Of a DNA stretch of 64,000 nt, positions 1 to 64,000 are shown one piece after another; position 1 is the first letter of the stretch; each line of letters starts with the position of its first letter. The translations under genes and the position numbers were made by a program. Source of the stretch: Antedon mediterranea (lineage: Eukaryota > Echinodermata > Crinoidea > Comatulida > Antedonidae); the NCBI RefSeq assembly GCF_964355755.1, contig NC_092675.1, positions 6,916,312-6,980,311 on the forward strand, in the 5' to 3' direction. The notes beneath the pieces are model-generated. The model was not told the origin of the DNA. It made no database searches and saw only the letters and a list, made by a program, of their open reading frames with translations.

Positions 1-134
1 AGAAAAAAATGATCAAGGTTTTTATTTAAATTGCATTTTTTTTTATCAAAACAAATCATAAAAGGACTATAAGAGTGAAATATCAGAACCAGTTGTTGAG
101 GAGGGCATTAACATTGTTGGAACTTCTGTTTAAT

Positions 135-331
135 ATTAATGTTGTCATATTTATATAGTGCTTAAAACAATCAACAGATTGTTCCAAAGCACTTATACAA
201 AAAAAGGGATTAAAAGAGGTAACATATTGGTTTACAAAGAACTAAAAAGATGTGTTTTTAAATGAGTTCAGATAGAATTGAGAAGATTGTTCCACAGTTT
301 AGGAGCTGCAACTAAAAATGCTCGATCACCA
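135..331. repeat. Interspersed repeat remnant
   Basis: The words TTTATATAGTGCTTAAAAC and CAAAGCACTTATACA followed by a 'ttccacagtttaggagctgcaa' type segment recur in diverged form near 27.18-27.50 kb (TTTATATAGCGCCTAATG, AAGTGCTGTACA). This suggests two old copies of one interspersed family. There is no coding capacity. Confidence 0.35.
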
Positions 332-388
332 TACATCTTCAGGTGCGACCAAGTGAAAAAAAAGTACAATTGTCAAACCAAAACTTAC

Positions 389-538
389 CTCTGCATGTAA
401 TTCTAATGTCTGATCTACCTCAGATTCTCCTAAAATATTTTTTATTTCATTTTGCTGTTCTGTGGAAACATTTTCTTCCACAAGTCTCCAAAGTGAGAGT
501 GGTATTTCAAAGGCCTCAAGATTGGCACCGTCTAACAT
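389..538 (-). CDS. First coding exon of an unrecognised gene (partial)
   Basis: The minus strand reads from an ATG at 538-536 through 50 codons to GAG followed by a consensus donor (GTAAGT, 388-383), so this is a phase-0 coding exon and not a random ORF. The peptide begins MLDGANLEAFEIPLSLW and is acidic, with no signal peptide or membrane segment. The frame stays open for a few codons upstream (P-A-A-A), and CTGCAG just upstream could be an acceptor, so the true start may lie further 5'. The rest of the gene runs off the left edge. I do not recognise the family. The clean donor and lack of repeats make it believable as a gene; the function is unknown. Confidence 0.55.
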
Positions 539-540
539 AG

Positions 541-1482
541 CTGCTGCAGGTTGTTGTTATGGTAATTGATTGGTCTTTAATACGGTCTTCTTTATAAAAC
601 ACTACATTATCATCCAAAAATGATAACATTTATTCTGGAAATTGAAGGTTTATTATTAACAGTACATAGAGTATTGGCCTTATTAAAAACATTTTCATCT
701 AAAAACACCCACAAATAAAAAATAAACCTGCCTCCCTCCTCGAGTCGCCCAGCTGGTATCAGTATAGCCTACAGCAAGAGACCCAGTCAGAGACAATGAA
801 TATGTTACATTTCAAATGTAATGTGTAGGCCTTATATCCCCAGTCAACAAGCTGCCTAATTTAATTAGCCTAACTCAGCCTGTCAGGGCAGGCCTAGGAC
901 CTTGGCCTAGCTAGTAGAGGAAAGTTATACTGCTTCCTACTAGCCTAGAGGGCCGGCCGCCTACACTAGCTAGCTAGGCTAGCCTACTACTAGGTACTAC
1001 TAGTAGGGCCGGCTAGGCCTAGTTAGTAGGGCCTAGTTACTAACTAGTTAGCCCAGGATATAGGGCTACATACACGTTATCGAGCCTTGCGTAGTGACCT
1101 TAACCTAGGCTAGGCCCTAGTTTAGCCTACCTCTCTGGTCCTAGAAAGACAGGGACAAACAGGGGAGGAGGGTGGTGGGGCCTATAGTAAGCCTAGCTAT
1201 CCTACTACTGTCACTTTACTACCATGATACTGGACAAAAACAATTAATGTAGTTAATATTACTGTAGTATAACTTACTGTTCCGTTTAAAGCTATATATA
1301 TGAGGCCTTTCTTGTCTAGTTAGGCTATAATTTTAATAGTTCAGTTTACATTGGCAACCATCACACAAAAAACGCCACCAACCATCAAAACAACATGACA
1401 GCATATTGGCGGCGTGCTTCATATAAAGTAGACATCTAAGAGCCATAAACTGTATTATCGCTCTGAAAGTAGATCTTCTTTG
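541..1482. other. Gene-free stretch with GC-rich CTAG/GGCC low-complexity core
   Basis: No ORF with coding character is seen. The part from about 890 to 1160 is locally GC-rich and built from overlapping CTAG, GGCC and TAGT words (for example GCTAGCTAGGCTAGCC). It lies directly upstream of the minus-strand exon at 389-538, so it could be that gene's promoter or 5' region. That is inferred from position only. Confidence 0.35.
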
Positions 1483-1890
1483 TAATAATAATAATAATAA
1501 TAACAATAATATTTATTCGGCAAAAGTTCATAAAGTACATTTTACAATTCATCTTGCCAGGAGCAAGTAATAGGCATGAGCCCAAACAGAAAACTGTTCA
1601 TTACTCCATCATTACTTATAAAATACAAAAATAACAAAACTAAGTAGCACAAATTAAGTCAAAATAAAACAAAACAAAACAAAGTTATAATGAGATACAC
1701 CAATTAAAAATAAGCTGCATTGAATAAAAAATATAAACAATTACAGTACAACTTAATATTTTGAGATCAAATGTTTGATGAGTTGGGCTTTAAAGTCTGA
1801 AATTGTAGCACATTGTTTAATTTCATTGGGAAGTTGCTCCCATAATCTAGGGAAAATAACAAACGATGAATTTAAAAATGGGTGTCACGA
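1483..1890 (-). mobile_element. LINE 3' end with (TTA)n tail
   Basis: Reading the minus strand from about 1885, the frame gives FPRLWEQLPNEI, then FKAQL and a stop near 1760. This is the usual C-terminal ending of a non-LTR retrotransposon ORF2 (GPxLWNxLPxxIK...FKxxL). About 250 bases of 3' UTR follow, ending in an AAT/TTA microsatellite (1483-1512) that would be the element's 3' tail. The rest of the element is absent (5' truncated). Confidence 0.6.
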
Positions 1891-1894
1891 AACC

Positions 1895-2915
1895 TAAGAC
1901 CACGAAATCTAAGACCCCTAAGACCTAAGATCACGAAAGCTAAGACCCAAGACCTAAGATTACAAATATTTATCTTTCGCACCTGCCTTGTATTTTAACT
2001 CCCAACATTTATTCTGAATACCACACCTTAGAATTGGCACTTTCATGAAAAAGAATCACATAAAAAGTAACAAATACATTTTTAAATTGATGATTTTACA
2101 GACGTTTTTCTCGCACACAAAATGACTAGCCTACAGTACAGTAGGCCTACCCCATGTTCAATGTTTTTGTTTCTATGGAACGTCAAAAGAGCAAAAAAGG
2201 CTGAAAACTCTGTGGAGTCCATCTACAGTGTGGATGGAACAATGTAAAATTAAAATTGTAATGATAATAGTATAATCATGCAAGTACGAGGAAATAAACA
2301 CTGGCAAATAAATTTTAATTAAAAAATCATGATAAGTTTTGTTGTTTCGTTTTCTTTCTGTTTTATACTTGTACTATTATTGTTGCTCTTTTGGCGCTCC
2401 ATAGAAACAAAAACATTGAGCATAGGGAGCTCGAGGAGTTACATTTCAGTATACAAAGAAACACATCTGTAAAATCATAAATTTAAAGGATTTATTTATT
2501 TGTTATTATGTGTTTCTCCTTCTGAAAGTACTTATAAGTCCTAATTTTAAAGTGTGGTGTTCAGGATAAAGTTAGTCAACAAATTTGGAGTCAAAATACA
2601 AGAAAGGCAGGTGCGTAACAAAAACATCCTCTGAACCAACACAATGGAGTAAATATATACAAACAAACACCCCGTCAAGTTTGTTTGTTGTAAAGAAAAA
2701 ATATACATTTACTCAACGGGCGAAAATAATGTGAGTTTATCTATGTTTTGCGGTGGTATTAAATTATATTTATGGTAATAAATGAAACCTACTGTGTTTA
2801 CAATTATGTATGGATAAACAAGTATTGTTTTTAAGCTGTAGTATATCTTAGAATTTGTAATCTTAGGTCTTGGGTCTTAGCTTTCGTGATCTTAGGTCTT
2901 AGGGGTCTTAGCTAA
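1895..2915. mobile_element. Long inverted-repeat element with CTAAGACC-type termini
   Basis: Bases 1910-1967 and 2853-2910 are perfect 58-base reverse complements, made of degenerate CCTAAGA(C/T)C(A)CGAAA units. Homology continues inward more weakly: 1976-2060 pairs with about 2510-2625, and the block around TTTTTGTTTCTATGGA near 2166 pairs with its complement near 2400. The right arm carries about 200 unpaired bases (2640-2840). No transposase is visible, so this looks like a non-autonomous foldback or MITE-like element of about 1 kb. Confidence 0.6.
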
Positions 2916-4843
2916 GCATCTTAGCTAGAGTAGAGATGCTTATTAGTTCTAGTAGGCTACATATGCGTATAAGTTATCAAGTAAGCATCCAGTTTATAAG
3001 GTATTCTAACTAAATATGATATCTAGAAAAAAGATTACTGATTATAGGCCTATATACTTTAATATATACTTTAATAACTCAGTTAATTTTAAAAACAAAA
3101 TCAGAGAAACTCTCATGAGCTTCCGAATTCAAGTTATTTATCGCATTTATTCGAATAAATTTGAATAAACGCCCCCTCGAATATATTTGCAAATGAAAGT
3201 TTGTAGACTTCTGAAAACGTGTTTACCTTTCTTTAGTCACTGACACTGGAACCGAAAATTATCGAGATCCGAAGTGTCCCATGGAGTAACTCCATGAGTG
3301 TCCACACATATCTGAACTTGCGCTAATAGGCTACCAAAGGGCTAATCTGGGGAAAATAGAAACAAGTGTTTCTCAACCTATTTGTGTTATATAGCGTCTA
3401 TATCCACTAAAAAAAGTTCCAGCTCATCTGGCCTGGGGAAAGCCGCCATTTTAGATTTTCAATATGGCCGCCATAAAAAAACAGATAATCATTTATTGAT
3501 CTTTATGAAGATTCTAACACAATTTACAATAACGAACTGTACGTCATCCGCTCTATAGTGATTTTCAATGGTTGAGATCTGGAAGGCGTTTGAGGGCTAC
3601 ACGTTGTAGAACAAAACGCTTCCTTAATTCTTTTATTCCGCACTTTTATTCAACAACTTCCGTTAAGTCGTTGAATTTTGTTGCTATGTAATTTTATTGT
3701 ATTCTTTTAACTTTGAGCAATTGTATATCACATGAATTTCCGTATGGACAAATAAAATGAACTATGAACTACTGACTAATTCCAATAGGCTCTCATTCCA
3801 CACGAAGAGTATTAATAATATATAACATTGTGTAAGTGCTCATACAACTTAACAACTTGTAATTCACCTTATGCATGTCTATATCTTTGAACCGTGACAT
3901 TTATACAGTTTAAACACAATACATCTTTCAAAGAAACGAACTATTAATCTAAATATTCCATAACAATCACTCAAATCTGCTTTAATATTTAATATTTTAT
4001 TGTTGACAGTAGCAGATTTGAGTCAAAACCAAGGTCAAATATCTACTAAGCGCATCGTTGAAAAATTAAAATAACTTCGATGTATTTTCTAGGCTTTCTT
4101 TTTCATAACTCAGCTAGTAATCCAATAATTATATCACAATGGTTATCTAGATTATGAAAAACTATGCAACATTATTATGTTTTAATAATGTTACTATTAA
4201 TATTCAATAAAATATGGATCTGTAAATTGTTTATAGGGCCTATGTTTTAAATGACTGTCTGAACGTTTTACAAACACACAATATTTGTTGTTGTTATTTC
4301 TTCTTTATCTCAAATTGTGATCTTTGAAAAAAGGAAATTAATGATGAAAAAATGAATACATTTGAGACTGCTTTCTTATGTGTGTTTTTAATGTAAAAAG
4401 TTCTAATTCAAAATCGTTTCATTTTTAAAGCGCCATTCCAACGATTTACAAATAGCGCTGACAAAAGAACTAATAAGAAAAAGTGAGTTTTTAAGTGAAT
4501 TAAAAACTGTCCAAAGATGTCGATTTTCTAATACGTAAAGGCCAAGCAGTACTGAATGCATTATATATTACATTCAGCTTCAGTTCCAACAATTGATAAT
4601 TGTAGTGTGGCAAAAACTTTATAAATTAATGTATTTAATCGAAAGTAACATGTAATGTTACATTTGATGATAATACACAAGTGGGATGATCCCACAAAAT
4701 ATTACGAAAATACTATTAAAAAAATGGAATTGTGTTGTGGGCCTTAACCAATACAGTACCGTGTATGTGAGGGTGAGGGTGAGATGATAGATCAATATGT
4801 ATCTATAAATAAAAATAAAATAATTAATAAATAACCAACTTAC
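2916..4843. other. Gene-free stretch; part is duplicated Gal3ST intron
   Basis: No coding exon is seen. From about 4110 to 4843 the sequence matches 9724-10390, the intron of Gal3ST copy A, and so marks the edge of a segmental duplication. Near 3440-3470 two GCCGCCAT words face each other (YY1-like motif, function not implied). Confidence 0.5.
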
Positions 4844-4932
4844 TTGTCTTTTAACTGACCATCTAAAATGAATAACACAGACACTACGAGTAAGAGTGAT
4901 TCTATGAACAAATTTCGTTTGTTAATCGCCAT
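4844..4932 (-). pseudogene. Orphan leader exon of a fourth Gal3ST copy
   Basis: On the minus strand an ATG at 4932 opens 29 codons plus two bases, ending at GTAAGT (4843-4838). The peptide starts MAINKRNLF and continues into the hydrophobic run LLLVVSVLFIL, a type II signal anchor. It is almost identical to exon 1 of copy A (10391-10479), with the same length and phase. No catalytic exon lies downstream within the remaining 4.8 kb, and homology to copy A's intron stops near 4112. So this is an intact start-plus-donor exon without its partner. Either the partner was lost at the duplication breakpoint or it lies beyond the left edge. Confidence 0.7.
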
Positions 4933-5390
4933 TATTGGTGTGATTTAAACTAACGTATAAAGTCCAACTACATTGAGACATGCTTCAAGTCTATCAATTA
5001 TGTAGACGTGTTTATTTAACATGATACAGTAGAAACACATCTGCCACCAAACATGACTGTATTTCTATTTCTGCGTTCTAAACTTATCCCTTTTCTTTAA
5101 AATGTCATTAGAATATCTTTATCACGGGTAAACATGTTGTTGAATACCTGTCGTTATAATGACTTCACTATTTTCTATACAGTATGTACATTTTTATTTC
5201 ATGAACAATATATTACTATTGAAAGTTAAGCGCTATTATGAGAAAACCACGACTACAAAACATCGCCATTCATTCATTCATTCAGGCTTATCGCCTGACT
5301 TTATTTACTTTAGGCCTCTGGCCCCTAGTTATTAACAAAATAATAATTTCATTGAAAAATAAAGCAATTTATGGTCACAAGATAAATGAA

Positions 5391-6001
5391 TTAATTAATT
5401 TCGTTCTCTAAGCAAAACATATATCTTAACTTATAAGCATGATAAATATATTTAGATAGATTATCAATAATTATTAATTTGATCTGTGATGACATTAAAC
5501 GGCAGAATTTAAAAGTATTTGGATTTTCAAAAAATAAAGAAGGTACCAATTTTTTCTGATTTCCTTGTAACGAGAGCAAACCGTAACAAAATGATATTCA
5601 TCTTCAACTTCATTTATATTACATATTTTACATAGCATATTGCTGCGCTCTATTCTATTCCATTTTCCCTTTTCTACCTCTAGTTGAAGTGTGCCCAGTC
5701 TTAGTTGACTTAAAGCTCGCTTATATCTAGTATCTTTTATTTTATTAATTATATAAAATTTATCAAGGACATTATTTTGTGAAAACCATATGTTTCCATG
5801 ACCAATAGAGCATAGCATATGTTTTACATTGCTTACCCAACAATTACTATTATTTTGCGCTTTATGAAGTTGAGATTTATAACATTTCTTCGCATATTTG
5901 TCCTCATCATTTACTAGTCTTACCCAATAACGGATAACATTGAGTACACTTTCGATTGATAAAGAGTGGAGAAATTTACAAAAATACATCCGAAACAACA
6001 A
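5391..6001 (-). mobile_element. LINE ORF2 C-terminal fragment, frameshifted
   Basis: The minus-strand frame from 6001 carries the motif LCKIC, then HFVTVC, a CX2C-X9-H-X4-C zinc knuckle typical of the C terminus of non-LTR reverse transcriptases, preceded by RLGTLQLEVEKGKW. The natural continuation (FCRLMSSQIK, then LSKYIYHAYKLR) is found in another frame at 5391-5540, so there is one frameshift near 5540. The fragment sits in a stretch (about 5110-6600) absent from the otherwise homologous segment next to copy B, consistent with a later insertion. Confidence 0.65.
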
Positions 6002-7895
6002 TGGTTGGTAAGCCTAATTGTTTTCCCTTTTAAACGTAGCCTAGTTATGTCTGTTTTTTGCTCTGGGAACTGCTGCCTCATTGGCCCTTGAGCAAGTGAG
6101 CGCTCATAGCCATTACGCCACTGCTTTTACCGATTTCAAAAGTGTATCGATACACGGGTTTATATAGAAAGCATTTAAAATAACACACAAATAAAACAAT
6201 ATCAAAGGACACAATTGATTAAATCTCTCGTGGTTTTTCGTGAGAGGATTATCCCACGCCTTTGCCTGTGTCAATTCAGTTCTATTTTATTCTTTGTATC
6301 TGATTTACAATGAGATTATTATATGATTGTATTGTAAAGAATATTACGTACGTACATTACACTTTACCTTCGACATATAATTATTTACAAAAATACTAGA
6401 CACAGGCAAGGCCATTACAGTACTGTGATGTAAATTTCTAAATAGTATAGTTTTTTACTGTATTTTGTCATCTTATGATTTGAACCAATTTTAGTATTTA
6501 GACCAAAAGTCAGTTTAATTTACGATAGTTTACGTGTCAAATGCCTTTTAACAACATTGCAGCAAAATGACACTAATTTACTATAAATCAAATTACTATA
6601 TTATTTTGTCCACGATCTCCAAGTAAATAGGCTATTTATCTTTTTTTCTTCCTATTTTTTACACCTTTATTCTCCTTGTTGTAGCAGCACTGTAGTTCAT
6701 AGCTCATTGTAGTTCAACAGCAACAGTTTAAGTCTCTGTCTCTGTCCGCGACTATAAGGCCTATTATTATTATTATATTAATAATATTAAAAGATTATTT
6801 AAGGAGAACATTCATGACAGTTGTAATAGTCTGATTTAAACGATAGTAAACGCACTTCCACAATTCAACCTACATCAACATTGGTGCAAATTGATATTTT
6901 AGGATATTGTAGGTTGGTTTTGTGGAAGTTGCTTATATTTCCTGGTAAAATTGTTTCCCTTTTGTATGATTTGTATATGGATTTACTTATGCGAAATAAA
7001 GAAAATTATTGAATAAATGAATGAATAACACTATTATGAATGGTCAAGATACCCGGCATTTTAAATTTCTCAATATCTTAATAAATCATTTTAGGCCGTT
7101 TTCTTGCATAATTAGTTTTTAATTATAATTATGATATTTGTCAAAAAGGTAGAAATAAAATAAAAGAAAATTAAGAAGAATACGAAAAGAATAGAAACAA
7201 TTATCCAAACAAGACTCATCAGTTGTACTGGTTGAACTTTCAATATTCATAAATGCAGTTTTATTAATAAAACAATTTTTATGTAGGTGTATTTTACAAA
7301 GATGCTTAACAAAACTCAAAAACTAAAATGTCTCTATCATAAAGAGATTTACAATAACTGATCTTATTATTTCGATTATCTGTTATTTGATTAATTTTTA
7401 CTGCAACATTTGCAACAGTTGTCTGTCCCTGTTTGTATGATAAAGTAAGACAATTATTCTGTTGTCATAATATAAACATGTATAGGTGAAATTAAGCTGA
7501 TGCTTAACATTACAAAATATTGTACAATGAAAATATATTTACTGATAAAAACACATAAACCCATAGAAATTCACATGGCATATATAAAAATAAATAAAAC
7601 ACAATACTTATTTAATATTATAAATTATTTAAAAAAACGAAAAGTTAGATACACTCAACGTAATTAACCATTCATCCAATATTACATAATCATTTTTCGA
7701 AGTTAAATTTTGATTGAATTTCAATATTTTATTGTTGCTCAACAGACTTAGGTAAAACATCCAATCAAATAACTGTCCTTTTTGCTAAATGTACAGATAA
7801 CCTAAAATAAAACTTAATTCAAAAGCCTACTAAAAACATTTTCATTGAAATGTGAATAGCGCTAAATAAGTAAATGACTATTAAAAAAAATGAAC
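6002..7895. other. Gene-free spacer of the Gal3ST array
   Basis: About 6600-7130 matches 10730-11236, and about 7470-7895 matches 11675-12102, the corresponding 3' flank of copy B. This shows that the array grew by duplication of units of about 4-5.6 kb. A TTTATT (AATAAA on the minus strand) at 7728-7733 is a candidate poly(A) signal for copy A. No other gene is seen. Confidence 0.5.
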
Positions 7896-10479
7896 TCACT
7901 GCGGTTCAATAATAATATCCATGTCGATATATTCTTGGTGAAGACGTTTAACGAATCTTCCATCTCCCATAAATAAAGTTTTACAATACGCTGTGTTCTG
8001 TTTCGATAGGTTTTGTGGTATTCGTCTTTTCTCGGTTCCATCACTTGAGGTCACATATTCAACGCACATAGTTGATACGTCGTCTTGACGTTTTCTAAAT
8101 TCTTCAAGTTCTGTATTGAACTGTTGCCTATTTGCATTCACCTTTCTCCAGAATGTTTCATTGAAATGGTTATATAATTTGACATCATACCGATTCCATG
8201 TTTTCATTTTTTCCCGCATTTTGGGTGTTACAACAAAACGGTTGGTTTCTTTTCTTGCACCCTTTTTAAGATATAATATATCTTCATAATCCAAGCATAA
8301 TGTTTGTTTAAGTAATATTAAAGATTCATCGTAATACTCCATGATCATAACTAAATCGAATTCATGTTTTAATTGTCGTATTTTATAATTCAAAGTTGGT
8401 TCATCACTCAGAAATCTATGATCTAATCCAAGATCGAACAATTGGCCATTTGATGCAATATGTGACATGAAAAAGGGCTTTTTAAAATAACTTTCCGGAT
8501 CTTCCATAAAAATCTCCAACGCATTGGGCTTATCTTCCAATCCCCAACCTTTGGCCAATTTAAAGTATCCAAAAGCAGACTCAAGTTGGTCTGAAGGTTC
8601 TCTTAGGATTGTTATAAACTTAGCATTTGGAACCACTGCATCCATCTCAATACGGTTGTATCGTGCGTGGTTAGCAATGATGTTAAATCCTGTTACTATC
8701 TTTCCATTATATGTTGATCCAAGCTGTAATTCTGTAACCATAGACCTATTGAATAAGTCAGTTGTTGAAAATATATGCCCGATTTTAGGAAGAGCGAATA
8801 TTAGAAAATGCCTATGGCCATATCGTTCAAATAAGGTTCCTGTAGTCGTACTTCCAGTCTTGTGGGTTTTCACATAAACAATCTGTTTTACCGGTTCACA
8901 CACTTCATGATCAAAGATGACGTCTGTACTAATAAAGCTTTTGATGTTTTGTTTCAAATATCTGTAATATTTATTAACATAGAGTAATTAATAATTTGGC
9001 ACTCCTTGACAATAGTACGCATAACTAACATATTAATAAATACAATGATAATACGTTAACCCGTTTAAATATCGAAAAATATAAAAAATGGGGAACGATT
9101 TAGCTTCTAAGGGATGCTATTAAATGACTCCACTGACGACCACTGTTTTAGAAGACAGTTTACGATATTTTCTGTAGTCCATTGAATTATTGATGATATG
9201 TATAAATAATACGTTTAATAAGTAAAGTTTCAAAATAATAAAACAATATAATATCTTCTGAAATGTTAATAATTCAATTTTTGATGTGATTTAAAGTTAA
9301 TATTTTAGTCTAGCCCGTCCAGATATTTAAAAAAATAATTTCAAATTACTGTTTTCCAAAGATTTTACTTCGATTTGATCACTCTGCTGGTCTTTTTTTT
9401 AGTATCGTTAACATGTACATAGCTAGCTGCAGTCGCGTGCGCAAATTTGAGTTAGTGTTTACCGACCGAGTTAGTGTTTACCGACCGACCGGCATATTGA
9501 GCTATAGAGTCGCGTTGCACGACTAAAAATACAATAACTAAAAGGATCGATTGAACTATGCATAGTAGTTTTATCAGTTATTTTTAATATTGTTAGTATT
9601 AATATATAAAACAATAATCAGAAAACATACAAAGGTTCAAATGAACGATAAGGACAGCTTCCGAGTTGTACTGCCTTTTTAAAAAACAACCTTTGCCTAA
9701 TACATTATATATTATATGAGAAAATCCAATAATTATAGCACAATGGTTATCTACGTTATGAAAAACTATGCAACATTATTATGTTTTAATAATGCTACTA
9801 TATATATTCAATAAAATATGGATCTGTAAATTATTTATATGTTTTAAATGACTATCTGGACGTTTAACAAACACACAATTTGTTGTTCTTTCTTTCTCAT
9901 TCGTTATATCTCGCATTGTGATCTTTGAGAAAATTAATGATGGAAAATTAATACATTTTAGACTACTTTCTTATGTGTGTTTTTAATGTAAACATTCTAA
10001 TTCAAAATCAATCAATCGTTCCATTTGTAAAGCGCCATTCCAACGATAATTGCTCATAGCGCTGACAAAGGGACTAATAAGAAACAATTTTAGGTTATTA
10101 GGTGACTTTAAAATTATGTAGTGTATGTGGCAACAACCTTTGAGTATAAATTAATGTATTTAATCGTAAAGTAACATGTAATGTTACGTTTGATGATAAT
10201 ACAAGTGGGATGATCTCACAAAGGACAAAATATTCCGAAAATACTAGTAAAGAAATGACATTGACACCATGTGTTGTGGGTCGTAACCAAATACAGTACC
10301 GTGCATTTGAGGGTGAGGTAATAAAATTAAATGATAGATCACTATGTATCTATGAAATGAAATAAAATAATCAATAAATAACCTACTTACTTGTCTTTTA
10401 ACTGACCATCTAAAATGAATAATATAGACACTACGAGTAAGAGTGAGGCTATGAACAAATTTCGTTTGTTAATCGCCAT
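7896..10479 (-). CDS. Galactose-3-O-sulfotransferase-like, copy A
   Basis: There are two exons: 10391-10479 (leader, 89 bases, ending GTAAGT) and 8961-7896 (catalytic, after an ATTACAG acceptor). They join in phase 2 and give about 385 residues. Exon 1 encodes a short basic N terminus and a single hydrophobic anchor, as expected for a type II Golgi enzyme. Exon 2 holds the 5'-phosphosulfate motif KTHKTGSTTT and the 3'-phosphate motif ITILREPSDQLESAFGYF, the PAPS-binding signatures of the GAL3ST/cerebroside sulfotransferase family, plus a possible N-glycosylation site in NHFNETFW. The family transfers sulfate to the 3-OH of galactose on lipids or glycoproteins; which acceptor applies here is unknown. 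The stop TGA lies inside CAGTGAGT, which also resembles a donor. About nine in ten residues match copies B and C. Confidence 0.85.
8962..10390 (-). other. Intron of Gal3ST copy A
   Basis: A 1,429-base intron with a GT..AG boundary. Around 9470-9530 it carries ACCGACCGACC and TATAGAGTCGCG words, which recur at 26.58-26.71 kb. No coding sequence is seen. Confidence 0.6.
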
Positions 10480-11232
10480 TATCGATGTGATGTGATTTAA
10501 ACTAACGTACAAAGTTCAACTACATTGAGACATGCTTCAAGTCTATCAATGTAGACGTGTTTATTTGACATCATACAATAGAAACACATAGGTAATGTGC
10601 AGTAATTGAAATGGACATCATATCTACTGACACCAAACATGACTGTATTTCTATTTCTGCGTTCTAAACTTTTTCTTAAAATGCCATTAGAATATCTTTA
10701 TCACTTTATCATTACAGTACTATTTTGTACACGATTTCCAAGTAATACGGATTTTTTAATTTTTATTTTCTTCTTATTTTTTAAACCTTTATTAAAAATT
10801 TAATTAGTAGTTCAACAGCAACAGTATAAGTCTCTGTCCGTCTGTCTGAGACTATTATTATATTATTAGGATTATTTAAGAAGAACATTTATGATAGTCT
10901 GATCACAATAGTCTGATTCAAACAATAGTTAACGTAATTCCACAATCCAACCTACATCAACATTGATGCAAATTGGTATTTTAGGATATTGTAGTGGTTT
11001 TGTGGAAGTTACTTATATTGTTAATTTCCTGGTGAAACTGTTATCTTTTTGTTTTTTGTATGATTTGTATATGGATGTACTATGGGTATACAAAATAAAG
11101 AAAATGATTAAATAAATGAATGAATAACACTAGGCTATATGAATGGTCAAGATACCCGGCATTTTAAATTTCTCAATATCTTAATAAATCATTTTATGCC
11201 GTTGTCTTGCATAATTAGTTTTTAATTATAAT

Positions 11233-11267
<35 letters not shown>

Positions 11268-12102
11268 TTCATCATATAATACATTACAAAGGAAAAACAT
11301 AATCAAATAAAAAATTAAAATAAAAAGCAACTAACAAAAACAACAAAGATATCCATCAAACAAATTAAATAAAGGTTCATAAAAATTATTCTACTCTACA
11401 AACCATTTTATATTTGATTTATAAATTCTTCTAATTTTATCCATTTTCTATTAAAAATACTGTACTCAAAATTCTGATGATAAATAAATTTTTCTGTTTC
11501 ATAAAACCTTTTTAACTCGTTCATAACCATTTTGATAGTTGGCTTACATTTAACTAGTTTACATTTATAAATAAATGATTTTACAATTAGAATAATTGCA
11601 TTAATGGCTTTTAAATTAAAAAACTGATGCGCATCTTAGTATCCGAAAATTATGCTCTCTTTACTAAAAATAAATATAAACATGTATAGGTGAAATGAAG
11701 CTGATGCTTAACATTACAAAATATTGTACAATGAAAATATATTTACTGATAAAAACACATAAACCCATAGAAATTCACATGGCATATATAAAACTAAATA
11801 AAACACAATACTTATTTAATATCATAAATTATTTTAAAAAACGAAAAGTTAGATACATTCAAAGTAATTAAAAACTCATCCAAATATTCCATAATCATTT
11901 ATCCAAGTTGAATTTTGATTGAATTTCAATAATTTATTGTTGCTCAACAGACTTAGATAACACATCCAATTAAATAACTGTCGTTTTTGCTAAATGTACA
12001 GATAACCTACAATAAAACTTAATTCAAAAGCCTACTAAAACCATTTTCACTGAAATGTGAATAGCCTAAATAAGTGAATGACTGTTTAAAAAAATGAACT
12101 CA
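10480..12102. other. Spacer between Gal3ST copies A and B
   Basis: Duplicated flank of the Gal3ST unit (matching 4930-5110, 6600-7130 and 7470-7895) with one LINE insertion described separately. TTTATT at 11933-11938 is a candidate poly(A) signal for copy B on the minus strand. No independent gene is seen. Confidence 0.5.
11236..11665 (-). mobile_element. 5'-truncated Tx1/L1-like LINE insertion with poly(A)
   Basis: A run of about 37 T (11236-11272) is the poly(A) tail of a minus-strand insert. Upstream on that strand the frame reads KCKPTIKMVMNELKRFYETE, then FNRKWIKL and a stop, resembling the C-terminal end of an L1/Tx1-type ORF2. It interrupts the segment shared with 7130-7470. I cannot name the subfamily. 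Confidence 0.55.
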
Positions 12103-13177
12103 CTACGGTTCAATAATAATATCCATGTCGATATATGCTTGGCGAAGACGTTTAACAAACGTTCCGTCTCCCATAAATAAAGTTTTACAATACGCTGTGT
12201 CCTGTTTCGATAGGTTTTGTGGTATTCGTCTTTTCTCGGTTCCATCGCTTGAGATCACATATTCAACGCATATAGTTGTTATTTCGTCTTGACGTTTTCT
12301 AAATTCTTCAAGTTCTGTATTGAACTGTTGCCTATTTGCATTCACCTTTCTCCAGAATGTTTCATTGAAATGGTTATATAATTTGACATCATACCGATTC
12401 CAAGTTTTCATTTTTTCCCGCATTTTGGGTGTTACAACAAAACGTTTGGTGTCTTTTCTTGCACCCTTTTTAAGATATAATATATCTTCATAATCCAAGC
12501 ATAATGTTTGTTTAAGTAATATTAAAGATTCATCGTAATATTCCATGATCATAACTAAATCGAATTCATGTTCTAATTGATGTATTTTATAATTCAACGT
12601 TGGTTCATCACTCAGAAATCTATGATCTAATCCAAGATCGTACAATTGGCCATTTGATGCAAGATGTGACATGAAAAAAGGTTTTTTAAAATAACTTTCC
12701 GGATCTTCCATAAAAATCTCAAACGCATTAGACTTATCTTCCAATCCCCAACCTTTGGCCAATTCAAAGTATCCAAAAGCAGACTCAAGTTGGTCTGAAG
12801 GTTCTCTTAGGATTGTTATAAACTTAGCATTTGGAACCACTGCATCCATCTCAATTCGGTTGTATCGTGCATGGTTAGCAATGATGTTAAATCCTGTTAC
12901 TATCTTTCCATTATATGTTGATCCAAGGTGTAATTCTGTAACCATAGACCTATTAAATAAGTCAGTTGTTGAAAATATATGCCCAATTTTGGGAAGAGCG
13001 AATATTAGCGAATGTTTGTGGCCATATCGTTCAAATAAGGTTGCTGTAGTGGTACTTCCAGTCTTGTGGGTTTTCACGTAAACAATCTGTTTTACTGGTT
13101 CACACATTCCATGATCGAAGCTAACATCTGTACTAATATGATTCATTTTCTTCTTGTTGATCTTTGGTTTGGAAAAT
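12103..13177 (-). CDS. Galactose-3-O-sulfotransferase-like, copy B (no leader exon of its own found)
   Basis: The catalytic exon follows an acceptor at 13179-13178 (TTTTACAG) in the same phase as copies A and C; the frame opens KFSKPKINKKK and reaches an ATG a few codons in. It contains the PAPS-binding motifs KTHKTGSTTT and LREPSDQLESAFGYF and ends at TAG where A and C have CAG or GAG before TGA. Unlike A and C, I find no signal-anchor exon between this exon and copy C. Either it uses the leader at 15951-16048 by skipping copy C's catalytic exon (phases are compatible), or it starts internally and makes a soluble protein, or it is not expressed. The coding sequence is intact. Confidence 0.75.
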
Positions 13178-14029
13178 CTGTAAAATAGATTGATTAATTT
13201 AGACAGTATAATTGTTAAATTATATCATAACATTCAAACATTACTATGGTCACCGACTCCAAGACATCATGACGTAATCAAACTAGGGTGATTTTGATTA
13301 TCTATTTTCATATTAACAGTTTTAGTAAAATTTTGTTACTAATATTTTATAATTAAGAAAACAATAATTCATAACGCACTGGCGGTAATTCATGTCAGTA
13401 TAATTGGAATATTTTGATTTCATTGACCGTAATGTAAATAAATTCTTCGCAGAGGTAAATATATTTTTTATTGTGTGGTTGTTTTTCTTGGAGTGTTTTA
13501 TTCGAGAAAAAAAAACAAAAAGAGAAAAAAAATGGGTTTCACCATAGAGATATTATAGTTCACAGTGTGGTTTAACGTATGGCCTAACACTTCTTAGCTT
13601 AACCTGTAGGCCTACTGTAGGCACCGCCATGTGATCAAGAGGTTTTACTACGAAATTGCCCTGCAGTTATTTTACGGGTTATTATTTTCTGATATCCTAT
13701 TGAAAAAATACCGACATACAGTACGCCTGAAGGTACAGTAGAGTATAGAGAATCGGGTGGTATAACTGCATGTTGAAAATTAATTTTGTATAATGTGTTA
13801 CGGTATGAATAGTCAAACGAACTTGGTTGTATTTCATACAAAGTTGCATCATCATCTACAGTATTATTATTTGAATTACAAACAAGTAAATCAGTCTTCT
13901 TAATGACAGTATAAACACTTCATTGATGATTCTTTTGTGTGCTTTTTTTAAACTACAGTAGGTCGACTAGACTCATCTACACTGAAAGTGACATAAAATG
14001 AAATGAAGGTATAAACAATAAAAAAGAAC
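13178..14029. other. Spacer between Gal3ST copies B and C
   Basis: AT-rich sequence searched for a leader exon (ATG, hydrophobic run, phase-2 GT donor) on the minus strand; none was found. TTTATT near 13466 could serve as copy C's poly(A) signal. Confidence 0.4.
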
Positions 14030-16048
14030 TCACTCTGGTTCTGAAATAATTCTCATGTCGATATATGCTTGGCGAAGACGTTTAACGAATCTTCCATCTC
14101 CCATAAATAAGGTTTTACAATACGCTGTGTCCTGTTTCGATAGGTTTTGTGGTATTCGTCTTTTCTCGGTTCCATCACTTGAGGTCACATATTCAACGCA
14201 CATAGTTGATATGTCGTCTTGACGTTTTCTAAATTCTTCAAGTTCTCTATCGAACTGTTGCCTATTTGCGTTCACCTTTCTCCAGAATGTTTCATTGAAA
14301 TGGTTATATAATTTGACATCATACCGATTCCATATTTTCATTTTTTCTCGCATTTCCGGTGTTACAACAAAACGTTTTGTGTCTTTTCTTGCACCTTTTT
14401 TAAGATATAAAATATCTTCATATTGTAAGCATAATGTTTGTTTAAGTAATATTAAAGATTCATCGTAATATTCCATGATCATGACTAAATCGAATTCATG
14501 TTCTAATTGATGTATTTTGTAATTCAACGTTGGTTCATCACTTAAAAAGTTATGATCTAATCCAAGATCGAACAATTGGCCATTTGATGCAAGATGTGAC
14601 ATGAAAAAAGGTTTTTCAAAATAACTTTCCGGATCTTCCATAAAAATCTCAAACGCATTAGGTTTATCTTCTAATCCCCAACCTTTGGCCAATTCAAAGT
14701 ATCCAAAAGCAGATTCAAGTTGATCTGAAGGTTCTCTTAGGATTGTTATAAACTTAGCATTTGGAACCACTGCATCCATCTCAATTCGGTTGTATCGTGC
14801 GTGGTTAGCAATAATGTTAATTCCTGTTACCATCTTTCCATTATACGTTGATCCAAGCTGTAATTCGGTAACCATAGACCTATTGAATAAGTCAGTTGTT
14901 GAAAATATATGTCCTGTTTTAGGAAGAGCGAATATTAGAGAATGTTTGTGGCCATATCGTTCAAATAAGGTTCCTGTAGTCGTACTTCCAGTCTTGTGGG
15001 TTTTCACGTAAACAATTTGTTTTACCGGTTCACATGCCGCATGATTAAAGCTGGCATGAGTATGAATATTTTTAATTTTCTTCTTTTTTGCAAATCTGTA
15101 ATTATAGATTGTTATTTAATCATCAGAGTGTATTATGTCGGTAAACAATTATTATAAATACTGTTATTGTTCCCCGGCTAATAACACTTTACATGCGCAT
15201 GGCAGAACCGTCGACGCAACGACTCACATGACGTAAACATACTGTACCAGATAATAGTTTAATAGTTCCTCCATTTTATGCGAAGCGATCTGAATTCATG
15301 TTTGATTTTGATAACGTCATCATATAAAAAAATGTAAACATATTTGTGTCCCTTAATTTCACCTATGCTACCCTGAATACAAATATACAGTATAATACTA
15401 TATTATATCCCTATGACATTATGATAGCAGAACTCAGCATCAATATAAGCGTAGGCCTATTTATACATATTGATGCATTTTTAAAATTAAATTAATGTTG
15501 GTAAAATTATCTTTTATCAGAATGATCACCTAATTCGTCAAAGTGACGAATTAAATTCTAGTTAATATTACATTGTTACACTTACTATTAATAATAGTTA
15601 TAGTGTATTTAAATGTAGAAACAGAACATTCGATTGCACTAGTTCAGATTAAAAACGTTGTAAGCCTATGTCATTGAAGTTCGTATAACTAACTACCGGT
15701 GTCCATGTTCTCCTGAAGAAGGCTAATGAATGGAAATTAGGTCTACGGTACGCTTTCATGGTAGAAATTGTTAAAAAGTTTAAGACTAAAATATTGGTAG
15801 TTTTTTCGGCAGACATAAAACACTAAAATGAATCGGCATCCATTTTGAACTTAAATTAAAAAACAACAATATCAGAAGTTCAAGTTGACTCTAATCAAAC
15901 ACGAAATTGTAAATTCCAAATAGGTTTGGATTTTTTCGAAATAAACTTACCCTTCTGTTAACTGTCGATCTAAAATTAATACAGACACTAGAAGTAATGT
16001 AGATGTTACGAAAAATGTATAAAATAGTCCTTTCTTAATCGCGATCAT
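14030..16048 (-). CDS. Galactose-3-O-sulfotransferase-like, copy C
   Basis: Exon 1 is 15951-16048 (ATG at 16048, 98 bases, donor GTAAGT) and encodes MIAIKKGLF followed by a hydrophobic anchor (TLLLVSVLIL). Exon 2 is 15095-14030, after a TTATAG/ATTACAG-type acceptor, joined in phase 2. The stem after the anchor is lysine-rich (KFAKKKKIK). PAPS motifs KTHKTGSTTT and LREPSDQLESAFGYF are present, and the protein (about 388 residues) is close to the usual Gal3ST length. The leader is more diverged from copy A's than the catalytic exon is. The gene ends GAG-TGA with GTGAGT across the stop, as in copy A. It is the 5'-most member of the array, with no coding sequence immediately upstream. Confidence 0.85.
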
Positions 16049-16860
16049 CGTGGTATTTGTGTTTTATTAACTAAAGCGTATAGTAGAAATGGACGTCTGA
16101 TGGTTTATCCGAACACTTAACTAACACTCTTTAACAATAGTCGAAACAGTTGGATACGATTGATCACCTTCGATGACGTCATAATGGGTTTTACTCGACA
16201 TGCAAATCGAATTATTCATCTGTACATGATAGGTAAACACAATATCAGAATACGTGTTTTTCATTCGCCAGATTAGGATTCGGGAAACTGGGATAGGTGA
16301 ATGATTCACTCAAAATAGCGGTCAAGTAGGCCTATTATTAAAGTCAAACAACATGAACCAATGTGAATGTGAATTTATATAAAGTTTGCGGTATATTAGA
16401 CTTGAAAAGAACTGTTGAGTTTGAGAACTAGTATACGTGGTGTACCTCAACAAACTTTATATCAACATTTGATTTCGCTATGCAAACAAGATGATTAAGA
16501 TAATGTAGATATAAACGTTTATGGTACACCATGACCTATATCAAAGTAAATTGATCGAAACGTCAAGAAACTCAAAAGTTCTTTTCAGAACTGTATATAG
16601 ATGATCACAACAAAGATATTTATTCTGACTCTCTTACATGTTTTTATTCCACTAAAAGGCATTCTTAAATGTCCGCAAAAGGGAAAAAAAATTAAAATGC
16701 TTACAATTGAATTATAATTACTAAATAATATCGTGCCTACACATCTACAATTGTAGACTGAAACATAATTATGTAACAGCTGGTGGCGTCATTGAAGATG
16801 AGAAACGCATTTATTATTGTCCTACAGTAACAACGTACTGTGGGATACAATTGACAATTA
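16049..16860. other. Upstream region of the Gal3ST array, with repeat fragments
   Basis: No gene is seen. Segments at 16375-16470 and 16540-16610 contain TATAAAGTTTGCGGTA, CAACAAACTTTATATCAA, GATCGAAACGTCAAGAAACTC and TTCTTTTCAGAACT. The same words occur at 31.59-31.74 kb and 49.02-49.31 kb, so these are copies of one inverted-repeat family. Confidence 0.45.
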
Positions 16861-17385
16861 TATTTCTTAAGTGTCAACTCCTGTACCTAGTCCACTTAAG
16901 AAAGCCATTAATTAGCGCTAATTAACATTATAATTAGCATAATCGAGTACATCAATATAACCTTCGGCAATAAAATAAGTACGTTTAGCCAACCGAAAAA
17001 ACGTAATTCTTAAGTGCTAAATCCTTTACCATGACCCCTTGAAATGGTCAAAGGTTTAATGTCTTTTCCACCTGGACTTAATTAAAATAATGAGTACACA
17101 TGTGAAACCAATGCTAAAATGTTTATTTTTAGAGTTTAATTGAAGATCTATCATTCTTAAGTATCAACTCCCCTGTACCTAATCTGCTTAAGAAAGTAAT
17201 TAATTAGTGGTCATTAAAAGTAGCATGATCAAGTACATCGATGAAACCTTGGAAAGTACAATAAGTAAGTTTAACCAACTGAGAAAAGGTAAGGTGCCAA
17301 ATCCTGTACCATGACCCCTTAAGAAAGGGTCATAGGTCAATGTATGTCCCACCTGAACTTTAATTAGCATAGTGAGTAGTATATA
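16861..17385. repeat. Two-unit diverged tandem repeat, period about 290
   Basis: 16861-17102 and 17151-17385 align along their length: CTTAAGTGTCAACTCC / CTTAAGTATCAACTCC, CATGACCCCTT shared, CCACCTGGACTT / CCACCTGAACTT. Divergence is high enough to be old. No coding sequence. Confidence 0.6.
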
Positions 17386-17390
17386 GGTTC

Positions 17391-17536
17391 CGGCCGGTTG
17401 CCACATGGCCTTTTGCCAGCCTTTCGCCACCCGGTTTTTCGACACCGGCCCATTTCCACCCAGTCCATTTTGCCACTCGGGCTTTTGCCACCCGGCCTTT
17501 TGCCACCCGGCCTTTTGCCACCCGGCCTTTTGCCTC
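17391..17536. repeat. 15-base minisatellite (CCCGGCCTTTTGCCA)n
   Basis: Four clean 15-base units at about 17476-17535, with degenerate units upstream back to 17391. Every unit keeps TTTTGCCA or a close variant. Because 15 is divisible by 3 the plus strand reads as PGLLP repeats, but no start, splice or homology context supports a protein. Confidence 0.8.
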
Positions 17537-18316
17537 CTGATCTGAGAGTGTTATTTGCCCTTAGGCCTGCAATTAAATTAAAATAAACGCAAGATTAAAA
17601 TGTGTAAATCATTTTAATTTATAAATTGCTTTTCTATGGTGGTATAGACCCAGATGTTTAAAGTTTTCCGATAATTGTTAAAGTAGACCACCTTGTTTAC
17701 CACTTAATTTGTATTTTATCCAAATAAATGTATACAATTTCGTTACTGATTTCATGAGGACAAAAGCCTATGATATACAGAATCTTCAATTGGCTGTCAC
17801 AAAACAATTCGTAAAAACAACTGTTTAATTAACATTTATCAGTAGCATATGGTAGAATTACTATAGAGGATTTTTTTTCATTCAGAAACAATGTACCAAC
17901 AAAAAAACAACGTACTGTGGGATACAATTGACAACTAGATTTAATTCGTCACTATGACGAATTATAGGTTATATGCATTGATTTAAATAAAGATAATTGA
18001 TTGATTTAAGATATTTTGATTGATTGATTTTCTCAGAATCTTTAGTTATTTATAATATATGATAGGATCTTGCTAACGCAAATACAATAGCCGGTATCAT
18101 AATCCGATCAAAGATCCTTCTGCGTATATAATGTCATAAACCACATTTTGTGTTTTTAAATAAATTTCATTATAAATCATCTGTATAATCTATACACTAA
18201 GAAATAAAATTGAACAAACAATACGGATAATAAAAAAAAAACTTATTTCGTTTCGTTTCCCAAGGTGAGACTCGATCTCGGTACCTTGAATGCCATAGAC
18301 ACGAGCACAGACCACC
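17537..18316. other. Gene-free stretch with tRNA-like remnant
   Basis: AT-rich, no exon. Near 18250-18320 the minus strand has a tRNA-like B-box word (GAGATCGAGTC) and, across the MITE at 18325-19267, an A-box-like TGGCTCGGTGG. The MITE may have inserted into a tRNA-derived repeat. Confidence 0.3.
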
Positions 18317-18324
18317 GAGCGGGC

Positions 18325-19267
18325 CGCGATTTTTTTTTTCGTACATAAGTTGAGGACCCCTCATGAAACGTCACAAAATAAACATGAATAATTCATCAGT
18401 TAAATTTGTTGTTCCATGTGCACCCAAGCGTATAGCAACAAGAAGTGATTACACAACTGCGATACGATACTTTCTACAGTAGGCCTAGGATTCTAAGTCA
18501 ATTCACGTGATTGCCTTCGCGCACTCTTCTTCACACAAAATGTGTCGAGTCGAGGCTAATCGACAGCTAGGCAAGACATTAAACTAAGTAGTAATTCATT
18601 GGACATAGCGCAAAGAAAGCTTAGACCCACAAGAATAAAGAATGTGTATAATTTATGTACTGTATTTTTTTAATTCTGCTATTTTATTATCAAACAATAT
18701 GCATGTACTCAAAGGAACTTTAAAAATGCGCGTATATGAACACATGAGATGGGAAGATTTGACCCACGAGAATAAAAAATGTATTTTTGTGTAATGTTTA
18801 TTGTTTAATTTTGCTGACTTATTACTTGGATTGTGTCATACCAAAGATAGTGTAACTATCTTTGGTCATACCTAACACACACAGTCACACACACCCACAC
18901 AGCTACTACTAGAATAGACATGGCATGGGTTTAGAGACTAATAATTAGGCCTAATTAGTAATAGTATTAATAGAAACTATAATTTTAACACGTAATTCTT
19001 TAGTAATAAATTATATTAAAAACACCATAAACTAAAGGCTGATTATTTCGAAAATCCACACAAAACGCCGCTATTCTTCTATGAAATCGCACGCCGCAAC
19101 AACAGCGGAGATAGGCCTAGAATCGTAACGCACTTGAGTAATCACTTCTTGTTGCTATACGCTTGGGTGCACACGGAACAAGAAAATTTAACTGATGAAT
19201 TATTCATGTTTATTTTGTGACGTTTCATGAGGGGGTCCCCAACTTATGTACGAAAAAAAAAATCGCG
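18325..19267. mobile_element. MITE with long TIRs and AGCGGGC target duplication
   Basis: The ends are CGCGATTTTTTTTTTCGTAC and its complement. Inverted-repeat similarity extends about 150 bases inward at each end (CTCATGAAACGTCACAAAAT, CACCCAAGCGTATAGCAAC on both arms). A 7-8 base direct repeat, (G)AGCGGGC, flanks the element at 18317-18324 and 19267-19274. The interior has a perfect small hairpin (18841-18865) and no ORF. An 8-base duplication would fit hAT-type transposition, but the termini are not typical hAT ends. Confidence 0.7.
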
Positions 19268-20690
19268 AGCGGGCCACCGAGCCATACACAACTGACTAGA
19301 AGTTGTAGAAAGATTCTTCCATGTATTTACTATGCAGTGACCACTTTGGTGAAGATAGATTATTACATACCGCAATGAATTATAATTTTTTACTATGATG
19401 ACATCTTTAAAAATTAAAAAACATGATGCACTGTCAAACTATATACTTTTAACTTTAATATATGAACTTCTTAAGGAAGAAAGTTAATGTTAAGTTTGTT
19501 ATTTCGGCCTAAGAAAATGTTATAATTTGTTTGATTGTCAAAATTAATTTTTTTTAATTTAATATGCCATTAATGATTACTTATTCAACTTTTTTTCTCC
19601 TAATTTCATAATAAATCATACATATGATACATACACTTCAAGAAAATGAAATAAAAAATAGGTGTTCCCGAGCATTCTAACGATATATATTAATTTTAAA
19701 ATTTAGCATATTTTCACCATTTTGTTAACTTACACGTGCGTAGCCTGTCACTTTTGACGTGCTCGTATAACGCTGTTTCGCGTTGAAAAGTGAATAAAAT
19801 ATGATGATATTATTAAAGAAAGGTTATACAACAGTAATCGGACAAAAAAAAGTGCGCATTAACGTTTGACGCGCAGTGCGCGTGCAAAAATCTGCGCACT
19901 CATGGTAATTTTTTAAACGCTTAAAATTGCCTGAAACGTACTCTAATTTCATCGAAAATAAATTCTGACAATTTTGAAAATTTTAAGCGCGCGTACGCAT
20001 GCGTTATATGCGCTACGCACGTAATTGTATTGCCATATGATGAAATATGACCTGAAATTTATGAGTACCAAATTTTGTTTAAAAATGATTCATGCTTGTG
20101 AAGATATGATTACAAACGTGATTTCGTTAAATCGCGCGTAGACCACGTAATGTTTGATTGCGCACCGTGAAAACATAACCACATCGATTCCTGGCCATAA
20201 GGAATATACTCTGAAAAATTGACTTAGCTAGATGAAACTGATATCAAGATAATTCACGGACAAAATAGTGCTAAGGAAAGAATAAATAAACAAAGATTTT
20301 GACAGAATCAAGAGGTTATATGCATGATAATGCATATAACCTAATTATATTGGAAAAGCAGATAAAACAGTAACGGTACGTTCAAGCTTCTGCTGCTATG
20401 GTGTGTTCCGTAACTGTCAGAAAAAAATATATTGTATTCAATTGCCGTCTACGCCATGCCATACGCAATCAAAATAGTAAACTGAGCTAAATAAACCATG
20501 GTATGCCAGAATTCTTGGATTATTTTAAGAGATATGAACACATTAGAAATGTTCTAAATTATAATGTGCGATTCATATATTAAGGTATCAATATCATTGT
20601 GTGCTATGAATTACATTTCCACAGATATTGCTGGGAAAAAACAACTATACCGATGTACAATGATAAGGTAAAATGATATCATAAATGATT
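19268..20690. other. Gene-free stretch with CpG-rich repeat-like segment
   Basis: 19.72-20.18 kb is rich in CG-containing words (GCGCGTACGCATGCGTTATA, GCGCATTAACG, GACGCGCAGTGCGCGTGC), unlike its AT-rich surroundings. A hairpin AGGTTATATGCAT/ATGCATATAACCT lies at 20311-20341. No coding sequence is seen. Confidence 0.4.
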
Positions 20691-21750
20691 ATTTGAATAT
20701 CAATGTATTGGTATTTCTATATTAATCTGATCATAACACTATGTATAAAGGTAAACTAATAGAAATAATAATATTTAAAATATAAAAATATGTAAAAAGC
20801 AGAAAATAAGGAAAAGGGTATAAAAGTTAATAGATATTATATGAAGAATTTATGTATGATCATAGATCTCTATGGTATGATTGAATGAATAAAGGTTCAA
20901 AATGTATAAAAAAACAAATAAATCTAAACTTATTTCTCCATGGACTGATAATATAGTAGAATAATAATACATGACCTACAAAAATCACAACGCTTGATTA
21001 GATCTATTCTTAATCCATGATTAGATTGACAATAAGCAGGAATAACAACAGAGAAACAATATCCTGAATAACACCTAAAACCACTTGAAAGGGTAATGTT
21101 GATTATTAATAATATAATAAAACCGATCATGCAAGAATTAAAGAGCTCCACCGTTGAAATATTACCATTAAAACTGTTGATGGCGATAAGATTTAGGGTT
21201 CACCAATTAAGTAAAAAATTGGGTACCACCGTAAATAAAGATTTTAAGGTTTAGAAAGAAATATTTCTATTTGAGAACCGGTACCAATTGGAATAGAAAA
21301 AAATAACAAAAAAATAACATGTTGATGGCTGTAAAAAGCAGGGTTTTTTAAGTTAAAAATTTGGAAACAGGGTACCGTAAACAGATTTTTTGGTTTAGTG
21401 TAGAAAGAAAGATTTCTAATTAATTAATGATAAATTGAGAATGTTATTATTGAGGAAGGAAGGAAATTTACAAGCGTTAAGGGTAACCGGAAACCGCGTA
21501 GCTTGTTCCATACCATTGCTTGTGCCATACTGCTTTGAAACACCGGTTCTCCGAAGTTAAGCAACGTTGGGCCCGGTTGCGTTCTGGATGGGAGACCGTC
21601 TAGAAATAGCGGCGGTTGCTGTATATACTGGAGAGTGATGGTGTAATGGTAATATCGGACTAGCATGTGATATTATTTGAATATCAATATTAATGTATTG
21701 GTATTTCTATATTAATCTGATCATAACACTATGTATAAAGGTAAACTAAT
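20691..21750. repeat. Direct repeat of about 73 bases flanking a 0.9-kb segment
   Basis: 20691-20763 recurs at 21675-21750 (ATTTGAATATCAAT, GTATTTCTATATTAATCTG and GTAAACTAATA are shared). The right copy lies inside the SINE at 21521-21985, between its A-box and B-box regions. The intervening 0.9 kb has no gene. Confidence 0.55.
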
Positions 21751-21985
21751 ACAAATAGTAAACTAATAGAAAAATAAAGGTAAACTAATAGAATGGGTTC
21801 GAGGTTATCTGTACCATATTAATTGCATCCTTAGGCAAGATGCTTTACTCTCATTTCCTCGTCCTTCGGATGGGATGTAAAGCCGTTGGTCATCGTGTAC
21901 TTAACAGTGCACGTTTAAAGAACTTGGTACACTATTCGAAAAGAGTAGGTCGATCGTCTCCCGGTGTGCTGATCTCATGGTAGAA
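21521..21985 (+). mobile_element. 5S rRNA-headed SINE, interrupted
   Basis: 21521-21626 resembles 5S rRNA, including its internal promoter region: GAAGTTAAGCAACGTTGGGC and GGATGGGAGACCGTCT (compare GAAGCTAAGC...GGATGGGAGACCGCCT). Then come a tRNA A-box-like TGGTGTAATGGTAA (21640-21653), a 120-base intruder (see the direct repeat), a B-box-like GGGTTCGAGG (21795-21804) and the body AGGCAAGATGCTTTACTC, GTCCTTCGGATGGGATGTAA, ending near 21985. The head lacks about 10 bases present in the copy at 59.6 kb. It is a transposed derivative, not a functional 5S gene. Confidence 0.75.
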
Positions 21986-22736
21986 TGACTATAGAGGAAT
22001 TTTTTTCATGCAGAAACAATGTACCAACAATGGAGTATGAATAATTATTAATGAATGAATAATTTTGCTATTGGTGAAACACATTGTCCTGTTATACCTC
22101 AATTATGTCTGTTTGTATAGCAGTCAATGTATGCACGATGAATGTTTGTATGTTTGTGAATATCTTATAATGGTAGTGGGATAATTCGGACCTGCGACTA
22201 TTCGGCCCTGAGGCTATTCGGTCCGGGGGACGATTCGGTCATGGGCTGTTCGGTCCGGGACGATTCAGCCCTGAGACGAATTTAGCGGCTTTGATATCCA
22301 TTTTCTAAACATACATTACATTATTTTGCATTTATCTTGACCGTATTTTAATATTATATTAATGATGTTTATTTTTTAGCCACGTAAACTGTGTGAACGA
22401 TGTAAACAAGTTACGCCCTCATAAGCATCATCATCATTTCAATCTTGACCTAATAGGCCTAATGAATTATAATAAACAATTAAACAACACTTTCAGTTTT
22501 AATTAAGATTAAATGATAATATTATCTAGAAAAGTTTAAATAATTGAAAACAACATAAAAAGACAAATGCATAAGACGCAAAAATTTAAACGATTTATTA
22601 AAACGGAATGGTACTACATTGCAATAATTACTCTTTATCTTTAATTATTTAATTATGATATTATACATTGTAATAAAGAATGGAAATAAAAGTGACTAAG
22701 TCAAAAAACAAAAACCGAATCGTATTATTGTACTTA
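21986..22736. repeat. Gene-free stretch with GATTCGGTCC minisatellite
   Basis: About 22190-22285 contains degenerate tandem units of 13-17 bases around (C/G)GATTCGGTCC(G/T)GG, clearly richer in GC than its flanks. The rest is AT-rich with no exon. Downstream, at 22737, the CHST15-like gene ends. Confidence 0.55.
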
Positions 22737-25548
22737 TCATTTTGGGAAATTTAAAGATGAAAATGAGAATTTTGTATCATTCAAAATATGTACAAGTTTC
22801 TGTTCATAAGGTCGATACAATTCTTGCAATAATATTCTAGTTTCCTGAAGCATATCTGGATACTTTCTGCTGTTGACTGGTCGTTTTTCACTTGTATTTA
22901 TTTCATATGGAGCTACAAAATAAGAATAAAAAGGATTCAAACACAAACACGTAGGCTCGGACTATGTTGGCACGAATCCATACCCCTATTTTGATTCGAG
23001 ACAGTTGACAGAAAGTCGGAATAAACATTAATCTAGGCATGCGTATAAGTATACTACGTACTGATATAGACCGTATTTTGTCGGTCCATGCCATCGCGTC
23101 GCGTGTAAGCAACATTTTATTATTCTCAATGTGCAAATCACATACTTACACAATTCAAGAAACTGAAATATATCCCTCAATGTTCTGACAGGCTGATTCC
23201 TCAATTCTGTTAATGTCAAAATATACAACTGATTTCGAGGAAACACATCGAGCCAATCTTTCATAAATATACTGTACATTCCAAGTGGTAGCTTATCAAG
23301 GTAACCATGAGAATGACTCTAAAAAAGAAAAATTTAAGTTAATAACTGGAGCCTACCTGTCGATGTATACACTGTTCAAGTGAACGTTTACCTTTTCAAA
23401 CAACATATAAAGAATATGTATTGTTACAATACAATATACAAATTGCAGGTTTAAAAATGTGTGAGGAAGACACATACGCCAATACGCATTGTTTGATCAT
23501 TGATAGCTTGGTTCCCACTAAGCAACGCAATGGCGTAAGCACAATCACGATGATCTTTACCTTACAGAATTCTAAATGATGTACACAATAATATGGCGAA
23601 TGTATCAGAAGACATCTTTTAAAACAGTCAATAGCTTCCACCGTCTGATTATGGAAGTCTGTGGGTGATCCCTTCGTCCTTCCATACGGAGAATAGTTGT
23701 ACCCGGAATAATATCGATCCACAGGGTCTCTTAAGATAATTATAATTTTAGCATTTGGAGTAGCAGAGTACAAGAGTTTTGGAATTGTCATGGAAAATTG
23801 TTCATCAATCAATTCGTATTTGCTGAAGAAGTTTCCAACGGTCCCATAACTGGTACTAACAGAGGCGTCACCAAACACTTTTGGATGGAAAGACTTGTAT
23901 CTGTTACTTTTGACAATCTCTTTTACAGCGCCTTGTGTACGGTAAAAATGGAGATACCACTCGATACTGGACTGAGGTTTTCCAATTGTATTTGTTGTTT
24001 TGGAAGCTAAACAAAAATATACAGTATTCTTTTATGTAAGATTGTGTTACTGAACTTTTAACTTGCTTGGTAATAATACTTTTCAGACACTTAACAACAC
24101 ACATGTCACGAAAAGAAAGGTCACTGTAGATAACATATCAAATTAAACACAGTTAGATGATTTTTTTTGTGTAAATTACTCTTGTATTCCATTAAAGATG
24201 TATTGTCCCCCTGAAAAAATAATTCTCGAACAATTTTTGTTGAATATTCCATTTTAATGTAACATAATAGTTATCCACTTTGACAAAAATTAGATCGAAA
24301 ACAAATGTATTTAATTGAAATTTTTTAATTTAAAGCAAAAAATTGTCAAATTGGCTGCCAGCCAATGGATTTTTGGTTGGATTTAACCATTTATTTTGTT
24401 ATTTTACAAGTGAAAACATTATTTTTTTCGTTATTTTTCTATGGAAGTGATTGACTTTATTAAAACTACAAAATAACATAATTAATCTTCAATATTCATG
24501 TTTTTGGGGGACAATACATCTTTAAAGTAGGCCTACCAGATAAACGAATGATGTGTAAACATCAGTCCGTAAACTGCATTGTTATAAGCAAACATTTCAA
24601 AGTATGTATACAGACAAATGACCCTTCACGTTTTTACTTTCAGCCTTGCAGGGTCAAACTGGGCATATGCCTTTATAAAGCTACCTCTCTAAAAAAACAT
24701 TGAAAACACCATATATATATAATTATATTTATCTAACAAAAATGGCTCTGAAATAGAAAGTGCAGTAAAGCCAAATTAGGTAGGTCCGTGATTAAAAGTA
24801 TGTTTCAAGTTTCAATCTGTAGGTAGGCCTACAAATAGTATTACTTCTAGGAAAATCGTCACACTGATCTTTAAAAAACATTGAAAACACCATATATATA
24901 TAATTATATTTATCCAACAAAACTTTTATATGAATTTTATATAATCATTGTAAATTTTTAAGCCTTTAATATTTTTTATGTCATTTGAATATTTAATATT
25001 TTATGTGTTGTACTGTATGTTTGTTTTATCGAGGGCCCTGAATGATCAGTTCTATTAGGAACTGGATAGGCTACCCTCAGTAAATATGGTAATAAATAAA
25101 TAAATAAATAAACAAAAATGGCTCTGAAAAATATACCTTCTTTTTGGCATGTTGGTAGTTTCTCTGTGCCATACTGTCTCCATGGCCACCAATGAGGTTC
25201 TTTGCAAACTTCTATCACATCTGGATGTTTTATAATTTTATACCAAAGGTCTGTAGTACCACACTTAGGAAACCCAGCAATGTAGAAATAGGGTAGGCAC
25301 ATTGGTTTGTCATCTTTATTGTACCAGCACGGTGCTTTAAAATCAGGATGGAAAGTCTCAGGAATAACTGCGTACACTTTTCGTTCATGCTTCAGTGAAT
25401 CGCTGATTACTACTTGCTTTTTAAATGCAGAATTACTTACTATTAATAATGTTGTAGGAAATCTCTGATAAAAAATCAAATAAATTATAGAGATAAAACA
25501 TACTAGACACGTTAGGTATAGCAGTATATGTCTGTGTAGGCCTACCAT
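22737..25548 (-). CDS. CHST15-like carbohydrate sulfotransferase
   Basis: Four exons with matching phases: 25548-25137 (ATG; donor GTATAT), 24006-23561 (donor GTAAAG), 23318-23150 (donor GTAAGT) and 22912-22737 (TGA stop), giving 400 residues. The N terminus is MVGLHRH followed by about 20 hydrophobic residues, a type II Golgi anchor. The 5'-phosphosulfate motif is FYIAGFPKCGTTDLWYKI, followed by KEPHWWPWRQYG, very like GalNAc4S-6ST (CHST15). The 3'-phosphate motif is IIIILRDPVDRYYSGYNY. CHST15 adds 6-O-sulfate to GalNAc-4-sulfate of chondroitin sulfate; the acceptor used here is inferred from family only. It is shorter than the human enzyme (561 aa), mainly in the N-terminal stem. The weak first donor and repeat-filled first intron are noteworthy, but the frame is intact. 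Confidence 0.8.
24192..24525. mobile_element. MITE with TTAAAGATGTATTGTCCCCC termini
   Basis: The left end TTAAAGATGTATTGTCCCCC (24192-24211) and right end GGGGGACAATACATCTTTAA (24506-24525) are perfect inverted repeats of 20 bases around an AT-rich core without ORF. It lies in intron 1 of the CHST15-like gene. A second copy is at 35.6 kb. Confidence 0.75.
24690..24925. repeat. Short direct repeats in CHST15-like intron 1
   Basis: CATTGAAAACACCATATATA plus about 25 further bases occurs at about 24695 and again at about 24878. Neighbouring words (AGTGCAGTAA(A/C)GCCAAATT, TTTCAATCTG) recur at 25.65-25.72 kb, upstream of the gene. This is a small local duplication of non-coding sequence. Confidence 0.5.
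24960..25116 (+). mobile_element. LINE 3' tail with (AATA)n
   Basis: TTTTATCGAGGGCCCTGAAT, then GAACTGGATAGGCTACCCTC and a (AATA)n microsatellite up to 25112, resembles the 3' UTR and tail of CR1/L2-like LINEs of marine invertebrates. No coding part remains. It ends about 20 bases before the first donor of the CHST15-like gene. Confidence 0.45.
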
Positions 25549-27160
25549 TGTGATAGGTCTAACCAAGCAATGTGCTGCTTAAATCTATAAATCTACTGCA
25601 CTTTCGCACTTACCTAATTTTCACCCACTGCTACTGCAGTTTTAGGTGCGAAAGTGCAGTAACGCCAAATTGGGTATGTCCGTGCTTAAACTATGTAAAT
25701 TTCAATCTGCAGGTAGGCCTACATCTAGGAAAATCATCGCACTGATCTTTTCACATAAGCAATTATGTACACATTTCAGATTTTTCTCTTTAGGCCTACA
25801 TTTCACTCTATTTATACAGTAATAAGTATAGGCAAGTAGGTATACTGTATGTATATATTCTTTGGTATAGATTCTTTGATAGGTTCTTTGTATAATAACG
25901 CTTGAGGTTGAGAAAACTTTTCAATTTGCCCGTTGAAGTGTATCGCATTCTTTTCAAATCCGTGATCCTTTTTTCTCTATCATGCGCTCAAACAATGGGG
26001 CAGTGAGTGTAAAGGATAAATATATATAATACAATAACTTATCCTTTCTCTTTTTGGCATCACAACCACTGCATTTATTCATATTAATATAAAATACTGT
26101 ATATTACATAACATATTTTGGGACACTCCTATTAAGGGGACAGTTTTTTTGGGTCCAGAAAGTGTCCCCTTAATAGGGGTTCTATTGTTCTAAATATCTA
26201 TTATTTTGTACCTTGCCACATTTGTGAGGTCTGTCGAGTCGTCATGCTACATTTTTTTTGTGCATTTCTCCCTTTTTTAAAATCAAAAGCGATGTGTAGG
26301 CCTAAACACCAAAGATCTCCGGCTATGGTAAAAACTCGACATGCATGATGTGTAAAACTCGACATACGCGATGCGTAACAACGCGACATGCCCGACGCGT
26401 AAAAACGCGACATTCCCGATGCGTAACAACAACGCGATATGCCCGATGTGTAACAAGGCCAACAGCCATAAGTCGCGTGCTCTCAGAAATAAAATGAACT
26501 TTCAAAAAGTAATGTACTTTAAAACTTTTCTGTACATCAAAACAGTTCAAAAAGTACAGAAAAACGCAAAGTGATACGCGACAGACCGACCGACCGACAT
26601 AGTTAAAACATGTCTGTACATCAAAACAGTTAAAAAAGTACAGAAAAGCGATAAAACGCAGTGATACCGGACCGACAGACAGACCGACATAGTGAACTAT
26701 AGAGTCGCGTCCACGCGAATAAAAACTCGACATGAACGATGTGTAAAAAGCTAATGGTGTAGGCCTAATAGTTTTAAATTTATAAAGCGCAAAATATAAA
26801 TAGTCTCTATGCGCTGTTTAGCACAAGTGTAAACATGAAAAAGTTGATGTAAAATAAACCAGGAAAAGGCATACAATCCGAATAAATTGACCAAGACAAA
26901 AGAAAAAAGTCCGAAAACGGCTATAGGCCTATAACAGTATAAGGATAATATAACTGTAAGATTTAATAAGAATTAACATATAACATGATGTTACCTGTTA
27001 TTTGTGTTTCGATTACCTGGAATTGTAAGGTGCCGGACTATCTACCATATTTTATTTCTTTTATTCTAATGTTTTTATATATTACAAATCAACTGTACCT
27101 TTTATTATTTTACACTTTTGTTTATCATTGGACAGAGATAGAGAAATTAATACCTAGTTT
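25549..27160. repeat. Intergenic repeats: palindrome and two tandem arrays
   Basis: 26117-26186 is an imperfect palindrome (GACACTCCTATTAAGGGGAC pairing with GTCCCCTTAATAGGGGTTCT), a fragment of a family also seen near 35.47-35.56 kb. 26332-26460 holds about five degenerate units of 20-23 bases of the form CGACATGCGCGATGCGTAAC. 26525-26710 is a two-unit duplication of about 95 bases built on TCTGTACATCAAAACAGTT, AAGTACAGAAAA and GACCGACCGACATAGT. No gene is seen. Confidence 0.6.
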
Positions 27161-29207
27161 TAATAATAATAACAATAATATCCTGGATTTATATAGCGCC
27201 TAATGTTGTGAAACCTCTAAGTGCTGTACATAAACTAATACGATAAAAGGGAATTTCAACCATGCTAAAAAAAACCTTCATCGCTAACCAGGGATCGATC
27301 TAATTGAACCCCGGTGGTCAGCACCAGTTGTGTCTCGGTCATCCCAGACTCGGGCGCCTCCTGCCCTACTAAATTAGATCTAAAACAATCTAGGTGGCTT
27401 TATTAAACAGGTATGTCTTAAGAAGCCTCTTAAAAAGAGCCACCGATTGTGAATATTTAATGTAGTTTGGAAGAGAATTCCATTCCAGTTTTATCTAGTG
27501 AAACAAGAAAAGGAATCATGTATACATATATTGCAATGCAGACTTTTTATTTGGAACCTTTTTATAAAATTACATTATCAAAAGGACGGAAATAGTTCCA
27601 TTATACACAAAATACTTATCTATACCTAACATAACTATACTATTTATAATTAAAAAATATTAATTTTACAAGCGAAAATAGTAATTAAGTTACTGTATTT
27701 TAAAGCACAATATACCCAACGCATTACGGACGGACGGTTTGGGACGGACGGTTGTTAATAATGTTTAAATCTATTAAAATGATCATTCAATTACTGTATT
27801 ATAAAAATGTTAAGATTGATTAAAATTGCACAAAATGTGCATTGGTTATGCCACTAATAATTGTTCTTTGCCATGTAGAAAATGAAGGCAAGCGGAGACG
27901 TCACAATTCGAATTTAAACAGTATAAAATTGAAAACGCCCAGTTTTTACCTTAACTAAACAATGTAAATACCCAAAATGATGCATTTATATTATTATTTC
28001 CATAAAATATTGAGGAATTAACTTCTTCATCTGAAATTAAATTACAGAAAATTGACTCATTGACGTCATGTTGATGTTAATTGAACCATGGAAAAATAAG
28101 TTAAGCTAACTTATTTCTCCATAGAGGAATTCTTATCATGCTTTGAACAAATGAAGCGTTATATGTCAGGGTCTTCTATTCATACGCCTAATAGAAAACA
28201 AAATCACAATAACCTTGTGGGAAAATCATAATTTAAATGCCTGTGACATCAAAATGCAATATTTAAAATTATAGTAAAAAAAGGTAACAAGTTTTTGTAT
28301 CCATAACAAATTGAATTTTAAAACATACTCACACATAGAAAAATGAATTATACAACTTTAAAATTAAAGCAATTAATCTTAATTTCACATAATAATTACA
28401 TGGTGTAATATAATTATACATAATTAAAATAGTAATAACAAGGTATAAAAGAGTACAGAACCTTTCTGTTTTAGGGCCCAAATGACATTGGAGTTTTTTA
28501 AAAAGGGGGAGGGGAGTTTAAAAAATAATTCTTTTTTAAAGAGAGGGTTGTGGCCTATCTAAAAATTTATATTATTGTTAATCTCCAATTTATTATATAT
28601 ACTATTCATTTATCACCATGTACTGCATGAAATACAGAATTAATTAATTACAATTAGTACATTTTTAGAAGACATTATTTTATAAAAATTAATAAATCAA
28701 CTAAATATTTTTTTTTTCAATTGATAAAGAAAACAATACAAAGAATAAAAAAAGCTAAGTACTATTCCAAAATTACCAAATCAGTTATGTTTTCAATATT
28801 TGATAACTGTATTTTAATCAAATTAATAGATAACAATAATAAAATAAAAGAAAACAATCTATTAAAATACCAATTAACATATTCATGTGTCAAAATATGT
28901 ATATGGTACATAATCTATGATTAAAATTGTACAATTAAGATACACAAACAGTGGTGTTGGTAGTCTATGAGTTAGATGGCTACCTGTATAGACTTTACAG
29001 GTAGGGATTGCATGAAATAAACTATTGTAACTCAAAATGGTACTTTCAAGTCCTCTAGGAATGGTACTGTTTGAGGGGGTGAACCCACCATCCAATCACA
29101 GAGACCTGTATTTTTATACCACTATGAGACTTTCTCATTTGGTCCTTAAGAAGTTTTTTTAATAGAGTACTTTAATTTTGATTAACACATTCCTAAGTAC
29201 TATTTCG
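27161..29207. other. Gene-free stretch with repeat remnants and a hairpin
   Basis: 27165-27500 is a diverged copy of the repeat at 135-331 (TTTATATAGCGCC, AAGTGCTGTACA, TTTGGAAGAGAATTCCA). 28087-28123 is a hairpin, CATGGAAAAATAAGTTA / TAACTTATTTCTCCATAG, related to the one at 30394-30444. The remainder is AT-rich with no supported exon. Confidence 0.4.
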
Positions 29208-29212
29208 CAGAC

Positions 29213-29218
29213 TTTATT
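29213..29218 (-). terminator. Candidate poly(A) signal of the EGF/LamG gene
   Basis: TTTATT on the plus strand is AATAAA on the minus strand, about 190 bases after the TAA stop at 29408-29410. It is chosen because it is the first canonical hexamer downstream; use is not proven. Confidence 0.4.
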
Positions 29219-29407
29219 TCAGCCTTTTTGTCAAGGTTAATATAACATCATAGAAAATAATTATACTCTAATATTCCATAATAAATTTTCTCTCGGTTTT
29301 TAACCAAATGTAATAGGACACATAATATAATTGCATAATATAAAGACTTGAACCCTGTTTCGATCATAATACACACGAGGCACTCGGTTTGAGTGTCATC
29401 TGGTGTG

Positions 29408-31820
29408 TTACGTCATACACAGGTATACACCTGCTCCATTGGTAGCATCTCCTTGTAAGTTCACTTGGTACAGAATGCCAGCAGGATTCAAAGAGGTTGA
29501 GAACTGTGCTATACACCCCACAAAACCAGATGTAAAATAACCTCCTGTGAGACTAGTTACATCACTACTATGACCACCTGAAAAATAACAAAGCAATTTC
29601 AGGCATGGCAAGGCCGAACACAGTTTTCACTTTTAGGCCTGTTTCTGCTGCAAAAAACATAACCGGTTAATAAACGTGTGACAAAATTAACCCTAATTTC
29701 TTTTGAGCAGAAACAGGACACATTTTCAATAACAGGTTAAATGGCAGTCTGAAAATAATGGTTAAAAACACGCAATCGATTCGGTGTTAGAACGCCATTT
29801 AACCGATTATTGCTGTTTAACTTTTAGCTGCAACGCAAAATAACAGTTATTTGATATACAGCCGCTGACCTTTGTCAACTACACTGCAGTAACGTTTGAA
29901 TTGACCGCCAGTGCCCATTGCATTTTAGGTACTGCGATTTCTGACGGTTATTTTGGAGCAAAAATTGAGCAGAAATGCCGTCGATACAAAAATTATATTT
30001 AAAATCTATTTTGACATAAACAGTTTATTCGGCAGCAGAAACACACCCTTAGTTAACAAACTAGGTCCTAGATGTAGTGCCTGAATAATAAATTATAATC
30101 TGTTTTTTGTTCATATCCAAAACAATGGAAAATTGCATGTTAGCGGGAGGCAGGAGAATGGTTCAAAATATCGGGGAACTCCTGCGATTATCGGGAGACT
30201 GTGACAGTACTTACCAACATACAGAAGACTTGTAAATGTGTTTAGTCCTGAATTACAACAAGGGCTGGAACCTGTTATGAGTTGATTACCACCGCTGGGG
30301 TTGGTTACGCTCATTGTCACAGTATTACCATTTCTAAAATAAAGACAGAATACCAAAAAATATACAACATGAGTTAATCAAAGATGCTTTACTCATGGAG
30401 AAATAAGTTAATAAGTTAGTTAAGTCCTAACTTATTTCTCCATGCTTTACTTAAAGGTAGGAAATTAAACCATGCATGAACTCACACCTATTTAAAAATT
30501 TGATATGCATACAATACCAAGAAACTCAATTGCAGGATGGATAAACTATTTACAACTAAGGATACATTCAGATTCACAGCATAAAGGTAGCATTATGTAA
30601 GTAGCATACATATTTCTGGGTCTGAACTAGGCTGTGAATTAGAGTTAGACAGCTGTTAGGCCTCTTTAGTGTCGTTAAATAACTATTTAATAACGTTAAT
30701 CCAGTGATGCCCCATAAAGTTACAGCTTCATTAAATGTGCTACAATGGAAGTATGAATCAAGATTATCAAGTTCTCTCATCTTGTAAGAAATTTGATGTT
30801 GATCATAGAGGTTCTGTTGAAAGTAGTCTAGCAGTTAGCAAGATGGATTGTCACAATAAATGTCACAGATTATTAAGCTCTTAACTTAAATTAAATATTC
30901 ATAAAATCTTTAATAACTTCACAGTTTAAGTTCCAGGATGTTGATGTATTAAATAAAATAAATTCTAAAAGCATTCAATATATAAATGAATGACTATCCA
31001 ATAAGCAGCCTACTCAGACACACAACTATGTCTGTGTTTTACGCACATAGAATGCATCAACGCAATACAAATACGGCAATACATGTAAACGTTTTGCCGT
31101 CTCACCAGACATAAGCTCCTTTGGATTTACTTTGTTTCTTCAAACAAACATGTGTGACTAAACTTATAGAAAAAACACCAACCTGTCTACATTTACATTG
31201 TAAAAGCCATTCTCAACAATCAAGTCTGTTGCCAACCTGCCGATGCCTGACCCAAGGTTAAAGGTGAACTCAATTCGACCTGATTTTATACCAAGAGCAA
31301 TAAAGTCATCTTCCATGTTTTCACCATTCCATAGTATTAAACTATCCACACTGGCATCGCGAGTATTAAACACTATAGCAAACCTATTGCTGTTAAAATC
31401 GCTGTTAAAAGAACAAAAAATACAAATAATTTATTTTATTTATCTATTTTATTTTATGTCTTTAGGCATGTGTGGCCAAGGATTACCAATAGTAAATCAT
31501 CAGATAAGTGGTATTTTTAAAATTTTTAACCAATAACTAAACAATACTAAACAATTTTATACTATTTTACAAATGTGTTTACATCATGTTGATATAAAGT
31601 TTGCGGTACAACACATATATTAGTTTTGAAAAGAATGTTGAGTTTCTCGACGTTTTGTTCAATATCTTTTGATCGTCCTCAGGAGAGAGATTGTCATTCT
31701 CACTCCTGAAGACGATCAAAAAATATACTGAGAAAAATATCAATTACCTTGCAATGATCTCACGTCCATACTGAAGATAGCTACGACCACTAAAATCAGC
31801 TATGTTGAATACATTTGGAC
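29408..31820 (-). CDS. LamG5 and C terminus (exons 34-37)
   Basis: Exons: 31748-31820, 31183-31401, 30215-30333 and 29408-29577. LamG features: [47 protein letters not shown] and [10 protein letters not shown]. The reading frame ends GVYLCMT-stop right after the domain. No GPI-like or transmembrane tail follows, so the product should be released into the matrix. Confidence 0.87.
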
Positions 31821-34800
31821 CTAAAAAATAAGAGAAAGGATAATAATTATACAAATAATGATACAATAATAATGCAAGTATTGAAATGTTGAATTGTATA
31901 ATGACCTCAATTGTTTACATACCTTGTTTTTCAAAAGAAATTATAAAATCTTACTATTTTTTGTATTTCAATGCTAAGAGATAAATTCCATTTTCATATC
32001 CTGTATTTCTACAAAATATGTACAGCTTTTTAAAAAAAAAACAATAGGGAGGTTTCGCAATCTTATGAATACGAAAACGAATACGTCACGCACACGTATT
32101 AGTTTTTCGTAAGCCAGTAAAAATCTGTCACCTTCGCATGGCAACGAAATATTGAGGGCCCCGTCCAAAATATTACTGCGGTAAATTTGAGTGAAGCGCG
32201 GGTACGTGTTGCTTGGTGCTTGGCTGCCTAGGCCAACATCAAAGCGAGTGAGGACTTTAAAAACTGCTATTTATTGACCTGGCATTTTAGTAAATTACTT
32301 TAGTAAATTACTTTCAATAAAAGTATAATTATTTTATAATCATGAATCATTCCTGATTGAAATACAAAATGTGCAAAATAGCTCAGAAACTATACTCGTT
32401 TTGTAGTTACGAATATGACTGGTGATATTCGTCAACACGAATACGCTTTAGGAATATGAAATAGGGATCAGCTCGAAAAGTTTCACAAATGTGTGACGTA
32501 TCCGTTTTCGTTATCGTATTCGTAAGGTTGCCAAACCTCCCTACTATATACAGTAGAACTGTTTGGGACACCCTATTTATTAATAAAATTTAAAATATAT
32601 GTTTAAACACTGCAGCTAACCCCTATCCAAGGGACAAGTAATACTCTACAAAGGTGTCCCCTATATATTTTAATTCAATACAGAACAAAGAACATCCCAT
32701 TAACAAACTCTTTGTTACTAAAATTTAAAATTGAATCAGATGATATTGAATGCCTTCCAGGAATTTCAGAAGGTCATATCCAAAAAATATGTCAAATTTA
32801 TTGATAATCAAATTGGAATTATCAAAGAAGGAAGACAGTGATGAGATATGATGGAAATATTGATTAAAACTAGCCAGTTATTTGATTTCCTGTCAATTAC
32901 GTTGTTGGCTATATGCTAGGTGTCTGTCTCAAAGGACAAAGGCATCCGGCTTTCATAAAACATTGTCCGCCGCAAGCCAAACAGTTTATTTTTTCAAAGA
33001 AGTCAGGGTGGGTGCCTGTAGTGTGTGCTAACGTCACAATAAAAAATAAGGTAAGTTTTTTCATGAATTCTTAATGCTATTTTGAAGCTTTGTCATGCAT
33101 ACATATTTAAATAGTTTGATATTAATAATACTTTATTGTGTACTTAACTAATTTGTATGCTTGGAATTTGAAATCAGATTATAAATGTTTTTTGTTATTA
33201 ACTCATTCACTGCTAATTTGTTGATTAAATTCATATATTATTTTGTTTTAAGTAAGACTTTATTATTCTATTCAAATTGTCTATCACCTGTATGCATAGC
33301 CGATTCTTGGTATGTCCATACTCTATTTACAATAGACAAATTGTGACACCTGAATCATGGGCGATAAATCAATCTAACTTTAACATAATACACTAGCGCC
33401 AAATTGTTTTCAAGAAAGTTTAATTACATAAAGAACCATGGTTTTCTTGTAATCAAATTTGACATAAACTGTCCAAAACAAACTAAATCACCGAGATATA
33501 GTAACACTTTTAAATGAGCATTTAAATAGCACTTTTTTGTGTCAACACTATCATTAAATTTAAAACTTAAATTCAACCCAATTATTATCGTTTGAATTAT
33601 ACTATGAATGCTATTTACAACAAAGGACTTCTTAAGTTCTACATAAATTAACTCTAAATGCCATCTCTATTAAAACTACCAGTAATAAGTGAGGTCTTAA
33701 GATACATTTCTCATAGATCGATGAGAATGGCGTGAGATCTGTTTTAACAATACTATATATAAATCCATGAGTACTGCTTTTTTTTCAAAGTCAATGAAAT
33801 TAAATATTTTGCAAAACAAGTAGCTTAGAATGGTTTACTAAGAATTTCTAGTACTTAACTTAATTATAAGTTTCCTTCCAAGCAAATTTAAAAGGTTATA
33901 TACCCTGGATACTGTCATTCAAAAATTACTCAGTCTCAGTTATGAATTTTATTCTTTCATGATTATTAGGCCTATGTACTTGTTAGTCTAGTTTATAGAC
34001 GGCTTTTCACTTCATATTGGAAAGATAAATATACTAATTAAAATAATGAATAAATAATATAAAAAAGGGACAAGTCTAGGTACTTTTAATAATATAACAA
34101 AACAAAAAATCAAAACAATGCATATACAAAAAAATGAAACAAATCTGTGGAATTTGATTTTGCAAATAGGAAAGGAGTTAAAAAACATTTAAAATATCTA
34201 TTTTAAACTTAATCTAGTGAGAATTAAGAAATATTTGTATATTTTATATTGCGAAATTCTAGTAAATAATTATAACTACAGTTCTGTATTGTATAAATTA
34301 TATTATTACAATATATAATTAAATTTTCTTTCTCCTTTCAGAATGAACAAGTTTCTCATTGCCTTTCTAGTGCCATGGATTCTCTTATGCGATGGTCAGG
34401 AGAAAAGTTTCTCATCGTCTGTTTCAGAAATTGTGGATCCTGATCCAGATCCTGATCCCAATCCAAACCCAAATCCAGACCCGGATCAACAAGTCTGTCC
34501 AATAGAATGTCCAACAGGTCCAGCTGGTGAACCAGGAAAGAATGGTTCTCCTGGTCAACCAGGAATTGCAGGCCAACATGGAAGCCCAGGTGTGCAAGGT
34601 TTAGACGGACAGTCTGGCGTGCCAGGGTTAACTGGGCTACCAGGAGAACCGGGCCAGAAGGGAGAAGCTGGGGCACCTGGTTTACATGGCGTTCCTGGAC
34701 TAATGGGTCCACCTGGCCCTCCAGGTACAGGTACTGGTGTTGTCAATCCAGGTGAGGGAGGAGGAGGCATACTTGAAGAGGGTTTGAGTCCGTACCAGTA

Positions 34801-37800
34801 TTCTGCATTTACAGCTGTTCGTACAACTGTATTGAAATCCAGCAACGCTGCACAAATATTAACATTCGACGCAGAAGTAACAGATGTTGGAAAAGATTTT
34901 GATCATCGCTCGGGGTTATACATCTGTGACACACCAGGTGTTTACCACTTCACGTTTCATGCCATGCGACAGAGCAGCGCTGAGGACGTTTACGTAAAGC
35001 TTATGCACAATGGAAAATTAGTCGTCTCTGCTTTTAACGCTGATCAAGACGATCACTCGGATATTGCAAGTAACACGGCTATAATCGTACTGAGATTTGG
35101 CGATCGTGTATACTTGGAAGTTCCTGCTCATAATTCTGTATACAGTAACAGTCACAGACCAACAACTTTCAGTGGATTTCTTCTTATTCATGGTCGCAAC
35201 ATTAACTGATTATAAAGCCTTCAGATAGTATACATCATAAGCATGTGTTGCTTTTAAAGAATATACAATCTTTTTTATATCAATATATGATTAATATACA
35301 TATCAATGTTTAATCAGAAAATTCAATAACATGAAACAAATCACTTTTGCTTACCTTTATATCTGGTATTATAATTAGTACAGTATATTATATATTAAAT
35401 GCTAAATGAATCAATTATTGAAACTTAACTACTTTGAATTTGCTTTTGTAATTACAGTAGAAATCCTATTGAAGGGACACTTTGCCATGATACAAGAAGA
35501 AATGTATAAGTTAACACATGGCCAACTTCTATTAATGAGAAACTCCTATTAAGGGGCCACTTGGACTATGACAGCTGATTTCTAAAGTGGTCTATAATTA
35601 AAGATGTATTGTCCCCCAAAATCAGGAAAAATTAAGAATAAAATCCGACTTTAAATAGGCCATTTTGCATTTTTAATAAAGTTCACTTTTTTAGAAACAA
35701 AGCAAAAAATAAACGGTTCGTTTAAACCAAAAACTCATTGTCTGCCAGACAATTTAAGTGTTTTTTTGCTTTAAATTACATTTTTAAAGGTAAATAATTT
35801 TTTAGCGATCAAGTTTTTGGTCAAAATGAATAATTATTATGCAACGTTAAAATGACATATTCAACAACAAATTTTTTTAAAATAATTTTTTCAGTGGGAC
35901 AATATTTTATTTATTTTTTTATTTATAAACATATTTCTACTGGATGACAATATCAACGTTGTCCCACAAAGGGGACATTGTTGTTTTTCAAAAGGTCCAG
36001 CACAAAACCTAACAACATACTATAATTATATAATACATCGTTTCTTAAAAAAAGTAAAAAATGTTAATATATCTTTAAGAGGAGATAATTTTGAAATAAA
36101 AAAGAAAACTATTCTTACTTTGACCACATAGATCCCCGAAATAGTCAATTGTGCACAAGCATGAAGGTTGTCCATTCTCATTTACATAACAGGTGCCACC
36201 GTTCTGACATTGTTGACTACTTGCTAAGTTATCACATGCGCTTTGATCACATACGTCACCTAAGGATAAAAAGGCATCATTATAGTAAACATATAATCCT
36301 TAAGATTATGTTGAAAATGTTCACGGCCAATAAGATTAACTCAATTGTCCAGATTACCAAAGCTATACTCACACCTTTAACATCTGTGTAATTAGCCTGC
36401 TCAACGCGATCGATACCTCTCATCTTTACGATTTCAAATTAACCTTAATGATATTTTAATTATTTATAACAAATGAAGAATGCCATTATAACTGTTATAT
36501 CATATCATTAAACAAAGGTAAATAAAGTATAAAAATATGTACAGTGTCAACTAATGCATTATTTCATACCAAGATATCCCGGTAGACATTGACAGGTAAA
36601 TCCATTAGGAGCGTCTGTACAAGTAGCCCCATTTTGGCAGGGATCTTGAAGGTTACAGACACTGTCTAAACACTCTGATACATCTAAACCATCATCTGGA
36701 CTACTCAGATCAACATCTTGAATATTGATGTCAACTGTTCTAATGCAGCCAACAAAACCTGCCAAAACAAATTGATTACACACTTTTTTTATCTACATCC
36801 CACTCACATGTAATGCTCATAATTGCACGTTCAAGTATAAACACTCTCCCTAATTTAGGCTAAATTCAGATACAAAACCTGTTTTCTAAATTGTTAATAC
36901 AATTTAAGTTTAATCATATTCCAAAATCTTTCCCAAATTCATACCCAAGACCTATACTTAGTCAATATTATTAGTATTTATCAATAATGTACTAGTGTAT
37001 TAATATACAAATAATGAATGTCTAGATAATTTAAAAAATCAACAAACACTCAAAGCACTCTGATCTTTTCGAAATAATGCTATATAAATGTCTCATTATA
37101 AATTGAGGGCGTGATTGAGTGAAGACAGTGCTGATTTTTTGAGTAAATTTGCCTTTTTTTTTATGTATATAACATATATTTCACACATTTCTTTGTATGC
37201 TGTGTGGTTTACAAAATGAAAAGTAATATTTTCATGAGGCAAAAAAAAATAGTCTAAATAAAAATAATTATCAGGCCTAATGATATAAAGGTACATACCA
37301 CTATTGAACAGAATTTCTGTAGGCAGGCTTATAGTAGATGGAATACCACCTACAAATGTAATTACACCTGTGTCTAATCCCACACTTGACCCTTGTGTTG
37401 TACCAGTCACAGCAAAATCATCATTCAAACTTAAAGAGCCATCTTTTATGTTTCTGGAAGCCCTGACAATGTTCCATTCATTCAGCCTTACTACAGTAGA
37501 GCTAGTGAGGATCAAACTGCCTGTTGAAATTAATAAATAGTAACATTTAGATAGGGTTGTGAAGATAAAGTAGTTATAGCTACATTATTTTTTACTTTTT
37601 TACTTAGCTGAAATTTTCACTTACTTTTATTCCAAATCATAATTATTTTACCTAACAATTTTAAATCAAATGATAATAATAATAATATGAAAAGGAATGA
37701 ATGATTATTAGGCTTTAAAAAAACCAGTTCCTACAAATTCAGACTGTTTAATGCAGGATGGTTATTATGTTATCAATTTCATGTACAGTAGTTTGTGAAA

Positions 37801-40800
37801 AATGTAGGTAAAATATGTGAGACCTTTCAAGGTTTTTAAAGCCAATTTAAATTTAGTTGTGGCCTAAAAATATATTGGCAAGAATATGCAGCACTGGCCC
37901 AAGAATACACCATACTGGTACACAATTGTGTGTAATTATGGAATAAGTGAGTCAAATGACCAAGTGGTTAAGGCAGGGGCGCCGTTTACCGTACCCAAAG
38001 AGGCAACAATATCAGCACGAGTAGGGGTTACCTCGGTGAACTGGTTCACAAAATAGTCCCTGTATCGGGGGGATTACTACCTATGTGATAGGACAGTGAT
38101 TAATTTACTATTGGTAATCCTTGACCACATTTGCCTAAAGACATAATAAAATTAATGTAATTAATGAGTAATTATTTTCTACTACTATTCATACCTGATC
38201 CCAAGTTGAATGCGAACTGAACATTGCCATTTACTAAGCCAAGACCAATGAAATCATTGTTTTCACTGTTCCATAGAAGTAATCCATTATTGTCTTCAGG
38301 CTTAAACTCTATTGTTATCTCAGTGTTCGAAGACGTTACAAGTATGAAGTTGAAGGATAGGTATGATAATGCTGTAAATGATGGAACACTAATTGTGCTC
38401 ACTAAAAAAAAGAAGACAAAATAATTAAAATCAATTTTGAAATATTTACACATTTTTGTAGTTTAAATAATAATACAGAATTAATATTTGACATATTCTT
38501 TTATCAATAATGTTATACATCTATGATCTAATTACTCACAACAAAATAATGGCAGAATAAAAGCCTTACCCGTGTCACATGTTTGACCTGTCCACCCTGA
38601 GGTGCATATACATTCAAATTGTTGGTCACTGATAATACGGCATATTCCATTATTTAGACAGGTAGAGCTGGTACACGGTGAAAATGAGCAATAACTGATA
38701 TCTCTTCCACTCAATGCTGTTTCCCATGGCAATGGAAGGAATGTAGTTCCACCAATCTAAAATATGCAATATTGACTTTAATTTGACTGAATACTTATTG
38801 TACATCATCACTCACAAAATAAAAGTTAAAATTACAAACCTGAAGATCTTGGATACACCCAGAGAAGCCAGTAACGAATCCACCTTCCGGATGAAGTATT
38901 GTGAAGTCCTGAAGACCCCCAATGTATAGGCTGCTGTCTGCTGTTAAACTAACTGCTGTTCCTCCTGCCTGGATGGTATATCTTATGTTGTCTACATACA
39001 AATCAGCAGTACGTGCCATTCTTGTAACAGTAATTTGATGCCAACTATTTAAACTTATTATGGTACTGCTAACAATTGCTGTTGCTCCCCCTGGTAAAAT
39101 AAGAATGATATTCAAAGTAGAAATATGGCTGACATAGGAACTAGAAAAGCAGTAATTCATTATTATTTTATTTAAATTTAAAAGGATATATTGATTGATT
39201 GTATTGATTATTGTAGATAATAAAGGGAAAAAAGAAATTTGAAATGACTGTAAAAGTTAAAGAAAATCTATTTATTTATTTTTTATTTATATTTAAAAAA
39301 ATTTTAATCTGGTGGCCATGACTTAAAGTTTGTCCTCCTTCTGCACACATTTAACTGGAAATGTAAATCAGCACTTGTTCTTAACTGCAAACACAGGTTA
39401 TTTATATGTAGTATATGGATCAAAATGACAAAATTACTAACCCATTTTGTATCTAAATTGCACCATGCTATTTATGAGGCCAAGAGCAAAGAAATCACCA
39501 GCAGTGTTGAACTGATCTTCCATGTACAACAGGAGTCCAGAGCCAGATGTTGGCCTGATTAAAAGACTAATACGAGTTTCCTTATTCAGACCAACAGGGG
39601 AACCAAACGTGATAAAAGATGTTTCACTGAATTCTGGTATCAAGGATGTTAAATCTAATATATTGTGGATAAAAAATAATAATTTACATCAAAGAAATTA
39701 TTGTATATTATGGGAATAAAATATATAGTCTTCCAATACTAAACACCTATGGGCTGGCCAAATATGTCTGGATTTCCAGAAAGTTTGGTATTCAGAATGT
39801 GTTTTTAATGTTAAAAAAAGAATTTGGGACCTTTTGGACCTCACGAAAAGTCTATTATTGGGAGATTTTCGCGTTTCAGGGAGTCCTGTATTTGGAGAGT
39901 TGACTGTATAACATTTTAGATATGGAGTAGAAACTGTTATTAGCTCCAACTATGGGTTAGGATTGAACCCTGTACCTTGGGATTGGAAGCCAAGCTACAC
40001 CTCCACTACTACTTGATTATACCATTATTGTTAAGGGATGTTTCTTATTTAGAAATAAACTATAAATTTGTTATTGATGCATAGAACTCACCTAAGTTGT
40101 CTGAGCACGTCACACCAGTTTTCCCAAGAGGGCAGGAACATGTGAACGTGTTCCTACCAGAAATACACGTAGAGCCATCTGCACAATTATTGTTTGAACA
40201 AAAGTCTGTGCTGGACTCGCAATTTGTTCCTGTAAACCCAGGCTGGCAGTTGCAAATGTAGGAGCCAGGGATTGTTATACATGTAGCCTGGTTTAAGCAG
40301 GGCGTAGCCTGACAAAGGTCTTCATCACACTGGGCAATGTTAGCGCCGCTTATGTATCCACCAGAGGAGAAGCTAATAAACAATACAAACATATATTTAT
40401 ATAATGATTCAATAACTATGCATTGTTAGTTATAAACAAACACTTCATAATACTGATTGCAGGAATGACATCCACAGTATAAAACAGAATTCAGTGTCAG
40501 TCATCTGATTCTTGATAGAAACATAACATTCTCAATATGTGTTTTTATTTGGGGATATGTTGTATTTAGTCATTCAAAGTAACGATATTATAAAGATAGT
40601 AAGATTTATTTTCTTTTTTTGTCTTAAGCTCTGTCTACACCCACCAAACTGTACGTGACAAACAAAATGTGATGTGCCCATATATGGGCATGATGATGTC
40701 ACATCACTACCATGTTTGGACATGTCACTACCATACTTGGGCACATCACACTTTTTTGTCAAACTAGTTTGATAGTGATAGACAGAGCTTTATACCTGAT

Positions 40801-43800
40801 TCACAAGTACAACAATATTACAATATGTAACATATTGATACAATTGGTAAGAACATGTGAAAGTGTTACCATTATAAATCTGTGTAAAATCTCAACAAGT
40901 TGGTAAAGATCACACAGATGTAAAACACAGCGGTATATTGCGCATATTACATTATTACGTTTAAATTACAACATTACAAACTACTGATGAGTTATCTATG
41001 TAACAATTTTTTTTATTACATTTTTTGTTGCATTTTTGTGTGTGAATCGGGCATTCCATTTACACTTACCTATAAGTAAGTCCTTGTATTGTTAATGACA
41101 ATATGCAGCCAGAAAAACCAGAAAACACTTGCGCCCTCAATGAAGCTGGAGTAAGATCATCCATTCCACCAACAAACACTTCTGGGTTAACATTGAGAGA
41201 GGTCAAAGATCCACCAGCAGATCCAAGTTTTGTGCTATAAGACAAAAATGAGAAATTATTATTAAGCTATCATTATAAAAAGATTTATTTATAAAACATC
41301 TTCAGAAAAACATATTCTAAAGTCAAAGAATATGTAGATTAGTTTAATCACATTACTGTAAGTTTTTTTCATTGCCTTCTGGTAACTGGTCTTACACTAA
41401 GTTAGTTTCGCCAAAATGTTAGTACTCTATAATGAGTACACGCTTTAAATTACTTTCTAACCTAAAGATCTTCGTAAATAAAAAAGTTGCTATAGCTCTA
41501 TTAGATTATGTAATGACCTTTGTACTAACCTCTGACCTGAGACAACCATTTGATCATCTATTCCTGGCCTTATAACAGTTACTGTAACCCATGTGTTAGA
41601 AATTACTTTCTAACATAAAACAGTTGCTATCCTAGCTCTATTAGATTATTGTAATGACCTTTGTACTAACCTCTGACCTGAGACAACCATTTGAGCATCT
41701 ATTCCTGTCCTTATAACAGTTACCGTAACCCATGTGTTGAGAGGTATAATGTCACTGACCAACTGACCTGTGCTTCCTCCTGTAATATATATAAATAATT
41801 AAACAATTTTTGTTACATTTATAATATAATGATCAGCTTTGGCTGGATGGACCACTCTTCTTAAATATTGTTGAAATAAAATTAAAAAAATAAATATATA
41901 TTTTAAGTTGAAATTTGCTTTAATTTTTTTATAAATTTAAAACATTGAAGACTTTTCTGGTTCACTGATAAACATAATTAATCATATGATCACATTGTAA
42001 ACAAATTCAAAATGTAATTTTTATTTTATAAAATCTCAAAATGATTAAATATACAACCTACCAAGATTGAATTCAAACTCAACTCGTTGGTTTGTCAATG
42101 ATAAAGCAAAGAAATCACCCATGATGTTATCTTGACGACTGTACAGCAGAAGACCATTGGGATCTTCCGCACGGAATTGTATCGTAAAGGTAAGACTGTT
42201 AAGTACAGACGAATCTGGTGGCAATGGGAACTTTATGTAGGAATTTTGGTAAAAGAAAGGAACATCTGTCTGAACGCCTGAAAAAAAAAGTTTATATTAA
42301 AAAACTGTATACTTGCTCATATTCCAGATAGTTTAAAATATTTTAAATGTTAGGTCCAACTGGAACCCTATAAGGTTTTGGTCTTCAGAGAGTCTGTGAT
42401 TTTATATAATAAAATATTGAAGCAATTTGGTGATAAATCAGAGTCTAAAGCTCTGCCTACACTATCAAAATTTATGTCACAAAAAATGTGATGATGTCAT
42501 ATCACTACAATATTTGGCCATATCACTACGATATTTAAGCACATCACACTTTTTTTTCAAACTATTGCTTTAGACAACAACCTGTGTAATGGTAAGGCAT
42601 GCGAGAATGGGGTTGAGACCTGCCTATAGTGCTTGTATCCTTAGACAAGATGCTTTATTCTCATTACCTCGTCCTTCGGATGGGATGTAAAGATATTAAT
42701 GCTGTGTACATACATTGTATACTATTCAAAAGGAGGAAATTATCTCCCAGTGTGCTGATAAGGTACAGAACCAGAGTCTGGTTCTGAAGCGGTAACCAGG
42801 GGAAAAAAAGATAAAATTATGCAATTATTTTACACTAAACACTTTTTAAAGAAAAACAATAAATCCACATGTACATACTTGTTTCACATACTGGACCCGC
42901 AAATCCAATGGGACATAAACATTCAGTTCCTTCAGGATTATCAAGGCATGATCCGCCATTCAGACAAGGATTACCAACACAGATTGAGGCTTCACAGTCA
43001 ATTCCACCATATCCAGAGTTACAACTGCACACATAACTACTTCCAGTCTGCAAAATCAAGTTTTTTGAATATAAAGGTGTTTAAAGAAAAAAATAAATGG
43101 CAATTTTGAAGAAATGGTTTGGCAATAAACGACTTATGTGAGGGGAGAAAACAACCCAACCAGACTTAAATTTTCAGAAAATTATATTTTTTAAGCTTCA
43201 TTTCATGAAATAAAATGGAATTAATATTTAATTGTATCGTCTGATACGTAAGCTACCTATTGCTAATTTGCAATGGTGTTTTCTTTTCAACAATATTTTT
43301 TTTATTTCATTCATATGTTATAAAATAGTAAATTAGACTGAATAATGATATTACTAAAGAGATCATACAACATTAACTCTACCTGCTCAACACACTGCCC
43401 TCTTCCATTGCAGTCAATATTTTCACAGACATCCACGAGGCAGTTTCCTATATTAGCGCCAGCATTGTAAGAATTAAGCAGATCAATGACTTGGTCACTA
43501 AGCTGTAGGTCTTGTACACAGCCGTCCAATGTGTCCCTTACAAAGGATACTCGGGGTATAACATTCTAAACACAATTTATTGAAAAGTTAGCGTCTTTTA
43601 TAAATATGCATTTAAAAAAGGAAAATTATTTTGACTATACTACAAAATTTATAATTCTTCTTTTAGACATCATATAAAAGTTACAAATAAAGACAAACAT
43701 CCTAATTTTGCACTTAACCATATTAAACCATCAAACAGATGCTGTTATAACACTGAAAATCTACTTACCGGTGCTAATCCACCAACATACACATTACTCA

Positions 43801-46800
43801 ATCCAGTGAAGGTTGTTCCACTAACTACTGTGGACAATCTGTCTGCTTCATCAACAGATATCAACAAGTTCTGTCCAGATTGCTCAATATCAATAGTGTG
43901 AAAGTTACCATCTCCATACGATAGCTGACTGGTCAGAGATACAACGCTAGGAAGCAGACTATACCTCATTCGAAACTCTATTCTTCCTGACTGTAAATAA
44001 AGTGCCATGTAGTCACCTACATGAACAAAAATAATATTACAGATACTGTAAGTATATACTGTACTTTCGCAAGAATTATCGTATAAGAGGATTAATAATA
44101 AAAAGCTGGGCATCTAGAAAGAAATAGAGAGTTTCAAAATAGTAAATTTAGGAATAAATGAAAAACATTACCATTTTCTACAGTGGGTACTACATAAAGT
44201 ATCAACCCATTTGACTGGCTTGATGAAGCGGACACTGTGATAGCCAACGGAGATGTAAATGTGTGACTGTATTGCAGATAGCTGTTATCACCAAATGATG
44301 GGATCTGTACCGATAAACCTAACAAATACAAATAAAACTGTTATTTACCCCAAAAATATAATATCTTAACCTATTGTCATATAAGAATACAATAATTACA
44401 ATAAGTATTAAACAAATAAACTGTACATATTTTTTTTATGACTAAACACATTTTAAAATGTCTATACAGTATTTATAATATATATATATATATATATACC
44501 GAGATTCAAACCTGGACCTTCTGCTTGATATGCAGCTGTCCTATCCATTAGACCACTGGGGCTTTCATGGTATAGTTCAAACCCGATTGGAGATTTTATA
44601 TATGAATAAATACAAATGAATAATAAAGAAGTATAGCATACTCTCTGAACACGTTGTCCCAGTAGTTCCAACGAGGCAAAGACAAGAGAATGTTGATGTT
44701 GTCAAAGGCAAACATGGGGCGCTGTTTGCACACTGAATGTTGTCGCAGATGGTATTCTGGCAAAGTGTACCAAAGTATGGATTTAAACAGTTACATATGT
44801 ATCCATTTACCTAAAAGAAAATTGATTGTTATTTTAGAATCCCTGGTATCATTTAGTACAGTAGGAATGATAGGGATGATTTTTAAAGGTTGTGCAATGA
44901 AGTCTTGGAAAACAGCATAAAGCAACAGTGACAATAATTATATAAACTATTTATAATATTTGTATAAAATCATATTTCCTTTTTTTCCTTCAACTCATTT
45001 AAAACATAGGAGTAGAAGTGGCTAATTTCTCCATAGTACTGTACATCTCATGTAAAGTAAACCTTGAACACAGGTATTAGACCACAGTTGACTGTGTCAA
45101 TAGAAAATAATGAAATTGACGTACAGTCGACTAACTTATTACATGCATGGCAGACCATGCCTATAGAAAAGTTAAAATTACATGCACAGTTAATCGTACT
45201 GATTGCCTCATTAGCGTATAGCAGTCAGAGTCAGCTACTGTGAAATATTCATACTTTATTCAATCCAATTAATCTTTCATTTATGAATGAATATTAAGAG
45301 GCACTTACCAAATCTTGGCAATTTCCATTATTTGCACATGGATTAGATACACACTCATTTATATTCGTCTGACAAAAGTCACCTGTATATCCAAGTTGAC
45401 ATGTACAGGTGTAACCCTTTATATTAGATACATCCAAACTACATCCAGCCCCATTTAAACAAGGATTGCCTGATGAAATAAAAAAAAAACTTGTATCATT
45501 AATTTGTAGAAAGTTTGAAAAGAGAATTAAACATTTCAATCATGTTCGGTTTAAGCAAAGCAATCTCACAGGTGCAGGAAATACCATTTCTACAGTGTGC
45601 ACATTTTAAATTAGGTAGGCCTTAAGCTTCAATATTACATAGCCTATAACAGATATCGCCTTTTAAATTGGTAAAATATAAGATTTGACATCCCCTCGGG
45701 GAATGATATTTTGCTCTCTGGAATATATTTCCCTCGAGCAAAATATCATTCCCTCGGGGATGTCAAATCTTATATTTCACCTCTAAGCAGGCAATATCTG
45801 TATAATATGTAATACTTACTTGCACAATAATTACAGGAGAAACTGTCTGCCAAGTTCTGACATGGCACATTTTGCGGGCATGGATTCCGTGCACACGCAT
45901 CTTGTAGACTCTCACAGTTGGCACCTGCATAACCTGTTGTACACTGGCATGTATATGTTGTGCCATAGATAGAATTGGGTACGTTGAAGCAGACAGCGCC
46001 ATTCTGACAGGGGAGATTAGCACAGCTTGACTGTATTTCACATAGAGTACCAGAATAACCCGCAGCACATACACACCTGTCAATAAATGGAGCAACCGTA
46101 AAAGTTAGGATATGTTATTGATTTGTATTCATGCACAAAAAACACCAAACTTTGTTTTTTATGTGCGTAAGAAGTAAATATAGTGTGCACCAGTTTGGAG
46201 GATGTGTGGAGGAGGGTGGAGGAAAAAAAAAGAGACAATTGAGACAAGAGAAGAAAAATAAAGAAATATGTGTATAATTTACATTCAACTAGATGCATAT
46301 GGCATAGATATGAGTGAGTCTTGCAGTAATGTATTGTCTGATATGTTGAACTATGTATGTTATATACTATTGTTGAATAAAGAATGTCGTTGACTTTTTT
46401 GGAAATGTTCCCATATTTATGTCCTTTGAAAAGCACATAAATAAAATGCTTTATACAGTACATTGAAGTTATTTAGCAATCACACAAACGTATAGACATT
46501 CTACAACGAATGATAGCTTACGTATAAAAATTGATTTGATCAAGACAAGTAGCTCCATTCTGACAAGAATTCCCTATACATTCATCTCTATCAAATTCAC
46601 AGGATGTACCAAAATATCCTAAAATAAAATATAAAACGTATTGACGCAAAGTGCTGTATTGCGTAATCACAAGTGAGAACCGACGACGCAACAGTGCTAC
46701 AAAAATCGCAGGTTTGATATCACGCAGACGGGGTAAAAACACAATTATTGGAAGGGCATTTTTTTACGTTGCGTAGGTTATTTTACGTTGAGTCGCTAGT

Positions 46801-49800
46801 GGGAACCAACCACTGATCTTAAGCTATCATGTTTACAAGGAATTTTGGAAAACAATAGACTATCTTATATCATGGCCACTAAAAGTTGGTGTTCATGGGT
46901 ACCAACACACTGAACAGTTCAATATTAGAAAATAAAGTTGATTAATCAACGACTTTTAAGAAGTTCACATAAATCAATTGTAACTTAATAAACCAAATTA
47001 ATATGTTATAAAGTATTGATGTACAACTACTAATGTGTTTGTAATAAAATACACATGGTCATCAAAAATTTCTCCATGGTTACACCATTTAGAGCCAAAA
47101 ATATAAACCTGTCATGTACAGTATATCCACAACAATTAACTGAGGAATATAAACATTATTATGCAGGGAGGTTTACGATTTGTCACTGATAAACTCCACT
47201 AACCTGGTATACAGTTACAAACATAGGCTGATCCTAATGTGTCACAGGTCGCACCGTTCTGACATGGGTTTGACAAACATAGGTCAGAAACACGTTCACA
47301 AAGTGTACCACTGAAACCACTCGGACATGAGCATTCGTAGATGCCGTTCAACAAGTTACACACCCCTCCATTCTGGCATGGGGTGACACTGCAGTCATCC
47401 GAAAATTCACAACGTTGCCCGTTGTAACCAGGTGGGCATCTAAATAAACAAATAACAGTATATTTTAATCGATTTATTATCATAAGTGGACAAACGAAAT
47501 TATATACATTGTCATTCAATAAAGTTTTTAAAAATATCTATCTATTCAGGAAAAATGCAGAAACCCTTTCATAGTAATGTATTGTCATCATGGTGCTATC
47601 ATCCAGTCCATTTGTACTTTAATCACTGGTATTTATTACCATTGAAAAGGAATATCAGTTGTTTGTCACATACAAATATATATAAATACCCTAATTTTTT
47701 TTCCCATACAAAATATTTAAAATAATCACCTGCAAACAAATTGTCCTAATCCGTCTTCTAAACAATCTCCTCTGACGCATGGATTACCGGCACATCCAGT
47801 AGCTACGATGACGTTTTCACATAATGTTCCATCAAAGCCACGAGGACAATCACAAAAAAGCTTCAAATAAGATATATTGAATAAATCAGAATAATTAAAC
47901 TAGTAACTAAAGTTATAAACTGGTTAATTTTACAAGTATTACTTTATAACCAGGTTAGTCCCAATGTTAACCAATCTACTTTATAACTAGGTTACATACA
48001 TACCTGTCCATTTTGGTCCCAGCAAATACCTTCGTTTTGACAAGGGTTATTGGGATAGCATACACCAGCAGATATGTCACACCATAATCCCTGATAGCTA
48101 TCAGCACAAATACAGAATGGACCTGGGGACGAGATTGATAAAAACATAATTAGCATAAAAATCATCTTAGTCAATGATTCAAATCTTTATGCATATCTAC
48201 ACTATCAAATTTTATGTGACAAAATGTGATGCGCCCATATATGGACATGATGATGATCACTACAATATTTAAGCATAAAACTACTGTATTTGGACACATG
48301 ATGTCCATACATTGAGATAAAACTAGTGGTGGTATGGCAAAAAGATAAATGCCAGCTCTACACATTAAAGCCATACTATAACTCTCAGTTTAAAAGTAAT
48401 TTACATACAAACTAAAGATAAAAAATTGCTTTCTTCTTTCTTTCACTTTATTTTTACATTTAGTTTATTAATTCCTCTGTGGTACGTTAAATTTTTCAAG
48501 GGTAAATAAAATAAAAATCAAAATATTTTACCAATGCTATCTTCATAGCAATCTCCTCCATTTTGGCAAGGGTTTATTGGATTACATGACACAGCAACAG
48601 TCTGACAAAGATCACCAACATATCCACCTCTACAGGTACATGTATAACCACTTGCAGAGCTTGTCTCCACACAAAGCCCGCTATTCTGGCAAGGCTGAGT
48701 ATCACAAGGACTTGGTAGCTGGGTTTCGCATCTGTCGCCTTAATTATCAAATAAAATATATCAATAACATTAAAATTTATTATTTATACATTTTTTATAT
48801 GCATGTATATAAGTTTCCTGTATATCGTTTTTGTAGTTCTGAAAAGAAATCATTAGTTGTTTGGATATTGATTTATTTTATGATAGTTTAAATGTATTTA
48901 AGGGTAAAATTGTTAAATCTCTATAATGTTCCAATCTTTGTTTATGTTATTGTTGCTTATTTGAATTTATTATTATAGTTTGTTATCGTTGAACTGAATA
49001 AAAATTTTAAACCATTCGTGAGTTTGATCGAAGCATATTGATCGAAATATCAAGTAGTATCAGAGATATTCAACCGTGTCAACAGTAATAAACAAGTATA
49101 GAAATTAATTATTAAGTTTTACATAAATCAAATAAAAATAAAAACTCATTAACGGTCAAGTGACCAATCGTATTAGGATTATTGATAATAAGGAGTGATG
49201 ATGATCAAAGCATATTGATCGAAACATCGAGAAACAGTTCTATTCAGAACTAACATACATGGTGGAACGCAAACTTTATATAAAAATTTTATTTCGCCAT
49301 ACAAACCTTCAAACAACATATTAGGATTGAATTTTAAAAAAAATGAATTTATAGCCAAGTCTTACCAATATATAATCCAGTACACACACAATTAAAGGAA
49401 TCGAATCCATTGTTTGTACAAGTACCAGAATTTAAACACGGATTGCTGTCACATGGCATTGGAGGAAGTGTAGATGCACAGTTTGTGCCTGTGAATCCAG
49501 AGAAACAGCTACAGAAGTAAGTATCACCATTATTGAAGCAGGTGCCATAAACACATGGCTCACTATCACAAGGCATGATCTGCTGATCGCAATTAAAACC
49601 AGTATACCCAGACAAACACTGACAGGTGTAAGAATTCCCAAGGTCGACACAGTTTCCGTTAACACATGGCCCGGAGTCACAAGGCAGCACACGCGTTTCA
49701 CAATTATCTCCAGTGTATCCTGTGTTACATTGGCAGAGATATCCATTACTTGTCACTGTACATACGCCATTAACACACGGGTTGCTATCACAGGGTGTAA

Positions 49801-52800
49801 TTATTGTTTGACATTGATCGCCGACATAATTTGATGGACACGTACAACTGTAATTGTCTCCGATGTTTTGACATTGTCCGTTATTCAAACACGGCAAACT
49901 ATCGCATGGTTGGATTTCAACATCACAGTTCTGACCGTTATATCCTTGATCACACGAACAACTATACGTATCCCCGATAATGTTACAAACTCCATTTACA
50001 CATGGATCTGGTGAACATGGTATATCAATTTCACAACGGTCACCCGAGTAACCGGATGAACACTCGCAGATAAAAGAGTTTGCAGTATCTATACAGCGAC
50101 CATTGTTTGCACATGGGGGTTCTTGAGAAGACAAGCACTGGTCAATCTCAATTTCACAGCGATCACCACTGTAGCCATTTAGACAGAAACATTGGAAGTC
50201 TCCAGGAGGAATATTTGGTGGACAATTGGATACACCTTGCTGGCAACAAAATCCTCCATTCTTACAGGGATTCGGGTCACAAACTTCTTGAGGCTGCAAA
50301 ATAACAAAGCATTAATTTATACAAAACATTGACTTATATGAATGTTTTGTAGTGTCTTTTTTTCAATATTTGTTTCTGTTTGTGTTGTAAAGGTAGTTTG
50401 TCAGACTTTGCATTTTTTGTACATCAATCACCTTCAAGACCCAACAAATTGTCCCCATAAGGGTGACAACTGAATAGGGTTGACTTTAGTTTTGCATGAT
50501 ATGCTTCTGAGCATTGTTTGTTTCAAGATGTGTCTCATGAATAGAGGTGTTCGTGTTAATGTGTAATGCTACTTACATCAGTACACCTCTCACCACCGTA
50601 CCCAGCTTGACATTGACAAAAAAAACTATTCACATAATCTTGACAGGTTCCTGGAAAGAAAAAAACGATTATAAGATTATATGCCACTGTTTTAATCAAA
50701 AGTTTACAATGCTCAGTTAAATGATTTGATAACCAAACTGGCTTTTCGGTATTTCCATGTTGTGTACTGTGGAACAAAAAATTGTAATTCAGTCAATCTT
50801 TCTTTTTACCTCCGCCAAGGAGGTTATATTTTCACCCCTGTATATTTGTGTGTTTGTGTGTTGGGGTGTGTGTGTGTCTGTGAACAGCCTGGAGGCCACA
50901 GTTTTTATCCGATTCTCACCAAATTTGGCAACAATGATCTATGCCCCAAAAGCTCGGACGAGTTCGAATTTGAGGGGAAAAGGTCATAGGTCAAGGTCAC
51001 AACTAACAAAAAACTATTTTACTGCCCAGAGACCACAGTTTTTATCCGATTCTCACCAAACTTAGCCACAATGATCAATGACACATCATATAATTGTGGT
51101 TACATTTTGAAGGGTCAGGGTCAAAGATCAAGGTCCACAAAAAGCTAAAAAAAAGAAAAAAAAAAAAAAAAAAAACCTCAGTGGGACTTGAACCAGAGAT
51201 CTCAACTGTGAGAGGCTGGATACATAACCATTACACCACACTGTCATCCACAACTTTGTAGTGTGCAGTTAACATATTTACACTTAAAACTAATAAAAAA
51301 AAATGTAAAAAAAAATATTCAGGGGGCATTTTATGTAGGGGAATTTTACAGTAGGCGAATTTTACAGTAGGCGGAGGTTTGTACTCTCGGAGTACCCTCT
51401 AGTTATATATATATTTTTAATAAAAATTTCCACTTTTTTTTTTATATATATTTAAACATTATATATTTTTTTAAAAGATATTTTTCTACTAATTAACTGA
51501 CTATGTACCGTAACTTAACTTTTGTATTAATCTTCATATTGCTCATTTGTTTAATTCTGTATATTTTGTATAATGTATTTAACTACTCAGTTCGCAATTC
51601 AGTTTATACTGCCATGAATTGTTTTATGTATATACTTTATGATGAATAAAAGATACCGAAATATATATATGAAATGCGTGTGATAATTACCATAAATTCC
51701 ACATGGGCTGGAAGCACATTCATTAATGTTTTCTTGACAGAATTGTCCTGAATATCCCGGTAAACAAGTGCACGTAGGATCACCAACACCACCAGGTGGA
51801 GGATTGCAAATAGCACCATTGCGGCACGGGTTATTTGAGCAAGCAGCCTCAAACTCGCATCGGATGCCAGTACGAGTGCTAGGGCATTCGCAGTTGTATT
51901 GTCCAATGCCATCAATGCATGTACCACCTCCCAGACAAGGACCGGATGCACATTCATTGACTTCAAATTGACACAGACTTCCTTTGAATTAAAAACAAAC
52001 ATGGTAAATAAATGATAATGTCTTATTTTAAAATCAGCAGCCATAGACATAATAAGAACTAGATAGTGAACTCACAAACACAGATCAAAAGTAAGTAACA
52101 ATGGAGAGGGACCGCCAAATATGGCTGCAGCAATCAGACAATAAGATACACCAATTAGAAGTTGTGTCAACTAGTCAGTCACGCACTATGTCATATTTCT
52201 TATACTGTATGTTCCTTGTATTTGTATGCAACAATTTACAAAAAAAATATTCATTAATTAAGAGTTAATTTTATAAAAACTGAACCGTTAAATATATTAT
52301 AGAAATATTCTGATTTATATAGTTATTGTTTTAATACACTAAATTGATGATTATAATGTAAAAGGTATATATGGCCGCCATTTTGGGGAGTCCCTACTGC
52401 TTCGCTGTCACATTAGAAAGAAAACAACTCCATATTCTTCTATAGTCACATAGTAATGTCTCCAATTTGCATCTTTCTTTGATTCATTTTCATCTATTTA
52501 AAAACCTTAACATATTTTAATTTAACAAACTGACTAAAATTACTTTAAAAACTCTTACCAAAATATCCTTCATTACACTGACATTGGTAACCATTAACAA
52601 GGTCAACGCACTCTCCATCCGCACTACAAGGTGAACTACTACACTCATTAATGTCTTCGTTACATAGCAAGTTGGTATATCCTGGCGGACAGTTACAGGA
52701 GAATGCACCGGTGCCGTCATTTTGACATGCTGCTCCATTCTCGCAAGGATTCGAAGAACAGGCATCAAGGAAAATTTGACAATTTGTACCAGTGAAAGAC

Positions 52801-55800
52801 TGAGGGCAAACACACGTGTATCTGTTGACCAGATCAAGGCAAGTACCTAAAATAAAAACATAGATTTTAATTACACATTATAGTTAAGTTGTTAATACTA
52901 GAGGGTGAGCTCGCTCCCCCTCTAGGATGTGTAGACGATGGTTCTCGGAATGATAATGTTCTCCTTATACGTTTTCTGTCGGTTACCATTATTGAAAATG
53001 CTTGACATTCGTAAAACTAAACTACTTTGTTTCACAGTGTTTTAGATGATTATTAACATTTTAAAGTATAGTTTTTATTGTTTAGGGCCCTTTGGGGAGG
53101 CGGAGGTCATTTGAGGGAGGTGCTTATTCGAGGGATATATGTTAAATTTTTTAGTTTTAATAATATGGTAACATTTATAATCAAATGAAATCCTCTAATA
53201 GATATAAAAAGTGCTAAAAAAGAATAACAAATGCTTGGTAAATTGTAGATAACAGTGCGGTGAATTCTACTACAAATAGTATAATTTTGTTATTATAAAT
53301 ATGTGGATGGACGTTTATTAGATAGTTGGGTTGGGGGGGGGGGGGGAGGGGGGTTTATTATTCAAAGTGATGTTTTATTGGAGAGGCGTTTATTCAAATG
53401 AATACCATCCTAATAATTATTAATACATTATTTAATTTAATCGTCTTTTGAAACTGCCGTAACAGAGTGGGCCCAAGAAAGAAGACATTACGGCTTGCAA
53501 CATGGGCAGACATCTCGGTCCTAACGGGACACAGGAAGATAGCCTACAGTTATTCCTGCAAGCTTACTCAATAAAACTCAGCTATCGGGATTTCACTCGA
53601 AAAATGTCTTATCATCAAATCTCCCTATGTAATTTTATAATACTATTCCCCACAAATATTCTGATTCTTTATGACGTATATTTAATTTGATCTTTATTAA
53701 TTTGCAGTATAATTTAACTACTGTACCTTCACACACGCGTGGTATGTTTTAAAATAAACAAAAAACTGAAATGGCTATGACTAATGGCCAACCACTCCTA
53801 CTATCTGATTTTTTTTTCGTCTTCCAAAGGGACACTGTATTGATTGATGGAAAGTGCCTGTTTCCAGTCACCTTTAGGGTCAAATCTATTATTTTAACTG
53901 CTCCCTTGTGTTTAAAAGAGAGAAAATATTTGAAACTAAGGTTGTTGCAAGGTGAACTTATCTTAAACCCGGAAATTACTTTGACCGGGAAGAATTGAAA
54001 TTGAGAGGAAAATCTAATGTTGAAATCATAAATGTTGTTAAAAAACTCTTTATAATATCTTCCTAAGATATAAATATGGAACAATAGCGTCGGCGTGAAC
54101 ACTAATGTTATCAAATCTACGTTTCGCGGTACATCTCGGATAGATAAGGTAGGTATCCAAGGCGGAGATTTGTACCGAAGTTTTTGCATTGTGCTCGCCT
54201 ATGTCAGAATTAACCATAATTTATATATAGATGATGAGGCTATATTTATGCTTATTGGTAGTTTTGGTGGCAATATACATGATTTATCTGACATTATTAA
54301 AGTATATTCATTTATTTGATCTTATCAAGCGCCTTGAGCACCATTGGTGGTGAAGTGCGCTCTAGATATCTGTATTATTACAAACATTTAGGTGGATTCC
54401 ATGCTACTTCAAAGTTATCTTATCTTATTCTTTGGAACAAGTGTCCTGTTCTTGCTGTAGAACATTATTGCCTCTCATTTGCTTTTACCAAGCCAACAAT
54501 AAACTCAAATTGTATGATTTTCAGGGGCTAAGAACACTCGTAAAATACATGAAAATACTAAATACTCAAGGTACAGTACAGAATGATGATTATGATTACT
54601 ATTCATTTTTAAAAAACATACACAAATGTTATTGAGTAAAGCTAAAGAGACAGAATAAAAAATGTACCTGTGTTAAAGCAGGGGTTACTGGAGCACTCAT
54701 CTATTTCTATCTCACATTGTGTGCCTGTGAAACCACTTGCACATTCACAACGATACGCATTCAATTGTTCTACACAAACGGCGCCGTTACGACATGGACT
54801 ACTGCTACACTCTTGCGCTTCCGTTTCGCACCTATCACCAATATAACCGGGAGTACATGAACAGCGGTAACCGGCAACGATATCTTGACATGTTCCACCT
54901 CGTAAACAAGGGTTACTTAAACATTCATCTATTTCGTTACTGCAAATAGGTCCTTGATAACCCGCTGCACACTGGCATGTGAAAGCATCAAATAGATCTG
55001 TGCATGCTCCGCCATTTTGACACGGGTTAGATAAGCATTCGTTATATTCAGTTTGACATTGATCACCCTGATGTGAAGGAGGGCATGAACATGTAAACAT
55101 CGCAATTCCATCTGCGCAAGTTCCACCATTCAGACATGGAAAACTTGCACATTCATTTACATTGACGTCACAAAAGGTTCCAGAGAATCCATTAGGGCAT
55201 GTACATATGTAACCATTTATCTGATCCACACAAACAGCACTGTTACTGCATGGAGAACTGGCGCATTCATCAATGTTAAACTCGCATCTTGTTCCGATGA
55301 ACCCTGGTTGACAAGTACAGTCATAGCTACCTACTTGATCGTTACAAACTGCTCCATTAAGACAAGGACTAGAAAAAAATGTAATTCTCAAATATCGGTA
55401 CTCAGATTAGAAAACATGAATTCAACAACATTTATTTTATCAATGACTCAGTATAACTATAAACAAATAAAAAATAGATTTGATATAAAGAAACCATAAT
55501 AGGATCATTACTAGAAGACAAAAATCTTGTCACAGACTGTAAGACCCTTTTAGAGTAATGAATATTTACATTGTTGATTTACAGACTAAACAAATCCAAA
55601 TTTGATCAATAAAATCAATAAAACAAATAAAACAGAATAGTACTATAAATAATAATAGTTATTCATGAACACTTTAATACAATGATAGATAACATCTTTT
55701 TAATTTATTTCGAAAGGTAAAAACAAGTTAAACTTTTAATAGTGAAATCCAACTCGTTCCAGAGTCTGGGACCTGAAACGGAAATAGAAAATTGCAAACT

Positions 55801-58800
55801 TCTAAGTCTTCTAAATGGAATATTTAACGGGAAGTTACACTGCATGCTACGAAGTTTATAATTATGATAATGTATGACATTATTAAATAAATTAATTATA
55901 GAAGTAGGAATATTATTGTGAATATATTCAAAAATAAAAGAGGCCACTTGGCATTTATGTATGTCCAATAAATGTAGCAACTTTGTTGAAAAGTTCTTTG
56001 AATAAATAGGAAGTTCATTTTATTAACAGGAAACAGGGACAATATTAAAAATAATTTATATTAAGACAGTTACTGAAAATTATCTTTAAATGTTGTGCAA
56101 TTAAGAATTTTTAAATTTCACCTATTTCATAAAATTTGAAGAAATGAACACCAAAATAATCAACTAAACATATTTACACACATTTCAGTAGTTGAATTGT
56201 GATCAATGTGAATTAATATTAGTTAAAACAATAAAAATTTACTTGATAATTTAGAGGTTTATTCGGTTACTTACCTACTTGAACATTCAAAGAGTTCTGA
56301 GCCGCATGTGGTTCCTACATAACCAATTGGACAAACACATGAATAGCTATTTGCTTGGTCAACACAGGTAGCACCATTTTCGCAAGGGGAACTATCACAC
56401 TCGTTTAAATCCAGATCACAATCCACACCCACGGTTCCAGAAACACATACACACTGATAACCTTGAAATTGGTCAATGCATTGTGCATTGTTTTGACATG
56501 GGTTTGGGTCACACTGGTTGTCGTCCGTCTCGCAATTTGTACCTATCCAATCACCGGTGCATTCACAAGTGTACCCTCCAAGTAGATTTCGGCAATTTCC
56601 TAGGAATCAAGAAAAGAATTAAACTTATTGTCAGCTAAATAAAATTTCACACTTTTAATATCTTTTACATAAAGTTGAAATAATTTCACTAAGTTAACAA
56701 TAATCTTAATTGTTACCAATTTTAAAATAAAGTTACTTGGGTGAAAATGCACGCTCTCAAGCAAGTTACTAACTAAGTATTTATTCTTCAGGTCTTCAGG
56801 AAAATGTGGGTTGTGGAAAATGAATTCAGCTTACCTCCGTTCTGGCAAGGAAAACTTTCACATTCGTCAATGACATCCTGCGCGCAGTTTGTACCTGCGT
56901 ACCCAATGGGACATTCGCAACGGTACGCTTTCACAAGATCTACACACGTTCCACCAAACTGACATGGATCGCTAAGACACTGATCACCATCACTTTCACA
57001 ATTACTTCCACTGAATCCAGACTGGCACCGGCAGCGGTAGGCATTTAATAGATCTTCACAGAATCCTAGATTACAAAGAAAAAGTTTAGTCTAACTATAA
57101 GTTATAAAGCAATATGGTAAATAATATCGTATCAGCATTTGTAGCATAGGTTTTAAAACTGCCTGTGCTCTATTTATAAGCAAGATACTTTCATCTTATC
57201 GCCTCGTTTTTTGGATAGGATGTAAATCTGTTGGTCACATGTACAATACATTGCACATGGTAAAGAACTTGTATACAGTACTATTCAGAAAGAACAAGGA
57301 AATGTCTCTCGGTGTACTCATCATGGTTCTGGGGTCTCTAAGAGAAGTGTCTTATACTGAAGACATCAAACAAGTATATAAATCAAATAAATAGAGACAA
57401 GAAATGGGCCACAGAATAATTTTTTTTTAAACATTAAGAGTGACATATGACCAAAATGTTTGAAAAAAACTCCTCACCTCCATTAAAACATGGATTGCTA
57501 GAACATTCATCAATGTCAGTTTCACATCGGGTTCCTGTGTATCCAAGAATACAGGAACAAACGAAGTAATTCACGGCATCAACACATGTTCCTCCATTGA
57601 TACAAGGATTCGATGCGCATTCATCTGTCTCAGTTTGGCAAAAACTCCCTTCATATCCCGACTGGCAAGCACAGGTAAATGAGTCGATGCCGTCCACACA
57701 TTGTCCAAAGTTTTGACAGGGTTGGTTTATGCAGTTATCTATATTTGTCTCACAATTAAAGCCTGTAGTGAAGTAAAGAATTAATTGTAAATTGCTAGAA
57801 ATCTGCAAAAGTCAGTTTCATTTAATAAATATAACTGTGTATGATATATTATCCTAATCATTAGTTGAAAAATACATCTGTTTTAAAAAAGATACTATGG
57901 TAATTCCGAAAAATCACAACCATAAACCATCATTGATTCTATGCTTTTACATCATAAATTTGGTATATGTGCCTAGGATTGCCAGTATCAAATGTAATCA
58001 CTCCACTCAAGGGGGACAACCAGAAAAAATAGACTAGATTCTCTGTACCTATAAATACCAAGTCTTTGGGAGTGGAGTCTTGACAGGACCTGAACCAAGG
58101 AACCACAAAGCTACAACTCCACTCCATTAACATATGCATCTGAATAATCACCTGTAAACCCCAAGATACACTGACATGTATACTGATTAAACAAGTCAAC
58201 ACAAGTAGCTCCGTTTTGGCAGGGGTTACTGGCGCACTCCTCTGATTCGCTCTCGCATTGAGAACCAAAATAACCAGGAACACAGTAACAGAAATATGAA
58301 CCAAATCGGTCTTCACATGTAGCTCCATTTCTGCATGGGAAACTCAAACACTCATTTATTTCAGTCTCACAATGTGTACCTTAAAGTAAATACAAACAAT
58401 TGTAACAATTATACCATCACAGCATTATACACAAATTCTGTAATCGTGTTGCATATTGAACACTTTTGTATTGATGTTGTGGGCATTTATGATTTTGAAA
58501 AAGAATTTAAAATAAAGGTAGAACTGTTTATTATGTCTATGTAAAATATTAGCAATACAGCAAATATTATTATAATTATGTATGTATATATTCTACATTA
58601 AATTAATATAATGAATCATGTTATTTAAATGAAATGCATGCATGATAAAAACAAATCCCAAGAAATATTAGTAGCATTTTCAATTCATGCAAAATAAAAC
58701 AATTTGAAAATAAAACATTTCAGAACCTGTAAGAAATCAATTGAATAAATATTGAAATAATTAAGTAAAGTAACAAAAATAACTAACATATTTATTCAAA

Positions 58801-61800
58801 TAAATGCCCTGGGTTGTTTGTTTAGAGAGGTTTTAAGGAGGTGTAATCGAGGAAGGCTTTTATTTGAGTCAGAATTTAGTTTCTCTTTCAAATAAACTAC
58901 TGTACAATTAATAATAAGAAGTGCTTGTATCAATATTCTTTGTAAATTCTGCAGTCAATATAAAGGTAAAGGTATTTATATTTGTCCTCAAGCTTAACTG
59001 GAAACTTAGGAAATTCGGATTAGGCCCTCCACGAACCCACGGCAGCCAGCAGTGCAGCGCCTACCAGATCAGCACACCGGGAGACGATCCCCTACTCTTT
59101 TTCGAATAGTGTACCAAGTTCTTTAACGTGCACTGTTAAATACACGGGACCAACGGCTTTACATCCCATCCGAAGGATGAGGCAATGAGAGTAAAGCATC
59201 TTGCCTAAGGATACAATTAGTATGGTACAGATAACCATTACCATTACACCATCACTCTCCAGTATATACAGCACCCATCGCGATTTCTAGACGGTAAAGG
59301 TATTTATATTTGTCCTCAAGCTTAACTGGAAACTTAGGAAATTCGGATTAGGCCCTCCACGAACCCACGGCAGCCAGCAGTGCAGCGCCTACCAGATCAG
59401 CACACCGGGAGACGATCCCCTACTCTTTTTCGAATAGTGTACCAAGTTCTTTAACGTGCACTGTTAAATACACGGGACCAACGGCTTTACATCCCATCCG
59501 AAGGATGAGGCAATGAGAGTAAAGCATCTTGCCTAAGGATACAATTAGTATGGTACAGATAACCATTACCATTACACCATCACTCTCCAGTATATACAGC
59601 ACCCATCGCGATTTCTAGACGGTCTCCCATCCAGAACGCAACCGGGCCCAACGTTGCTTAACTTCGGTGATCTGACGAGAACCGGTGTTTCAACGCAGTA
59701 TGGCCGTATTAAAAACAAATAGAACAAATAGAAATACAGTATTGTGTGAATATACAAGCGAAAAATGGGGCGGAATTTGAGGAGAAATTTTATTTGAAAA
59801 GAGCTCTCCATGGGTGGGGGGAGGTGGGTGTCTATATTTGAATAAATATACATCATTTTCTAAGAACATTTAATCTAAAATCATTACAAAATAGGGAAAA
59901 GTTTTTACCTGTAAATCCCATAGCACAATTGCATTCGTACCGATTAATAAGATCAATACATTCGCCTTGGTTGAGGCACGGCCCGCTACCGCATTCAGGA
60001 TAATCTAGGTCACAGTTTATGCTATAGTAACCGTCGGCACAATTACAAACGTAACCGTTGAACCTATCAGAGCAGATTGCACCGTTCAAACATGGACCAC
60101 TGGCGCATTCATCTAATTCCTGTTCGCACAAACGCCCAGTGAATCCATCAGAGCATTCACACAAATATGCATTCAAAAAATCTAGACATTGTCCGCCATT
60201 TCGACATGGGTTACTTTCACACTCGTTAATTATTATTTCGCAGTGAATACCTTCAAATCCTGGAATACATGTGCAAGAATAGCCATTAACTAGATCATTA
60301 CAAATTGCACCATTATTACACGGATTGTCTTCACAATCGTTGACATCAATTTCACAGTTATCACCCTGATAACCAATTAAGCATGAACATATATAACCAT
60401 TTTGTCCATCTAAACATCCCGCGCCGTTTAGACATGGATTTGAGAGACATTCATTGATGTTAATTTCACAGATAGTACCAGAGAATCCTTGTGGACATAT
60501 GCAAGTGTATCCACCAATGTCTTCAGTACAAATAGCTTGATTTAAACATGGGTCACTGTCACATTCTTGAATTTCTGTTTGACAGTTTACACCAGTAAAA
60601 CCATTTGCGCAAACACAGACATACCGATTTGATTCGTCAGTACAAACACCTCCGTTTGAACATGGACTGCTAGCGCATTCATTAATATTGTTCGCACAAT
60701 TATCCCCGGAAAATCCTGAAGGGCAATCACATGTATAGCCGTTTATTTGATCTGTACATGGTGCATTAACGCATGGTGATGATGAGCATTCATTGATGTT
60801 GGTTTGGCAACCAGTTCCGTCAAAGCCTGGAGGACATTGGCAAACATAATAACCGACAAAATCAATGCATGTTGCTTGGTTTCTACAAGGATTACTTTCA
60901 CATTCGTTTAACTCAACTTCACATAGTGTGCCACCAAAACCAAGACTACAGCTACAAGTGAAGCTGTTAATATCATCATTACATGTTGCTGGACTTAGGC
61001 ATGGGCTACTACTACATTCATCAATATCAATCTCACAATGAGTTCCTGTGAAACCAATGATGCAAAGGCACCGGTATCCACCTTGTTGATCTATACATGT
61101 CGCACCATTCTGGCAGGGAGAGCTTCCACATTCAATGATTTCAGTTTCACAATTGTTTCCGAAAAATCCTGTTGTGCAAACACAGATATAACTTTCAGTG
61201 CTCTGAAAACATGTGCCACCATTCCTACAAGGACTGCTGTTGCATTCATCTATGTCAACTTCGCAATTCTGTCCACTGTAACCAACCGCACAGACGCATG
61301 TATAACCACCAGGCTCGTTATTACACGTAGCTCCATTCTGACATAAATTAATTTCGCATTCATCCTGATCGACTTCACATCGTACACCACTAAACCCAGT
61401 AGGGCATGCACAAGAGTAACTGTTTACAGAATCTATACAGTCACCATTATTTAAACATGGTGTGCTCAGACATTCATCTGTATTGATCTCACATAGAGTT
61501 CCTTGAAATCCTGGTTGACACACACATTGAAATAAGTTGATGTTATTCTGACAAATAGCATTATTAAAGCATGGTTGACTGTCACATTCATTGATATCAA
61601 CTTCGCATAAATTTCCCACAAAGCCATCCAAACAAATACAATTGAATCCATTAAGTTCATCAAAACAAAATCCAGTATTGAGACATGGTGAACTTGAACA
61701 TTCGTCAATTTCAACCTCACATCGTGCACCTTGAAATCCAGGCCTACATATGCACTGGTAGCCATTCAGCTCATCAACACACTGAGCGCCATTGCGACAT

Positions 61801-64000
61801 GGGTTACTGCCGCACTCACGAATCTCCTCTTCACAATGTGAGCCTTGATACCCGGCAACACATAGACACACATATCCATTCACTTGGTCGTCGCAAGTAC
61901 CTGCATTCTGACACGGAAAACTTGAACATTCGTCAATATCTATTTCGCAGTTCGTCCCTGAATACCCATCGTTACACACACACAGGTAAGAATTAATATT
62001 GTCAACACATACTGCATTGTTTGAACATGGATTACATGTGCATTCATTTGTTTCTAATTCACAATGGGTGCCATAGAAACCAGACGGGCATGAGCAGGTG
62101 TACCCAGCTATACGGTCATTACATGTAGCACCGTTTTGACATGGCTGACTGTTACATTCGATAATATTTTCATTACAAGTAACTCCTACAAAACCTTCTG
62201 TGCAATTACATTCAAATGCATTTATCAGATCTAAACATTCAGCTCCATTACGACATGGCTGGTTGGCACATTCGTTGACCTCTGTATCGCACAAAATCCC
62301 TTCAAAACCAGCAGGACACAGACATGAGAATGCATCAATACCATCAATACACGTAGCATTGTTCTGGCAAGGTAAATCAGCACATTCATTAATTTCAATT
62401 TCACACATATTTCCAAGAAAACCTGCTATGCAATTACATTCGAAACCGTTTAATAAATCAATGCAGGTTCCTAAATTGAAACAAGGAGAACTCTGACACT
62501 CGTTAACATCGGTTTCACAGAAGTCTCCAACATATCCTGGTGTACAAATACAGACAAACCGATTGACTTCTTCTGCACAGGTGGCTCCATTCTGACATGG
62601 GTTACTCTGACACTCAAGAATCTCCAGTTCACACAATGTGCTATAAAATCCTTGACGGCATTGACATCTGTAACCACGGACTTCATCAACACACGTAGCC
62701 CCATTAAAACATGGAACGCTTGTACATTCGTCTACATCTACTTCACAAGTATTTCCTTCAAAACCAGACAAACAGTAACAGTTGTAACCATTTAGTAGGT
62801 TTTCACATACACCATCGTTTTTACATGGATCGCTCAAGCATTCATTTATGTCTTGCTGACAGTTATTCTCGCCATAACCAGGAATGCAAAGACATGTGTA
62901 ACCATTGACACCATCGATACATGTGCCACCATTTCTGCATGGACTGCTAAAGCATTCATCAATGTCACTTTCACAATGTGAACCGGCATAACCTGGCAGA
63001 CACACACATATATAAGAATTTACATTATCAATACATTGAGCTGAATTAAGACATGGTTGACTTTCACATTCATTTATTTGTATTTGACAATTTACTCCGG
63101 TATAACCATCAGGACAGATGCAAGAATATCTGTTGATTTCATCCACACAAAGGCCATTTACACAAGGATTACTACTGCACTCTTGAACCTGTACTTCACA
63201 GTTACTTCCTGATACACCATCAACACATGTGCAGACATACATATTAATCTGATCTTCACAAATTCCTCCATTCTGGCATGGCTGACTTCCACACTCATCT
63301 ATATTCTGTTCGCATCGTGTTCCTTGGTAACCAGACACACAGTTGCATATATACATGTTTACAAGATCTTCGCAAGTTGCACCATTAACGCAAGGACTAC
63401 TTGAACACTCATTGATATTAGCCTCACACAGTGTACCAGTAAAGCCACCAAGACAGTCACAAGCAAAAGCATTGTTAAGTTCTTGACAGTTTGCTCCATT
63501 TCTGCACGGATTACTACCACACTCTAAAGTCTCAGCTTCACAGTTTGTCCCCAAGAACCCAGTAAGACACTGACATGTATATCCAGCTTGCCGGTCAGTA
63601 CATTGACCTCCATTTTGGCAAGGACCGCTGTTACATTCATCTACTTCTAATGAGCAGGTCACACCTATAAAACCAGGATTACATAAGCAAACAAATTCAC
63701 CAATGGCATTTATACAGGCAGCATCATTTGTACATGGGTTGCTTTGACATTCATTGATGTCAACTTCGCACCTACTGCCCTCATAGCCTAGAACACATTG
63801 GCACAAGTAACCACCCATCTGGTCAAGACAAAAAGCACCATTAATGCAAGGGCTACTGTTACACTCATTGATCTCAAATTCGCAGTTGACTCCTTGATAA
63901 CCTTCTGTACATGAGCAAAAGTATCGGTCGACGTAGTCTTCACATTGTGCATTATTCTGGCATGGATTGCTCCCGCATTCATCAATCTCAATGTCACAGT
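29408..64000 (-). CDS. Giant secreted EGF/laminin-G protein, EYS (Eyes shut)-like, 3' 37 exons
   Basis: Thirty-seven exons were traced; all junctions have GT..AG and their phases sum to one continuous frame of 4,108 residues plus stop, entering from beyond 64000 and ending at TAA 29408-29410. Order: about 77 EGF-like domains, then LamG1-EGF2-LamG2-EGF2-LamG3-EGF1-LamG4-EGF2-LamG5. The C terminus (AGVYLCMT) follows LamG5 directly, with no transmembrane or cytoplasmic part, which argues against Crumbs, Notch and Fat. The five alternating LamG domains at the end are the layout of Eyes shut/EYS, a secreted matrix protein of photoreceptors. Human EYS has about 28 EGFs, so the EGF part is strongly expanded here. 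Most EGFs carry calcium-binding (D/N)-x-(D/N)-E-C starts. Orthology to EYS is inferred from architecture only; another EGF/LamG matrix protein is possible. Confidence 0.75.
30394..30444. repeat. Hairpin repeat CATGGAGAAATAAGTTA / TAACTTATTTCTCCATG
   Basis: Perfect 17-base arms at 30394-30410 and 30428-30444 within intron 35. A related hairpin is at 28087-28123 and a single arm at 20927-20943 (AACTTATTTCTCCATGG). The recurrence suggests a tiny mobile palindrome. Confidence 0.6.
31441..31505 (-). mobile_element. tRNA-type SINE, 3' tail only
   Basis: On the minus strand this reads TTTACTATTGGTAATCCTTG, then CCACACATGCCTAAAGACAT and an A/T-rich tail. It matches the 3' part of the fuller copy at 37957-38168. 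Confidence 0.55.
31590..31745. mobile_element. Inverted-repeat element (GTTTGCGGTAC / CTGAAGACGATCAA family)
   Basis: Contains ATAAAGTTTGCGGTACAACA, GAGTTTCTCGACGTTTTGTT and a small hairpin ATCGTCCTCAGGAG...CTCCTGAAGACGATC. Words are shared with 16.38-16.61 kb and 49.02-49.31 kb. No ORF. Confidence 0.5.
32047..32541. mobile_element. TA-flanked MITE, about 495 bases
   Basis: Left GGGAGGTTTCGCAATCTTAT and right complement (ATAAGGTTGCCAAACCTCCC-type) form inverted repeats that extend through the GAATACGAAAACG / CGTTTTCG and ATACGTCAC / GTGACGTAT words. Both ends are flanked by TA (32045-32046, 32542-32543), as in Tc1/mariner-type elements. Non-coding. It lies upstream of the nested C1q gene. 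Confidence 0.65.
33000..33050 (+). promoter_or_regulatory. Possible 5' UTR exon end of the C1q gene
   Basis: AATAAG|GTAAGT at 33050-33051 is a consensus donor on the plus strand, and the coding exon at 34342 follows an acceptor TCTCCTTTCAG. A non-coding first exon ending at 33050 with a 1.3-kb intron is the simplest reading. The exon's 5' boundary and the promoter are not determined. Confidence 0.4.
34343..35209 (+). CDS. Secreted collagen-C1q domain protein, nested gene
   Basis: A single coding exon of 288 residues. ATG follows a splice acceptor (34331-34341) by one base. Residues 1-18 are a signal peptide ([18 protein letters not shown]). Residues 32-48 are a D/N-P alternation. C52 and C56 precede an uninterrupted collagen stretch of about 24 Gly-X-Y triplets (59-130). 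A GEGGGG hinge follows, then a C1q/TNF-like head (about 150-288) with [10 protein letters not shown] at its start, GVYHFTFHA in the middle and FSGFLLIHG at the end. C1q-like proteins trimerise through these parts and bind microbial or self ligands; many act in invertebrate immunity or matrix. The gene lies on the opposite strand inside intron 33 of the EYS-like gene. Confidence 0.88.
35598..35905. mobile_element. Second MITE copy, TTAAAGATGTATTGTCCCCC family
   Basis: The left terminus is identical to the 24192 copy. The right terminus is degraded (GTGGGACAATATT). Internal words (AACAATTTTTGTTGAAT-like) match the first copy in inverted orientation. It sits downstream of the C1q stop codon. Confidence 0.6.
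36119..38401 (-). CDS. LamG4 plus two EGFs (exons 30-33)
   Basis: Exons: 38195-38401, 37299-37520, 36570-36758 and 36119-36259. LamG features: [30 protein letters not shown] and [12 protein letters not shown]. EGFs: [18 protein letters not shown]... and CDQSACDNL...[17 protein letters not shown]. The last exon ends CGQ plus one base before GTAAGA, and the following intron (31821-36118, 4.3 kb) contains the nested C1q gene. Confidence 0.87.
37957..38168 (+). mobile_element. tRNA-Ser/Leu-like SINE
   Basis: TGACCAAGTGGTTAAGGC (37957-37974) is an A-box of tRNA-Ser/Leu type. The body continues to ATTGGTAATCCTTGACCACA and GCCTAAAGACATAATAAA near 38150, ending about 25 bases from the donor of exon 30. 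The same 3' part occurs inverted at 31441-31505. Confidence 0.55.
38570..39654 (-). CDS. LamG3 plus one EGF (exons 27-29)
   Basis: Exons: 39442-39654, 38840-39090 and 38570-38756. LamG features: [40 protein letters not shown] and [10 protein letters not shown] single EGF follows ([17 protein letters not shown]...CDT). Donors are GTTAGT, GTTTGT and GTAAGG; all acceptors are AG with pyrimidine-rich lead-ins. Confidence 0.87.
39956..40011 (-). repeat. tRNA-like sequence
   Basis: On the minus strand GGAGGTGTAGCTTGG is followed by GGGTTCAATCC, resembling A and B boxes of a tRNA, but no acceptor stem closes. It is probably the head of a SINE within an intron. Confidence 0.35.
40092..42277 (-). CDS. 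LamG2 plus two EGFs (exons 23-26)
   Basis: Exons: 42062-42277, 41671-41779, 41070-41234 and 40092-40372. LamG features: [40 protein letters not shown] and [13 protein letters not shown]. Exon 26 completes LamG2 ([10 protein letters not shown]) and holds two EGFs. A 67-base duplicate of the 3' part of exon 24 with an intact donor lies in the next intron (41530-41597). Introns also hold MITE copies at 40.6 and 42.4 kb. Confidence 0.85.
40626..40791. mobile_element. Palindromic MITE (AAGCTCTGTCTACAC family), copy 1
   Basis: AAGCTCTGTCTACAC at the left pairs with the AGACAGAGCTTT right end. The centre contains GCCCATATATGGGC and both arms carry complementary CACATCACA / TGTGATGTG words. Related copies are at 42447-42562 and 48193-48340, all within introns of the EYS-like gene. 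Confidence 0.7.
41530..41597 (-). pseudogene. Tandem-duplicated partial exon 24 (decoy exon)
   Basis: This stretch repeats the last 22 codons of exon 24 ([20 protein letters not shown] against [20 protein letters not shown]) plus its donor GTTAGT. It is part of a 141-153 base tandem duplication (about 41447-41598 and 41600-41738). The 5' part of the exon and its acceptor were not copied, so it is probably not spliced in. A cryptic TTAG just upstream cannot be excluded. Confidence 0.75.
42447..42562. mobile_element. Palindromic MITE, copy 2 (right end degraded)
   Basis: TAAAGCTCTGCCTACACTAT with internal ATGTGATGATGTCATATCAC and GCACATCACACTTTTT. The right terminus is no longer recognisable. 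Confidence 0.6.
42583..42795 (+). mobile_element. SINE copy with tRNA-like head
   Basis: A-box-like TGTGTAATGGTAAGGC (42583-42598), B-box-like GGGTTGAGACC (42610-42620), then the shared body AGACAAGATGCTTTATTCTC and GTCCTTCGGATGGGATGTAA. Box spacing is tRNA-like. It has no 5S head, unlike the copies at 21.5 and 59.6 kb. Confidence 0.65.
42879..44318 (-). CDS. LamG1 plus two EGFs (exons 19-22)
   Basis: Exons: 44172-44318, 43769-44016, 43383-43565 and 42879-43047. LamG hallmarks are [32 protein letters not shown] and DGCVQDLQL. Two EGFs follow ([12 protein letters not shown]..., [12 protein letters not shown]...). Donors are GTAATG, GTAAGT, GTAGAG and GTATGT. The third is unusual at +5 context, but the frame continues correctly through it. 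Confidence 0.85.
44498..44562 (-). repeat. tRNA-Arg-like pseudogene or SINE head
   Basis: The minus strand begins GCCCCAGTGGTCTAATGGAT, nearly the 5' half of tRNA-Arg(CCT), and has a B-box-like CCAGGTTTGAATC. The anticodon arm is altered and the 3' acceptor strand is absent (a TA repeat follows), so it is not a functional tRNA. Confidence 0.55.
44642..44810 (-). CDS. EGF exon 18, just before LamG1
   Basis: 169 bases from CTTTTAG to GTATGC, phase 0 to 1. It gives the end of one EGF ([17 protein letters not shown]) and a complete EGF ([13 protein letters not shown]...[10 protein letters not shown]). The intron that follows (44319-44641) carries a tRNA-like sequence and a (TA)n tract. Confidence 0.82.
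45309..48738 (-). CDS. EGF exons 11-17 of the EYS-like gene
   Basis: Exons: 48532-48738, 48004-48122, 47730-47860, 47204-47439, 46522-46618, 45820-46076 and 45309-45469. All junctions agree in phase (1/1, 1/0, 0/2, 2/1, 1/2, 2/1, 1/0). The domains are more diverged than in the giant exon, with few calcium-binding starts. Exon 16 ends FSCNYCAS| and exon 17 begins NPCLNGAGC, so one EGF there appears to lack its C-terminal half. The last EGF of exon 17 has [10 protein letters not shown]. Confidence 0.82.
45674..45777. repeat. Long near-perfect hairpin
   Basis: Arms 45674-45716 and 45736-45777 (AAATATAAGATTTGACATCC, then GGGAATGATATTTTGCTC, with their complements) differ at only one or two positions around a loop of about 20 bases. 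It is in the intron between exons 16 and 17, 43 bases from the exon 16 donor. Confidence 0.75.
48193..48340. mobile_element. Palindromic MITE, copy 3 (degenerate)
   Basis: ATATCTACACTATCAAATTT, TGTGACAAAATGTGATG and GCCCATATATGGACATGATG match copies 1 and 2. The right end is poorly conserved. Confidence 0.5.
49020..49310. mobile_element. Inverted-repeat element fragments
   Basis: Contains CATATTGATCGAAA twice (49035, 49209), AAACATCGAGAAACAGTTCT and GGTGGAACGCAAACTTTATA, matching words at 16.4-16.6 and 31.6-31.7 kb. It lies between exons 10 and 11. Confidence 0.45.
49366..50293 (-). CDS. EGF exon 10: CDSxPC-type EGF cluster
   Basis: 928 bases, phase 0 in, phase 1 out (donor GTAAGA). The first EGF has an enlarged loop with extra cysteines ([19 protein letters not shown]). 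After one calcium-type EGF come several compact repeats beginning (Q/T/L/M)PCDSxPC(V/L)NGxC with only two or three residues between cysteines 2 and 3. These lack the D-x-D/N-E calcium-binding start seen in the rest of the protein, so the segment should be more flexible. Confidence 0.88.
50577..52846 (-). CDS. EGF exons 7-9 of the EYS-like gene
   Basis: Exons are 52559-52846, 51691-51981 and 50577-50650. Exon 8 includes an EGF with a longer loop ([13 protein letters not shown]) and ends in a weak donor GTAATT. Exon 9 is only 74 bases and supplies the second half of a domain ([13 protein letters not shown]), ending in phase 0. The intron at 50651-51690 carries the repeat element at 50806-51405. 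Confidence 0.85.
50806..51405. mobile_element. Non-autonomous element with CCTCCGCC...GGCGGAGG ends, tandem core and tRNA-like part
   Basis: Starts ACCTCCGCCAAGGAGG and ends GTAGGCGGAGGTTTGTACTC ... ACCCTCTAGTT. A unit of about 135 bases is repeated inside (CCACAGTTTTTATCCGATTC at about 50897 and 51033; AGGTCAAGGTCA and GATCAAGGTC after each). 51178-51250 is tRNA-like on the minus strand (A-box GTGGTGTAATGGTTATG, B-box GGTTCAAGTCCC). An A-run of about 20 precedes it. No ORF. Confidence 0.55.
52860..54660. other. Intron between EGF exons 6 and 7
   Basis: 1.8 kb without exon. It contains a G-run (about 53333-53352) and an unclassified segment (about 53450-54560) with ORF-like openings on both strands but no recognisable domain. 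It is probably an old repeat. Confidence 0.4.
54668..55368 (-). CDS. EGF exon 6 of the EYS-like gene
   Basis: 701 bases between TTTTTTTCTAG and GTACAT, entering in phase 2 and leaving in phase 1. It encodes the end of one EGF (SPCLNGAVC) and then five complete ones and the start of another (SSNPCFNTG|). Sequence such as [16 protein letters not shown] is close to Notch/fibropellin-type repeats. The donor (GTACAT) is weaker than average. Confidence 0.85.
55705..55980 (-). mobile_element. LINE ORF2 C-terminal fragment
   Basis: The minus frame reads [29 protein letters not shown] and [14 protein letters not shown], matching the typical C-terminal region of non-LTR retrotransposon ORF2 (IF-x-Y...P...HxYxTRx...GPxLWN). 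It lies in the intron between exons 5 and 6. Confidence 0.6.
56275..58379 (-). CDS. EGF exons 2-5 of the EYS-like gene
   Basis: Exons are 58152-58379 (two EGFs, [11 protein letters not shown] start), 57478-57762, 56835-57065 and 56275-56599. Phases are 1/1, 1/1, 1/1 and 1/2. Introns 3, 4 and 5 cut within domains ([25 protein letters not shown]), so exon borders are not tied to domain borders. Donors are GTGATT, GTGAGG, GTAAGC and GTAAGT. The segment holds about nine EGFs, mostly calcium-binding type. The intron at 57066-57477 contains an old SINE-body fragment (57165-57345). Confidence 0.85.
57165..57345 (+). mobile_element. Diverged SINE body fragment
   Basis: AAGCAAGATACTTTCATCTT, GGATAGGATGTAAATCTGTT and TCTCTCGGTGTACTCATCAT align with the SINE body at 21.8 kb. 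Neither the 5S nor the tRNA-like head is recognisable. Confidence 0.5.
58965..59620 (-). repeat. Identical 328-base tandem duplication of a SINE body
   Basis: 58965-59292 and 59293-59620 look identical base for base. Each is a complete copy of the SINE body on the minus strand, from a TATACTGGAGAGTGATGG part through CTTTACTCTCATTGCCTCAT to CTTGAGGACAAATATAAATA. Only the right copy is joined to a 5S head (59621-59712). Confidence 0.8.
59621..59712 (-). mobile_element. 5S rRNA-derived SINE head
   Basis: On the minus strand: ACGGCCATACTGCG, TCGTCAGATCACCGAAGTTA, AGCAACGTTGGGCCCGG and GGATGGGAGACCGTC, clearly 5S rRNA-like, passing directly into the body at 59620. It keeps the TCAGATCACCGAAG stretch missing from the copy at 21.5 kb. 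Not a functional 5S gene, since the 3' end of 5S is replaced by SINE sequence. Confidence 0.75.
59909..64000 (-). CDS. Exon with 36 consecutive EGF domains (5'-most visible exon)
   Basis: The frame is open from the window edge (64000) to ACAG|GTAAAA at 59909-59908, at least 4,092 bases without intron. It contains 36 EGF-like domains of about 38 residues with the pattern (D/E)xxEC-x-S-x-PC-x-NGxxC...C-x-C-x(8)-C. Most have the O-glucose consensus C-x-S-x-P-C and many the O-fucose consensus C-x4-(S/T)-C. The eighteenth ([14 protein letters not shown]) has an extra cysteine; the eighth and twenty-ninth have shortened first loops (CVNGLC, CVNAPC). It ends in phase 1 inside the last domain (GFTG|), completed by the next exon. 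All other exons of the gene are below 1 kb. Confidence 0.9.

Follow-up and report, generated by a model that had tools for sequence, protein, structure and literature searches.

The window, by which we mean the whole 64,000-nucleotide stretch of DNA analysed, carries on its minus strand what we consider, with a probability of roughly two in three, to be the gene of a secreted extracellular matrix protein resembling EYS (Eyes shut/spacemaker), in which the array of EGF modules is enlarged; the family is assigned by architecture. The domains, their order and the lack of a membrane anchor in the gene model were computed directly. We infer secretion, the N terminus lying beyond position 64000, as well as glycan binding and a spacer role. 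The finding is a real and large gene of EYS-like build, which specialists would probably class as a longer version of a protein type already known.

The window is A+T-rich (G+C from 0.29 to 0.40 in 4-kb steps) and contains introns and animal-type domains. EGF-like reading frames are confined to the minus strand, with 16 open frames there and none on the plus strand. Across 29408-64000, an EGF-like pattern matched 38 times inside single frames of both strands, whereas each of 50 dinucleotide shuffles gave 0 matches and the remaining part of the window (1-29407) likewise gave 0; for these reasons the EGF observation is real. The edited gene model consists of 37 exons with 12,327 nt and 4,108 amino acids, and runs in frame on the minus strand from 63998, where its 5' end is open at the window edge, to its only stop, the terminal one at 29408-29410. 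Of its 36 introns, 23 are in phase 1, seven in phase 2 and six in phase 0. The exon chain goes back to a dynamic programme for splice sites, whose codon model had the window's own EGF frames as its training set; the output of this programme (43 exons, stop at 29410) was afterwards edited by hand. Seven exons were dropped, one LamG1 exon was added and one LamG3 exon was recut by eye (coordinates in Table 1). The dropped exons, all discarded as senseless, were two located inside a repeat element (58965-59623), one antisense to a collagen/C1q gene, one before LamG1, two in LamG4 and one before LamG5. The GT-AG sites and the frame were imposed by the programme and are thus not independent evidence for the joins between exons, which are supported by EGF cysteine patterns and LamG strands running on across the junctions.

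The part of the protein before LamG1 includes 76 complete EGF modules and one truncated module, and together with the seven EGFs of the tail the total is 84, of which 83 are complete. On the spliced model the EGF pattern has 83 matches, 76 of them before LamG1, two of these 76 spanning three modules (one truncated and two complete) by reading of the list. At the window edge the first exon is open, and the cysteine with which it starts fits the end of another EGF, so that further EGFs probably lie beyond. For 10 of the 18 exons before LamG1, Pfam was run, and the families above cut-off were EGF types, FXa_inhibition, which we take to be an EGF-like family, and DUF5978 (35.8 against a cut-off of 25 bits), a match inside the giant EGF exon that was taken for an overlap with the EGFs. 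The truncated module, at approximately amino acids 2805-2828 in exon 46076-45820 (-), has its last two cysteines absent at the exon end, which could reflect a small exon that was missed, a deletion or a wrongly chosen donor. Motifs in the model include 57 O-glucose motifs (CxSx[PA]C), 32 of the O-fucose type (C2-x4-[ST]-C3) and 40 calcium-EGF-like patterns, and no low-complexity stretch was found before LamG1. Among the standard-length EGF units of the giant exon, nucleotide identity averages 0.55 and peaks at 0.68 (0.41 at third positions), with little trend with distance. The units are thus saturated, and any EGF expansion is old; the array either is old or has diverged past recognition.

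In the tail, the order of domains is LamG1, two EGFs, LamG2, two EGFs, LamG3, one EGF, LamG4, two EGFs and LamG5, giving a spacing of 2-2-1-2 (Table 1). Five stretches each were matched by the Pfam families PF00054 (Laminin_G_1, E 2.4e-98) and PF02210, with EGF families between them. NCBIfam gave no match on the first 324 of the 1,170 tail residues, nor did a viral contig collection searched with the LamG tail as six 8-residue patterns, an approach sensitive to close relatives only. The middle LamG2 exon is partly duplicated in the following intron (41509-41597 vs 41650-41738, 97% over 89 bases); the copy is without the first part of the exon and may be a dead or an alternative exon.

Table 1 Features of the gene model and its 3' side in the window.
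Feature	Position	Strand	Basis and remarks
Giant exon, open at window edge, 36 EGF modules without intron (36th completed by next exon)	59909..63998	-	Pfam PF00008, E 1.2e-221, 33 stretches
17 further exons, remaining EGF modules up to LamG1	44642..58379	-	Spliced model; Pfam EGF on 9 of the 17 exons
LamG1; exons 44318-44172, 44016-43769 and start of 43565-43383, in which the next EGF begins	43383..44318	-	Model, Pfam; first exon added by hand
Rest of first EGF and second EGF between LamG1 and LamG2	42879..43047	-	Model, Pfam
LamG2; exons 42277-42062, 41779-41671, 41234-41070	41070..42277	-	Model, Pfam
LamG2 end and two EGFs	40092..40372	-	Model, Pfam
LamG3; exons 39654-39442 (recut by hand), 39090-38840	38840..39654	-	Model, Pfam
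LamG3 end and one EGF	38570..38756	-	Model, Pfam
LamG4; exons 38401-38195, 37520-37299	37299..38401	-	Model, Pfam
LamG4 end and two EGFs; exons 36758-36570, 36259-36119	36119..36758	-	Model, Pfam
LamG5; exons 31820-31748, 31401-31183, 30333-30215, 29577-29408; stop 29408-29410	29408..31820	-	Model, Pfam
AATAAA, possible polyadenylation signal, about 190 bases after the stop	29213..29218	-	One of at least 14 A[AT]TAAA hexamers down to 25500; weak alone

The protein ends two residues past the last cysteine of LamG5, and the model contains no transmembrane segment, with no 19-residue window above a hydropathy of 1.51. These results agree with the initial annotation, which had described at least 84 EGF domains with about 77 of them ahead of LamG1, five LamG domains alternating with EGFs, and a C terminus without a membrane anchor; its suggestion of more EGFs past the window is probably correct as well. 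In the unedited run, a path to 29034 scored 1573.1 against 1573.7 for the path to 29410, and among the best 12 paths the ends other than 29410 trail by 0.6 to 4.4 units. The stop at 29408-29410 was chosen because LamG5 is complete there, not because of the path score. A membrane exon past 29408, which had been named as evidence against an EYS-type protein, is absent from the model, yet there is a donor-like site at 29431, and six hydrophobic frames occur past the stop, between 26500 and 29407. A+T-rich DNA often contains hydrophobic frames, which say little either way here, and alternative 3' exons past 29408 are conceivable, as the end is that of a computed model.

The window also includes several other elements. 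A repeat element (58965-59711, -) located in the intron that follows the giant EGF exon combines a head derived from 5S rRNA (Rfam 5S_rRNA, 69.7 bits, 59591-59711) with a body formed by a perfect 328-base tandem duplication. It is probably a 5S-derived SINE, a reading based on the occurrence of related pieces elsewhere in the window (21548-21891 and 42626-42708). A collagen and C1q gene in a single frame (34319-35209, +; PF00386, E 4.7e-30, and PF01391) is nested, antisense to the gene model, within the 4.3-kb intron that precedes LamG5. Outside the gene model, three very similar tandem frames (7896-8987, 12103-13224 and 14030-15115, all -) were found, of which 14030-15115, the frame searched against Pfam, matches galactose-3-O-sulfotransferase (PF06990, E 5.4e-68). 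The repeat families within and near these three copies share 89-96% identity. Frame 23396-24031 (-) matches Sulfotransfer_1 weakly (3.3e-05, 23.9 vs 22 bits), and frame 24976-25578 (-) looks by eye like the start of a sulfotransferase, with no match in Pfam. Repeats derived from 5S, C1q genes and sulfotransferases are all present in several animal groups, and the deuterostome placement offered in the initial annotation gained no support from the analysis.

According to published accounts, human EYS has 21 EGFs followed by five LamG domains with more EGFs (PMC3003713; PMC5112921), or 27 EGFs overall in another account, leaving six for the tail (PMC6063403), and its residues 1862-3165 comprise five LG and seven EGF domains (PMC7210881). 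Zebrafish EYS combines 39 EGFs with five LamG domains (PMC5155541; PMC6063403), the agrin/perlecan-related fly Eys also has five LamG domains (PMC12167501), and an eyes shut-annotated family has been noted in tardigrades and arthropods (PMC5531438). EYS ranks among the genes frequently involved in retinitis pigmentosa, and mouse, rat and guinea pig either lack it or have it in interrupted form (PMC8127272). Among the matches listed in the open-access literature for EYS in animals other than vertebrates and flies, none described, by title or abstract opening, an EYS with more than 39 EGFs.

The protein in the window resembles EYS in having a long EGF array followed by five LamG domains with EGFs between them, in ending at LamG5, and in carrying O-glucose motifs in its EGFs and an Asp at the likely calcium site of LamG. 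By counts, its tail of five LamG and seven EGF domains is that of the human construct, the 2-2-1-2 spacing not being part of this match. It differs from EYS in the number of EGFs, at least 84 (83 complete) where zebrafish has 39 and human 27, or 21 plus 7, in the location of 36 EGFs in one exon, and in having no low-complexity stretch before LamG1, a stretch described for human and fly and lacking in zebrafish. The fit to EYS proposed initially holds for the composition of the tail and for the C terminus of the model; orthology by sequence gained no support from the LamG tree described below. Of the proposed lineage-specific expansion, the excess of EGFs over human and zebrafish EYS stands. 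A limitation to one lineage would be a further assumption, and the saturated units point to an old array.

The tree was built from 14 domains, namely LamG1-5 and nine domains of agrin, perlecan, neurexin and laminin, and 0 of its 11 inner branches passed the support threshold, the five window domains not being united. The best-supported branch with a window domain joined LamG4 to neurexin LNS2 (83/83), not LamG4 to its siblings. A grouping of the LamG domains with another family, which had been put forward as evidence against EYS, was hence not seen in the comparison with agrin, perlecan, neurexin and laminin, in a tree without supported branches. Because the tree gives no such branch and holds no EYS, Crumbs or Fat, orthology with EYS is argued from architecture. 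When the whole tail was searched against solved structures, the best matches were neurexin-1 and agrin, with neurexin-1 at the top, and for single domains the first match was agrin for LamG2, 3 and 5 and neurexin-1 for LamG1 and 4. All five window LamG domains have an Asp at the presumed calcium site, a position equated with D2767/D3028 of human EYS from spacing and motif. These two human residues are reported to match the calcium Asp of laminin alpha-2, D2807 (PMC7210881). As a mark of the EYS family the conserved Asp was dropped, as it is present in 14 of the 14 domains compared, those of agrin, perlecan, neurexin and laminin included.

A rather unlikely alternative is that the gene is no EYS orthologue and represents a separate, agrin/perlecan-related EGF-LamG family, whose EYS-type tail was inherited, like that of EYS, from an older LamG-EGF unit or else arose by convergence. 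This would be in line with the failure of the tree to join the five domains and with identities to perlecan and agrin (0.35 between LamG5 and perlecan LG3 over the compared segment, 0.34 between LamG4 and agrin LG1) that are about as high as those among the five window domains (up to 0.34). Agrin shares the alternation of LamG and EGF at the C terminus, with matches to its LG1 and LG2 with flanking EGFs. Searched singly, LamG2 and LamG3 have agrin LG1 and LG2 as their best matches, and the EGF spacing of 2-1 across LamG2-3-4 is agrin-like, so LamG2-4 could correspond to agrin LG1-3. However, the highest score of agrin LG1 is that with LamG4 (80.0 bits), which agrin LG3 also matches, and by sequence the agrin matches therefore appear mixed and not cleanly colinear. 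Agrin also has three LG domains, in contrast to the five LamG domains found by Pfam here. The upstream part of agrin has Kazal/follistatin and SEA domains; neither Kazal nor any other agrin-type family was found in the tail and 10 of the 18 upstream exons, though the N-terminal part of the protein, beyond the window edge, may carry them. Perlecan and pikachurin are similar in their LamG domains, pikachurin matching LamG5, but Ig and FN3 domains, which are part of the make-up of these two proteins, were absent from the same tail and exons. Furthermore, EYS itself is agrin/perlecan-related, and such likenesses do not tell the two readings apart, while the tail of five LG and seven EGF domains equals the published human EYS composition. 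We know of no other family with a tail of this composition.

It is very unlikely that the model merely fused two neighbouring genes, one for an EGF-repeat protein upstream and one for a LamG-EGF protein downstream. In favour of such a fusion, the joins were computed and hand-edited, one EGF module is truncated and the intron before LamG5 contains another gene, but cysteine patterns cross the junctions in one frame, which is partly imposed by the method, and there is one terminal stop. Least probable, if only slightly less so, is a transmembrane protein of the Crumbs, Fat, CELSR or neurexin type with a missed membrane exon. Crumbs too combines many EGFs with LamG domains and O-glucose sites, neurexin-1 is the top structural match of the tail, and the donor-like site, the hydrophobic frames and the closely scoring rival path ends would leave room for such an exon. 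Against this, there are five LamG domains with the last one closing the protein, the EGF pattern is absent from 1-29407, and Pfam found no cadherin family in the tail or 10 of the 18 upstream exons. Crumbs is a transmembrane protein, and the model, without a membrane segment, would disfavour this identity.

For the preferred EYS-like protein, an anchored spacer with a longer rod would be the likeliest mechanism, which is proposed because of the functions of fly Eys and human EYS together with the O-glucose motifs, calcium-EGF motifs and LamG Asp found here. Fly Eys is described as a secreted glycoprotein with five O-glucose sites, which keeps rhabdomeres separate and opens up the space between them; O-glucose on its EGFs aids its folding and stability (PMC4238978). 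Fly Eys also steers the deposition of laminin and perlecan (PMC12167501), and a human EYS fragment with all five LG domains binds matriglycan (PMC7210881). By analogy, the long EGF rod, partly stiffened by calcium and rich in O-glucose motifs, would serve as a spacer, and the five C-terminal LamG domains with their calcium-site Asp may attach, at the cell surface, to matriglycan or other glycans or to laminin-type matrix. The protein could in this way hold apical membranes apart or anchor matrix around sensory cells.

By the length per module, the EGF rod would measure about 200 nm or more if extended. A more far-reaching idea, which we regard as doubtful, is that the protein is a lineage-specific giant of the EYS/agrin/perlecan group, belonging to an invertebrate phylum without a described EYS, and that its rod of well over 80 EGFs spaces a matrix or lumen in a setting other than the known one of photoreceptors. 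How the length and the glycans of EYS act is unsettled. In this regard, a relative that has an EYS-type tail and two to three times as many EGFs would point to a constrained tail composition and a freely varying rod length. Such a relative would, once placed in a phylum, help to date the EYS tail, and would allow one to test whether the number of EGFs sets the width of the matrix space.
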